Assembly (NCBI GenBank): GCA_027604185.1
Contig: JADGKB010000051.1
Coordinates: 1 to 64,000 of the forward strand
DNA from: Boothiomyces macroporosus
Lineage: Eukaryota; Chytridiomycota; Chytridiomycetes; Rhizophydiales; Terramycetaceae
DNA length: 64,000 bases
Direction: 5' to 3'
The notes under the pieces were generated by a model. That model searched no databases. It was not told where the DNA came from and worked only from the letters and a program-made list of their open reading frames with translations. Positions 1 to 64,000 of this stretch are shown piece by piece. A program made the position numbers and the translations under genes. Position 1 is the stretch's first letter. Every line of letters begins with the position of its first letter.

Positions 1-131
1 TCCCTTACAACGATCAAGTAAACTACGATGGAACTTTTTTGGATACCATTGACAAGATTGATTACAACCATGTTACTCAATTTGTTCGTAACACAATTGG
101 GTTTGTCGTTGAATTGTCTTTGGCAGCTTAA
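1..131 (+). CDS. M28 family metallopeptidase, C-terminal end only (cut by window edge)
   Basis: The reading frame enters from the left edge (first full codon at 3) and stops at TAA 129-131. The roughly 42 residues visible match the C-terminus of the neighbouring peptidase gene at 1116-2165 almost exactly (PYNDQVNYDGTFLDTID is shared). They diverge only in the last part, where this copy has KIDYNHVTQFVRNT and the neighbour has NVSFDHVAQFVRNT. This is therefore the 3' end of a tandem paralogue in the same orientation. Like its neighbour it has DGT where secreted fungal aminopeptidases of the family carry the zinc-ligand IHT. The rest of the gene lies outside the window. Confidence 0.85.
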   Translation, partial: PYNDQVNYDGTFLDTIDKIDYNHVTQFVRNTIGFVVELSLAA

Positions 132-1115
132 TAAGACAAATAAATGTAGAATAAAACTGGTTTATGCTGAATACTTTTTAAAAACTATTCATGAATGATC
201 CACTTTCAACAATTCCTCGTCTTTCCACTTTGATACGTATAGCAAAGGTTTAATGCTGGCACACAAAATGTTGATTTAGAAACCACCCAGACTGAAAGCT
301 ATGGGTGCTGGTGGGTATTAGTATTGGCTTCAGATCATCTTCATCGTGGACACAGAGAACGCGTGGTCGACATGTGGTGGGTTTAACGGCTAACGTAAAA
401 GTGCTGCTCAACTCTTGATAAGCGAGTTTGTATTTTTTTCAGTATAAACCAATCCCTGGATATCACATCGTGCTGTTCTTTCAGGTGTTAGAATGATTTC
501 TTTACCACGGCCATTTGTTTACAGATTCTTTATGTGATATTCTCCAATTATATACACTGTACTGCACAGTACATTTACCATGAGATTATATTCGCACGAG
601 AATTCTGAATATTCTTTGAAAGTAATGGAATCTCAATTATTGAAACTCTGGCAAAAGAAGGACTAGATCAAATGTTGATATCAGAATTTGATCTAAGACT
701 ACCGCGTTTCAAGACGTTACTTGAAACCAGTCCATATAAAATGGTGTCAAATTTCCAATTGGACAGTCCACTTGAAGGTTTTGATCCATTCGCAAATCAC
801 CTGATGTAGATCGCGCAGATGGACAAGTGATCACGTACCGAAAATTGATTGTGTAACCCAAATAAGTGAAGCTGCAAGGTATCAATGAATCAACTCAAAA
901 CTGATAGTAAACGAGAATTATAGTAGCTTATGTGCTCAAAGCTTCCAGTGCTCTCTCAAGGAAATTTACTTTTCCTCCATGCACAGAAGACATGTGGAGT
1001 GCATGCGAAAGTATGGTAAAATAACAGAACTCACAAGGCAGTTACACAGAAGGTTAATGACACAGAACGGATATCAGAAAACTATAAATACAGACGGGAA
1101 AGAGAACGCTCACAG
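132..1115. other. Intergenic spacer between the two peptidase genes
   Basis: This stretch of almost 1 kb separates the tandem peptidase genes. I see no long open frame, no tRNA-like cloverleaf and no clear repeat. The last 80 bases should hold the promoter of the downstream peptidase; an AT-rich TATA-like string (actataaat) lies at about 1080-1088, some 30 bases before the ATG. Confidence 0.4.
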
Positions 1116-2165
1116 ATGAACGCAATTACCCTTGCCCTCGCGATTTCCAGCATTGTAGCAGTTCCACCATGGGTCAAAAAAACCGATTTCAAAAACTTTG
1201 ATAGAATTGAAAGATTTTCAGCACCTACAGCCATTTCATCATTTCCAACCAAGCTTTCTCAGCAAACATTGGTCAACTCTTACATCAATCAAATTCAAAT
1301 TGACAACCTCAAAGCTCACGTAAACAAGCTCACTTCTTTCCCTGAAAGATATTATCAGAGTCAGAATGGTGCCGATGCTGCGACTTGGTTGTACAATGAA
1401 GTTGTCAATCTTGCAAAGAGCGCTTCACCAAAAGTAAAGCTCACTGTCAAATATTTCCAACACTCCCAATGGACTCAACCATCAGTGATTGCTAGATTGG
1501 AGCCAGTTACAAGCACTGGTCCTGGTGATATTATTATTACCGGTACTCATTTTGACACTGCTTCTTACGATATTGGAGGTGGCAGTGGAGATATTTCCAG
1601 ACCTAATCCAGCAGCAGATGATTGCGCATCTGGATCTAGTGTAATTGCTGAAACTCTACGTATTTTGGTAGCCCAAAACTTTGTTCCAAAAAGACCAATC
1701 GAATTCCACTGGTATGCAGCCGAAGAAGAGGGTCTTCTTGGATCTGACGAAGTTGCCAATGACTATGCATCCCGCCAAGTCCCAGTATTTACTTACTTGA
1801 ACCTTGATCAATCTGGCTACGTTCAACCAGGGGCTACTCCAGGTATTGGAATCATCACTGACTACACCACTTCTGATGCGACCAACTTCCTCACTCAAAC
1901 TGTAAAAACATACACCACCGTTACCCGTACTGGAACCTTCCAATGCGGATATGAATGTACTGACAATGCTGCTTGGTATGACGCCGGTTACAACAGTGCT
2001 CTGGCATTCGAAGCACCAACCAACTCTGAAGCATTCCCTTACAACGATCAAGTAAACTACGATGGAACTTTTTTGGATACCATTGACAATGTTAGCTTCG
2101 ATCACGTAGCCCAATTTGTTCGCAATACACTCGGGTTTGTAGTAGAACTTTCTCTTGCTCCTTGA
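1116..2165 (+). CDS. Secreted M28 family Zn-aminopeptidase-like protein
   Basis: Single exon, 349 aa. A short hydrophobic N-terminus (about residues 3-16) looks like a signal peptide, so the product is probably secreted or vacuolar. The M28 core is clear: GTHFDT (first His ligand), AADDCASG (bridging Asp), WYAAEEEGLLGS (catalytic Glu and Glu ligand) and LDQSGY (Asp ligand). The paired cysteines in CGYEC match the disulfide of fungal leucine aminopeptidase 1. Family members hydrolyse N-terminal residues from peptides using two zinc ions. Oddly, the last His ligand (IHT in fungal LAP1) aligns with DGT here, so one metal site may be altered; the partial tandem copy at the window edge shares this. 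The protein could be an active but divergent peptidase or a pseudo-enzyme. Confidence 0.85.
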   Translation: MNAITLALAISSIVAVPPWVKKTDFKNFDRIERFSAPTAISSFPTKLSQQTLVNSYINQIQIDNLKAHVNKLTSFPERYYQSQNGADAATWLYNEVVNLAKSASPKVKLTVKYFQHSQWTQPSVIARLEPVTSTGPGDIIITGTHFDTASYDIGGGSGDISRPNPAADDCASGSSVIAETLRILVAQNFVPKRPIEFHWYAAEEEGLLGSDEVANDYASRQVPVFTYLNLDQSGYVQPGATPGIGIITDYTTSDATNFLTQTVKTYTTVTRTGTFQCGYECTDNAAWYDAGYNSALAFEAPTNSEAFPYNDQVNYDGTFLDTIDNVSFDHVAQFVRNTLGFVVELSLAP

Positions 2166-2291
2166 AGAAACTAGAAATAAAGTCATTCAATTCTAAATTC
2201 ACCTCTAAAAAAGTTTCGTGAAAGTTATATTCTCACAGTGGTCAATGTCCAAGATCAAATCACATCTGGTGGTATCCATATTTATTTTCAT

Positions 2292-3355
2292 TTAACCAAC
2301 TCTGTAGAGATACAACAAGATATAGCTCATGGACACCCAGTTCAAAAAATCACTACACACTTTAATCCAGGTCATTATCTGCTGATTTTTTTGAAAATAA
2401 TCGATTTCAAAGGTGAGAAGCAAAGTGCTGTTGTTTAAAATAGTAATTCCGTACAATAACCAAAAGGTTAAATCCATCGCCCACTTGAAGTTTGCTATTT
2501 TCACCCTCTTTCCCTTTGATTTCACTTGAGATTTGATGGTCCCTGTATGCGACACATGCCCTTCAGATTTTTCTGGATTAATTAGACTTACCCTCGATGG
2601 TTTTTGATTCACGTACTTTTGAACTACCTCCCAAAGAGTCTTTTGTAATTATTAGTCGTGAGATCACTGAAGAACCAAAGTAATATAACACTGGAATGGA
2701 AATGAATGCACATACCAAAATAGAAAGAAGCATCATTGCTCTTCGAAATAGCAAATAGTACTCCAGGCCATTCCAAGTTCCAAGGGTGCACCAACCAATA
2801 CAAAATACCAATGTAGCGATAAGAATAACCAATCTAACCAATTTCAAGATTTTATCAGGAGAAACCACTCTTTCGCCGATTTTTACATCTGGAAATAAAT
2901 TTACTCCTGCTCCGGCTGAAACTACACCAACCTGATTGTTAATTCTACCATACAAGGAAAACGTTTGAAGAAATCGCGGCGAACGCGTAGCTGATGAAAT
3001 CCAAAATAATATTGGTTTGAACATATTGAGCAATACTGGACGCAGTCATTGTAGTAACATCAAATGTATATGTTAATCTGATATGTGCGAGTAGAGCGAT
3101 ACGGAACATGTCAGAAGTCCCAATTAGAAAGCAGAGTTTATCTGAAGCTGAGAGATTAAACTTTTGACCTCTTTTTCGAAGAGTGTTTCGAATAATGAGA
3201 CCTAAATATCCCAAACCAGTTATGCTTAGTATAACAATCATTACCAAATCGCTTATTGCAAAATCATACTGGGTTTCGCTTGAACAGCCCAAGTAGTTAA
3301 ATCTATAATCGCACATCTCCAACAAATACGCATTTGACAGAGTTTCGTTTGTCAT
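2292..3355 (-). CDS. Seven-TM membrane protein, family member A
   Basis: Three exons on the minus strand: 3355-2954, 2931-2592 and 2572-2292, with introns of 22 nt (2932-2953) and 19 nt (2573-2591). The product is 340 aa. Hydrophobic segments lie at about residues 36-56, 72-93, 114-142, 163-187, 198-222, 270-295 and 305-335, giving a likely seven-helix topology. A cysteine pair near the N-terminus (MCDYRFNYLGC) is shared with the adjacent paralogue at 3922-5004, as are both intron positions and the C-terminal motif SMSYILLYLYRVG. I do not recognise a known family; the layout would suit a receptor-like or lineage-specific membrane protein, but no GPCR signature is visible. The ATG at 3355 was chosen because it aligns with the start of the paralogue. 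Confidence 0.75.
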
Positions 3356-3921
3356 ATAGTTGAGTAAGTTTAGTTTTAAAAAGTACGTCATCTTGCTTCT
3401 GAAGGCTGACGTCGAACTTGCAGTCATGCGAGTAAGGTGATCTAAAATACCTTGGGCAACTCAATCTTCGCGGTTAAAACCAGCGTCAACGTGGTATAAA
3501 GAATTCACATGTAATTCGTTCAAAAACTTGCAAAAGTCGAATTCAATATCTTTGATGCGAACATTCCTGCAAAATTTGGTAAAGAATACAGCAGAGTTTA
3601 TGTGTATCTCATCGATATCTATTGGTAGTTTGTCGTTTGGTCCACAATGAAAGATTAGCCTAATATTTTAAATTACAATTGTTGAGCTGGTAGTTAGTAT
3701 AATGATGTAAAAATGGATTGATTATTGCTGCTATAATTGTCCTTGAACCTACTCGCTCCATGTGGGTGTAATATATGATTTTTTGAGTAGAAAGGACTTG
3801 AATGGGTAAGGTAGGTTTACGTAAGCAACGAAAAGGATGAGTGACAATTTCACAGATCTTTGAATTAAAGCTGGCATACTAAATTTGAATTGACCCCCAC
3901 TTTGTAACCCACTTTTTTATT
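3356..3921. other. Spacer between the two seven-TM paralogues
   Basis: About 570 bases upstream of gene A and downstream of gene B. It is AT-rich with many stop codons in all frames. I see no gene, RNA or repeat in it; it presumably holds the promoter of gene A at its left side. Confidence 0.4.
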
Positions 3922-5004
3922 CTATCCAACTCTATACAAGTACAGTAAAATGTAACTCATTGAGATTACACTTATACCATCACCAAAGGACTTTATACCT
4001 GCAATAATCTCTTGATGCGCTTGCAAATAAGAATTTTCAAAAGTCACCAAGAGTAAGCTGGAATTGATTATGGTAAATACAAACAGTAGCCAAATCGTCA
4101 TATCCATAGCCCATTTGAAGTTGGCTATTTTCTCCTCCTTACTCCTCTTTTTCACAAGGATTTTCTTTCCGCTAGACTTGCTCCCACTTTGATCTTGTTA
4201 GAAAAAAGATACCATCTACGCTAGCGGAGGCGCCATCTGCTTTGGTTGAATTGTGGCTCTTTTCATTGTGGGTTGATACTTTGTTTGCACCGTCGTTTGT
4301 CATCAATTGGGAGATTACATTATTTCCAAAAAAGTACAATGCAGGAATAGAAATGAAGGCACAACTACAGATAGAGATAATAAATGTGCCTCGTCTAAAC
4401 ATTATATAGTATGGTAGACCACTCCAGACACCCAAAGTACACCACCCTACACACAGCGTAAGAGTTATGGATAAAACTACCAATCTAATCAACTTAAAAA
4501 TCTTGTCTGGTGAAATCACTTTTTCTCCAATCTTCAAATCAGGAAACAAGTTGATTCCTGCTCCAGATGATACAACTCCAACCTAATATGAAAACAAAAT
4601 ACTAGAAAAATATTCGAACAAACAGCACCTGCGGAATAGTAAATGAAATCCAGAACTACATTGACCTGGACGTATCTTGCAATGTAAGTGTCAGTCAGTG
4701 AAGCTTTATCAACAAAGGCGATGGAACGTGCGTTTGCCAAGACTCCGATTCTAAAGATATTGGAAGTAATAGTTAATAAGCACACCTTGTCAGCCATTTG
4801 TAACTTCCATTTTGAACCTTTTAAACGCAAGATACTACGGAATATTAATAGCAGGTATCCTGTGGCAGAGCAGCATAAAAGAAGTATGACCACCAAATCA
4901 CTACTAGCAAAGTATTGTTGAGTCTTTTCTGAACACCCAAGGTAGTTCATTCGATGATCGCAAACATCAAACAAGTACGCATTCACAAGGGACTGGTTTG
5001 ACAT
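3922..5004 (-). CDS. Seven-TM membrane protein, family member B
   Basis: Three exons: 5004-4603, 4582-4213 and 4193-3922. Introns of 20 nt (4583-4602, gtattttgttttcatattag) and 19 nt (4194-4212, gtatcttttttctaacaag) sit at the same positions as in gene A. The product is 347 aa. Shared blocks with A include NAYL, NYLGCS, VNVVLDFIYY, SGAGINLFPD, KIFKLIRLVVLS, GWCTLG, ANFKWAMD and the C-terminal LLYLYRVG. The second intron is confirmed because only its removal fuses the frame ending SVDG to KEEKIANFKW. The function is unknown. The pair is a local tandem duplication in the same orientation, old enough that linker regions have diverged. Confidence 0.75.
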
Positions 5005-5362
5005 GCGAAAAGAGAATATTTGAAAACGTCATTTTGCAACACGCGACGGACTTTTCAGAATTCCCTGTAGTAGGACCTTTCAGTTAAATATCAACAAATA
5101 CCGTTTCAATGATGCACAGATCGCGTAACTCGTAGAACAGTAGCACCAACCTTCAGTCCCAACTTTTTTGGAGATGTAGCCAGAGAACAAAGCAACACGT
5201 TACAAGGGATAAGCTACATGACGATTTATAAAAGTGAAAATTATAGAAAATAATTAAACCCAATGAATGTCGAGATCTCAGCACCATTAAACAGTATTAA
5301 AACTCTCCCAGATCCACAATGGAAATGACCAGAGACGTGGTACACAAAATGCAGCTCCTTTA
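5005..5362. other. Spacer upstream of seven-TM gene B
   Basis: About 360 bases between the seven-TM gene B start and the 3' end of the next minus-strand gene. No coding frame, RNA or repeat recognised. It should contain the promoter of gene B and the 3' UTR of the upstream gene. Confidence 0.35.
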
Positions 5363-6772
5363 TTAAATATCTTTGCATTTCGATACATATCCTTCTAAAA
5401 GAAATTCAGCCCTAAAGACGGTTTGGGCTGATTTGGGAATTGTAGAGTTTGAGTAATATACCAAAGTATTATTCATTATTCCTACATCTAACGTGTAAGG
5501 AATTGAATATTTTCCTGAATCCTTGACTGGCCAATTGTGCTTCACCAACCAGTTACCAGGGAAGGTACTATTGATGTTTGTGGAAGTTACCAGATCACTC
5601 CCAGTATAGAATGTACTAGATAGCAAGTCGATACCAGGATATAGTCCGTATTGAGAAAAGCCATTCTCGATAGACAGTTTTCCCTCTGGTGATCCCGCGC
5701 ATTGATATTGAAATGTATCGCCAGCAACTGGCCCTATAGACCAATCAGGGGTGTAGGTGCGCTGAAAGTTTATTCCTTGCAGCATCTCTATGGAGGTGGT
5801 TGGGATGGAAATGGTATTGTTGACCCATACTCCATTACTAGACAAACATTGAACACTAGTGACTGACAGTTTGTAATATAGATTAGTGAAGCCGCAGTAA
5901 GAGATCAAGTTATTACTGTAGTTGACCGATGGGACGTAAATTAACAAAGCAAATATTGTTCCAATCAAGATCCAAGAGAAATATCTGGCATTTCGATTTA
6001 CTCGCCTATCCTTTGAACTAAGCTTGATGCAAAAGAAATAAGCAAGCTCTATTCTTAGCAACTTTCCAATCAACAAAGAATCTGCCACAGTTTTCAAATA
6101 GAGCCAAAGAGGGTACTGATTAATCTGCAAAGGAATCTTCAAGTCGAGAACCCATAGCACAATTTGAGTGAGAGCAATGGCAATATAGAGTTTTCTGTAT
6201 TCGTTAAAATCGCGATGGTCTGCCAACTTGTACTCTAATTCTGTGTGCCATTCAGAAAGATTCCTTTTTTTCCAAGCGGTAGACAACAAAGCCAAGTACA
6301 AGATAATGTATATGATGGAAAATATCGCCTGTGCTATGGAGTAAATGTTGAAACGCGAAGCCGTAAATCCATCGCCCAACGCCTTCATTATACACGTATC
6401 GCCAAAGAAAATTATCAACATTGAAATGTTGATGTAGTGTGAATATATTCCCATGCAAAGCTCAATCATTGCAAAAGTCATATCTTGAAAAAGTTTGAAA
6501 TGCCCACAAAATACAACTTCTTCAAAGAGGCCTTCATCTTCGGAGAGTGTTCCATCATCCAGCAGTACAGAGTCTTTTCCTGAATTTTCCTTTTCGAGCT
6601 GTGGTGGAATTAATGCATCAGAAGAACTTTGGGCCTCTTCTACTTCGGTAGGAGTCATGATTTCAATAATATCTTCGTTTGAGACTACCTTGTGGTTTTC
6701 CGTGTCTATGCTGATATTCGGTCTATTTGGTTTCGGTTCGGTTATTGGCGTAATTCTGTTTTTGTTATTCAT
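5363..6772 (-). CDS. Five-TM protein with C-terminal extracellular domain, member A
   Basis: Single exon, 469 aa. Residues 1-90 are hydrophilic and acidic and probably cytosolic. Hydrophobic helices follow at about 98-123, 141-165, 195-215, 222-250 and 263-281, and then a roughly 190-residue domain with several Asn-x-Ser/Thr sites and cysteines (ISYCGF, VQCLSSNG, YQCAGSPEG, SKCKD), which looks extracellular or lumenal. The adjacent gene at 6870-8261 is a paralogue with the same plan (shared HYKLFQD/HFKLFQD, KALGDGF, QYPLWLYLKT/QYPVWLYFKT, FHYQCSGYPEG/FQYQCAGSPEG). I do not recognise the family. A sensor or surface protein is plausible but not shown. Confidence 0.75.
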   Translation of the reverse strand: MNNKNRITPITEPKPNRPNISIDTENHKVVSNEDIIEIMTPTEVEEAQSSSDALIPPQLEKENSGKDSVLLDDGTLSEDEGLFEEVVFCGHFKLFQDMTFAMIELCMGIYSHYINISMLIIFFGDTCIMKALGDGFTASRFNIYSIAQAIFSIIYIILYLALLSTAWKKRNLSEWHTELEYKLADHRDFNEYRKLYIAIALTQIVLWVLDLKIPLQINQYPLWLYLKTVADSLLIGKLLRIELAYFFCIKLSSKDRRVNRNARYFSWILIGTIFALLIYVPSVNYSNNLISYCGFTNLYYKLSVTSVQCLSSNGVWVNNTISIPTTSIEMLQGINFQRTYTPDWSIGPVAGDTFQYQCAGSPEGKLSIENGFSQYGLYPGIDLLSSTFYTGSDLVTSTNINSTFPGNWLVKHNWPVKDSGKYSIPYTLDVGIMNNTLVYYSNSTIPKSAQTVFRAEFLLEGYVSKCKDI

Positions 6773-6869
6773 CTATAGTCAAAAAATTCGATTTACGCGA
6801 CTTTCTCATGCAAACGGCCAAATTTATAAATTTATCAATTTTCTATTTCTATATCGAATTTTAATGGTA

Positions 6870-8261
6870 TTAAACGAAGTTACAAATCGCTACGTAACCA
6901 GCAATTTCAACAGTCGCGACCAAATAAACTACCGACAGATTTTTACGGCTATTAATTTCAATGTCTAGCGTGTTCAAATTAACATCGTGCCCAATGAACA
7001 AATTATAAGTTGTTGAATATTCTCCTTGGTCTTCTGTTGGCCAGGTAATATTTAGCGTGCTACCTGGTTCATCCCACCACTGCAAGGTGCTATCCAATAC
7101 TGTAGAATTGAAGAATATCGTGCTATTGTCAAATATCACCCCAGGAAATACCCCAGTTTGATCGAAAAAACTAACAAGGTACAGCGCTCCTTCAGGATAC
7201 CCACTACATTGGTAGTGAAATACATCATAGTAGCCCAAACCATATCTGTTTCCTTGTGAGTCAGTGTAGAAGTTTGAAGCAGGAAGCATTTCGTACGGCC
7301 CAGTTGGAATATACATTGTGTTATTGACAAAAGTTGATCCATCACTGGCGAGACATTGAACGTTTGATACAGTTGTGTTGAAATACAGACATGTGAAACC
7401 AGAGTACACTGATTGATAAAAAAGAAAGTCTTTTGTGGGATATAAAATAACGATCGCAAGCAGTATCAAAATCCACAGCCACGAGACATACTTGACTGCT
7501 AATTCCTTTCTTTTGCGATCATTGAGCAATTCCAAGAATGGGTAACACATGAAAAAAGCCAGATATCGTCTTAGAATCTTGCTGACTAGGGTACCATTTG
7601 CTATAGTCTTGAAATAAAGCCAAACAGGGTACTGCCCCAGCTGTACTGAAATCTTCCAATCTAACCACCACAACAACAATTCATTCAAGCCAATCAATAG
7701 GAAAAGTTTGCGATAAAAGTTGAATGAAGTAATATCTTCCAGCTGTTTGTCCAGCATTATATGCCAATCTGATAAGCTTTCTCTTCCCCAAGCAGTCATC
7801 CATAAGGTAAGATAGAGAATGAGTGAAAAAACAGTTCCAATAGAGTGATACATTGAGTAAAAGTTGTATGGCGTAGTTGAAAACCCATCTCCAAGTGCTT
7901 TTTTGATACAGTCGTTAGTATACAAGACATAAAGCATGCTCACGTTAGTATAGTTGGAATAGACCGCCAAACAAACTTCAACAGCTACAAATGTCACATC
8001 TTGGAATAATTTGTAGTGGTGGCAAAATATCTTGTCTTCCATTCTTTCAGTGGAATCAATAAAGTTTTCCAAACTGACACTAAGTTTCCTTTTACTTTCA
8101 TGGAACACTCTTGAAGCATGTGAAGACCCCATTAAACCTATTCTCTCTTCTTTCTTTCCGTGAAAATGGCTAGGTTTACCTTCAGCGGCCGTCATTTCTG
8201 GATTTTCATATTCAATGTCGAATTGGACTGAAGGGCTGACTCTGATTTTCGATCGAGACAT
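6870..8261 (-). CDS. Five-TM protein with C-terminal extracellular domain, member B
   Basis: Single exon, 463 aa from the ATG at 8261-8259. It has the same architecture as the tandem neighbour at 5363-6772: an N-terminal cytosolic tail of about 85 residues, five hydrophobic helices, then a cysteine-bearing, N-glycosylation-rich C-terminal domain ending CNFV. Conserved anchors are CHHYKLFQD, DCIKKALGDGF, SDWHIMLDKQLED and VQCLASDG. Only about 97 bases separate its stop codon from the start of the neighbour, so the pair is a compact tandem duplication. The function is unknown. Neither copy has introns, unlike most genes here. Confidence 0.75.
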   Translation of the reverse strand: MSRSKIRVSPSVQFDIEYENPEMTAAEGKPSHFHGKKEERIGLMGSSHASRVFHESKRKLSVSLENFIDSTERMEDKIFCHHYKLFQDVTFVAVEVCLAVYSNYTNVSMLYVLYTNDCIKKALGDGFSTTPYNFYSMYHSIGTVFSLILYLTLWMTAWGRESLSDWHIMLDKQLEDITSFNFYRKLFLLIGLNELLLWWLDWKISVQLGQYPVWLYFKTIANGTLVSKILRRYLAFFMCYPFLELLNDRKRKELAVKYVSWLWILILLAIVILYPTKDFLFYQSVYSGFTCLYFNTTVSNVQCLASDGSTFVNNTMYIPTGPYEMLPASNFYTDSQGNRYGLGYYDVFHYQCSGYPEGALYLVSFFDQTGVFPGVIFDNSTIFFNSTVLDSTLQWWDEPGSTLNITWPTEDQGEYSTTYNLFIGHDVNLNTLDIEINSRKNLSVVYLVATVEIAGYVAICNFV

Positions 8262-9398
8262 CAACGCGTTTTTAGATGAAATATTTTAACATCGCGCTTG
8301 AATGGCCACGTCACTGGTATTAGCAACTATTGGGTAAAATACAGCTTGATGATTGAATTATATCCTCGAATCGTAATTCTAGATATAGGTCAGGTATTTC
8401 CACTGTCTATCAATTTGTACAATATCTTGAGGAATTGGGCAATTAGCACAGAAAACAATAGTAGAGATTAACTCTAATATGATATAGTCATATATTACAA
8501 TTTACCTGGATTATATTGAACTCACAAATAGGAAAAACAAATTTCAACAAATTTCAGCAAAGTTGTTTGGCAATAGGTGATTTTTCCTATGGTGACCATT
8601 ACGCTGTTTATTTCAGTACTGTTGCGAATATGCATTGTGAATAGCAAATAAATAGTCCGCGAGGAAATCTGATTCATGTCATGAAAATTGCTAGACGTTT
8701 AATTGCCACTTATGTTTGTTGAATCTTGAAAATCATTTTGCGCCTTTTTCTACTTGGGTTATCCTCCATTCTAATAGCGTAGGGTCTGAGATTTTGTCAA
8801 CTGTAAAAATCAATCCTGATATCGCTGTTTTTGGCTATTTCTGGTAAAGTAACTCCATACTATAAAGGCATGCCCTTTGAAGCGGTGGCAATACTACCAA
8901 ATGGTTGGTCTTGATATGTAAAGGATAAAGCGAGTTTACCAAGTCCTTGGTGCCTGATTTTTAAAGAATCGTGCGTACAGTATCGCACTCTGAAAAAACC
9001 ACCTTGGCTTTCTATAGCAAAAAGGCAATGCAAGATGGACATACTGGTAATTAGAGCTCTTCTATCTATTGAACTCTTTAAGGAATTCGGAATTGAATAC
9101 CATGCTGAATAGCATTGGAATTATAGGCTATCACCTAAAGATGCTGTCAAAATAATTTGCAACTGGAATACTTGGAAGGCACTTTTAATTCTATTGTGTG
9201 AATTTGACCGCTTGTTAAATAACAATCCTTGCCTCAATTCAGAGTACCTTTCGACAGGATCAATGGACTCTGGAGTAACGTGGTTGATTGATCAGTAGAA
9301 TCGTGTCACAGTATACGCATCAACACCCTGCTGCTTTCCGCACAGCACCGCTCCTCCCAATCTAAAAAATTTGGATTTTCAAGATCTTTTTATTTTTC
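8262..9398. other. Intergenic region between five-TM gene B and the XPD helicase gene
   Basis: This stretch of about 1.1 kb is one of the longest non-coding spans here and lies between divergently transcribed genes. No open frame above about 60 codons has any protein character. No tRNA or repeat was recognised. It must hold promoters for the genes on both sides. Confidence 0.35.
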
Positions 9399-11767
9399 AT
9401 GAAGTAATCGTTCTTAATGAAGGTTTTTTATAGATGATTTGGAAATAATTTTCCCGTATGAATATATATATCCCGAGCAGTTTGAATACATGCGGGACAT
9501 TAAGCGAACTTTGGACGCACAAGGACATTCACTGCTGGAGATGCCTTCGGGGACTGGAAAGACCATTTCGCTTCTATCTTTGATAGTCGCATATCAGATG
9601 CATTATCCGGAAAAGCGGAAGCTAATATATTGCTCCCGAACTGTTCCCGAGATTGAAAAAGCGTTGGAAGAGTTGAAGCGATTGATCAGCTATCGCGAAT
9701 CAATGGGTAAAAAGGAACAGTTCTTGGGAATAGGATTGACCTCCAGAAAGAATTTATGCGTTCATCCAGAAGTATCTAAAGAAAAGCAAGGGGTAGTCAC
9801 TGACGCAAAGTGTCGGAACCTTACCGCGCCTTGGATTAGGAATCAACCTGATGTCGAACTTTGTAGTTTCTTTGAAAACCTGGAAAATAATAGTGCGGCA
9901 GCTTCTATTCAATCTGGAGTTTATACGCTGGAAGATTTCAAAGAATACAGCAAAGGAAATGGTTTCTGTCCTTACTACTTTGCAAGAAAAGTATTACCTT
10001 ATGCAAATGTAATTATTTACAGTTATCACTATTTATTAGACCCAAAAGTAGCCGAAGTAATTTCCAAGGATCTGTCTAAAGACTCCATAGTCGTATTTGA
10101 TGAAGCGTAGTCTTGTTGTTAACTATAGGCACAATATTGGTATTTTCAGTTTAATTAGATAACGTATGTACAGAATCTCTTAGTATTGATATTTCAAAGC
10201 CAAATTTGGATGCTAGTGCAAGATGCTTGAGTGAACTATCCCAAAAGATTGAAACGTACCACTAGATTAACATAGAATGAAGCAGTCTAACTCTGAAAAG
10301 CTGGCATCTGAATATACTAGGTTGGTCGAAGGGTTACGTGAAGCTCAAATTGCAAGGGAAGAGGCGGAAATCATGCCGAGTCCTGTGCTTCCAGATGACA
10401 TTCTTCAAGAAAGCGTTCCTGGAAATATTAGAAGGGCAGAACACTTTGTTGCTTTTTTAAGAAGATTTGTAGAATACCTAAAGGTAACTGTTATTAATCT
10501 AGACTCGTATGAGAATTTTCCACGTTGTTGCTGAAACTCCGGTTTCTTTTTTACGACATTTAAAACTGGATACATTGATAGAGCCTAAGCCGTTAAAGTT
10601 TTGCGCCGAGAGACTGTCATCTTTAATCAGGACACTGGAAATTAACGATCTGCAGGACTACAGGCCTCTCCAAAAAATTGCAGCATTTGCTACACTGGTT
10701 TCAACATATCAAACTGGATTTATGTTGATTCACGAACCGTTTGAGAACGATTTAGATACCATCCCAAATCCGGTTTTGCACTTTACATGCTTGGATGCAA
10801 CACTAGCAATTAAACCTGTGTTTGATAGATTCAGTTCTGTGATTGTAACTTCTGGGACCTTGTCACCTCTGGAACTGTACCCAAAAATCCTTGGATTTGA
10901 GCCAGCAGTAGTTCAAAGTTATCAAATGACTCTGGTGCGACCATGCTTTCTCCCATTAATTGTGACTAGAGGTTCCGACCAAGTTACAGTATCTTCCAAA
11001 TTTGAAGTGCGAAATGATATGGCTGTTGTTCGTAATTATGGAAACATTCTATTAGAGTTTGCAAAAATAACTCCAGATGGACTAGTATGTTTCTTTCCTA
11101 GCTATCTCTATATGGAGTCGATTGTGGCTGCGTGGAATGAGCTGGGGATGTTGCAAGAGTTTCTCAACTACAAGCTTATCTTCATTGAAACACCAGATGC
11201 TGCGGAAACATCTATAGCATTAGAAAGTTATAGAGAAGCTTGTGATAATGGAAGAGGTGCTATTCTACTCTCTGTAGCCAGAGGTAAAGTTTCCGAAGGT
11301 GTGGATTTTGACCATCAGTATGGCAGAACGGTAATTCTATTTGGGATTCCTTACCAATACACAGAAAGTAGGATCTTGAAAGCCAGACTGGAATATCTCA
11401 GAGATAACAACCAGATTAGAGAGAACGATTTCCTATCATTTGATGCTATTAGACACGGTGCGCAATGTGTTGGTAGAGTAATTAGAGGAAAGCAAGACTA
11501 TGGATTAATGGTTTTCGCCGACAAAGTAATAGTAATTAACGATAGAGATTTGCAAGGCAAGATAAACGAACCAAATTACCAAAATGGATCGTATCACAGA
11601 TGGATGATGCAGGAAACAATTTATCAACAGATATGGCTGTATCAATGGGCAAAAAGTTTTTCAAGGATATGGCTCAGCCAGTTGCTGGTAATCCTATGGG
11701 AATATCTCTGTGGAATGAAGAGCAAGTCAACCAAAAGAACTCTTCCGATGTGGACATGCGGCATTGA
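9399..11767 (+). CDS. RAD3: TFIIH/NER 5'-3' DNA helicase XPD (Rad3)
   Basis: The 749 aa product has all hallmarks of the XPD subunit of TFIIH, which opens DNA in transcription initiation and nucleotide excision repair. Visible are Walker A (MPSGTGKT), four Fe-S cysteines (NLCVHP, AKCRNL, ELCSFF, GFCPYY), FDEAHN, the Arch segment ([12 protein letters not shown]), [13 protein letters not shown] and motif [12 protein letters not shown]. Six introns are needed: 9404-9422 (19 nt), 10107-10128 (22), 10140-10158 (19), 10256-10275 (20), 10484-10502 (19) and 11526-11545 (20). The first coding exon has only 5 nt (ATGAA), restoring the family N-terminus [14 protein letters not shown], and exon 3 has 11 nt and splits the DEAH box. 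The length matches human XPD (760 aa). Confidence 0.97.
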
Positions 11768-11797
11768 ATAAAAAATCATTGTATACTTTTTGATTTA

Positions 11798-12682
11798 TTA
11801 AAGCTTGCTCTTTTCCGTGATTTCGATATAGTCACCGGCATTCTTGTAATTGATTCGCTCTCCTTCAAACAACCACTTGTCAGCAATCACAAACAGCTCT
11901 GGCAGCTTAAAGAACCCTAAATGGCCCACACTTCCAAGATCTTTTGACCTATAAATCATCAATTTGATATCTGCATTTGAAAACCAGTACAAATTAGATG
12001 TCATTCCTTCTTTGGTCGCCAATTCATCATCATCAAAACAAACTACATGGATCTGTTTCTTTACGTTTTTGCATTTACGCTCAGTCTCTGGATTGTGTGT
12101 CATGTACTTTTGAAAGCGCGACCAGTATCCCCACTGTAACCCAATTCCAATCGGGAGATCTTTGCCCAAACCAAGCTCACTAGCTTTGCAATAGCCGTAC
12201 AAGTACGAATGGACTATGAAAGCGGGGTAGAACAAGTATCCACCGTACTTTGAGCGCAAGTATTGGTGGTAGGCAGAGTTCACGGACAAGAACAAGATTC
12301 TGGAAAGTAATGGCAGTGTTTCCAAAAATGGCACTAGATGTCCTCCCACAGAGTTACCGATATAGAGTACTTTGCAATCCTTGTACACATTATGGAGGTA
12401 TGCGATTACCGCATCTGTATCCCAAGCCCACTCTCGTCTGATAATAGAATCCTTTAATTGTTTTAGTTCTTCTATTGAAGATCCAATACCTCTGTAATCG
12501 AATGTCACCACTGCTTTGGCTGACTTTACCAAGTGCAGTGCAAATTGACTGTAGTACTGCCTTGGGACACCAGTAGCACTTGCTAAAACCACGATATACT
12601 TCAAAGGCGCTTCATCATTTGTAAAGAGCGATCCATTAACAAGGAAGCCGTCCTTTGATTTTACTTGTATATTTCTTTCCAT
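11798..12682 (-). CDS. Alpha/beta hydrolase (COG4757-like serine hydrolase)
   Basis: Single exon, 294 aa from the ATG at 12682-12680. It has an alpha/beta-hydrolase fold signature: ASATGVPRQYY near the oxyanion strand, VTFDYRGIGSS, the nucleophile elbow GNSVGGH (Ser at about residue 111), a late Asp-rich stretch (FDDDE) and the catalytic-His region GHLGFF. The ATGVPQ/FDYRG/GH.GFF combination is typical of the poorly characterised COG4757 group, common in bacteria and some fungi; the substrate is unknown. The gene is convergent with XPD, with only about 30 bases between stop codons. Lack of introns and a largely prokaryotic family leave horizontal origin open. Confidence 0.75.
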   Translation of the reverse strand: MERNIQVKSKDGFLVNGSLFTNDEAPLKYIVVLASATGVPRQYYSQFALHLVKSAKAVVTFDYRGIGSSIEELKQLKDSIIRREWAWDTDAVIAYLHNVYKDCKVLYIGNSVGGHLVPFLETLPLLSRILFLSVNSAYHQYLRSKYGGYLFYPAFIVHSYLYGYCKASELGLGKDLPIGIGLQWGYWSRFQKYMTHNPETERKCKNVKKQIHVVCFDDDELATKEGMTSNLYWFSNADIKLMIYRSKDLGSVGHLGFFKLPELFVIADKWLFEGERINYKNAGDYIEITEKSKL

Positions 12683-12748
12683 CGGCCGTAGCGAGTTAAT
12701 TTGCAAAGAAAAAATGCAACGTCAATTAATATATTTATTACAAACAAA

Positions 12749-13343
12749 CTAATGACGACGAGCAGCACGTTCACGGTTGGATCCAACAACTCTGTTGGCT
12801 TCGTTGGCAGCGGTTGGTTCAACTTGGACAACGTTTGGAATAGAGTCAAAGTTGATGGCCTTCAACAATTCAGCAGTGTCCTTGTCGATTTCGATAGTTT
12901 CAACAGCCAAAGCGGAAACATCTGGAACGTAGTTGTCTTTACGTTCACGTTCTTCTTCTTGAAGTTTGAAGGAGATACCGCGAACTGGACCTCTTTGAAT
13001 ACGCTTCATCAAGTGAGTGGTGAAACCAGCAATCTTGTTACGGAGACGCTTGGAAGCAATGATAGCGACCTAAATTAAGCTAGAATTACTTCGTCACAGA
13101 TTTTCTTGTTGGTTTGGAAATCCAAAGTCAATCTTGGGTAGTATTTTTCAATGATAACTCTTGAAGCTCTCTTGACGGTCTTGGTTCTAACACGGCCCTA
13201 AAAAGGTTAATACAGTTCATGGTTGTGAATGGTTGTGAGCAATTGCGCATTCGTCCAAATGTGCAATCGTCGTCCATTCGTTGAGTGAGCTTTCGCTATC
13301 GCCTCCATGACTATAAGCCGGTGGGTTGCAAAGTTCTTACCAT
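12749..13343 (-). CDS. RPS17: 40S ribosomal protein eS17
   Basis: The first exon is just the ATG (13343-13341). After a 143-nt intron (13198-13340), exon 2 (13197-13091) encodes [20 protein letters not shown] and the following [10 protein letters not shown] 20-nt intron (13071-13090) then leads to exon 3 (13070-12749) with [36 protein letters not shown]. This is an essentially complete match to eS17, a small-subunit head protein. The total is 143 aa, slightly longer than the usual 126-136, through the C-terminal tail. An intron straight after the start codon is typical of fungal ribosomal protein genes, and here it is by far the longest intron in the window. Confidence 0.96.
13198..13340 (-). 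other. Unusually long first intron of RPS17 (143 nt)
   Basis: The donor GTAAGA directly follows the ATG and the acceptor region reads ATTAACCTTTTTAG. It is about seven times longer than nearly every other intron in this window. I looked for box C/D elements (TGATGA with CTGA) and a clear H/ACA hinge-tail pattern and found neither, so a hosted snoRNA is not supported. A regulatory role, such as autoregulated splicing, is possible but only inferred. Confidence 0.8.
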
Positions 13344-13541
13344 TTTTTACTAAAGTAAAGATTCTTTCAAGTCCAACAAGTGAAAAAAGAATTAGGGCAA
13401 AGGTGATTGGCTAAAAATTTCCGACTTTTTCATCCAATAAAAACACTGCAATGCAACCCTAACTCTACACACCTGTCAAACGTTTGATAGTACTAACTAC
13501 AATTTATTCTTTGAAACCCAAAAAGCCCTTCAGATAGTGGA

Positions 13542-15577
13542 TTACTTTTTCTCTTCCTTATCTTTGATTTTAGAATCAGCAATCTTTTTCTGTAGTTGAT
13601 CATTCAACTTATTAACTGATTTACTTATTTTCATTTTCGTATCTGCTTTGGAGACTTCATCAATGCTTTTTGTCTCTAGGTTCTCTTGGATGATAGCAAA
13701 TGAAAAGCAGCTTTCTGGATCTTCATGTCGCTTGTGATGCTCCAATTTTTCTTCTGAATGTGGTTTAGCCACTTTGGATGATTTAGCTCCACCACTTTGT
13801 ATGAATGAGGCGTTTGGGTCAACTTCAATGCTTTTTGAAGAATCCATTCTGAATGATTTAAATCTGTCATGTCCAGAGGAGATTCCACTTTGATTCATTG
13901 AGCGCCCAGCTCTAGGTGAAGCAATACTTTTCCTTTGCTCTTCCAAAATGACTTTGATATCTGTGCTACTCTGAATTTTGGCAACGTGTGCAGTTTTTGG
14001 GGTTTTGAGCCGTTCTCCAACTTTCACCAAAACTCTAGTAGGGGCTCTTCCCAAAGATGTGATAACATATTCTTCTACTTTATCCTGCTCAGTAATTAAT
14101 GATGGATTCAACAGATTCACTTTTGATTGATCCAAAGCGCCTGCTTCATACGGTATCAATATTATCGTTGCAATTAAAGCCACAAAGCATATAGCCATAA
14201 AAAAGTATTGAGTAGGAAGATAGTTGGAAGGATCGGAATTACTTCTGATCCATCCAATGAAAATTGGGAAAATAAACAACCCGATATTGAGTATTGATGA
14301 AATTATTCCAAATGCAGTTCCAACTTGTTGATCGCTTACAAATACAGGGATAAATGCCCAAAGAGTAGACGCGAAAAGAGAGTATCCCACACCAATGAGA
14401 CTCATACCCAGCAAAGGTGATACCGTAGAGAATGCGAGAATAAAGTGCGCGGTCAGGAAACATACCCCAGAAGCAATAATAATCTGACACCGATGTCCAT
14501 AATAATCCACTAGTACCCCACATAAAGGTGATCCCACAGCAGATATTAAATCTGGTATTGACAGAACAATGTTAACAAAGAATTACCAAAATAAGCCATA
14601 TTTTGATTGGTTGGATACCATTTCTGAACAAAAACTAGTATTAGCAAATATTACAATCCACACAAATATGAAAGAACGGAATTATTGATCCATACATTGT
14701 AATGGTAATAAATACCAGTATCCAAAATGGAATTGGAAAGGTAATGTGGTTTGTAAATAATGTAAAGTATGCTTTAAATCCTTTTTCCCCCTGGCTATCC
14801 ATTTTAGAAATATTACTCGAGCTCTTTTGCACTTGATTCTGACTGACATTACTTGGTTCTTTTTTATGAGCGCTTTGCATTAAATCACTAGATTTTTTCG
14901 CATGTCCCCCTAGACCACTTGGTCTCCTATTCAATGACGGATTTTTAGATATTACTTCACCAGGTGCTAATCTATATAGTTGCGATATCAATAACGCTGA
15001 TAATATACCGCACAAGCATATTATTAATCCTATCTTCATTGCAAAATTAATTCCTGCAGCATCAGCGAATCTCGAACTGAAATTGTCACTGAATGTTGTG
15101 AATAAACGAGCGACTGTAAAGTTTAGCCCAAAAGCAAACGCCATCCCATGACCTCTAAACCATTTCGTTACAATATCAGATTGTCCTACATCGAGACATT
15201 CGGCGCCAAATCCAAATATGAATCGACCAACCAACATCAGATTAAAGTTTTTCAGTGATACTCCATAGGTTAACACGCCTTGGCCTATACATACTAGACT
15301 AGCAAATAGTATAATCATCAGGTTAGTACCCATTTTATCCATTAAAAAGCCTCCAATGAAAGGCAACGCGATGTTAGGCAGCGAATAAGCAGAGTAGAGC
15401 AGATTCAATTGTATTTGGTAATCAGAGTATGTTGAATTGAGCCACGACATTAACTCGCTGTTTAAAGCCGCTGGCAAATCGTAGCTCGAGATTAGGATGA
15501 AATTACCAGTAATAATTTCCAGCTGTGAGAATTCCAGTCAATACCAATACTATTACATTGAAGTATATCGTCTTCAT
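13542..15577 (-). CDS. MFS transporter, MFSD1-like, paralogue A
   Basis: Exons run 15577-15507, 15484-14655, 14634-14587 and 14566-13542, with introns of 22 nt (15485-15506), 20 nt (14635-14654) and an apparent 20-nt intron at 14567-14586 ending in TG. This gives 657 aa with an N-terminal hydrophobic helix, the CYDLPAAL motif typical of MFSD1 proteins, about twelve membrane segments, and the MFS signature regions GFGAECLDVGQ and DYYGHR. A central loop and a long cytosolic C-terminal tail of about 170 residues are rich in Lys and Ser. Human MFSD1 is a lysosomal dipeptide exporter, so a vacuolar role is plausible. The paralogue at 22449-24045 shares intron positions. An alternative 35-nt GT-AG intron (14552-14586) would delete VLSIP, which the paralogue keeps as VMSIP. 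Confidence 0.85.
14567..14586 (-). other. Apparent GT-TG intron in MFSD1-like gene A
   Basis: On the minus strand the 20 bases read gtaattctttgttaacattg. Removing them joins MAYF to VLSIPDLISAVG, matching the paralogue's MAGF-VMSIPDFISAVG. The donor, the TTAAC branch-like motif and the total length fit the other introns, but the last two bases are TG instead of AG. The only nearby in-frame AG acceptor gives a 35-nt intron and loses five conserved residues of a membrane helix. Confidence 0.6.
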
Positions 15578-16002
15578 ATTGTTTTAAAAATTTTAAAGAA
15601 TTTGACGTGAATTAAAGTGGAGCGGGTAAAAATTGGGAAATGAGCAGACTCAAAATATGGATTGTACCGTTTACTTTTGAATGGTTTCTCTACCCTATAG
15701 CTGCGTTATTCGGGAACGCCAAGGCACCATTCCAAAATAAATTGGGAGTATTGAGTTGACTTAATCTCATACACAAGGAATTGAAAAATGTAGGTGTTTT
15801 TAATTCCATGTTTTCGCTCATTGACGTTTATCACTGACCATTCAGCATCCATATATTGAGGGGTATCAATGATATCCAGCCAAGCCAATAATCATTGATA
15901 AATCAAATAAAACGCACATCTCTTCAACCCAATTGAGCTTGATTTGCCTGCGAAATAAAAGACGGTTTAAATTTTTATTTTTTTTTGTTTTTTCTAAGTC
16001 AA
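15578..16002. other. Divergent promoter region between transporter A and MAK21
   Basis: About 425 bases between divergent start codons. There is a poly-T stretch just upstream of the MAK21 ATG. A 60-codon minus-strand open frame is present but shows no protein character. No RNA gene recognised. Confidence 0.4.
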
Positions 16003-19000
16003 ATGGTGAAAAAAAATAAACCAAGCAACTCTAGAGCAGTATTATTACAGGAAATCAAAGCGCTCGGTGGAGACCACACTGATTTGGATTTGCTGAACGA
16101 CGTATTAAGTGGAAGCGAAGCGGAAGATGAAGAAGACCAAGTGAAAGTCAAACCAGAAGCCAAAGTTGATGAAAAAAGTCTAAAGAATGATTTGATGAAG
16201 TTATTCAAAACCATGGATTTCGACTCTGCCAGGCCAAAAGATTCTGATGAGGATGAACCAGTGAAAACTAAAGAGCAGTTGAAAAAAGAAAAGAGACAGC
16301 TGTTAAAAGAAGCAAAGAAATTGGCAAAGGAAGAGCAGCTTAAACGGACCGTGGAATTGGCCGCTTTTACGGATGAATTCTTGCAGGATAATCCAGATGA
16401 GTTCACTGGCTCCTCGGCAACTTATGGAAAGAAAGAGGAGTCCAACGTAAGGGATATGGTATCTCAGATGCTCAAAGGAACTAAGCCAGTCGACAAGTTG
16501 GAGCAAGATATAGTAGCAAATATTTAATCTAGATTTTCAAATCCTCTGTTTGGTATGAAAACGAATTACCAGAAATCAAATATAATGGCAAACCAAGCCC
16601 AGATAATGTAGCTAAAGAACTAGCGAAAGCAAAGGCATTGTGGCTGGAGGACTGCAAGAAATTTGAAATGATGAGGGAACAGAACTCAAAGGCAAACAAA
16701 GACTTTGTTGCAACCATATTGAAAAGTGGTACGGTGACTGATAAAGTATCTGCGCTTACCTTGCTTATTCAAGAGTCCCCTGTCCATACGTTTAATCACT
16801 TGAATGATAATCTGATTCACGGAATGGCAAAAAAGAAAGCCAGAAGAGAAGCGCTGCTAGCAATAGACAGTATCAAAGATTTACTGTTGAATAACCTATT
16901 GCCAAATAGGAAATTAAAGTAGCGAATAATTAACCCAGTTATTTCGTTGATCAACCTTGTCTGTCTCATGAAGCTACTCCAGCACATTTAATTGCATGGT
17001 GCTATGAAGATGCATTGAAAAAGGCTTATTTCGAATTTCTGCAAATTGTAGAAGTACTATGATTTAACTGTAGGAATTGTCAAAAGATGTTTTGCAGCAC
17101 GTGAAATCCAAAATGCTTAGCACTGTGTTTGAGCTTCTTTGTGAAAAGCCAGAGCAAGAAGAAAATCTGTTGACTTTGCTGGTAAACAAGATGGTAAAAA
17201 TATTTAATTGCAGGGTGACTTGGACAAGAAAATTGCCTCAAAAGCGACCTATTTATTAACACAGCTATTGATTAAACACCCTGCAATGAAATCAGTAGTA
17301 ATCAAAGAAGTAGAAAGACTCTTGTTCCGTCCAAATGTGGCTGATAGAGCAAAGTACTACGCAATTACTTTCTTGAACCAAATAATTCTGACAAAATCAA
17401 AATCAGATGTGGAAGCCGCCAATCATTTGGTTCACTTGTATTTCACAATTTTCGAATCTATTGTTAAAGCAATGAAGGAAGAAAAGGAAGAGCAAGTGCA
17501 GGCAAAGAAACCGGAAGATAAAAAGAAAAAGGGCAAAAAGAGACCAAGCAAGTATAATAGAGGACCAAAAAAGAAGGGACCAGATAACACACCTGCTTTG
17601 GTAAAGATTGATGGTGTGAATTCAAAAATGATGGCTGCTTTATTGACTGGTGTTAACCGTGCTTTCCCATTCGCATCATTGGAAACCAAAGTGTAATTTA
17701 TATCTAATCTAGTTTTGAATCGCATATGAACACTTTATTCGTAATCTCCCACATTGCAAATTTCAATACCAGCATTCAAGCATTGACTTTAATTTTCCAA
17801 GTTCAATCGTCAAGGGAAGTATTATCTGATCGATTCTATACTGCGCTCTACGATACTTTACTCGACAGAAGATTGTTGGATGCCTCTAGACAAGCTGCTT
17901 ATTTGAATTTGCTGTACAGAGCGCTTAAAGCTGATCTCACTATTGATAGAGTCCGTTCGTTTGTTAAAAGGCTGGTGCAATGTATATCGTTTGCACAGGT
18001 TCCTTTGATTTGTGGAAGTTTGTTTTTACTAAGTGAATTGTGTAATCAGAGACCGGGACTGTGGCCAATGGTCACTCAACCTGAAGACAATGAAGAGGAA
18101 AGGTTTGTTGATGTAGACACAAAAGAAGATGAACAAGCAGAAGCAAAGACATTTGAAAACGAAAAAAGTGACTCTGAAGAGGAAACTAAAAGCGAATCTG
18201 AAACCAGCCAAGAAGATAAAGAATCTGAAAACGGAGAAAAGGCAGAAATGAATCTCACAGGACCTAGGAAATATGATGGAAAGAAGCGCAATCCACTATA
18301 TGCAAATGCAAGTGTTGCATGTCTATGGGAATTGGTGCCATTTGCCAACCATTATCATCCTACTGTTGCCTTATATGCGAAAACACTTTTAAGTGGAAAT
18401 CCAATCAAAGTGCCTGAAGGCGCAGTTAACTATGATCCATTGCTCAATCACACTTTATCTCGATTTTTGGAAAGATTTGTTTATAAAGCTCCAAAGAAAG
18501 TCAAGACTGTGCACCATGGTTCCTCTATCATGCAGCCTCGCACTACTCAGCAGAACGATATGTTACTAGTTGGGGGAAGAAAGAAGGCTAATGCCATATT
18601 CGAAGATGAAGAATTGGGAGAAGCAATGCCTTTGGATGATGCTCCTGTTAACCAAGCCAATTGGCTTTCAAAATCTGAATCTGAAGTCCCTGTTGATGAA
18701 GTGTTCTTTTACAAATACTTTAAAGATAGAAAAACCAACAAGCCAGTTCAAAATGAACAGGACGATATCTCTCTTGCTGACTCTGATCAAGAAGATATGG
18801 ATGAAGCTGAAATTTGGGATGCAATGACTAAATCAGCAGGCTTTGATAAAGCTGGTCTGAATATTGACGATGACGATATTGCCTTTGAAGACGAAGAACT
18901 AGATTACAATGACCAAGAGGATTCAGATGAAGATGAACCAATAGATCCTGAAAATATGGAAGAAATGTTCAAGAAAATGGATGGCTTGGGCTCTGAAGGT

Positions 19001-19468
19001 AGTGAAGATGAGGATGAAGGAGATATGGCAGCGTGGGCTAAAGAAGATGATGAATGGGAAGATGAAGGGGAAGACGAAGATTTAGATGAAGGGGAAGACG
19101 AAGATTTGGATGAAGGGGAAGACGAAGATTTGGATGAAGATGCAGACTTTGCCAAGGATTTAGCTGCGCAAGGTGGTAGCGATGAGGAAGATAACCTGTT
19201 TACATCCATGTTGGACGATGGTTTATCTGATGAAGAGCGCGATGCTAAAAAGAAAAAGAAAGATACACTATCTAGCAAAGCAAAGAAATTGGGCTACAAG
19301 GGAGATTTCTTTGATAATAGTAATGGAAAGGCAGACTTTGCAAGTGCTGAGGATTTCGAGGATATGCTCAAAGACCTGCAGTCTGAAAGCGAAGGGGAAG
19401 AGCTGCCAAAAAAGAAGCGCAAGAAGTTTAGTGCTGGGCCTAAAGGAAAGAAATTGAAAAGAAAATAA
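16003..19468 (+). CDS. MAK21: Ribosome biogenesis factor MAK21/NOC1 (CBF domain; CEBPZ homologue)
   Basis: The start is the ATG at 16003 (MVKKNKPSN). Five 20-nt introns (16513-16532, 16919-16938, 17054-17073, 17194-17213, 17693-17712) yield 1121 aa, near yeast Mak21 (1025). Recognisable parts are the Trp-rich VWYENELP block, a HEAT-like helical region, GVNRAFPFA, the CBF/Mak21 domain with NFNTSIQALTLIFQVQSS and WELVPFANHYHPTVALYA, and a strongly acidic then basic C-tail ending KKRKKFSAGPKGKKLKRK. The family acts in the nucleolus in early pre-60S assembly and export with NOC2. A 24-bp DNA repeat lies in the acidic tail (see repeat entry). Confidence 0.95.
19061..19132 (+). repeat. 24-bp in-frame tandem repeat in the MAK21 acidic tail
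   Basis: Three near-perfect copies start at 19061, 19085 and 19109 and encode DEGEDEDL each time, followed by a partial copy from 19133. The DNA units differ by a single A/G change, so they look recently duplicated and may vary in number between strains. They extend a low-complexity acidic stretch without breaking the frame. Confidence 0.9.
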
Positions 19469-19526
19469 AAATATTTGTCGCCAGAAATTCCTTGATTTTC
19501 CTTTTTCAAAAAAAATAATTTTTTTA

Positions 19527-20342
19527 ATGATCTTCAAACGAGCACAATATATATATAAACGCACAATATTTGGTCTATTTAAACCGCAGCAGACGATTGA
19601 TTATCCCTGGAACCTTTCCGGCATGAATTTCAACGAACCAATTCCAACCTTTTGGGAGTCGGTCAAAGCAAGACAGAATTTGAAATTGGCTTCAGAGCGA
19701 ATTAGTAAACATTTAAAAGACGACGCATATGAATTCCCGTTTAAATTTCAGGAAGATGTTGCAAAGACTGTCAAAGAAGCATTTTCTGCCCTTTCAAACC
19801 CGGAAACTGCTTCTGATGAAAACACACTTGGGCAGCACATGACTAGAGGAATAGCGAGCCAATTTGTTACAGGATATCACAATTTCAAGCAGAAAAATCA
19901 AAGTGTCGAATTTAAAATCAGCAAGCCGATTAATGTTGTAGTGACAGGCGCCCATTTATACTATGGCCCTTTCCCTGCTCCAGAGGGCTACGTTGCACAG
20001 AATTGGCTCGGATTCCTGACATTGATTATACCTGGAGAGCACTCTAATTTCGAAAATCACACCAGACAAAAGGAGCTGCTAAAATCCGCTTCTGACGAGG
20101 GAGTGTATTTCAGAATAGATACAATCGTAGAAACTGATATTGAAATTATTGTGACAGATGACTCCACCGGTCTGCCTGTTCTAAGAGACCGCAGAACAAG
20201 ATTTGGAGTCACGTTTACATCACCTCACTTTACCCCATGGGACGAAATATTTGACTTGCAGCCAGATTACTCTTGGAAACTTAAATGGGACTGGAAGATG
20301 TCTGATGTTGACGGTGTGCTAAAGAAAATTCAAAATAAATAA
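19527..20342 (+). CDS. Putative mitochondrial protein, possibly Tim44/mL45-like fold
   Basis: Single exon, 271 aa. The N-terminus (MIFKRAQYIYKRTIFGLF) is basic and amphipathic with no acidic residue, which suits a mitochondrial targeting sequence. The body has an alpha-helical segment (residues about 45-110) and a C-terminal alpha+beta part with VYFRIDTIVETDIEIIVTDD, RRTRFGVTF and a closing WKLKWDWKMSDVDGVL. The last part resembles the end of NTF2/Tim44-like domains (mL45, Mba1, Tim44), but the match is by eye only and I cannot name the gene. It lies between MAK21 (58 bases upstream) and the kinase gene (60 bases downstream), all on the same strand. Confidence 0.6.
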   Translation: MIFKRAQYIYKRTIFGLFKPQQTIDYPWNLSGMNFNEPIPTFWESVKARQNLKLASERISKHLKDDAYEFPFKFQEDVAKTVKEAFSALSNPETASDENTLGQHMTRGIASQFVTGYHNFKQKNQSVEFKISKPINVVVTGAHLYYGPFPAPEGYVAQNWLGFLTLIIPGEHSNFENHTRQKELLKSASDEGVYFRIDTIVETDIEIIVTDDSTGLPVLRDRRTRFGVTFTSPHFTPWDEIFDLQPDYSWKLKWDWKMSDVDGVLKKIQNK

Positions 20343-20402
20343 ACGATAAGTTGGGGGATTATCTGTGGTAGTAACGTGAATGAACCCATTGTTAGCAAAG
20401 AC

Positions 20403-22352
20403 ATGGATATTCTTCACAATTGGGGTTTGCAAAACTTTTACCTTTCAATAATGATAGAACTGCCAAATAATTTGCAGAATCCAAAAATAGAAGTGAAAAC
20501 CAAACTGTCCCCAAATCTTCCGCGTAAACCTCAGGATGCAACAGAAAAATTAAAGCACGAAGGGGACAAAAAACCATCAGGTATAAATCTCTTTTACGCA
20601 GGCGCAAACAGCAGCACATCTGCATTGGACGTAAAGGATGAAAAAATTGCACACAGAAATAGTGTCAGTTCCAGAAATGGAAGCCAAGTACTAAATACTT
20701 CTTCATCAAATACACAAATATCAAAGCCTGCAACTACATCATTATCTAGAGGTTACACAGCGCCAGGTGGGTTCAAAAGCAGTATTACTGCTATACCACA
20801 TTTACCAAATTTACCAGAGAGTGGTACCGCTACCCCACCTGCACAGGGGTCCTACAAAAATTCGACATTGGGAGGAGAAGTAATGTTTTCCGATTCTTGT
20901 GATGAATTAGGAACAAAGAAAGAAACCGAAGGTTTGGGAGAGAAGGTTAAATCAATGCACATTCATATTTCTTCACACCAGTCAGTAAAAGGAAAGTCGA
21001 AAACTGGAAAACAAAGCCCAGCAGGAAGTCCGCATTCTGGGACTCCAACCGAAAGTCCAAAATCGTCAAACAAAGATTTACAGAAAGGGTTGGATCCTAA
21101 TCCTCTGAAAGCCAGGCTTTTGTCGTTTAGCAAGAGATTGAAAGGTATTAGTAGCAATACGCCTTCGTCTGGCCAGCACATGTCTTCATTGGATCTTTCA
21201 ATCCAGAAAAAGAAAACTGTGGAAAACAAGAATTCATCAAGTATAAAGCTCTCGCAAACACCTGCACATGTTCCAAATATCCCGGCTAGCTCTGCTTTTG
21301 ATATTAGCTCTCCTCCAGCCGAAACGCGCACAAAATGCTTGGATGATTACTATGTAATCAGAAGAGTCGGAAAGGGCGGGTTTGCGACGGTATTTCTAGT
21401 TCGTCTGAAAACATCAACAGGAAGATACTTTGCGCTTAAAGTTATAAAGAAGCAAGAAGTTGTTAGACTAAAGCAAGAACGGCAAATCATGAACGAAAAG
21501 AATATCCTTTTTGAACTGAAGCATCCACTGTTGGTAGATCTGTATCACACATTCCAAAGCCCATCAAATTTGTTTATGGTGATGGAATTTGTTGCCGGAG
21601 GGGATTTATTTACACTCCTGAGAAGATCCAAAGTAAATTTCGTCTAAATATAGATGTTTGCTGAGCCTCAAGCAAAGTTTTACGTTGTTGAAGTACTTGC
21701 AGTTCTAGAGTACCTGCACTCTATGAAAGTTGTATATCGTGATTTAAAGCCGGAAGTAATTCCTTTTTAATCTTAGAATATTTTATTAGATTCTACTGGA
21801 CACATCAAGTTGGCCGATTTTGGCTTTGCCAAAAGACTAATTACTACCACCAGCTCTTTTTGCGGCACACCTGATTATATTGCTGCTGAAATCGTTGCCT
21901 CAAAGCCTTACTCGTTCACAGTAGATTGGTGGTCTTTGGGTGTGTTGATCTTTGAACTGATTTCTGGTAAAACTCCATTCAGAGCTGATGATTCTGAAGG
22001 TATTTACCAAAATATTCAAAGTGGAAAGATTCAATGGACACCTCAAGTTACCGGCCCAATCAAAACAGTTTGCTCGGGTTTATTAGAAGTGGATCCTAGA
22101 AAAAGACTGGGTGCACATGGCGCTGGCGAGATCAAAAGACAAGAGTGGTTCCACGATATTCCTTGGGAAAAGATTGGACATAGAGGGTTCAATCCTCCTG
22201 TCATTCCTGCTTATGCCTCCCCAGAAACCTTGGAAATGGAAAAAGTCACAAAAGGTGTGCAGACTGACTACAGAGATATACTAGGAGACACGCATCAAAC
22301 AACTAATAGCAAATGGGGAGATCCATTTGATGGAGTATTCAAAGGATTTTAA
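20403..22352 (+). CDS. AGC-family Ser/Thr kinase, PKA catalytic-subunit-like with long N-terminal extension
   Basis: Two 21-nt introns (21633-21653, 21756-21776) give 635 aa. Residues 1 to about 310 are Ser/Thr/Pro/Lys-rich and disordered. The kinase domain follows: GKGGFATVF glycine loop, FALKVIKK lysine, YRDLKPEN catalytic loop (split by intron 2), LADFGFAKR, activation segment [13 protein letters not shown] and [12 protein letters not shown]. The C-tail ends FDGVFKGF, placing an F-x-x-F hydrophobic motif at the very C-terminus as in PKA. Fungal PKA catalytic subunits often carry such extensions. The APE motif is AAE and the Thr197 position is Ser. The first ATG in frame after the previous gene's stop is at 20403. 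Confidence 0.88.
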
Positions 22353-22448
22353 AATATATATAAGTGATATTCTAAGTTTACTCTTGAGCATAACTATTCT
22401 CCACCCCCACATTCATCCTTAAAGATTGGCGGGCGTGGATATTTTACA

Positions 22449-24045
22449 ATGTTTCGCAATGTGTTTTTAGCAACGGTGCTGCTTCTAACTGGGTTGTTAA
22501 CTGCAGGTAATTACTATTGGTAATATTATTTTCATTTAGTTACGATTTACCAGCAGCTTTGAATGTGCCGTTACGCAAGTGGTTGGACACAGAGTACAAT
22601 CTTTACCAAACACAAATCAATCTCCTTTATTCCGTATATTCCTTACCAAATATCATTCTGCCTCTCATTGGCGGAGTTTTAATTGACAAAATTGGATCCA
22701 ATGCGATGATTGTGTTGTTTTCAAGCCTGGTATGTGTTGGACAGGCAATATTTGCTTATGGAGTAGAGCGCAAGCATTTCATCATCATGCTAATAGGAAG
22801 ATTGGTGTTTGGATTAGGTGCCGAAAGCTTGGATGTTGGCCAGGCTGAAATTACTACAAAGTGGTTTAAAGGGAAAGGACTTGCCTTTGCTTTGGGAGCA
22901 AATCTTTCCTTTGCAAGAATAGCAACTGGGTTAAATGACAATATTAGTCCATATCTAGCCTTAAAATATTCGTTGTTGACACCATTCTTGACAGGGCTGG
23001 GAATCGCGATTACTGGTTTGCTTTCCGGACTATTCTTGACTCAAATTCATAGAATTGCCCCTTTGGAAACGGAATACAAGCCAATAGAATCGGAAATTCA
23101 AGACTCTGGATTTGACGAAGATGACCAAACTGGGGAGTTGATATTTGAAAATCAAGATTCCTCTTCAGAATCCATTGAAAACGCTGTACACTTTGCACAA
23201 GAAGAGGAAGTACTATCAATAGATGAAACTTTTAAACTGTCGCAAGTATTTTCATTTTCTAGACAATTTTGGATTCTGTTCGCGGTTACAGTGACAATGT
23301 ATGGATCAGTGGTCCCATTCTTCCATATATGCACAGATTGTAAATCAAACTAATAATAGTCTTTCAGCAAAAGTGGTACCATGATGATGCCGAAATGGCA
23401 GGATTTGGTAAATGCAGTTTAATAGTAGTAATGTCTATTCCAGATTTTATCTCTGCTGTTGGGTCTCCGATATGCGGGCTGGTAGTTGATTATTACGGTA
23501 AAAGATCTCAATTGATGATTATATCTGGCGTTCTACTGTGCACGTCATTGATTTTGATGGGCTTTACGGAATTGACCCCGATGATTGGAATGAGCTTGAT
23601 TGGTCTCGCATATTCTTTGTTTGCAGCAACGATCTGGCCGTGTGTTCCATACTTGGTGGAAAGCGATCAAATTGCTACAGCATACGGATTGCTTGCTACT
23701 GCGCTGAATCTGGCATTATTTGGGTTTCCACTGATAATCGCATTCGTAAGGAGTTTATCACACACTGAGGATTTCACTCCAACCTTAATATTTCTCATCT
23801 CACTGGGGGTAATTGCAACATTGTGCTCACTGGTAATGTATTATTATGAAAGAAATGAAGAAGATGCTGCAAGTCCAGCAAGAAGTATTGTTAGTTTTGT
23901 TTCTTCTGTGGGATCAATATCATATCATCTCCGTTCTGCCGACTCTGACATGACTGTCAAAGTAATGGGTGATGGGATCGTTATCGCTGTACCAACTACG
24001 AAACATAAACATCAATCTCCAGTGGCAGATTCCCCGGATTTGTAA
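22449..24045 (+). CDS. MFS transporter, MFSD1-like, paralogue B
   Basis: Exons are 22449-22519, 22540-23339, 23360-23407 and 23429-24045, with introns of 20, 20 and 21 nt (or 18 nt if the first of two overlapping TAGs is used at the last one, adding one Val). The product is 511 aa. It shares CYDLPAAL, NLLYSVYSLPN, GAESLDVGQ, the FQQKWYHDD loop and SIPDFISAVGSPICG with paralogue A at 13542-15577, and both have about twelve membrane segments, but the cytosolic tail is much shorter. The MFSD1 family exports small peptides from lysosomes; vacuolar location here is inferred. The two copies lie about 7 kb apart on opposite strands. Confidence 0.87.
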
Positions 24046-24076
24046 TAATAAGAAGTTTGTGATAAAATGATTATAT

Positions 24077-25004
24077 TTACCAGAGTTTGTGCATAATTTC
24101 CAATGAGGCAGCACGACCCAAGAATGCTGCTGCGTTTGCCTAGTGTTAAAATGAAGAATACTGGGAAAGCACGCAACAATGCTGGTGGAAGACCTTTGAA
24201 TAAAGCTTGAGGCCCTTCTTGAGTGACAATTTTGGTTGCACAGTCCATAAATCCTTTGTATGTTCCAACTGGAGCAGCTTGAATTCTGGACTTTACGACA
24301 TCAGGAGGCTATATTTAGTTTAATATTACAATGGCAATAGACCACATGGCAACACCAGCCATACCACCAGAGAACAATACTGCTCCTAATGAGAAAGATC
24401 CATCTTTTGGAGATAGCAATTCTCTAAAGTATTCGTACGCAACGAAATAAGCAGCAGATCCAGGAGCGTCCTAGATTTAACAAAATAGTACTCTTGCCAA
24501 AGTTGCGATGGTTCCACGGTAAAGACCAGCAATACCACCTTCTCTGAACATTCCGACGGTAGCATCAACCATGCCATTATATTTCTTTCCTCCAACAATT
24601 TGATCCTGGGTTTGCAGCACAACTTTTACTCTTTCCATAGGAGTGGTGATGATAGTGGTAGGAATAGCAGAGAAACCTCCTGCCAAGAAATAGTCAAACA
24701 TTGATAACTTGTAGTCCTTTGGCTTTCCATAAGTGACTAGACGACATCCCATATCATAGGACCAGAATGAAAGGGCAAACATAGGAGTAACACCCAGCAA
24801 TGGCGCACCCATGCCTCTGTATAAAGCGAAGAATCCGTCCTTTGCGATGGTCTGTCTGAAACAATCTGCTAATCCTTTGTATTGGTTGCTGGTTTGTAAT
24901 CTAACTTTGAGAGTATCGAATGGCTGTCCAGCTAACACTGCGCTGATACCTGCGGCGGCACCAGCAATGGTAGATTTAATAGAATCCATTTCGCCTTTCA
25001 CCAT
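24077..25004 (-). CDS. Mitochondrial carnitine/acylcarnitine carrier-like (SLC25)
   Basis: Four exons with introns at 24471-24491 (21 nt), 24309-24329 (21) and 24140-24161 (22) give 287 aa. Three solute-carrier repeats are visible, each with the signature P-x-[DE]-x-x-[KR]: QPFDTLKVRLQ, TPMERVKVVLQ and PPDVVKSRIQ. The region FALYRGMGAPLLGVTPMFALS closely resembles acylcarnitine carriers, which exchange acylcarnitine for carnitine across the inner membrane for beta-oxidation. A related carrier (ornithine or other SLC25) is less likely. The last exon (NAAAFLGRAASLEIMHKLW) is found only after removing the 22-nt intron. The stop codon is 31 bases from the convergent transporter B stop. Confidence 0.9.
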
Positions 25005-25841
25005 CTTGGATTGATTTTATTTTTTTGAAAATTGACAGCATGTGATCACATCGACATGTTCCAAAATGCTGGCAAAGAATAAACTAAAAAATTAGTATCA
25101 TGATAATAATAAATTCCTTTAGTTTATCAGTAGATTTTAAGCAGGGAACTGCCCGACGTCCCGGAATACATCGTACATAGTCCAGCATTTCTAATTAGAA
25201 ATGGTAGCCTTCCTATATAGTATGAATTAAACGCGTATTGTGTAAGCATGCAGTTGTGCGTCTGATTAAACAGTGGTTTTTAGAGTTTCTATGTGCAAAT
25301 TACGGGTGGTTGAGCAATTAGGGATTAAATCCACCAATCAAACCAGCTAGTGTATTCTATAGTAGTCGTGTCAATTTAACGCTTGTCAAGATCGAAAGTG
25401 TTGGCCATAAATGAATGCTGCTTCTTGTGCTACCATCACCGTTGGAGATGCGGAATGCAATGAAAGCAGTTTATTTGCTTTACTCTGGACCGTGAATTAT
25501 TGCATGAAAATGACTAAGCATGCCAGTTATGGGTAAATGGATTCGCCCGGAATGAAAAACAAACATGTTTTAAAATAACCCCACTTTCATATGAGGAGAA
25601 ATTACAATTTCAAAGGCCCCTCGCCACTTGAAACAGATACATGGCTCCTCGGACGGCGAATCTATTAACTGAACCTCCCAGAGTAAAGCAATGCAGTTAA
25701 ATATTAACAGCAATATTCGCATTGCATAAATTATACGTAATCCTACATTTGTTTGTCTATAAAATTGTATTTTCATATGAAAATGAGGTAACAGACGTTG
25801 TGACCGTTTGTGACATTGATCCAATACAAAACGAAAATAGA
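25005..25841. other. Long divergent intergenic region upstream of the carrier and the GATA factor
   Basis: About 840 bases between divergent start codons, longer than most spacers here. Several short frames exist but none looks coding. I found no tRNA. Extended upstream sequence is common for regulated transcription factor genes, so it may hold the GATA factor's control region. Confidence 0.4.
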
Positions 25842-27632
25842 ATGTTCAATTTTTTAATTTCGCACATGAATACAAACCAACCTGTATCGACCGATATCTC
25901 GTTGGAGAGCAGAAAGCCGCTCCTGAAAAGCTTAATTTCAGGGAAGGAGGAAAAGGACAATGAACGGCAATCAATAGTCGAATTGGTAAAGAGCAAGCGA
26001 ACTGATTCGCACGATGCATGGAGACTTTTTTCCAAAGCCAAAGTAAGAATTAACTTATATTAGCATGCTTTGGAGGACGGAGCGAGACTTGAAAACATTT
26101 CATGGAGGCTATTTCATATGACTTTAAAGAATCAAGTATTCAAGTATTAACAACAGGAAAAGGGCAGTCCAGAATCAGCTTCTCCTGATCAAAGCAAATA
26201 CTCTCTCCCTACAGTGTTTAATGAATCCCCAATTACAGAATTTTCCTATGAATCTCCAGAATTCAAATCCGAGTCTTATTCACCATCAAATTTCACTGAT
26301 TTTTTCAAACCTGTCGAACTTGTAGAAAATGTAGATATATACGACAAAGAAATGATAAAGGAAGAAGTAGCAGAGCCTGATGCGAACCAGAAAGTATGTG
26401 GGAACTGCAACACCACAAAGACTGTATTATGGAGAAGGGATGAAAACGGGGGCACCTTGTGTAATGCCTGTGGTCTGTTTTACAAGCTGCACAAAGTCAA
26501 CAGGCCTTTGCGCATGAAGACCGACGTTATTCGAAAGCGAAACAGAAAGTCTAAAAAAGATTCTGATGATACAGAAAAGAAATCAAAGTCAGCCGCACCA
26601 ATTCCAATCAAAACAAGCGTCAAAGAGCCAAAGAACTCTTTCTCTGAACATGATTCTGCTTCTGTTGGAAAAAGTCTGGACAAGAAGACTCTCTACTCGC
26701 CAGTGTATCCTACTCCTAATGATGTCTCTTTGAGCTATCCTCAAAAGCAAGAGTATGTTTCTACGGGAAAGAGAGCCAGGCCAGATTCAGACCAAGGGCA
26801 GCCGTATTCAAACTCTTCTACTCCATACATGTATGTACCTACACCAACCACTTACACAAATGCATCTACTATGCAACAATCTTGGACTCAGGAAAAGCCA
26901 CCTATTCCTAACGGCTGGCCATTAAACTCTATGCAACAAAAGTCACTTGGTGATTTCCCAAAGGCTTCGTTAAACGACTCTGGTAATTCTTTCCAAAAAT
27001 CCGCTCTAAGCAACTCGTTCCAAAAAAACTCTATCGACAATTACCAAAGAAGCAATTCAAACGATTCCTATGTACAGATGAACTTGCAAAATTCAAAGCC
27101 AGTTGACACGTTTCAAAAGTCCACTTTTGACTTTCAAAAGGGTAGCTCGCCTAGTATGGGTCAGTTCAAAGTAGATTCAAACTTGAACTCTTATACAGGA
27201 GGAATGAAAATTGAAAATCAACAGAAATGGCAAACCAACAACAAAACTACCAGCAAGAGCTTGGGCTGGCAGACAGAAGACCCTAAATGGGGGAATGCAA
27301 AACAGAAGCCTCCCCCAAAGCAAGTTCCTTGGACGAACTCCAGTGAAAATTTGAACAGCCAGTGGAAAATGCAACAACAGCAACAGCAGTCAAGTCTGCT
27401 TACCCAACAGTTTAGACAGCAAAATGATAAGGAATACAAGTCGCAATTTGCTTCTCCGTTCACACAGGATTATTATCAGCATCAGTTTTCCACAAACACT
27501 TCAAATACCCTCATGGGGGACATGATGCTTATGAATCAAATGATGACACCAGAAAACCCGCTTGGTAATGAAGAAGAGTTTGGATTAGGAAATGATTTTG
27601 ATTACTCCTTTTCCAATAATATGAATTTTTGA
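25842..27632 (+). CDS. GATA zinc-finger transcription factor with AreA-type N-terminal domain
   Basis: Introns at 26043-26063 and 26136-26156 (21 nt each) give 582 aa. Exons 1 and 2 encode the fungal AreA-type N-terminal motif: [10 protein letters not shown] then [14 protein letters not shown]. This domain is found in nitrogen-regulatory GATA factors. The zinc finger lies at about residues 172-196, CGNC-x17-CNAC, with the classic LWRR and the basic tail RKRNRK. The rest is low-complexity Gln/Asn/Ser-rich, with a repeated FQKS/FQKN motif (residues about 345-420) and a Q-run, as in activation domains. By family, it would bind GATA sites and control nitrogen catabolism; this is inferred. The ATG at 25842 is the first in frame. 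Confidence 0.92.
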
Positions 27633-27687
27633 TAGAGTGTTAAATACATGCGTTTTTTGAATAGTTGTAAATTGCCATTTCAGTTTA

Positions 27688-28202
27688 TTACAATTTAGCA
27701 AGAATAGCTTCGGCACCCGATACATCAACGTCGCCAACAGCCAAATGTTGGATTACTCCATCTTGGGCAATTAATGCAAACCTCTTTGCTCTGGTAGCAC
27801 CCATCATTTGAGGAGTAAGATCCAAGTTTAGCCCCAAGGCATTAACAAACTCTCCGTTTCCATCTGCTACCATTTTCACTTTATCGTCTGCGCCAGAGCT
27901 CTTTCCCCAAGCATCCATCACAAAGATGTCATTGGTTGACAAGCAATACACCGAATCGACTCCCTTCTTTTTGAATTCTTCGTAATGAGTAACGAATGAA
28001 GGCAAGTGAGAGACGTGGCAGGTTGGTGTAAAACATCCAGGTACAGCTACATTAGATTTGCATTACCGAATAAGACAACTTTGCCTTTGAAGAGATCTGC
28101 GGTACTGACTTTCTTTGGGATCGCACAGGCGTTCTTTTCTGTTGCGTTTGATGAAAGGATTACGGTTGCATTTGGAATAGTGTCTCCTACTTTTACTACC
28201 AT
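27688..28202 (-). CDS. Type II (Prx5/AHP1-like) peroxiredoxin
   Basis: Two exons separated by a 20-nt intron (28047-28066, gtaatgcaaatctaatgtag) give 164 aa. The active-site region AVPGCFTPTCHVSHLPSFV is formed across the splice junction; by comparison with Prx5 the peroxidatic Cys is the second one (about residue 55). Supporting motifs are VGDTIP at the N-terminus, STNDIFVMDAWGK and GATRAKRFALIAQDGVI. These enzymes reduce hydrogen and organic peroxides using thioredoxin or glutathione. No targeting peptide or peroxisomal SKL is present (it ends ILAKL), so it is probably cytosolic. The stop lies 55 bases from the convergent GATA factor stop. Confidence 0.93.
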
Positions 28203-28513
28203 TTTCAAGATTCTTTACGGAAAAATAACATCAGGCACGGCCATTTGGCATTGAAATCAGGATGAGCCACAGCATAAATTCAAATGATTCTGTCCAGCAT
28301 CTGGCCGTTTCCCAAGCAAGAGAGAAGTGGGAAATTGCAATTCTTGATCTCAAATGATATGCGGTAATTGGCATAAAGTTCTGTGATAATTGGCAATAAT
28401 CTACTGTAGTACGGATGTATGCCATGTTCAAACAAATGTCAAAGTCATCAAAGTCTTGTTGGGAGTCATCCAACAACAAAATCTCCAACGAAATTTTTTT
28501 TTGAATCGAAAAA
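28203..28513. other. Divergent promoter region between peroxiredoxin and LysRS
   Basis: About 310 bases between divergent start codons. A minus-strand open frame crosses it but runs antisense into the LysRS first exon and has no protein character. No RNA gene or repeat recognised. Confidence 0.35.
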
Positions 28514-30305
28514 ATGGCAGACCAACCAAAGCTGTATGACGATCCAGTAACTGGAGAAAAAATCTCAAAGAGGTTCATTTGAATTGATGACTAGCGAACT
28601 CAAGAAGCGCCAAAAGTTGAGGGAAAAGGAAGCCCAAAAGGCAGAAAAGGCTGCCCAACAACCAGTAAAGAAGGAAAAGGTGGAAGAAGAAATCTTGGAT
28701 CCAAGACAGTACTTTGAAAACAGAAGCAAGGCTGTTCTCAAGATGCGTGAAACCTTGGAACCAAACCCATATCCAAACAAATTCCATGTTAGCATCTCAA
28801 TTCCAAATTACATTAAAAAGTACTCCTCATTAGCTGATGGGCAACGTGTTGAGGAATCAGTGACAGTAGCCGGTAGAGTGCACAACATTCGCTCTCAAGG
28901 AAAGGGATTGGTATTTTACGATTTGCACAGTGAAAGTGTAAAAATCCAAATCATGGCCTCTGCACAAGATTCTGAAAGGGATTTCAATGAAGTTCACTCT
29001 ATCCTTCAGCGTGGTGATATTGTAGGTGTCCGCGGTTATCCTGGAAAGTCAAAGAAGGGAGAACTTTCCATTTTCCCTCATGATATTACATTATTGACTC
29101 CATGCTTGCGCACCCTTCCAAAAGCCAACTACGGATTCAAAGATCAAGAATTAAGATATCGTATGAGATATTTGGATTTAATCATGAACAACAACGTTCG
29201 CGACAAGTTTGTTGTACGAGCAAAGATTGTTAATTATCTCCGCAAGTTTTTGGATGGGCTTGGTTTCCTTGAAGTTGAAACTCCAATGATGAACATGATT
29301 GCTGGTAATTGGTTGTTTATTTAGGTGGTGCAACTGCAAAGCCATTTATTACTCACCACAATGATCTCAAGTTGGACTTGTTTATGCGTGTTGCCCCTGA
29401 ATTGTACTTGAAGATGTTGGTTGTTGGTGGTTTGGACCGTGTTTACGAAATTGGAAGACAGTTCCGTAATGAAGGTATCGACATGACCCACAACCCTGAA
29501 TTCACCACTTGTGAATTCTATATGGCATATGCTGATGTATACGATCTTATGGAAGTTACTGAAACCTTCCTTTCCGGATTGGTATTGTCATTGTTTGGAA
29601 CTTACAAAATCAAGTACCACCCACAAGGTCCAGAAGGACCAGAAATGGATCTTGACTTTACTCCGCCATTTAGAAGAATTTCAATGATTCCTGAATTAGA
29701 AAGAGTGTTAAAGTGCAAGTTCCCTCCCAGCGATACTCTTGGCTCTCCGGAAGCAAACAAGTTCTTGTCCGATCTCTGCAAGAAGAACAAGGTAATAGTA
29801 ACTAATTGAAGGTTGATTGCTCTGCTCCTAGAACCAATGCTCGTCTATTGGACAAGCTTGTTGGCGAATATATTGAAAACCAATGCATTTCACCTACATT
29901 CATTACTGAACATCCAAAGATGATGTCCCCATTAGCAAAGGGGCACAGATCTCAACCTGGATTGTGTGAACGTTTCGAGTGTTTTGTTGCTACAAAGGAA
30001 GTCTGTAACTCTTACACCGAATTGAACGATCCATTCGAACAAAGAGAAAGATTCGAACAGCAAGCAGGAGATAAGGCTATGGGAGATGATGAAGCCCAGC
30101 TTATTGATGAAACTTTCTGTAACGCACTTGAATATGGTTTACCTCCAACTGCTGGATGGGGTCTTGGAATTGACAGATTGACAATGTTCTTGACAGACTC
30201 TAATAACATCAAGGAAATCTTGTTATTCGTAAGTTGTATATTTAACACTAGCCTGCCATGAAGCCAGAAACCAGTGATCAACAGTCTGCTAGAGAAGCTG
30301 TTTAA
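28514..30305 (+). CDS. KRS1: Lysyl-tRNA synthetase, cytosolic class II
   Basis: Introns at 28573-28594 (22 nt, unusual GTTCAT donor), 29305-29324 (20), 29792-29811 (20) and 30229-30251 (23) give 568 aa. The N-terminal basic extension ([20 protein letters not shown]) and OB-fold ([22 protein letters not shown]) precede the catalytic domain: motif 1 [18 protein letters not shown], motif 2 [19 protein letters not shown] and motif 3 [14 protein letters not shown]. The C-terminus ends [14 protein letters not shown]. It charges tRNA-Lys. The splice junctions fall inside invariant motifs ([10 protein letters not shown]), which makes their exact placement secure. An AATAAA follows directly after the stop at 30304-30309. 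Confidence 0.97.
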
Positions 30306-30337
30306 TAAAATCGATTAAAAATTATATTGCATGAAAA

Positions 30338-31138
30338 TTATATGTCCATTTGTTGCATTGTGTACTGTTCGTAAGATAGAGATTTCGAGAATAGATCTTC
30401 TTCCTCTGATACAGAATCGTACATGAGCTCAGTCGTCTCTTCTGGTTGAAGCGGAGCCAACACGCTGAATTAATAACAGATACCTGACAGCTCTCGCGGT
30501 AAAGAAGAGTATCCTTTTCTCTTGCTTGTTGTAGAAAAAGTAATAAAAGCTTATTAGTAAATTAATACCTCCACAGGTTACCCTCCTCTGCATCCGGCTC
30601 TACATCCCTACCAGGCGTAAAAGCATAAATATCGCAATCCTGAGATGAATCATTAATTACTTTGACATTCATCACTTGATCAACGCTCTCCCATATCGAA
30701 TCCGCCACTGGTTGACTGTTTCCAAAATGTACAAAAAATAGATTCTTTACTTGGTTAATAACCAATCCTGCAGTAGGTATTTTCGTAAACAATTCGGGTT
30801 TAGTATCGCTGAAATCGTAATCTGGATACACTGCGTTTAAAGTTGACAACAAGTAAAACAGAGTCTTTCTGGAAGTTGTTTGGGATAGAGGACCGTCTGC
30901 AATTAAGAATAAGTACATGGTGATTTAGGCGATAGGATAACGTCAAAGTCCATTTCCTGTTCGTATTTGCTGTCAATATGATGTTTTAACTTTCTATCTT
31001 GTGTCGTGGATTTGCCTTTATTAAACCAGACTTACAGGAATAGACTTCCATTCGGCCGAATATCCTTGTATCTCCGTTATCGATATATGATAGCTGATTA
31101 TTGATTGATTCAATAGCGTCGTATGAAAGGTACTTCAT
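30338..31138 (-). CDS. MAF1: MAF1, negative regulator of RNA polymerase III
   Basis: Five exons with introns at 31016-31035 (20 nt), 30897-30916 (20), 30550-30568 (19) and 30465-30483 (19) give 240 aa. Family motifs appear only after splicing: [87 protein letters not shown]. Maf1 binds and represses Pol III when nutrients are low and is controlled by PKA/TOR phosphorylation in other fungi. The acidic C-tail ends MQQMDI. Its stop is only 32 bases from the convergent LysRS stop. Confidence 0.95.
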
Positions 31139-31598
31139 AGTTTGGGAAAGTCATTTCTCTCTGCTCATTATGATTGGTTCGCAGAATGTGGCTGAGAAAG
31201 TGTGACAAAAGTTAATTCATGCAGCAAGCCGCAACGATAAGCAATCAATCACTATTAGAATAATGTGATTTGATCGCAATAAGTTCACTTTCGCATGCAT
31301 TCGTAGTACGGGCTTAGTGAAAACTGAAGCAGAATTATGAAACACGAACAAAGGAACCTCAAACAATAATATCAAGCAGATATTAAACTGTCTAGATGCA
31401 GCACAAAAGTAATTCTACTACTGGTATTAATCCTAGATTGAAATGTGCAAGTTCATTGTTGCATTCAACTTTATTCCGTTCGTCTTCCACCAATCATATT
31501 CGATCCGTTAAAGTTTACATAACCTTAAATTTATCTGCAGAATAACAGTAATCCAAACACGAGAAATTTCAAGATTGTTTTTTTGGAATCTAAAAAAA
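31139..31598. other. Divergent intergenic region between MAF1 and the LRR gene
   Basis: About 460 bases between divergent start codons, AT-rich. No open frame, RNA gene or repeat recognised; promoters for both genes must lie here. Confidence 0.35.
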
Positions 31599-33667
31599 AT
31601 GATTTCGCAATTCGATATTCAAGAATGGGTAGACTCTGCGCGAGATTCAATTGGTTCCCCTATAAACGATCTGGGAACAGTCCAGATAATCGAAACAGAT
31701 TCACAACCTACCAATATCCCAAAGTTACGAGATTTGTTTGAACCTAGTCAACCAGCGTTTATGCAAGTATTTGAACCAGACAATGGCTTATTCAAAAGCA
31801 AATATGATACGCTCACTAGGAATCAATTATCAGAAATAATGGAAACGATTCACTTTAATGAAAACGAAAACTCGATTGATCTGGAAAAGAATAAACAGGG
31901 AGAAGAGTATCCAGAAAATATCGATTTCTTAGATCAGCAATCGGATGAAGATAATTATATGAATGGAAACCAAGAGCTACAAGAAAAGATTGAGATGGAC
32001 ATGGCTGAACCGAAATACAGCAACCAGTCATTTCATGATTCGATAAAGGATGAGGACTTATTAAAAGACACTCCAATGAAATACAGACAACCAAAGAAAC
32101 TACATCGCCCACAGTCAGATCTACTACTTCAATTTCAAAATTTAGGGAATTCAATCAATAATGTTTCGAATTATATTTCATCTGGAGTTGAAAATGATAT
32201 TTCTAGTCAAAACAAGACTATGGAACAGAAAAAAGATTATTTAACACCTATTGATGATACGCAACCTTCTCCAAAAGAGCCAGCAAAAGATTTGGATTAT
32301 GTAGATTTGAGGAACCTTAAAGTAGATTCTCTAAGTGCATTTATCAAGAAAAGAAATTACCGCAAAATTATAGCATCCGACAATTATTTGAAATTTCTGG
32401 ATGATATACCGTCTGGTGTTGAAGCTCTATTTATTGCAAGGAATGAACTGTCAAATTTGACCAGTTTTGCAAAGTTACAGACTTTGAAAGTACTGGATAT
32501 TTCTTATAATCATTTGACCGACTTGTCTGGTAATTGGTGTTAATTTAGCCTTGTCACATTTGTGCTACTTGGAGGAATTAGTTGCGGTTGGAAACCAAGT
32601 AGATTCCTTGTCTATCAAAAATGCGAATTTACGCAAATTAAATTTAAAAGGCAATCTATTGGCAAACTGTGATTTTGAAAGCGTATTATCGTAACTCATT
32701 TCTAACTTTTGAACTCGATTAGAGTATTTGAATTTGTCTGAAAACAAACTAGAAACAATTAAAAATATCCACTACCTTGCTAAACTGACCACTTTGATAT
32801 TGGGTAATCAAGTACTTATATAGATCAAAACAAACTAGATCACTTGAAATTGGAATCACCATTAAAATATCTACTGTTCCTTAGCCTTGAGGATAATTAT
32901 CTGGTTTCATTTGATTTGAAGCCTTTCCCACGCTTGATAACTGCAAAGCTAAATAGAAACTGTTTGCAAAGACTGCATTCGTTAGACAGTTCATTATTGC
33001 AAGTGTTGGAAATAGAATCTCAGTTTAGCAGTACCTTGTAAAATACACTAACACTAGGTCCTTGAACTTTACAAATTCCAATCTAGAGTCTTTAAAGATT
33101 TCTGGCAACAAACATTTTACTTGGCAATCAATCCCATTAACTCTTGAAATTCTTGAGGCCGGTTCATGTAACTTGCGTTCAATCCCTCAAATTATTCTTA
33201 AATGCCAAAATTTGAAAACTTTGGTAATGGAGAATAACCAACTATCCGATATCAGCCTACTAGAATCTCTCCAATCTCTTACGGACATCTATTTAGCAAA
33301 CAATAATATTGCAGATATAACCAGAGTTTGCAAAACGTATGCAAAATTACCAAAGCTTTCATTTTTGGATTTTAGAAATAACCAAATTTCTAGCGAACCA
33401 GTAAACCAAAGCCAGCAGTATGTTTATAGTGTAATAATCAAAATGCTCTTAATCAACTCTATCAAAACGCTAAAGTATCTGGATTTAAACCCCATTACTT
33501 CTAGAGATCGCCGAATAGCACAAAAGAGAAACAAAGTAATCAAGAAAATTGCTGGTGAGTATTCAAGTAAAGCCCAAGCCCAGTGGTTCAAAAACTGGAA
33601 ACCTGAACTGTATCCTGTAGAAGATTTAACTGTGGATGAAGAGTTGGTACTGCAAGTATTAAATTAA
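31599..33667 (+). CDS. Leucine-rich repeat scaffold protein, possibly Nud1/Cdc11/centriolin-like
   Basis: Introns at 32530-32548 (19 nt), 32691-32711 (21, ends TG), 32804-32823 (20) and 33038-33057 (20) give 662 aa. Residues 1 to about 230 are acidic and disordered. From about residue 240 a run of SDS22-type repeats of 22-23 residues begins (VDLRNLKVDSL, LFIARNELSNL, LDISYNHLTDL, LNLKGNLLAN, LNLSENKLETI, LILDQNKLDHL and more), closed by an LRR cap and a basic helix. A C-terminal LRR array after a disordered N-terminus is the plan of Nud1/Cdc11 spindle-pole scaffolds of mitotic exit/septation, so this is a reasonable but unproven guess. The stop is 9 bases from the SRP72 stop. Confidence 0.75.
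32691..32711 (+). other. GT-TG intron in the LRR gene
   Basis: The 21-nt segment starts gtaactcatt, contains TCTAAC and ends ttttg. Removing it joins DFESVLS to TRLEYLNLSENK in frame and gives a 23-residue LRR spacing, equal to the flanking repeats. The next AG (32-nt intron) breaks the frame within a few codons, and the only in-frame GT-AG alternative (42 nt) shortens the repeat to 16 residues. Confidence 0.65.
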
Positions 33668-33676
33668 AATCGTAAT

Positions 33677-35571
33677 TTACTTTTTATTCTTTTTCTTTTT
33701 CAATCCTGCTGGGGTTTTGACAGCAGGTTGAGGTAATTCTTTCTTTGGAGCGTCAACTGGCGCAGGTGGTAATTTAGACGGATCAATGCCTGCGATTCGC
33801 GCACTTCCAGTACTTCCTAAAATAAGATGTAATTACCAATGCCTCCACCTTCCAGTGCTACCCCTTGGAATCCAGTAGTCTTTGCTTTTTTCCCTGTTCT
33901 TTGACTTTTTGGTAACCATCTTTCAGGATCTGGTTGCTTTTTAGGGTCATAGTTCTTTGGAAGTGGTTTGGTACGTTTTCTCTTTTTCTTCATCTCTTTG
34001 GTTATTACTTTTCCAGGTAGGATATCCAACTCTGCTCCTTCTTCTTCATATGGGAACTCGATATTGTTAGAGATGTAAGGTAGATATTGTTCAGCAGTTT
34101 CTATTTCATCTTCCGGTATGGTCAAAATATATCCCGCAATAGATTTGGTGTCTGTTGGATCTTCCTTTAACAACTCTTCAAAGTTTTCCTTTGCTTTATC
34201 CAAATATCCAAATTGCAATTTCAAATCTGCCAGCTGCAAGACTTCCTTGCGAGAATTCTAGGTTAAATACTAGTTACTGGCTGGGTTTGTTCAATTAGTT
34301 CAAGAGCTTCGCCTTGCTTGTTGTTCAATCTCAAGAGCCAAATTGCCAAACTAATAAGGCCAGGTTTGCTCTTGTCAAACTTTCCACTTGAAATCATTTC
34401 TAGTACAATATATTCTGCCTTTTCAAATTGCGACTGTTGAATGTACTTTTGAGCAAGTACGAGATGGGCATTTAGAGAATTTGGATATTTTTCAACAATA
34501 CCCTAACATCAATTCCAATTACTTGAGCAGCCAATAGCGCTTGATGTGCATCCTTCTTTTTCATTTGCAAAGATGCTTCTAGTAGAATCACACGCTCGTC
34601 ATTCTTGAATCTAGCTTGGATAGCATCCAGCTTGGAAGCCAACTATATTAAAATTTGCTAACCTTCGATCCCAGTATACTCAGCATATGTTTGTTGAACT
34701 CTATCAAATCTAATTGATGAGAGTTCAGTTTTTGCGTAATACTCTCTGGAATATCCGATAAAAGCGATTGCAGTTGATTTTGATCATTCTTTAAGCAAGC
34801 ATAATTGATATTTGTAATGAGAGAAACAACTGGGTCTAAATCGCTATAATAAATCCGCAATTACGTTTGTTCAAGAACAGATTCGAATACTTTGGAAGCC
34901 TCATCAAAGTTGGAATTCAGGTAGTGTGCCAAACCAAGCTGCGATCTAATGGTAGCTAATTCGGCATCAATTTCAGTCTGTTCATATTCCTGCTCCAACA
35001 TTGTTGTCTGGCAAATCTCCAAAGCGCTTTCCATTGTGCTGATTGCTTTTTGATACTCCTGTTCAGTGACATGGCTATTGGCCAAATTGAACAAGAAAGA
35101 GTAAGAATTGTCCAGCTCTTCATTCACGGAAACCTGGTTCCCAAGCATTCTGCTTGAAGCGATTGAAGCCATAATATTAGTCTTTATGTCCGAATCCAAA
35201 TCAAGCCGTTCATATATCCTGATTGCTTCATCAAAATTCTCCAATTTATAATACTAAGATTAGTCTATTGCTACAGCTTGCGCTTGAATGGTCAACAGCT
35301 TTGAATCCAGGACATTGGAAGGATTCGAGGCCAACTTTTGGGAAACAAATTCAACACATTGGTCAAGGTCGGTCTTGTACAATATGTAAGCATGTTCAAC
35401 ACAGAATTCTGGATCATCCGGAACAATTTCAAGAGCTTCTTGGAATTTATCCAACCTGATTAAACTGATTATTCTGCTCTTCAATATATCTGGTTGATCG
35501 TCCTGGAGCGCTGCAATTGCTTCGTAATCTTGATTTTCTATCGCCTCAAGTACCAGTTGCTTTGACGACAT
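33677..35571 (-). CDS. SRP72: Signal recognition particle subunit SRP72
   Basis: Seven exons with introns at 35254-35274, 34844-34864 (21 nt each) and 34643-34662, 34503-34522, 34258-34277, 33817-33836 (20 nt each) give 590 aa. The N-terminal two thirds is a TPR solenoid (LEAIENQDYEAIAAL, YYKLENFDEAIRIYERL, SQLGLAHYLNSNFDEASKVF). The C-terminus holds the SRP-RNA binding signature PKNYDPKKQPDPERWLPKSQR and a Lys-rich tail. SRP72 pairs with SRP68 on SRP RNA for co-translational targeting to the ER. The length is a little below yeast (640) and human (671). All six introns are required to keep the frame. Confidence 0.96.
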
Positions 35572-35747
35572 TTTGGAAATTGAAAAAATTTCAAATCACA
35601 AAATTTCAAAGGTTTAATCCCAGGTATTATTATGACTGCTCAAATTGCCCGGTATTCATGAGCAAATCCCTTGATCGGAACCTAGAGCTGAGTGAGTTCA
35701 ATCACTAGGTTTCCGTTTATAAAAGGTGCTGAAGGGAGCATTCGGCT

Positions 35748-35933
35748 TCAGCTGCTTTGCTTTTGCGAATCCCATCCCTTAGCATTGGCAAACTTGCAAA
35801 TCGACAGGTAGGCCAAGGCGAATTGCGACCCAGCTCCAATTGGGATAAACAAGCCTACAACTGTCGAAAATTTACCGTCTCTATATAGTGAATAGGGACT
35901 TGCAATTTTCGAAAAAAAAGTAGGACGCGTCAT
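35748..35933 (-). CDS. Small hypothetical one-TM protein (doubtful)
   Basis: A 61-codon open frame starts at the ATG 35933-35931. It has a basic start (MTRPTFFSKIASPYSLYRDG) and one hydrophobic stretch (about residues 27-50), like small mitochondrial inner-membrane subunits. I cannot assign it to a family. Its ATG overlaps, on the opposite strand, the ATG of the SPAG17-like gene at 35932, an arrangement that leaves no room for separate 5' UTRs. It may be a chance frame in the promoter between SRP72 and the SPAG17-like gene. Confidence 0.3.
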   Translation of the reverse strand: MTRPTFFSKIASPYSLYRDGKFSTVVGLFIPIGAGSQFALAYLSICKFANAKGWDSQKQSS

Positions 35934-38900
35934 GAGCAAGAAGGAAAAGAAATCCTCAATTTCAAACCTTTCCGCTCAGCAAAGTATACAGATTCAGTCG
36001 ATTAATGATGTATGATTGAAATAATCTCAGGATAACTTTAATGCGTTCATTTACTTTATATTTATGGATGCAGGTATCAGTACAGAAATGACATCTTCCA
36101 AATACCAGCAACTGTAAGTGTTACTTGATATTAGCGCGGAGTGGATATCAGGGGGATACAGACAGAGATTTTCAGCTCTATCGAAAGGCGAACTTGTATC
36201 TTGGGCATTGGAAAATGTTAAAGTATTCGATGCTTGCAAAGAATTAAAAGTTGCAATGGATGGTGGTAGTTCAGAATCAGATTTGAGCGACACTCTTGTG
36301 GCCAAACTAATTAGATGTTGGTTGACAAATTCAAAGCAGGAGCTTTTCGATGTGAAGAATGGAATAAAGCAGCTTGCAGTAACCCGCACTAATTATAGAG
36401 AGAATCAGAAGCTCTGAATTTGGAGGAATCTAAAGCAAAAGGAAAAGACAAAAATGAGAAAGCCAAAGAACCAGAAAAGGGAAAGACAGTTGCACCTCCA
36501 GCAGGAAAGAAAGGTGCCCCTCCACCAAAAGGTAATTTTTGCTTATTGTAGGAGCTAAGGCGGCTGAAGCAGTTCCGCCAGCATCAGCTGGATCAGAAGC
36601 CGCTAAACGCAAGAATAAACTTAGAGATCGTACTGGTGGCAAGGAAAAAGTAGTGGCTATTGGTAATGGTATCAATAATATTAGGTGACGAGCCAGCAAA
36701 TGGGCCTGACGTTTACTATTTCTTGAAAGACTTTGATAGTCCAGGAATTTTGATTGCATTAAGGGAAGAATTTGAGGTTCCAATAGACGCTATTTTCAGA
36801 ATCGAAGATGCTCCAACAAAGAAAACTGCCGATTTGAGTTACTCTGAAAACCCAAATACAAATCAAACTTGGCTGACTTTGTATAATCTTGCAAAAATTC
36901 AAAATGAACCTGCGTGGAGGAAAACTGTTTGGATTACAATTCCTGCAATGGAATTCAAAGAAATCAAGGAAATCTTTGATAATTTGGCACACAAGATCTA
37001 TGCGATTCTAGAACTGAAAAAGATATTTTTGCAATTCTACAAGTCAGACAATATCATCAATATTCCAACGCTTGAGCTTACGCAGGTAGACTTGAGATAT
37101 TATGAATACTTGATCAGCGCGACAAAGAGCGGTGGCAAAATGAATATCGATTTTCAATTAGCCCTGTTCCTGGAATATTTCTCAAGGGTTGCACCAAACG
37201 ACGAAAACAGTCAACTTGATCTCAAGGAAACTAATATTGGATATTTAAAGCAATTGTTTGATAGTGAAATCCGAAAAGTTGTTTTAGCTTTGCCCTATGA
37301 TAGCGAACCAAGGACCCAGCGCCGATCTGCCGACGGGAAAAAGTTGGCAGCTGTTAAAATAGTTGATTTTTATGACTTGTCAAAGCTACACAGCTATTTC
37401 ATGTCAGCCCTGAAAAGCATAAACTTGGATCCAGAAGCATTATTCAATGCTCTGGCAGAGTGCTATCCTGCTGGAAAGTACAGCAACTTTTTAGAAAGAC
37501 ATCCAGATTACCGCCATCTTGCTTTGGATAGTGTGCTGGGGGAGTACATGAAAATACAAACAGAGTATTTTAGAGTATCTAAAAATATGATGGAAGATAC
37601 TACCAGAATGGAAAAATTCTTGACGCAGTTGGAGTTGGAGGAATTGTGCAAATCCTCTTGTGAACTTGGGTACAATGACTTTACATTGGATGACTGGAGG
37701 TGGTTTGGAAACATGAGCTACTACAGCCTGATTCAGGTATGCAATGTTTTATATTTAGTCTGTTCAAATTACTCAATGCACCCTTCCCCAAATATATCAC
37801 CATCTTCCGGACAGTCAAGGGAAACTCTTACTAATAATGAAATCTCCTGGACCGCTCGGATGCTTGGAGTACGAGGAATCGGAGAAGATTAGCGTAATTC
37901 ACTTGTAACTATAGGTTCGGACCAAAGTCGACTTTTCAAAGTTCTACGAAAGCTATGATCCAGCTACTGGAGTAATGGATGGTGAGGTGGCACATTCGAC
38001 TCTGGAAACCACAGGAACAGCATATTTGATGAACGACGCTTCCATGAAAATCATAGACACCAATTCGTACTTGTACCCTGACAACAACATCATTATCAAA
38101 GTAACAAAAAGATCCTCTCAACTATTCAATGGTTACTAATCATCTAACTTAGACTTATTTACTAAGATTTGGTGGAATAATAACTTTATCCGATTATCAT
38201 CTGGAGTGATTGCCAAAACTGCACCTTCTCTCGTTGCACGATTTTTTGATGGTTCAGCCTTTTCAATTCTAGACAATGGAGATTGCCTAAATATCAAATT
38301 CTCTGACGAGCACGCAAACCATTTTATTTTCCAACCAAATGGAAATATAATTTGCAAATCTTATAAAAGCGAGGATTTGGCTTGGAACAACAAGATTAAA
38401 GTGCATTCCCGGTTGTTCTTCCCAACGGTTTGCAATAGCTAATGTTAGGGAATTGTCGTGAAATATTTTGAGAGCAAGGATGTGATTGTCATGTATCCAG
38501 ATGGCTCCACTGCAACCCAGACACCTGGCAAAGATTGGGTGATCCCTGATTCATCAACTTCTGATGACATGCTTCAAAATGAAGCAGTAGAGCATGAGTA
38601 TCCAAATGGGAAAACGATTTGGACAAAGGCAAACTTGACAGTGATAACAAAAGATACAAAAGGAAATGTTTTAGCGGAACATACTGATGGCACACAAATT
38701 TACAGCCCTACAGATCAATCCCACGACATCAGTTGGTTGGATGAAGTCAACCTAAAAATCATATTTAAAGCTGACGGGGAACAAATTGTAGATATGGGAA
38801 ACGGATTCCAAATTTCAAGAAAGTATGAAAACGGTAAAACACTCTCTGTAAAAATCAAAAGAACGGATATGGCAATTTCAATCGAGGCTACAGGAAACAT

Positions 38901-40673
38901 GGAAGTGAAATTGTCTTCGGAGCATTTTAATCCACCTCCAAAGGAAAGCCAAAATAGATTTGATATTAATTGGAGACAAGGCACTTTGAATCTTTTGGAT
39001 ATTAGAAATCACGTATTCACAGTTAATGCGGATGGTTCAACAAAGGTTTCTTTTTATTTAGATTAGGTTGCAAAGCCAGAGGTTGTACCAGAGTATCCTG
39101 ATCTGGCATTTGGAGGGAAATTGACGAAATCTGCATTAAAGATAAAATCTAGAGGGTATCTCTACGGAAACACTCCTGAAATATTTGTAATTTACCCAAA
39201 CAGACAAGGTGGTTTACACTTCAAAAGAGATTCAGACATGGCACGGTATTTCCAAAGCTACGGACCGTTAAATCTAAAAACGAATGAAGAAAATATGAAC
39301 CATCCGGAAGCTGTCACTTTATCCTCAATAAGGGAATACAAGCTGAATAATTCTGAGCAAAATGTAGTTCAGTATCGACAGGTGAACATTGCTAATGTAG
39401 CTCACGAGACTCTCTCAACTAACCCGAGCTGAGCGAGATAATATCAGTAATGAATATTTCGAATTTAAAGAGAAATTGAAAAAAAGACACTCCCCTGTTC
39501 CAATATCAGAACTAGGTGAAACAGAAGGCGCGTTGCAACCCAATTACGACGGCAATGGATCATTTACCCTTGGCTCAGACAAAGAAGCTACACAATTGGC
39601 AATAATTTTACAGTATATGGATAAAGAAGACCTTTCCGGTAATCCTGGGTTTGCAGTTAATGTAATTCTTGCTTAAATTAGAATGACGTCATGGCACTTT
39701 TAAAGCAAGCCAAAGAGCTAAAAACTAAAAGCAGCACATCATTGAGAAGCAACTCTATGAAGTCAAAACCTCCTTCGAAAGCCCGAAAGTCGATCACAAA
39801 CAAACCTCCAAAATATTTTGAAAGCCCTGAAGGACAAAAGTTTTTGGGAGTTCAATCTGTAATTGGAATTAATAATAGGCACTATATGAATCTAAAATTA
39901 TTGCTGCCTCTTGTGAGTCGTTTGTTTCTGAAACTACTTCAAGATTAAGCGCTAAACGCGAAGACGGAGTGGAAAGAATTCCCGATAGTTCCCAAGGGTC
40001 ATCAGAAATGCCACCACCTTCAGAGCATAGCCAAGTGGTATCCACTTTAATCGAAGTATCAAAGGAAGTCCTTAATGCCGCATTGCCAGAGCTACCAAAG
40101 ATAAAGCCTCCTCCAAAAACACCACCGCCAAAAGTGCGAAAACTGCGATATCCAAACTCGATTCTTGGAACAAAACCTGGCTTGATCCCAAATACAAAGC
40201 ACCTAAAGCAGGAAGCAAACAGCCATAGACAATTGAATACCGCATCTACAGCAGAACCAAAAAAGAAAAATCGTAATTTTGACTGACTATAGCAATTTAT
40301 GGTGTGGGAGAATTCATTGCCTTACCAGGTAGATGCAAATTTGGCACTGTTGAAGCTGGTCAGACTTATGACAAGACAATAGAATTGACAAATGTTGGGT
40401 TGGATTCGTTGAGATTCGCAGTAAAGCTTCCTGCAAACGAACTCTTGTTTGTACATTACAAACATGGATCGGTAGACTTTATTTCATTTAGGTTGCCCCA
40501 GGTATGAGTGCCAAGCTCACAGTTTCATTGAGTGCCAAGAATGATAAATCTACTGAATTGGAAATTGATGAAGTGTTGAAGGTGATTACAGAAGCTGAAA
40601 TTTTGAACATCCCTATTAAAGCCAGTATGAAATTACTAAATTAGAAATCTCTCCAAAACTAGCCAAAGACTAA
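35932..40673 (+). CDS. SPAG17: SPAG17/PF6-like flagellar central-pair protein
   Basis: Sixteen introns of 19-22 nt (starting at 36010, 36114, 36379, 36532, 36663, 37737, 37894, 38132, 38428, 39046, 39382, 39662, 39859, 40273, 40472 and 40625) give 1470 aa with no frame break. Early parts contain a Lys/Pro-rich linker and a conserved block with YFLKDFDSPGILIALREE. The middle has KVDFSKFYESYDPATGVM and repeated Tyr/Pro/Gly/Asp beta motifs (MYPDGSTATQTPGKDW, EYPNGKTIWTKANLTV, FKADGEQIVDMGNGF). The end is an ASH-like domain (YGVGEFIALPGRCKFGTVEAGQTYDKTIELTNVGLDSLRF). This order matches SPAG17/PF6, a C1a central-apparatus protein needed for flagellar motility. The start overlaps a doubtful antisense frame. 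Confidence 0.85.
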
Positions 40674-40700
40674 TAGTTAAATAAATTGCTATTTTATTGT

Positions 40701-41798
40701 TTAAAGGGTGTTGGCACTTCCCAATTCCTTGAAGGCTTGGTGAACACGCTTGATCATGCCCTTTTCAGCTTCACGGATGAACACTCTAGGATCGTAGTAT
40801 TTCTTGTTTGGCTTGTCAGCACCTTCTGGGTTACCGATTTGGGATTGCAAGTAAGCCTTCTTTGATTCATAGAAATCACGAAGACCCATCCAGTATGCAA
40901 ACTGAGTATCAGTGTCAATGTTCATCTTGATGACACCGAACTCGACCGCAGTTTTGATTTCTTCAGCAGTGGATCCAGAACCACCGTGGAAGACAAAGAA
41001 TACTGGCTTGCTATCAGCAGTTCCAAGTTTTCCCTTAACGAATTCTTGGTGCTTGCCGAGTAATTCAGGGTGAAGCTTGACGTTACCAGGTTTGTAAACA
41101 CCGTGTACGTTTCCGAAAGCGGCAGCAATAGTGAACAAATCAGTAATCTATAATGAGCTTCGAATCACCTTTGAGAATTCACGGTAGATATCCCAGATGT
41201 CTTCTGGTTGAGTATATAGAGCAGCATTGTCAACATCTTCGTTGTTGACACCATCTTCTTCTCCACCGGTAATACCAATTTCCATTTCTAAAAGCAACTT
41301 CATTGGAGCCATTCTCTTTAAATATTTAACACAGATTTCAATGTTTTCTTCCTTTGGTTCTTCGGAAAGATCCAACATGTGGGAGGAGAATAATGGTTCT
41401 CCGTGTAATTTAAAGTAGGCTTCATCTGCTGCAAGCATACCATCGAACCATGGCAGCAATTTCTTTGCGCAGTGGTCAGAGTGGAGGATAACTGGGATTC
41501 CATACGCCTTGGCAACAGCACGAACGTATTGGGCACCAGCAACAGATCCGATGATGGAAGCGGTTTGATCCTTGTTATCTAAACCCTTTCCAGCAAAGTA
41601 AGCACCACCGCCGTTTGAAAATTGAATCATGACTGGGGATTTGGCATCTCTGGCAGCTTCCAATGCAGCATTGACGGTTGAGGTAGAAGTGCAGTTGAAC
41701 GATGGGATTGCAAACTTGTGTTCTTTGGCGTAGTTGAGGAGTTTTCTGAGGTTATCGCCAGTAACGACACCGGCTGGGACAACGGATAGGATCGACAT
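40701..41798 (-). CDS. FBA1: Fructose-bisphosphate aldolase, class II
   Basis: Two exons with a 21-nt intron (41148-41168, GTGATT donor) give 358 aa, the length of yeast Fba1. Zinc and substrate motifs are present: HSDHCAKKLLPW (HxDH), LEMEIGITGGEEDGV, FGNVHGVYKPG, FHGGSGS and NIDTDTQFAYW. The enzyme cleaves fructose-1,6-bisphosphate in glycolysis and needs zinc. The start at 41798 gives MSILSVVPAGVVTG; an in-frame upstream extension lacks a better ATG. The stop is 27 bases from the convergent SPAG17-like stop. Confidence 0.97.
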
Positions 41799-42363
41799 AA
41801 TTTTTCTGATGACTAGAAGCGGTGGAGGCTTTTTATACATTTTTCATGGTTACACAAATTCATTTAAAAATTTCAAGAGATTTGGAGATAAAAAATAATG
41901 AGCATCTCTTGTTAATTTTGATTTGCGTTGGAAGAGCGCTTGCGTGGTGGTAAGCGATTGGCGGTATTTCAGTGGATTTTCAAGCCATTTTAGTGCGGCA
42001 TTGCAAGATCATTGCGGTTAGTAATAATGAATCATATTTGCCAATCATGCTTTATCTTTCAGCGAAATATCCCTTGTTTATCAATGTATTGAGAAAGCTT
42101 GGTTGGTTTGAATTTCACATGATGCTGTTCACATGTTCTACTCCACACCTGTTGAATAGAGAAAAAGAAAGATAGCGATAAAGCAATTTCATAGGGACAT
42201 TAGTTTGATTAGAGGGCAGAGTAGCAGGGACTATTAGGAGTTTTTATTAGTATGGTATATTAAAAACCAAGCCAGTGATAATAACTACAGTACCATGGTG
42301 CTAGTCGCAGAGCAAATCCTTTCATGTGAGTCATTTTTGTTTTTCTATTATTTTGAAATCGTA
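41799..42363. other. Divergent promoter region between aldolase and HBS1
   Basis: About 565 bases between divergent start codons. A 67-codon plus-strand frame (41972-42175) shows no family features and is probably chance. Strong promoter elements are expected for aldolase, but I could not single one out. Confidence 0.4.
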
Positions 42364-45183
42364 ATGTCGAGACACCGAAATGTAAGGAACATGGACTTGG
42401 ACGAGGAAATGTATGAGGATGATTATGATGGTTGATCTTGCTAATGATAGACTACGATGACGATTATGATGAGGATGCAGATGAATACGACGAAGACGCT
42501 TACGATGGTTCAATTCCCTAATGTAGAATACGACGAGTACGAAGTATACGATAGTGGAAAGAGCTATAAAGCCTCAGCTCCGAAATCAGCACCAAAAAGT
42601 ACTAGAAAATTAAATGTAGAAGGTAAACTAATTCTCTTCTTTGGTTACAATTATTCAAAATGCGACTTTGATTTGAATTGCAATGAGGACTATCTTCCTT
42701 TAAAAAGCAAGAAATTCAAGCGGTTTGTGGAGGTGCAAGATTGTATGGAAGTGGAATCTGGTAACTTGCCAGATGTGGAGGCTAATCACTTTTCCAAATC
42801 AATATCTGGTTCGAATTCGATTGAATTTGAAAATACTGGCATCAAAAATATTTCATCCAGTGTGGTTGGTCTGAAAGCATTATCCAACAGTAATAATGGA
42901 CTTAAATCTCTTTCAAATATCAGTACGATGGGGGTTAAATCATTATCAAGCGTTGCCAACTCTGGATTGCAATCCCTTAATCAAGGCGGTGTTAATTTGG
43001 CTTCAAGGGTAAATAGTGGATTATCTGCTGGCAATGGGCTAAAGTCACTATCCAATATGAACAGCAATCAGGCAGTTTCAAGATTAAAATCACTTTCAAA
43101 TACCTCTGCAATGTCAAATTCTTTGAAATCGCTCTCAAATTTGAGCAACATTGCTATTAAATCTTCCAATGGCTCTTCAGAATCGATTTCAACAACTAAT
43201 GCCAGTGTAACTGGTCTTAAATCTTTGGCCAATTCAAATGTGTCAATGGCAACATCGTTTAACCATGAATCACCGGCTGGATTGAAATCTATTGCCCAAA
43301 ACATGTCAACTGGATTGACACTATCTCAACTAGCTACTGCAAATCAAAAGAACAACTCTCTAAGGGTTCCTACACAATCCAGTGCAAAAATATCCCTTTC
43401 ATCAATAAGCAGCTCCCAAATACCAACTATTACTCTGTCGAAATTAGGGCAACAAGTAGATCTAATTACCGAAGAATCTTCAAAAACAGCAAAAACATTT
43501 CTTGCATCTCCCACCCGCTACGCATCATTTCTATCTTCAACACTTTATTCTAGACCATCTATTAACCTTTCTTTAGACTCTGCACCTACTAAATTCGACT
43601 TTAAAACACCAAGCCCAGATCAAATTGCCTTGAATGCAAGAAAAAACAACACCCAACCTGAAAAGAAAGGCAAGAATATCGTAAAAGAAGTTGAAAATGC
43701 CACTTCAAATATGAAGAATTTGAATGTCAAAGAAACTGTAAAACCAAAAGAAATTATCCCCAAAAAGAAAAAGATTGATGTGATTTCAGAATATTCAAAG
43801 AGGACTGATACGATGGAGAGACTAAATTTGGTTGTAGCTGGTAAATTCTACTTATACCTAGGTCATGTCGACGCTGGTAAATCCACAATGATGGGGCATT
43901 TATTGCTTTTACTAGGTGAGGTTTCCAATAGAACAATTGAAAAGTACCAAAAAGAAGCAGAGTCGATGAAGAAAGGCTCGTTTTGTTTCGCTTGGGTTCT
44001 GGATGCCACTGAAGATGAAAGATCTAGGTAATTTGAAATAATGTTAGAGGTGTTACAATTGATGTTGGTGTGTCTCAATTCAAGACGCCAAATAGAATAT
44101 TCACCCTCCTTGACGCTCCAGGTCATAAGGATTTCATCCCTAATATGATCTCTGGTGCTAGTCAAGCAGATGTGGCTATCTTGGTTGTAGATGCTTCCGT
44201 TGGTGGTAGTTTTTTATTTTAGATAGGGTTTGAAAGCGGATTTGACCACAATGGTCAAACAAGAGAACATGCCCTGCTCTTGAGGTCTCTAGGGTTGAAC
44301 CAGCTTATAGTGTGTGTAAACAAAATGGATCATGTACTTTTGACTAATTGTAGGTGGAATGGTCAGAAGAACGCTTCAAGGAAATTGAAGCCAAACTTTC
44401 AAAATATCTAACTACTGTTGGATTTAACAATCAAGTAAAGTATATTCCTGTAAGTGGATATACAGGTGAGAATCTTCAAACACCAGTCAATAACTGGTAC
44501 ACTGGGCCAACACTAGTGCAAGCGCTAGATATGTTTAAAATACCTGAAAGACAGATTAAAGAGCCATTTTGCTTGTCCGTTCAAGACTTTTTCAAGGGAG
44601 GAATTGGTGCAAGCGGAGGAAATGTAACTGTTTGCGGAAGAATTGAGAGTGGAACGATACAGATTGGTGAACAGGTGCTAGCACTTCCTATCAATGAAAT
44701 TGGAGTTGTTAAGCATATTATGGTTGGGGAAGAAGATGCAAACTGGGCAGTTGCTGGTGATAGGGTGTCCATATCACTCACAAACCTTGAAGTAATTCAA
44801 TTCCATTTAGGCTCTGTTATTTGCGACCCTATTAGCCCAATTCCCGTAGTAGAATCATTTAAAGCAAGGATTCTGACTTTTGATTTGAATATCCCAATCA
44901 CGATTGGTGTTCCAGTAGTAATGCATCATTTAGGTACTGCAGAATCAGGGTTCATCCAAAAGTAACTATTATTAATCCTAGATTAGAAGCCACCCTAAGC
45001 AAAAGCGGCAATGTAGAAAAGAAGAATCCAAGGTCTCTTTTTAAACACACTTCAGCCATAGTAACAATTAAATTGAATCGCCCGATTTGCATTCAAGTCA
45101 ATGACAAGAGCAAATCTCTGTCTAGATTCTTGCTTCGCAATGGCGGTAATTCTATAGCTGCTGGTGTTGCAATTGAACTTTAA
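42364..45183 (+). CDS. HBS1: Translational GTPase HBS1 (ribosome rescue, Dom34/Pelota partner)
   Basis: Seven introns (42431-42450, 42508-42526, 43841-43861, 44028-44047, 44206-44226, 44334-44353, 44962-44981; 19-21 nt) give 892 aa. The N-terminus [22 protein letters not shown] is typical of HBS1. A long Ser/Asn/Leu-rich linker with repeated GLKSLSN follows. The GTPase domain has [21 protein letters not shown] (P-loop split by an intron), a switch I region [25 protein letters not shown] and NKMD, followed by two beta-barrels ending [15 protein letters not shown]1 loads Dom34 onto stalled ribosomes. An eRF3-type protein is less likely given the HBS1-like N-terminus and the GEDE-type barrel. 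Confidence 0.93.
42868..43296 (+). repeat. Degenerate GLKSLSN heptad-like repeats in HBS1 linker
   Basis: The linker encodes about ten variants of the motif G-L-K-S-L-S-N ([63 protein letters not shown]) separated by short Asn/Ser spacers. The repeat is seen at protein level; the DNA copies have diverged by synonymous changes, so it is an old expansion. HBS1 linkers elsewhere are flexible but not known to me to carry this repeat. Confidence 0.8.
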
Positions 45184-45200
45184 ATATAAAGTGATATTTA

Positions 45201-45471
45201 TTACTGTTCATTCTGTTGATCTTTTTGTAGTCGTTGCATGTAAACACTCGCAATGATAGCCATTGTCTCTTGGTACTGCTGCGAACACTTTTCCAGGCAC
45301 ACCTAGTTACAATTGAATTACTTGTTCAGAAGAAGCTAATTTCAATCCAGGTTTTATCACGCATAAATTGAAGCATTTTGGAATGACGTTTGAAATCATT
45401 GTTTTGAAGTTCTCTAGTTCTATTTGTTCTTTGACTTGTTTAATGATTTCGTCTGCACTCAAGTCGTTCAT
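45201..45471 (-). CDS. TIM13: Mitochondrial small TIM chaperone, TIM13-like
   Basis: Two exons separated by a 19-nt intron (45303-45321, gtaattcaattgtaactag) give 83 aa. The twin CX3C motif is exact: C33-x3-C37 (KCFNLC), 14 residues, C52-x3-C56 (VCLEKC). KPGLKLASSEQVCLEKC closely resembles Tim13, which with Tim8 escorts hydrophobic precursors across the intermembrane space. The gene is short and split, so no single open frame reveals it. It sits 17 bases from the convergent HBS1 stop. Confidence 0.92.
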
Positions 45472-45572
45472 CCCAATTCAATTGATTTAAAAAAAAAGAA
45501 AATTGGTGACACTCATCCAAGCAGATATACTAGAGGAAACTAAAATCCTGACTTGATATTTGAAATAATATA

Positions 45573-45978
45573 TTAGATAATTTTAGGTGCAAGAGCAGCA
45601 ACTTTGGCCCATCTCTTTTGTCTGCATTCACTGGCAATTGGTCCCTGTATTAGCATGACTTACCATTATTCTATTTCCCAGCGGTTGTCCTTGCTTGTTT
45701 AGCATTACTACTGCGTTATCATCAAACTTTATGTAGCTGCCATCCAGTCTTCTTACTTCCTTGTGCGTCCTGACTACCAGTGCTCTTGCAACATCTCCCT
45801 TCTTTAGCTTTACAGCTCCTCTGGATTCAGTAGGCAACAATGGTCTAGCTTTTTTAACAGCGCATACAATTTCATCGCCAACTGATGCTACCCTTGATCC
45901 GCCCATAACGTTGATGCATTCCACTACCAGTGCTCCAGAATTGTCTATTACCTTGAGAAAACTTTTCAATTGAATCAT
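45573..45978 (-). CDS. MRPL38: Mitochondrial ribosomal protein uL14m
   Basis: Two exons with a 19-nt intron (45645-45663, gtaagtcatgctaatacag) give 128 aa. The start [50 protein letters not shown] and [17 protein letters not shown] are uL14 signatures. The bacterial-type sequence ([15 protein letters not shown]-like HKEVRR) separates it from the cytosolic uL14 (RPL23), so it belongs to the mitochondrial large subunit. No presequence is visible, as in yeast Mrpl38. It is divergent from the NudC gene, with only 23 bases between ATGs, so they share a very short promoter. Confidence 0.92.
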
Positions 45979-46001
45979 GTTTTTTTTTCAAGATTAAAAA
46001 A

Positions 46002-46628
46002 ATGGTTGAGGAAAGTGACAGACAAGAAAAGCTGAGATTGGAGCAAATCGAGCTGGATAAACTGCCTTACAAGTGGAAACAGAGTTTGCAGGAAGTGGAT
46101 TTGACTATTCAGTTGCCAAAGGGAACCAGAGGCAGAGATCTACAAGTGTCGATTACAAAGACACACATCTCGGTAGCATTGAAAGGACAAGAACCAATTA
46201 TAAAGGGAGAACTGTGCGCTCCGATCAAAGAAGAAGATTCCACTTGGTTGATTGACAACAATGAACTTTTAATTCACTTGGAAAAGATCAACAAGCAGGA
46301 ATGGTGGAAAAACGTTGTGGTAAGTCATTGCAGTCAATTATGATGGGACAGATTAACCCTAGACTCACCACTTTGCCATTGACACCACTTTAATCCAACC
46401 GGAAAATTCGAAACTGTCAGATTTGGACGGAGAAACCCGAGGGATGGTTGAAAAGATGATGGTAAGTATTTTTGTTTGATATTTCTCGGTTCAGACTAAC
46501 CGTAGTACGATCAGAGGCAAAAGCAAATGGGGAAACCAACCAGCGAGGAAGAACAAAAGATGAGAATGTTTGAAAAGTTCAAAGCTCAGCACCCAGAAAT
46601 GGATTTCTCTAATGCAAAGTTCAATTAA
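46002..46628 (+). CDS. NudC-like CS-domain protein
   Basis: Introns of 43 nt (46320-46362) and 44 nt (46462-46505) give 179 aa. The CS (p23-like) domain is clear: [29 protein letters not shown], then [25 protein letters not shown]. The C-terminus has [36 protein letters not shown], the conserved NudC tail. NudC proteins are Hsp90 co-chaperones needed for dynein and nuclear migration. The protein lacks the long N-terminal part of animal NudC, as in Aspergillus NudC. Its two introns are twice the length of nearly all others here, with strong GTAAGT donors and TTAAC/CTAAC branch sites. Confidence 0.93.
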
Positions 46629-46773
46629 TAAATAGTTACGAATTATCTCCTTGTGGAACCAATTGCATCTATATCTGGCACCAAACATATCCCTACCATA
46701 CCTGCATCTGACTCAGTATAATTCGATGCCTGATTTCTGTTTGTATTTCCTTGTCGCCAGCTTTCACTTTTTC

Positions 46774-46864
46774 ATTGGTTGCTGAAGCCAAAGATTTGGA
46801 CCAATCAGCTTTCACCAGCAACTTTCTTCAAGTTTCAAACGTGGCTTAGAGAGAAATATAAATA
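46774..46864 (+). promoter_or_regulatory. BiP promoter elements: two CCAAT boxes and a TATA-like box
   Basis: An inverted CCAAT (attgg, 46774-46778) and a direct CCAAT (46801-46805) lie upstream of TATAAATA at 46857-46864, which ends 25 bases before the BiP ATG. CCAAT plus TATA is typical of inducible chaperone promoters. I found no exact ERSE or UPRE core, so unfolded-protein control is not shown by sequence. Confidence 0.5.
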
Positions 46865-46889
46865 CCAAGTTGCTCAAAACAGCTTCCTA

Positions 46890-48827
46890 ATGAAATTCAC
46901 ATCAATAATATCTGGCCTGCTGCTAGCGGCCTCTTCATTCGCTGCAGATGATGCAATTAAAGGCTCTGTAATCGGTATCGATCTTGGTACTACCTACTCT
47001 TGTGTTGGTGTATTTAAACATGGACGTGTTGAAATCATTGCAAACGACCAAGGTAACCGTATCACTCCATCTTACGTTGCATTCACTGATAATAACGAAA
47101 GATTGGTTGGTGACCCAGCAAAGAACCAAGCTGCTAATAACCCATACAACACTATCTTTGACGCAAAGAGATTAATTGGTAGAAGATTCGATGAAAAAGA
47201 AGTTCAAAATGACATGAAGCACTGGCCATTCAAAGTTGTTTCCAAAGGTGGAAAGCCAAATATCCAAGTCACTGTTAAAGGTGAAGATAAGGTTTTTTCT
47301 CCAGAAGAAGTCTCTGCTATGGTTCTTGGAAAGATGAAGGAGATTGCTGAATCTTATCTTGGTGAAACCGTTACTCATGCTGTCGTTACTGTTCCTGCCT
47401 ACTTCAACAATGCCCAAAGACAAGCGACTGAAGATGCTGGTACTATTGCTGGCCTCAAAGTTGCTCGTATTATCAACGAACCTACTGCCGCTGCTATTGC
47501 TTACGGTTTGGACAAACAAAAGGAACTAAATATTCTTGTTTTCGATTTGGGTGGTGGTACTTTTGATGTCTCTGTACTTACTATTGAAGATGGTGTGTTT
47601 GAAGTACTTTCTACCAATGGTGACACTCACTTGGGTGGTGAAGATTTCGACAACAGAATCATTGACCACTTTGTCAAATTGTACAAAAAGAAACACTCAA
47701 AGGACTGTACCAAGGACGCTAAAGCTATGGGTAAACTCAAGAGAGAAGCTGAGAAGGCAAAGAGAGCCTTGTCTAACCAAATGTCTGTTCGTGTTGAAAT
47801 CGAAGCATTCCATGATGGTAACGACTTTTCCGAAACCCTTACTCGTGCCAAATTCGAAGAATTAAACATGGACTTGTTCAAGAAGACTATCAAGCCTGTC
47901 GAAAGAGCTTTGAAGGATGCTAAATTGGACAAATCCAAGATTGACGAAATTGTATTAGTTGGTGGTTCTACCCGTATTCCAAAGGTCGTTGAAATGATTG
48001 AAAACTACTTTAACGGAAAGAAAGCATCTAAAGGCGTCAACCCTGATGAAGCTGTTGCCTATGGTGCTGCTGTTCAAGGTGGCATTCTCTCTGGTGAAGA
48101 ATCCACCAACTCTATGCTTGTTTTGGATGTTAACCCATTGACTCTTGGTATTGAAACCACCGGAGGTGTCATGACCAAACTTATCCCAAGAAACACTCAA
48201 GTTCCAACCAAGAAATCTCAAATCTTCTCTACTGCTGTCGATAACCAGCCTACTGTTTCTATCCAAGTATTCGAAGGAGAAAGACCATTGACCAAGGACA
48301 ACAACTTGCTCGGAAAGTTTGATTTAACTGGCATTCCTCCAGCTCCACGTGGTACTCCACAAATCGAAGTTACTTTTGAAATTGATGCTAACGGTATCTT
48401 GCGTGTTAGTGCTGCTGATAAGGGAACCGGTAAATCCGAATCTATCCAAATTCAAAACGACAAAGGAAGACTTTCTGAAGAAGATATCGCACGTATGGTT
48501 GCTGAAGCAGAAGCTATGGCTGATGAAGACAACAAACTCAAGGAAGCTATTGAAGCCAAGAACGGATTCGAAAACTACATTTACTCTTTGAAGAACCAAG
48601 TCAACGATGAAAAGCAACTTGGAGGAAAATTAGATGAAGATGACAAGATGACTATTCTCGATGCTCTCAAAGATGCTCAACAATGGATGGATGCTCACGC
48701 AACTTCCGCCACTAAAGAAGAAATTGACGAACAAAAATCCGAGTTGGAAGCCATCGTCAACCCAATCACTTCCAAGCTATATGAAGGTGCTGGTGCCACT
48801 GAACCAGAAGACCACGACGAACTTTAA
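46890..48827 (+). CDS. KAR2: ER Hsp70 chaperone BiP (KAR2)
   Basis: Single exon, 645 aa from the ATG at 46890. A signal peptide ([18 protein letters not shown]) precedes the Hsp70 ATPase domain: [41 protein letters not shown] and [12 protein letters not shown]. The substrate domain contains [18 protein letters not shown] and [19 protein letters not shown]. The C-terminus DHDEL carries the HDEL retrieval signal, which fixes it as the ER-lumenal family member. It folds translocated proteins and, with SRP72 in the same window, belongs to the secretory pathway. Unusually for this window it has no intron, common for heat-inducible genes. Confidence 0.98.
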
Positions 48828-48880
48828 ATAAATATACTGTCTTTCATGAAATTTTGACGTAATTTTTTTACTTTGACACG

Positions 48881-51800
48881 ATGAGTGAATATGATAAAGA
48901 AATTCAATCTGCGCTCGAAGACGAATTAATCTCTCAACCATCTTCAAACAGATATTCTCAGTCTTCATCTATACCAAAATCGAGTGCTCTTGGGTCAAAA
49001 AGCGATCTTGGTGAGCGTGATCCATTTCCTCAAGAACAAGGAGAAAAGCAATTGGAGGAAAATCCTCAAGCATCAGAAATACATTCGAATCAAGGCGATA
49101 TACCTGAAGAGGGACTCCAACTGCACACTACGGAAATGGGGGAAACTGAGAAGCAAGAAGACATAGTAGACCTACAAGAGGGAGCAGAAAGAGGGGGTAC
49201 TGAGAATCAAGATGAAAACGCACAGTCTGGAAAGGAAGGTGAAAACATACAATCTGAGAGTCAAGGTCAAAACATACAATCTGGGATACAAGAGGAAGAG
49301 CAAACGGACAGTGTAGAGCCAGAAAAGACAAAAAAGGAAGAATCAGAGAAACAAGTAATTAAGGCAGAGGTGCCAGAGAAAGACTACAAGAAAAATAAAG
49401 AACTGGAACTAGACTTGGAATTCCAAGAAGTACAATACGCGAATCCAAATGTCATTGAAGAGACATTTGAAAACCCAATAGTATTTGATGAGGCGGATGG
49501 TCAAGTACCACATGTTTCAATTAAACAGAATGAATTACATGAAAAAAAACTAAAGTCTGTTCGTATAGAAGATAATGCGATTATACAATCTAGATGGCCC
49601 ACAAGTGTGAGGGCAATATCTAGATTTTCACACCATTCAGAAAAGCATTCAGCTCGTAGTAAGCGGAATGAAAGTAGCCTCAAGCAATCCATTCCAGAGT
49701 TTCAAGTGCAAAAGATTAATGGCAAGTACACGGAAATACCTCATTTACTCGATGGTTTTCGAATGGTAACTACGCATTAACTCTGCTCAATCAAGCACCA
49801 GCAGAAGATCCAGATCAAGTTTATTCATTGGATTTATCAAGGAAGAGCCTAGAATTTGTGATTGAGGATGATATGACAATGTTTACAAATCTACATACAC
49901 TGATAGTCGCAGAAAATGCTCTGCCATTTGCCAGATTGGGTCTATTACCTGCCCTTCGAAAATTAAACTTTTCTTGCAATGGATTGAAATCGCTTGATTT
50001 GGAAGTGGATGGAAGGTTTCAAAATTTGGAATACCTTGACTTGTCATTTAATAACATTAATAGAGCTGCCATGATTGTATTGGCAACACTTCCAAAATTG
50101 AATTATTTGGATTTGACCAGCAATAGGATTAAGACTATTCACCCAGACATTCTCGATATGCACAACTGGAGAGATAATGTTATTGAATTGATTCTACCAC
50201 TTCAAGTTGCTGCGATGGATTTTGATTTCGAAAGCAATGCTAAATCTACAGAAGTGCATTCAGAAAAATTTCGTTTTGATGATGTTCATAAAGACAGCAC
50301 GCTTCCAGACTTTAAACTCGACTTGTACGAGACATCCGGTGTATCAAATTCTATTATGAATTCTAATGTGTCTGATAATCTAGAAGCACACGGATCGTTG
50401 TATGAAATTCCTAAAACGATTGGCTTCCAAGCACTGCATACTTTAATATTAGATAAAAATCCACTTGGGAATTCTCCAGACCCACAGTTTTGGAAGGTTT
50501 TAGGTTCTCTTACATGGTATATTTCGTTTAAACAAGCATTCAAAAGCTTTCTCTTAATTATGCACATATAAAATCCATTAGACCTGTCATTCCAGACATC
50601 CTACTATCAAAATCAGGTAATTATGGTTTGAAATAGGTCCCGAAATAATGTTTATGCACCCTGATATTCTGCCAAAGAGTGAACTGTTCTTATCTCTAAC
50701 CGATTTGTATTTGACACACAATTTGATTGACGATTTCGATTGTCTTGTTGGATTTATTTGTCTAAGAAAAATAGAGAGAATTTTCCTAGAAGGCAACCCA
50801 ATAATGAAATCATTTGTTCCTAATCACCTGCTTTCCAAAAAGAGAGCTGCATCAGCAAAGTTGCGTAATTCAATTATAAATGTAGGTGAAGACTTTGATC
50901 TTTATGCATACTTGGAGAATGTATTCAAAATTAAGATTGCCGATGCTTGTTACCAACCACCACTCTCTCACATCACTGGTGAACTGATTTCAATATCACC
51001 AAGCCGTACAAACACACTGCCTCAAGCGATTTCAAAGAAAGGTCCTAGAGAATTCTTGCACAAAAGAATCAACAAATTTAATTCCAATATTTCAAATCCC
51101 CACAGAGTACAAGATGTCAAGTTAACATCAAAAACTAAAATCAAAGAACGAACAGCTAGAAGGCATTACCAATTTACAGATAATGATTTGGAGGTAATCG
51201 TCCAGTCTGGAAAAATTCCCACTATTAAATCTCTGATGGAATACGCAAACAAACAAGAGCAGGTAAAATTGGCAGAGCCTAAAGAAGAGATTCAACATGC
51301 TATTAGTATCATAGAGTCAAATACAGAAAGCAGTGAAAAAAATACCTCTTCTCTAAACGAAAGCAGTGAGATTGACAACCCTTCTCCGGATGACATTGAC
51401 AGAAATAGCACTACTCACAATGAAAGCGGTGAACACCAAGCATCTAATTCCGACGAGCTGAATTATGATCCAGACAAAAGAGATGATACATTTATTACCG
51501 GTGTTCACATAACTGGTACAATGAATAGAAATGTTGCCTTTAGCGTTGCTCCTATATCACAAGATGTTCAAAAGGAAGAGAGTGTCCAATTCGAATATGA
51601 ATCAGAGAGTGACAATGAGACTATTGCCTTACCTACCAGTATTATTGCAACAGTAAAAGCCCTTCGCACCTCTCTAAGAAATCCAGGGATTATTCAAAGG
51701 CAGAGTAACATGAAGAAAAAAATAAAGTCGAAAAGAGAAATTCATGGTAACCATACCTAACTTAGTCGGCGATTCCATTACAAAATTGCACCAACAAAGA

Positions 51801-52029
51801 TGCCAAGGGAAATTAGCATACGATGAGTTTGAAGAGATGAATGATCTGATGGAAATTGTAAACTCGAAAATGGTTGAAATCGAAAGTAATTTACGTAAGT
51901 GAGACTCTAACCCTAGTCACAGCATTAGAGAATTCGAGAATCAAGAGCTACCTTCCAGCAAACAAGGAGGTAATTCATCAAGTCAAGCAAGAGTACGAAA
52001 CCCTGGCCAAGAAAGCCGCCGCGAGTTAG
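48881..52029 (+). CDS. Large LRR protein, unknown (XRRA1/axonemal-type LRR layout)
   Basis: Five introns are modelled: 49766-49785 (20 nt, ends TG; alternative 49755-49795, 41 nt GT-AG), 50517-50536, 50617-50636 (20 each), 51747-51765 (19) and 51895-51916 (22), giving 1015 aa (1009 with the alternative). Residues 1 to about 230 are Glu/Gln-rich and disordered. LRRs follow (SLDLSRKSLEF, LHTLIVAENAL, LRKLNFSCNGL, LEYLDLSFNNI, LNYLDLTSNRI, LHTLILDKNPL, LTDLYLTHNLI, IERIFLEGNPI), then a long charged region and a coiled C-terminus. The layout resembles XRRA1-type LRR proteins and axonemal LRR proteins, but I cannot name it. Confidence 0.72.
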
Positions 52030-52080
52030 CGAATACATCTATTGTTTATACTTTTAATATAATCCTGCCCTCTTTGCCAA

Positions 52081-53650
52081 ATGTCTGAATCTTTTTTTCT
52101 TATGGAAAGCGCAAGCATCTGGACAAAGGAAAAAGTAAGAGTCATTTTAACCCAGGATCAATTACTCATCGAAGCGTTTTACAACTTTGGGGGAGAAAAA
52201 GGAAGCCTCAAAGCCATCAAAGCGCACATCGGCGATCCAGCACTAAAGTTGAAAGACGTATCGAATTTCTAATCGCAGATCAAGGAACGAAAGAAGGTGT
52301 TGCTGAGTCTGTTGAAGAACGAGAAGGAGAACGCTCAAGATCAAAATGAGTTGGTTTCAAATCCAACTAACGTCACGGCAAAGAAAATCAAAAAGCCAAA
52401 GAAACAGAGCAAATGTAATTGAAATTTAACAGCCAGCTGAAGTCCGCTTTGAAGAGTATCTCGATCTGGAACAAGCTGGAGAGGATTCTAACTTGAACAA
52501 GGAAGCTGAGATCCCAGAGAGTAAACTAAATGGAAATCCGCATATTGAACAAACTGTTCATGTTAACGATCCAGAACCTATGATGGAGACCAAGGAGAAA
52601 GTTGAAGAAACACAAGAGAAAACCATTGAAACACCAGGTGAGAGCGCCGTAATGGACGTAAAACCAGAAAATAAACTTGTCAAAAGCAAGATTGAAATGC
52701 TTGGTAAAGGAGTTGAAGTAAAGAAAACTGAAATCGAACTCCCTAGCGAAATGGAATCTGTAAAGAATCGAACTGCTTTGTTTGAAGTTGCTAAACCCAA
52801 GAAATACAGTGGATTTGCAAAGTCTAGAGTAAAAAGGATAGTCGCTAATATCGAAAATCAAGAGCCTTCAGGACCTAATCTCCACAACCCCATCACACCT
52901 TTCAAATTTGATCCATTGCTCTACAAAAAGGCAGCATTCGAAAGTATTGCATCTGGAAACCAATCTTTGCCCGAAGTGACCATGACTCCAAGTAGAAGAG
53001 CCGCTGTTACTGCTAGGAGAGTTACAAAATCAAAACTGTCAAAAGTTGATAGTGATTGCGAATCGCCAGTTATGTCTTCTCCCCTTAGAAGATCTTCGCG
53101 TATTTCATTCAAATCTGCAGAGGGAGAAAAAGCAGCAGTCTCCAGGAAATTAGATTTCGAAATGTTCAAAGAAGAGAATGTTTTCAACCCTGCACCAGTA
53201 GAACCAGAGATTGAAAAAACAGTTGAAGCTACTCCTGAAACCAATGTTGAAACCTCAAAAGCAGTTGATGAAGGTTCATTTGTGCTAATGCTAGAACCAA
53301 AGAAACTATCGACTCCTCGTAAAAGAATTGCCACACCCAGAAAGAGAAACAACAAAATCAATCTGGAAACACCTGTAAAAGAGGACTTGGAAGCTACCGC
53401 TACACCACTTACTCCTTCATTCTCATTTGGCAAGTTTGACACACCTAGAGTATCCGCAATCGAGACATCAGTCTCCGAAGGAGGAAAGCGCAAAAGAGAG
53501 GCCGATGATGAAGGCGATAGCAAGCGTTTCAAACTACCAAATGGTGAGCGCCATATCAATTTCCAAAAAGTACCGGAAGCTAATACAACTTGGTTCGGAA
53601 CAGCTCTCTACAAATTCTCCAAACCATTTTTATTCGGTCTTGGAAATTAA
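52081..53650 (+). CDS. Unknown, probably nuclear, protein with a short SANT/Myb-like N-terminus
   Basis: Introns at 52135-52155 (21 nt), 52258-52278 (21) and 52415-52436 (22) give 501 aa. After splicing, residues about 14-60 read WTKEKDQLLIEAFYNFGGEKG then a helix ending DIKERKKVLLSLL, which resembles a SANT/Myb-like fold. The remainder is disordered and Lys/Glu/Thr/Pro-rich with many (S/T)P sites, RR/KR clusters (TPRKRIATPRKRNN, KRKREADDEGDSKRFK) likely to be nuclear localisation signals, and a short hydrophobic end (TALYKFSKPFLFGLGN). A chromatin or kinetochore role is a guess. The third intron skips an AG that lies directly after its branch-like TTAAC. Confidence 0.65.
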
Positions 53651-53695
53651 TAAATCTTTTTCAGTTTGAAATTTTGTCCAGATCTTGAAATCTGA

Positions 53696-56262
53696 ATGAA
53701 AATGTTGGGAAATGAAAGCACAGCCTCCAACGAACTTCTAAATGAAGGATCTACATTAATTTCAAAAGCGCTATTCAGGATCGTGTTGCGGTATATGACA
53801 AAGAACGGAAAGGAATCTCCTCGACTCTCCAGCGTGTATGAATATTGTTTGCGGATTCTTGGGAGCAGACTCCAGCCGACGATCCTAAGGGACCAAGGAC
53901 ACCTTATGACTGTAATCCAGAAAAAGTGTAAATACTAGCTAATTATTGTCAAAGATTCGGAGCTGGATTTGTTTCAGAGATTTACGGTATTGAATACAAA
54001 ACTCAAGGATATGGTAAGCTGATCCTTATTCAGAATTCAATTCAAAAGAGCTGGGAAGTTCTTTATTTTCTCTATGCTGTCAGCGATCACCCCCAGACTG
54101 CATTCACTGTACTATTTGTCTGATATAGAACATTTCCATGATCAAAGTTCCAAAAACAGTAGAACCTCAGGAAAGGAAATCAGCAGCGACACCGCAAAAA
54201 CCTTCTGTTCCTAGTGCTAGTGTCTTCAGTTCCTATTATTCACCTCCACAAAGCCAACTAGATGGAAAAGCCTATTTGACTGAAAAAGATTTAATCAGAG
54301 AATTGCTTTTCGTCTTTCAAGCGATTGATGGAAAATACATCAAGTATGTTTCAAAGTCAAAGAGATTTGAAATTGATGAGCGGGTAACTTTTGTTCATTT
54401 CAGGTTGCTTTGCCATCGCCAACAATCTCTTTGGTGAACAAACTTTCTATTGTCGGTGAGCTAAGCAAGGACATTGAAGAGAGATTGTCTTTGCTAAAGA
54501 AGGGATCTACCACGAGTATATTTCAACAAAGTCTCCTGTCTAGCATTCAAGATGAAATGCAAGATTTTTCAAGGCAATTATTTGCTTATTTTAGGCTCAT
54601 TGCCATTTTAGAGGGACAAATAGAAAAGAAGGACAAGAATGATGCATTCATTGAAAATGATCTTTCTCTGAAGCGATTATTTGTCTGGACCAATGGTCCC
54701 TTAGTTAGATTAAGACTGTTGAATCAAATCCTGGAATTGTGTAGTGGTACATGGCTGATTAACCAAAGGAAAAAAGGGTTTCAAAATACTATCAATCATT
54801 CACAAGTTGGCGGCTCATGGAGATTCGACTATCCAAGAATATATAACAAAGCTGCTCCAAAAAGTACAATCTTTCTAATCAGATATCCCAACCGTTTTTC
54901 TCAATGCTTATAAAATGGATATACGAAGGCGAGCTTGATGATCCGTTTGGAGAGTTTTTCGTTGGAAATAACTTGAATGCAGACAGTGACAACGTATGGA
55001 AATCGAGGTACTTGTTCAAGAACGATATGCTCCCCTCCTTCTTACCAGAAACTTTGGCAATGAAAGTATTTCATCCTCACATTTAGGCATTTCTGATAGG
55101 AAAATCTCTAAATTTCATTCGACATTCCTGTCAAGACTCTAATTTTTCTCAAGCACATTTCCTACACAAGCAACTCTTGACTTATGGCGACTTAAAGAAA
55201 CTTGAATTCTCTATTGATTCATCTTACAAAAGTACTACAAACTATTTGATGAACATACTATTTACTAAATATGAGTTGGTGAATCGGTTTGAAGAGTTGA
55301 AAGCTTATCTATTACTTGGACAGGGTGATTTTGCCCAATACCTGATGGATAATTTACAGTATTTTCTTTCTAAATTTAGGGAATCGTTATCAAAATCAGC
55401 GGGAACTATCTACCGTCATAATTTAACAGGAACATTAGAATCTGCTCTGCGATTCAGCAACCCGAACTATGAAGCAACGGGACTGCAAAAACGGCTTGAT
55501 ATTCGCTTATCAGAGGTTTAATTCAACTAACCCAGATACATGGAGGAGAAAAGGGATGGGATATATTTGCCCTTGATTATTCTGTTGAGCATCCTTTAAA
55601 TACCATATTCACTCCGCAATTGATGCATATCTACCAAAAGCTCTTTACGTTCTTGTGGAAGCTTAAGAGGGTCCACAACTTGCTATCGTCAAGTTGGAGA
55701 AACCAAATTAAAGCAACTAAAGGTGCGGCTAGTCATATAATTCATAAAAGCAATTTAATTCGAAGTGAAATGGTTCACTTTGTAAATCAGCTGCAGAACT
55801 ATATCCTTTTTGAAGTAATTGAATGCACTTGGAATGAATTGATGGAAAAAATTCAAAATGGGACTTGTGACTTGAATGGAATAATTGACTCACACGTACA
55901 CTTTCTTCAAGTAGTTTTACAGAAGGGCTTGGTATCCAATACCGTACATTATCACTAATGATTAGATATTGAATCAGCAACTGACGAAATTGCTTGACAT
56001 TATTCTCCAATACGACAGTGTTCAAGTATTATCTCAATTAACTCTAGGACTCTATCTTCAAATCGTTAAAGGACGGCTCCAACTCGATAGATTCATTAGA
56101 TCACCAACTGTCCAGCCATATTTCCCTTTTTAAGGTACGTCGCTACTGATACAGATCTCAATAAGAGAGTTCCTTCTAACCTTATCTGAGAATGCAGACT
56201 TGAACCTACAGTTCCTTGCTGCAAAGTGGAATTTTAATCACGTTTATGCAGTGCAAGTTTAA
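53696..56262 (+). CDS. SPC98: Gamma-tubulin complex component 3 (GCP3/SPC98)
   Basis: Eleven introns (starting at 53928, 54014, 54109, 54384, 54747, 54864, 55066, 55516, 55944, 56026 and 56135; 19-22 nt except that the first may be 21 nt ending TG or 27 nt ending AG) give 779 or 777 aa. GCP3 marks include LIRELLFVFQAIDGKYIKY, VALPSPTISLVNKL, IKWIYEGELDDPFGEFFV, ELKAYLLLGQGDFAQYLMD, RHNLTGTLESALR, GWDIFALDYSVEHPLNTIF, FLWKLKRV and SEMVHFVNQLQNYILFEVIECTW. It nucleates microtubules with GCP2 and gamma-tubulin at the spindle pole or basal body. It is shorter than human GCP3 (907) because the N-terminus is compact. Confidence 0.95.
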
Positions 56263-56322
56263 ATTGGTCACAAGAAGGATTCATACTAATGAGTTTATTC
56301 TGGTGCTATTTAAAATAAATTC

Positions 56323-59300
56323 TTAATTATTTCTATTCACTGCTTTTTCTTTATCAACATATGCGCTATATTCGAGCTGTATCTTTGCTGAGCGAAGAGC
56401 ATCACTGTTAATCTCCATCGCAGCATTTGTAGACTTTGCTCTCACTCTTGATATAGAAGGAAGACGATTTTCTTCACGCAGTCTTTCATATTTATATAAT
56501 CCGCTTGCGTTCTTTGTTGATTCTTTGTACTGGGTGGAAGGAATCTGTTCCTCAGTTGTTGATAATAATATAGAATCATTTTCTTTTGAAGATTCATTCA
56601 CATTACTTTTCGCTTGATCATTGGACATTTCTGCCGCTTCGGTACGGGCAATTGGCTTGGGTTCAGATTCCTCTGCAGGCGTCTCTGGAGAATGATTAAT
56701 GAGTAAATCATCGTCCTTATTTTTTTCTAGCTGAACACTATCTTCCTCAGTGGTCTGTAGAATACTTTTGGTGGCAGATTCAGTTAATTTAACATCCTTC
56801 TTTTTGTTTTTGGAGTTTTTATCCATTCGTTGCCTATCTGAATTTAACCAATTTGTTTTCAATTGTTTCTTTGATTCATCTGACTTAACTTCCTCATCTA
56901 AAGTTTTAACTTCAGCAGGTGCATTCAGTTCCACTTTGGTCCCCTCCAATTTAACCTCATGATGAATATTGTGAGTCTCTTCGGTCAACAGAGTGCCATC
57001 AGTTTGATTGGAAGGTGTTGTGTGGTAATGTTCACTGGTGATTTCATTTGTGTCCTCATTGTATGTATCATGTTTCTGAGCTTGTTTGGATTTTGAGCTG
57101 AAGAATCCTGCAGTTTTTTTGCTTTTCTTATCTGACACAGAATCAATTTTTTCATTTCCATCTGATTTGGAATCCTGATTGTATTTTTCAACCGGCACTG
57201 TCACTTTTCTATTTTCCTCATCTACTACCGTATCATGTATTTTATTCTCATCCAACCGTGAGTCTTTTTGGTCATCCTCATCCAGTTTTGTATCGTTTTG
57301 AATTTTTTTATCCAATGCACTTGGTGTATCATCCACTTTAATATTTTCAGGTTCAATAACAGGTGGCGGATCCACAGACTGGATGGGTGACTCTGTGGTT
57401 GCAGTTTCAAAAGATTCAACTGTTTTAAACTCTTCGGCTGTTCTCGCTTTCTCCGTTATGACATGTTTGATTTCCAACTTTGAATGAGGGGTTGAAATAT
57501 GATGTGAGTGATCCTTTAACTTTCCTAAAACCTTTTGCCCATTTTCGTTTTCAATAATATCAAATTGCTGGGACAATTTCGTGATGTTTCCTTCACGTAA
57601 ACCGATTTCATTATCTCGAATCAACTTGCCTGCGTAATGTGGTGTAAATTTGGTACCCGTTTTTCTAATTGAGTTATCAGTAGGGGCAACAGGATCTGTA
57701 GTGGAATCTTTTTCTTTGTAAAATTCTTGATCTAATTTGTTTGAAAGATGCATCTGTAGGCGCCTCATCATCATCATTTCTTCATGCAGGTACTGCTTTT
57801 CCTTTACCAACTTCTCAATTGTGACTTCCCTCTTTGATATCAACTCAACCAACTGGTGATTGTCCAATTCCAAATCTCTAACTTTGATTTTCCAAAAGGC
57901 AATTTCATTAGCATGTTGCGCTGTAACTTCCAAATCTTTAGCTTTTCGCTTTTTGACTGCAATTAGTATAATTTACATTCAGTCATAGTCAATTCTTTCA
58001 TTGCTACAATAAGTCTCTCATTTTCCAACTCCAGTGCAGCATATTTCTTTCGTTCATTTTCCAAATTCTTGTGATATTGATAACGTAAATGAATATTCGC
58101 CTTATTTAAAAACTTTATACCTCAAGAGATGTTGGTACAATAGAGGTGACCTTTGGAACCCCTTTATTCCTTTCTTCTTCCTTCAAAAGTCTTCCTTCTA
58201 AAAAGGAAATTCTTTCATGCAGTTCATGATTCTGAGATTTAAGTTTAGCAAGTCTGTCCAAATTATCAGATATACTTGTTGAATTAATATCGTGCATATT
58301 TTTTTCGTGAGCATCAATTGTTTTACTATGTTTGTGTAATTCAATCATCTGGTGAGTATGCTTCTGGAGCTTCCGTAAAGTTCCTCTCAAATTTGGCTTT
58401 TCTGGTTTTCTCACTGGGATCCTGCTACCTTTTACTAATTCTGACTTCAAAATCAATTGTTTGGAAGTGTTGTGTGACTTTGTTCTTTGACGTTCTGGCA
58501 CTTCAGAATTTCCCCTATTTCTTGTTTTATGGACTACCGTGATATTGCTAAAATGACTATTACTAACTCCTTGGGAATGTTTGACCTGAGGTAATGATTG
58601 TTGGTCAACATTTGCGGTGACTGTTGAGGGTGAAAGTACCTGCAAATCCTTGGGTAATGTCGTCTTGTTTGATTTTTCTACAGATTTATTAGCTAATTTT
58701 GAAGATTCCTGAGGTCTCACATTTGTTCCTATCCTTACAACTGTTTTTGGAGTAGACCCAGAATGCCTGGGTGTAGGTTTATTTGTTTTTTGCTTTATTT
58801 CACTAGTCTCCTTAGGTTGTTTCTTTCCAGAAATGAGCGAGTTTGGTTTACTACTGATATTTGATAAGACGCCTACTTTGGATGAAGAATTCACAATTGG
58901 ATATGGTTTTTTCTCATTATTAGAATGGCTTTGTGTAGGTATTTTTGGATCAGTTTTGCTTCTTTGACGTTGATCTTTGGAATTTGATTTCACACTTTGC
59001 AAATTCGTTTTATTTCCTCTCCCCTCTGACTTCGTATTAATTCTATAAACAGCGGTATCTGTATTATTTCTGACATGTAGTTTCTTGACACCACCCATTT
59101 CTTTTGTATTCTTTGACTTAATTTCAATTGGGTTGGTGGAGAATGGATGTTTTTCAATATGCTGTTTGTTCTTTAGCATCTTATTTGAATTTTTTTCTTC
59201 TGCTCTACTAATATGGCTGTCACTATTTATTGTATTGACTGGCTGTTTTTCTGAAATTGAAACTTTGGTAGGTGGTTCATTCTTATTCACCATTGATGTA

Positions 59301-59380
59301 TCAGGGGGCTTAATCCCATAATTGCTCTGTGGTTGCTGCAACGTATTGACTTTATTTGTTTCCAGTTTACTTTTCAGCAT
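56323..59380 (-). CDS. Large disordered/coiled-coil protein of unknown function
   Basis: Three exons (59380-58121, 58100-57977, 57956-56323) with 20-nt introns at 58101-58120 and 57957-57976 give 1005 aa. Residues 1 to about 350 are basic, Ser/Asn/Lys/Pro-rich and disordered. A coiled-coil of about 170 residues follows and spans all three exons (DNLDRLAKLKSQNHELHERI, KNLENERKKYAALELENERL, VRDLELDNHQLVELISKREV). The C-terminal 450 residues are acidic/Lys-rich with repeated D-T-x-L-D-E-D motifs. The layout suits a cytoskeletal or centrosomal scaffold, but no family is recognised. The ATG at 59380 is the first in the frame. Confidence 0.6.
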
Positions 59381-59562
59381 TATTATTAGAAAGAAGAACA
59401 ATGTCTCAAAACCTTTGAAAAGATTCCCCAAAGTCTTATATTGCAGTGAATGGAGCTGTACATACACAAACTCAAGCAAGGAAGTGATTATATTAGTTAT
59501 ATCAGCCTATTGCTGGAATATTTTCGAAATTTCCAAACAGAAGTAACAAAATTATATTGTAT

Positions 59563-62025
59563 TTAAAGGAAATTAACAGATTCGAATTGCTCTCGTAAAG
59601 CTTTAATCAAGGTCTGGCCAGAGTATTTACTTTTGTTTGAGATTGGTTTTGCTGTCTTTTCTTGATTCAAAACAGGGGTGCTCTTATTTAAATGCTTCAT
59701 AAGCTGTCCTCGAGGTTCGTCTATTGAGCTGTGGGATCTTTGCAGACCATAGTTAATTGGTTGAGCCAATTTTATGGAATCATTCCAAAACCTGAGGAAT
59801 GTTTTAATGAACATGTCCATAGAAATAGTTGTTACAGAGGATTGATGAGAAGCTTTCTCTCCGTTACATAAAAATTTGTATAGATCCTCTCCTTCCAAAT
59901 GCACAATCTGTGTTTGATAACCATAGAGAATCACAATAGGTACCATTTGGAGAATATCTAATCCGTATAGCGCAAAGAGATCAAATATTTGCAAAACTGA
60001 GGGATATCTTAGTAATCCAGACCAATCTCGGTCTTCTTTCGATGTGCAAGATACAAATAGACTAGATATCCATGGCATAACATATTTTTGGATCTTGATA
60101 TTATTTAGAGTCTAGGTAAAAATCAAAGTACCATGTGTCTGGCTATTCGAGGAAGGTAGGTTTCTAATAATTTAGTGTGAATATAGAGGCATTCATTGAT
60201 AAACGTGGTAGAGAGGTAGACATTATACATACTGAAGGCGGTGTTTCGCCCAGCTGGCGCCAAAATTCTATCCATAATAGCAAATGCATTCTGCGTTAGA
60301 TACATCATACTTGTTCTGAAGTTACTGTTAGAAGCATCGCAGCCCATTTGCAAATGTGACTATTGTATGCAATTGTTGGAAATTGTAATGAAATCGCTCT
60401 CATCAATCGAACCAGCTCTTGATACCTGCAATAAGATCCAAAGTTACCCCAAGCTATTATTTTCAGCAAATTTAACGTGAAATCTAAGAGCCCTGCTTGC
60501 ACCAGCGGTTATATTGCTTTCATGTGGAGAATTCTGAGAGGATAAAGTCTAATTAAGTCATAATTACCAAGTAAATCTTTGGCAAATATACATTTTCGCC
60601 TGGAGAAAGCAGCTTACACCAAATCTTACCCCTCAACGGTTGAGGAATACCTTTCTCCAGCCTGCTACAAAATTTGCTGTTTTCTCTGATGCTATTTGTA
60701 TTGTTTAATTTCATCTTTTCCCATTTCTTTACTCTTTCTTTATCCTTTGCGGCGATAGCATTCCATTCGCTCTGGTTTACTTGGGAATGAATACATCCAT
60801 AATAGTCCGCATTTTTCAAATTAGGATCTTTCTCTGCAATATACAATTCTTTCATGTTTTCTAAAGAGGTGCCTCTAAGAGATTCTATTGAAACTACTTT
60901 TCTTCTTTGATTTTGAAGCAAATTAGGGGTTGAAGCGTTTACTGCGTCTTTTATATCTGAATTAAGAGAAGAAAATGATTGCTGGGGTTGTATTTCCTTT
61001 GCATTCTTTTCCTTTTCTGCAGTGATCGAGTCAAACAAATTCAATGATGAAAATATTGACTCCTCCAAAGACAGAAATTCAGAGCTGAATCCAGGTAGGT
61101 TATCACCCAACAACGAATCAGTTTTTTTCAAAGTAGGTAAACTCAAATTTGCGCTCTTTGGATCCAGCCTACTTGTTCGTTGAGATGGGGCATTACGAGG
61201 TTGTTCCAAGTAAGAATTGGATAATTTTGCGTTGAATTCAAATCCTGTCAAGTTGTCGTCTATTTTCGGTACATCCCTTTCTCTTTTGTCCTGCAACTTT
61301 GTATGTTGAACAGAATGCTCAATTGGTTTCTTTTCTTTTTGTGAGGCCGCTACTGTTGGAGGGATTACCATTGGGACAGTTTCTGTTTCTACCAGCACGC
61401 TTGGTTGTACACTTTCAGTGTTTGCATATTGATTGAAGAGCAACTCTTGCCCAATATTTCTATTTGCAAGGTTTTCTGTATCAGTCAAATTCAAGTTGTG
61501 TAAGGTTGCAGAGGATTGCGAAATGTTCAAATTGTATAAGGGTGTTGAGTCATGTCTACCCACAGTCGCGGATTTATTGGTCATTGTCGGATAGCTTTCG
61601 TCCCTAATATCTTCAACTGAACTTCTGATTTCCATTTTGGATTTCATTTGCCCTTTTTCAACAACTGGTTCCTTGACTTTGGGCTTTGATGCAAATGCGA
61701 ACCATTTCTGCTTTGGCTGAGCAATTGGCACTGGTGGGGTTGTAGTTTCTATTTGTTTGAGTTCCACCGGTGGAGGTACTTCTTTTGGAAGGATTACATC
61801 CACAGGGGATTCAACAGGTTCTATTGGTGATTCTTTTGGTTGCTGCACTTGCTCATCCTCCCTATTATTGTTTGGCTTTGGTGTTTTCTCTACGACTTTG
61901 GTGAATATTTTGTCTGCAAAATTATTCCATGATTGAACGTCGGTGCTATCATCTTCTACCACACTTTCAACCGTTCTCTTATTCAATCGTTTAAGAATAT
62001 CGTCAAAAGAAACTTCCTTCTGCAT
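59563..62025 (-). CDS. TBC-domain (Rab-GAP-like) protein with degenerate catalytic motifs
   Basis: Introns at 60549-60567 (19 nt), 60426-60447 (22), 60291-60310 (20) and 60112-60131 (20) give 793 aa. Residues 1 to about 465 are disordered with polyproline patches. The TBC domain starts RLEKGIPQPLRGKIWCKLL, continues through ALRFHVKFAEN, the IAYNSHICKWAAMLL segment, AFAIMDRIL and YLPRIARHMVLTLNNIKIQKYVMPWISSLFV, and ends with FDLFALYGLDILQMVPIVIL. TBC proteins normally use Arg (IxxDxxR) and Gln (YCQG) fingers; here the matching places read ITAGASR and YNSHI, so the Gln finger seems lost. It may bind a Rab without GAP activity. Confidence 0.72.
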
Positions 62026-62450
62026 GTGGTTGTTTGGGAAAATACTTAAGTTTGAAACGGTATATTTGTGGCAAAGTTAGGCGGTACAGAGCCCCGAAAA
62101 CTAAAGATTTTAAATCAACCGGCACCGCACCTGGAAATTCATGAATCAAATATTCATGAAGCGAAGCGGCTCGTCCCAGTCGGAAATTAATTAGAATTTA
62201 TTGTTCAATGCGGTTTTGGCAGTCTCCTTTCTAAATTTTTTTGGGTCCCTGTCGCAGTCACGAAGGGCTGATTTTTGAAAAATGGAAACGAAATTAAATT
62301 TTACAGTGCAGCCAATCAGTGATATGAATATTCAAACGCACTCTGATTGCTTGGCACCTGGTAGATTTTGGATTTGCATATCGTGGTAGTTGCTTAATGT
62401 AACAGAATTTAACTTGTACGAATCAAGGAGCTGGTTTTTTCCAATTTTCA
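62026..62450. other. Divergent intergenic region between the TBC gene and the last gene
   Basis: About 425 bases between divergent start codons. Two copies of attcatgaa lie close together at about 62138-62162. No coding frame or RNA gene recognised. Confidence 0.35.
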
Positions 62451-64000
62451 ATGACAGTGCATGACAATCAGAAAATCAAAACCATTTTTCAAAAGCTTCC
62501 GAACATGAGTGCAGTAATTCTTTCTAACCCAGTCGATCTCTGATCCTGCCAGACATGAGAAGATCTTGTCGTTTATAAGCCATAATACACTTGATTTTAC
62601 ACTGGATGAATTGACGGAAATATTTGGCCATCTTCAAGTAATTGCTAATTAACGGATGCGTGCATTAAAGAACAAGGATGATCGGGTAGTGTCATTATCT
62701 CTTCGGCTGATTGCGTTGATATTGCAGCGGAATCCAGAGAGTTTCGATTTGATTCAACAGAAGCATTCAGTAATACTAGAGGATATTATCAGCTTTTCAC
62801 GCAAGCAGATATCTGACGTGTTGAAGTATGGCTACTTGGAAGCCTTGGGAAAGCTCTTGTTTGTTCCAGGGTTTGGAACATGGGCTCAACAAGTCAATCT
62901 TGACATTCAGGAATTCGCAGAGGGTTCATTCATCACAAACAACTTTTTCATCACAAATTCATCCATAAGGCTTCTTTCAATAACTGGCGTAAAGAATCCA
63001 AGTATATATTATGTAGATATTATCAAAGGTCTTGATCTATTGGATGCACAGGAGTCTTGCAATTCAGTTTCTTTTGAGTTTGTGGTGAGTGTCTTTTGAT
63101 TCAAGTTAGAATATTGCCTGCCATTGATCAATTCAAGTGACAGAATTGCAAGACAGAGAGCACATGGATTAATATTGAAACTAGCGAAAAAGGGATTTCT
63201 AACCCAAGATCTATTGGGTCATATTCCTATCGATTTTGATACCTACGGCTGGCTAGAGTTGCTTTTAAGAGTGTCAAATATGCTTGAATGGCCAATTAGA
63301 GAAGAGCTTGTCGATTTGATTATCGAAAAACTCGATCCAACTTTTAATCTTGTATGTCAAGGTGCGATATTACAGAAATATCAAAATATAAAGTTAAAAT
63401 ATCAAATGAAGGAGGAGTCTTTATTGAATATTAGTTTAGCTATGGACATTGTAAACAATGTTGCTCTTGAAATGAGTCCATCCTGGAATTTGGTAATTTT
63501 ACTTGACACATAGACATTATTGCACCATATAGTCAAACTAGAAACCCGAAAATTTTCAAACAAATCTCTATTTCTAAAACTTTCCATCATCCATAAGGCC
63601 ATAGGTTCAATTTTGAAATCCAATTTGTCCCTTCCACAATTTGATATATATTCTGAATTGCTTGAAGTGATCGAAAGCTCCAGTTACAATCCAGTGATCT
63701 GTGTTGGTTTTCAAATATTTGAAATCCTTTATTTGAACAATATCCTGTCCAAAGTAAACATTTTCTAACCAGGAACAACTAGAAATGCTCTTTTCGATGA
63801 ATGTTGGATGGGAAGTTACACATCAAATTCTGAACATGATTGAAAAAGCCTTGAAAGCAGACAGGATAGAGCTTTCCCAAAGCTTGCCTTTGAGCAACTT
63901 TATTGAATCTTCCCTTTGCAACGAAAACTCGATAATCAGATGCGCAGCTCTTCAATGTCTAATATGTTTGGCAAAATACCCTTCTGCTTCTATTGCACGC
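62451..64000 (+). CDS. Helical-repeat protein, possibly PSMD5/S5b-like proteasome chaperone (3' end outside window)
   Basis: The start is the ATG at 62451 (MTVHDNQKIKTIFQKLPNMSA). Introns at 62514-62532 (19 nt), 62638-62658 (21 nt ending TG) or 62638-62670 (33 nt ending AG), 63085-63105 (21), 63493-63513 (21) and 63754-63772 (19) leave an open frame of about 480 codons running off the right edge. The product is all-helical with HEAT/ARM-like periodicity (KDDRVVSLSLRLIALILQ, SDVLKYGYLEALGKLLF, SDRIARQRAHGLILKLAKKG, SIIRCAALQCLICLAK). Alternating helices, VVSLSLRLI and the tandem layout recall PSMD5, an assembly chaperone of the 26S base, but the match is weak. Incomplete at the 3' side. Confidence 0.6.

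Follow-up and report, generated by a model that had tools for sequence, protein, structure and literature searches.

The shortest intron systems in the cited account are those of a relict nucleus, of intracellular parasites and of heterotrich ciliates (PMC10245619). For the nucleomorph of the chlorarachniophyte Bigelowiella, more than 800 introns of 18-21 nt are reported (PMC10245619), with 19 nt named for B. natans (PMC2483917). The mikrocytids Mikrocytos mackini and Paramikrocytos carry introns of 16-17 nt, 224 of them predicted in M. mackini, and their spliceosome is described as having 17-19 proteins, with U2, U4 and U6 found (PMC10245619). In Stentor coeruleus the branch point adenosine is placed at nucleotide 10 of 15-nt or nucleotide 11 of 16-nt introns, leaving 3 nt before the AG (PMC9505925), and introns of about 25 bp are given for Paramecium and Nyctotherus (PMC5014332). 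In Yarrowia lipolytica, Giardia and Trichomonas the distance between branch site and AG is described as fixed, and a pyrimidine tract at the 3' end as lacking (PMC2483917).

The window analysed here is a 64 kb stretch of DNA from Boothiomyces macroporosus, a chytrid and hence a true fungus, where the earlier note had spoken of a fungus-like nucleus. That note had proposed about 105 introns in the window, nearly all of 19-23 nt. The final model came close to this, with 132 predicted introns on both strands, of which 116 measure 18-23 nt and 115 measure 19-23 nt; the remaining 16 are predicted at 26-195 nt. Among predicted introns 19-21 nt are the most frequent lengths. A wider sample of 264 kb, window included, gave 492 introns of 18-23 nt out of 557, and extrapolation to the 15.2 Mb genome would put the number of short introns at about 28,000. 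With a probability of roughly 90%, we interpret these segments as putative U2-type spliceosomal introns that have shrunk almost to the minimum needed to hold a donor, a branch site and an acceptor.

Since intron calls can follow from the assumptions of the gene finder, a version was run with codon usage and GT..AG ends as its only inputs and with flat lengths from 8 to 300 nt. In the window, 23 of 43 introns called with GT..AG ends were of 18-23 nt, against 0-4 of 28-36 for ten decoy dinucleotide pairs, with a codon table that itself came from a GT..AG run. Out of sample, in 20 pieces of 10 kb from other contigs and with codons trained on the window, the figures were 57 of 124 against 3-10 of 88-109. 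GT..AG ends thus beat decoy ends both in the window and out of sample, as U2-type introns should. On codons alone, the share of 18-23 nt introns was 24 of 45 for the window and 65 of 125 for the pieces from other contigs; 19 of these 20 pieces had at least one such intron. A narrow peak below 30 nt covers most introns in the final model, with splice-site weights and flat lengths over the 264 kb (351/501) and with codons alone (89/170), which marks an ultra-short class.

A partial artefact of the gene finder, with calls drawn to 20 nt by the learned length model where the true intron is in many cases longer or does not exist, has several points in its favour. Once the length model was switched on, the number of introns in the sample rose to 554 from 501, and about half of the codon-only calls (81/170) lay outside 18-23 nt. 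Some predicted introns are false or missed: 38132-38152 fails the homology test described below, the call at 1976-1996, situated within an open frame, seems wrong on visual inspection, and one predicted internal exon has a length of 0 nt and another of 3 nt. We nevertheless regard this explanation as improbable, given that the peak is present without any length or splice-site model and that homology recovers the predicted lengths at 28 of the 29 junctions of the main set. That every complete gene gives whole codons once its introns are removed, as stated in the earlier note, is a constraint of the finder and so carries no independent weight. Re-running it after excision of the predicted introns yielded 5 further calls with the length model, all of 18-23 nt, and 21 with the flat model, none of them in that range; this gives no independent error rate, because false calls were excised too.

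Among 436 short introns that were classified, retention would lead to a frameshift or a stop in 392, and 44 can be read through. Nothing is concluded about the stop-free introns of 3n length, which the finder detects poorly. A second intron class at 40-45 nt was considered on the basis of a modest excess (16 introns in the third, flat-length round) and is not claimed, because the homology test covered only one of these.

Intron lengths and boundaries were then compared with homologous proteins in a boundary-free test that assumes neither GT/AG nor any other splice motif. The three introns quoted in the earlier note could all be located, at 29305-29324 (LysRS), 9404-9422 (XPD) and 2573-2591 on the minus strand (a seven-TM gene). 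The introns of XPD (RAD3) and LysRS are as follows.

9404..9422, plus strand: XPD, 19-nt intron near the gene start; gapless in 51/54 homologs, too close to the start for the boundary-free test
10107..10128, plus strand: XPD, 22-nt intron in the DEAH-box region; boundaries optimal with 5/5 homologs, gapless within 4 aa on either side in 58/58
10129..10139, plus strand: XPD, 11-nt micro-exon between two ultra-short introns; required for a 16-residue stretch that matches homologs
10140..10158, plus strand: XPD, 19-nt intron; 5/5 homologs
10256..10275, plus strand: XPD, 20-nt intron; length optimal with 5/5 homologs, exact boundaries with 0/5
10484..10502, plus strand: XPD, 19-nt intron; length optimal with 4/5 homologs
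11526..11545, plus strand: XPD, 20-nt intron; 5/5 homologs
29305..29324, plus strand: LysRS, 20-nt intron; 5/5 homologs, gapless in 59/59
29792..29811, plus strand: LysRS, 20-nt intron; 5/5 homologs, gapless in 59/59
30229..30251, plus strand: LysRS, 23-nt intron; 5/5 homologs

Predicted introns in other genes of the window are listed below.

43841..43861, plus strand: Hbs1-like GTPase gene, 21-nt intron; optimal in length but not in boundaries against rabbit Hbs1L chain 5lzw
44028..44047, plus strand: Hbs1-like gene, 20-nt intron; boundaries optimal
44206..44226, plus strand: Hbs1-like gene, 21-nt intron; boundaries optimal
44334..44353, plus strand: Hbs1-like gene, 20-nt intron; length optimal, boundaries not
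44962..44981, plus strand: Hbs1-like gene, 20-nt intron; length optimal, boundaries not
35932..40673, plus strand: SPAG17-like flagellar gene, 16 predicted introns of 19-22 nt; length optimal for 15/16 against P0241 and/or P0242, the exception being 38132-38152
45645..45663, minus strand: uL14m-like ribosomal protein gene, 19-nt intron; length optimal against a 6ywe chain, boundaries not
46320..46362, plus strand: NudC, 43-nt intron of the longer minority; length optimal against a 1wfi chain, boundaries not
46462..46505, plus strand: NudC, predicted 44-nt intron; outside the part aligned to the solved chain
2573..2591, minus strand: seven-TM gene A, predicted 19-nt intron; called by the gene finder only

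In four genes the predicted length came out as optimal at 28 of the 29 junctions that could be tested, and in a weaker set at 4 of 7; removal of the segments restores conserved proteins at these junctions, as expected for U2-type introns. All homologs agreed on the exact predicted boundaries as the optimum at 20/29 and 0/7 junctions, respectively; an inexact boundary optimum would be expected where flanking residues are variable. In both tests the homolog segment was picked from the predicted protein, which makes them mildly circular. The junctions that did not fit were the SPAG17 exception, 1297-1317 in CWC25, and 1802-1823 and 1930-1949 in ISY1. The 43-nt NudC intron is the sole homology-checked one among the 16 longer window introns, and its length fits; the layout of its donor and 3' end is similar to that of the short introns. 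A Pfam search with the protein of seven-TM gene A returned no family. Decoys, out-of-sample pieces and boundary-free homology together confirm the window-wide population of introns of about 20 nt that had been claimed.

Comparison with public proteins bears on whether the phenomenon is real and already recognised by chytrid specialists, for example through genome portals or publications. In the LysRS deposited for Boothiomyces sp. JEL0866 the intron sites are correctly joined, so an annotation pipeline has accepted such introns; at 551 aa, our predicted LysRS is shorter at its start than this public protein of 568 aa. The public B. macroporosus XPD (P0122), on the other hand, lacks the 11-nt micro-exon and part of the DEAH box and is wrong at exactly an ultra-short-intron site, and among the literature matches listed no ultra-short introns are reported for a fungus. 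Prior recognition appears fairly unlikely on balance.

The introns begin with GTA(A), mostly carry a branch motif of YTRAY type and end in AG. YTRAY was found in 330 of 494 introns, compared with 93.9 (sd 8.2) after shuffling; in the codon-only set, called without branch weights, it was found in 66 of 89 against 18.2 (sd 3.7). The motif is absent from 164 of 494 introns, so in one third of cases either the branch site is looser or a boundary was miscalled. A first estimate, with the branch adenosine at one fixed distance, was dropped as a product of its starting value, and the motif search was repeated without a positional prior, also on introns called without splice-site weights. In 227 of 304 single-motif introns the branch adenosine was at nucleotide 14 or 15 and 3 or 4 nt before the AG, with donor-to-branch and branch-to-AG spacings of (13,3) in 60, (13,4) in 63, (14,3) in 65 and (14,4) in 39; the same four spacings accounted for 46 of 59 such introns in the codon-only set. 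The 1-6 nt suggested earlier for the distance between branch adenosine and AG is in practice mostly 3-4 nt.

The recognition sequences of the snRNAs found in the genome are canonical, i.e. AUACUUACCUG in U1, GUAGUA in U2 and ACAGAGA in U6. The U1 match (E 3.3e-16) scored 68.8, just under the curated 69.5, and with a limit this lax a sub-threshold match was also obtained in 3 of 14 control genomes. No U5 RNA matched among 46 scored of 1544 candidates and no U12 snRNA matched in the genome; no control matched for either, so neither result weighs against these RNAs. All six splicing proteins sought were found (U2AF65, SF1, Slu7, Prp18, Isy1 and Cwc25). U2AF65 has three RRM stretches, SF1 has HH, KH and zinc knuckles, and the domains of Slu7 and Prp18 are full or nearly full; as predicted proteins, these four and Cwc25 look complete. 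U2AF and SF1 had been named earlier as genes to survey, together with the U2 snRNP, and U2AF65, SF1 and a U2 RNA with GUAGUA, to which the enriched YTRAY motif can pair, are thus in place. The spliceosome that U2-type introns need is accordingly present in the parts found (U1 just under its cut-off, U2, U6 and six proteins), and with U1 and 6/6 of the proteins sought it does not resemble the reduced mikrocytid type.

Removal of the segments from DNA instead of RNA, like the internal eliminated sequences of ciliates, or their skipping by the ribosome, would fit the short uniform length and the restored frames if these stood alone. The GT..AG polarity, the branch motif and canonical snRNAs in a fungus make this extremely improbable, and we know of no DNA elimination of this type in fungi. 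A further alternative is a spliceosome specially altered for tiny introns, as conjectured for Stentor from the Cwc25 plug and the Isy1 N-terminus. The predicted ISY1 N-terminus does not align to human ISY1 before human residue 24 and looks extended; its start belongs to an uncertain gene model, and Pfam still aligns the protein from profile position 5. The N-terminus of Cwc25, MGGGDLNLKKSWHP, is the same as in human CWC25 with the GGG plug intact, so the Stentor-type explanation by loss of this plug does not hold here; as the U1, U2 and U6 sites are canonical too, we find a special alteration rather doubtful. The reading of these roughly 20-nt segments as spliceosomal introns, already put forward in the earlier note for a fungus-like nucleus, is therefore supported for this fungus by their ends relative to decoys, the branch motif, the snRNAs and the restored homology.

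For such U2-type introns, U1 and then U6 would pair with the donor and U2 with the branch motif, and branching would form a lariat loop of about 13-14 nt. The acceptor would be the first AG downstream of the branch, with no pyrimidine tract read there, because only 3-4 nt follow the branch point. That two introns can flank an exon of 11 nt suggests recognition through intron definition. Deletions may have shortened the introns until a minimum was reached that depends mainly on the spacing from donor to branch. Taking these points jointly, we lean slightly towards the view that about 28,000 introns of 19-21 nt are removed by a spliceosome that is neither reduced nor altered, that the usual fungal length limit reflects history and not spliceosome geometry, and that the ruler, at least 13 nt from donor to branch and a further 3-4 nt up to the AG, is probably common to Terramycetaceae.

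Introns of about 20 nt are among the shortest known, and the splicing parts found here look ordinary. A chytrid with normal snRNAs could be a tractable system for the question of how small an intron a standard spliceosome handles, including a possible clash of the Cwc25 plug with so tight a lariat. Transgenic lines have been reported for another chytrid, Spizellomyces punctatus (PMC7213984). Yeast is reported to need second-step factors mainly at longer branch-to-acceptor distances (PMC11651659), and their importance where most of these distances are 3-4 nt could also be addressed. In practical terms, the proteome is corrupted where gene models overlook introns of this size, the public XPD being an example.

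Judged from the genome sequence, ultra-short spliceosomal introns, a phenomenon already known from other lineages, occur here in a fungus without signs of spliceosome loss. The comparison drawn earlier with the introns of the Bigelowiella nucleomorph and of Stentor was apt. As described, the nucleomorph shares nearly the same narrow length range and has many introns in protein genes; it is a relict algal nucleus with its more than 800 introns, whereas Boothiomyces has a fungal nuclear genome with the far larger extrapolated number. Stentor and other heterotrichs (15-16 nt) are reported to keep most spliceosome parts and have the branch adenosine at a fixed place, with the 3 nt to the AG seen in many Boothiomyces introns. 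The donor-to-branch part is 3-5 nt longer in Boothiomyces, the branch motif is clear where the cited account of Stentor gives no strong consensus, and the Cwc25 GGG plug reported missing there is intact. The mikrocytids are alike in a narrow length range close to the lower limit and differ in the spliceosome described for them, as no reduction is seen in the parts sought in Boothiomyces, U5 and U12 RNA aside. Yarrowia lipolytica, Giardia and Trichomonas share the fixed branch-to-acceptor spacing without a 3' pyrimidine tract; they are treated as intron-poor in the cited work (PMC2483917), whereas Boothiomyces has frequent introns that are short over their entire length and not just at the 3' end.

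A semi-Markov gene finder scored codons against background and restricted introns to stretches bounded by one given pair of donor and acceptor dinucleotides; in its first runs all lengths from 8 to 300 nt were equally likely a priori, and no splice-site or branch model was applied. With GT..AG, this codon-only setting called 43 introns in the window, 23 of them at 18-23 nt, compared to 28-36 introns for each of ten decoy dinucleotide pairs, with 0-4 in that range; the total score was 2413.9 with GT..AG and 2336-2374 with the decoys. Because the codon table for this test derived from the GT..AG run itself, the test was redone out of sample, applying window-trained codons to 20 pieces of 10 kb from other contigs of the same genome. 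Here 57 of 124 GT..AG introns had lengths of 18-23 nt; under the ten decoy pairs used before, the figures were 3-10 of 88-109. The length peak at 18-23 nt is not a product of chance.

The window and the pieces together cover 264 kb of an assembly of 15.2 Mb in 216 contigs. Over these 264 kb, 89 of the 170 introns called by the codon-only model measured 18-23 nt (24/45 in the window and 65/125 in the pieces; 19 of the 20 pieces contained one or more). Adding donor and acceptor weights, with lengths still flat, raised this to 351 of 501, and learned lengths to 492 of 557 (pieces 376/425). The earlier note had placed about 105 introns in the window, nearly all of 19-23 nt, and this was borne out by 116 of 132 predicted window introns at 18-23 nt and by the advantage of GT..AG over decoys; the distribution also peaks near 20 nt as proposed, 20 nt being the commonest length (211 of the 557). 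The weakest calls are short introns divisible by three and lacking a stop (44 of 436 classified). Extrapolated by simple scaling of 492 per 264 kb, the whole genome would have about 28,000 short introns.

Homology was also examined without splice rules. Each intron in turn was retained in an otherwise spliced gene, segments of all lengths from 0 to 60 nt, with start points up to 14 nt from the predicted donor, were deleted without demanding GT or AG, and the translation was scored against homologs. The references were five proteins from other genera each for LysRS and XPD, a rabbit chain for Hbs1, and Boothiomyces sp. JEL0866 and Terramyces for SPAG17. Across these four genes 29 of 33 introns could be tested. 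At 28 of the 29 junctions one or more homologs scored best with the predicted length, at 27 all of them did, and at 20 every homolog favoured the exact predicted boundaries. The single failure was SPAG17 38132-38152, where the predicted length was not recovered. A second set used solved chains as reference and segments of 0-80 nt, with 7 of 11 junctions testable, those of uL14m and NudC being the only ones inside the window. The length was optimal at four of the seven (uL14m 19 nt, NudC 43 nt, ISY1 20 and 19 nt), the three misfits (CWC25 21 nt, ISY1 22 and 20 nt) lay in poorly conserved stretches, and exact boundaries were optimal at none of the seven. Alignments of 59 LysRS and 58 XPD homologs were checked for gaps within 4 residues of the junctions. 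Four junctions were gapless in every covering homolog (59, 59, 58 and 57) and two in nearly all (56/57 and 51/54). Three further rows had no gapless homolog; among the three homologs shown for each, the gap columns were common to the window protein in all but one case, so these gaps were opened by other sequences.

In XPD, homology places two short introns around a micro-exon:
10107-10128, + strand, XPD intron of 22 nt
10129-10139, + strand, XPD exon of 11 nt, the restored 16-residue stretch agreeing with homologs
10140-10158, + strand, XPD intron of 19 nt

This unit of 52 nt spans the DEAH box. The public XPD protein labelled B. macroporosus (P0122) has two exact matches in the window protein (206 and 507 aa), starts at an internal methionine of it and lacks 12 of its residues. 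As judged from the protein, the gap fits an annotated 77-nt intron (10107-10183) replacing the short pair; the 77-nt intron apparently used there takes out a portion of the DEAH box. Further public gene models of this genome may contain errors at ultra-short introns as well, P0122 being the one protein examined. The public XPD of Terramyces sp. JEL0728 lacks residues adjoining the 10256-10275 intron, pointing to an intron at the corresponding position in that species. More micro-exons of 10-12 nt between ultra-short introns were predicted at three other loci of the genome (L015 3463-3472; L023 582-593, 613-624 and 3194-3203; L024 1934-1945); since the list also contains two exons of 0 and 3 nt, which are impossible or doubtful, some entries are finder errors.

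Among donors of the 557 introns, A occupies +3 in 89% and +4 in 55%, and G occupies +5 in only 19%. Of the 494 introns measuring 18-24 nt, 330 contain a branch-like YTRAY motif, versus 93.9 (sd 8.2) with shuffled interiors. As these introns were called with weights on the last 11 bases, the count was redone on codon-only introns, giving 66 of 89 versus 18.2 (sd 3.7). In 227 of 304 single-motif introns of 18-23 nt, the branch A comes after 13 or 14 nt of intron, with 3 or 4 nt left between it and the AG: (13,3) 60, (13,4) 63, (14,3) 65 and (14,4) 39. The same spacings account for 46 of 59 single-motif codon-only introns (11, 19, 14 and 2), the last giving 21 nt, a multiple of three through which the codon-only finder can read. 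Fewer than 13 nt before the branch A is rare (16/330), and such positions are suspected chance motifs. The gap between branch and AG is too short to hold a pyrimidine tract; a T-rich stretch lies upstream of the branch motif (41% T, a figure based on rough branch placement). NudC has predicted introns of 43 and 44 nt (46320-46362 and 46462-46505). Both have a GTAAGT donor, and their branch motif lies 4 nt from the AG, as is common among the short introns; this hints at a minor class of 40-45 nt.

The snRNA searches gave one match for U6 and two for U2 above cut-off, and one for U1 that scored 68.8 bits, just under its cut-off of 69.5 (E 3.3e-16); the U1, U2 and U6 recognition sequences are canonical. 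U5 and U12 gave no match in searches that had no working control. The protein survey covered six splicing proteins, a part of the spliceosome, and found all six: U2AF65, SF1, Slu7, Prp18, Isy1 and Cwc25. In the predicted proteins, U2AF65 combines three RRM stretches with an RS-like N-terminus, SF1 retains its helix-hairpin, KH and zinc-knuckle parts, and the domains of Slu7 and Prp18 are complete or almost complete. According to a paper on yeast (PMC11651659), Slu7 and Prp18 matter mainly at branch-to-acceptor distances of at least 12 nt; their retention despite mostly shorter distances perhaps serves the longer-intron minority or fidelity. A paper on Stentor describes loss of the GGG plug of Cwc25 and a non-conserved ISY1 N-terminus, conjectured there to avoid a clash with the tight lariat. 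Plug loss of the Stentor kind is not seen here: Cwc25 carries MGGGDLNLKKSWHP, the same as human CWC25. The ISY1 alignment to the human chain begins at human residue 24, the predicted start being uncertain; the predicted N-terminus (L045, the ISY1 locus, 1225-1330) is extended, unlike human, possibly through a gene-model error or a real change adjoining the splicing active site. The gene models at the two loci that contain Cwc25 (L046 and L047) are identical across two contigs (C49 and C100), perhaps through recent duplication or unmerged haplotypes. Contig C20 has two RRM matches with identical scores, 45 kb apart.

The window LysRS showed 99% identity to Boothiomyces sp. JEL0866 and 85% to Globomyces pollinis-pini, and the XPD pieces are identical to the B. 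macroporosus protein. Boothiomyces is classified in the Terramycetaceae (Rhizophydiales, Chytridiomycota), a group of free-living fungi, and the SPAG17-like gene fits a flagellated fungus. The window itself opens, at 3-131, with the 3' end of another copy of the gene found at 885-2165; the C-termini of the two are near-identical. The gene at 885-2165 appears peptidase-like by eye, and its 21-nt intron call (1976-1996), across which the reading frame stays open, looks false for that reason. On the minus strand, two predicted membrane proteins that resemble each other lie adjacent (2292-3355 and 3694-4797), the former with no Pfam match.

Among the matches listed by literature searches, a scope excluding most subscription papers and all preprints, none described ultra-short introns in a fungus, and a word search of a 2026 Rhizophydiales genome paper found introns mentioned once, within a gene-finder setting. 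Introns of 16-17 nt in mikrocytids, 18-21 nt in the nucleomorph and 15-16 nt in heterotrichs (PMC10245619), and of 23 nt in Trichomonas (PMC12316389), are reported in these sources. Ultra-short introns are therefore a known phenomenon, and what is unusual here is the lineage and the apparently ordinary spliceosome.
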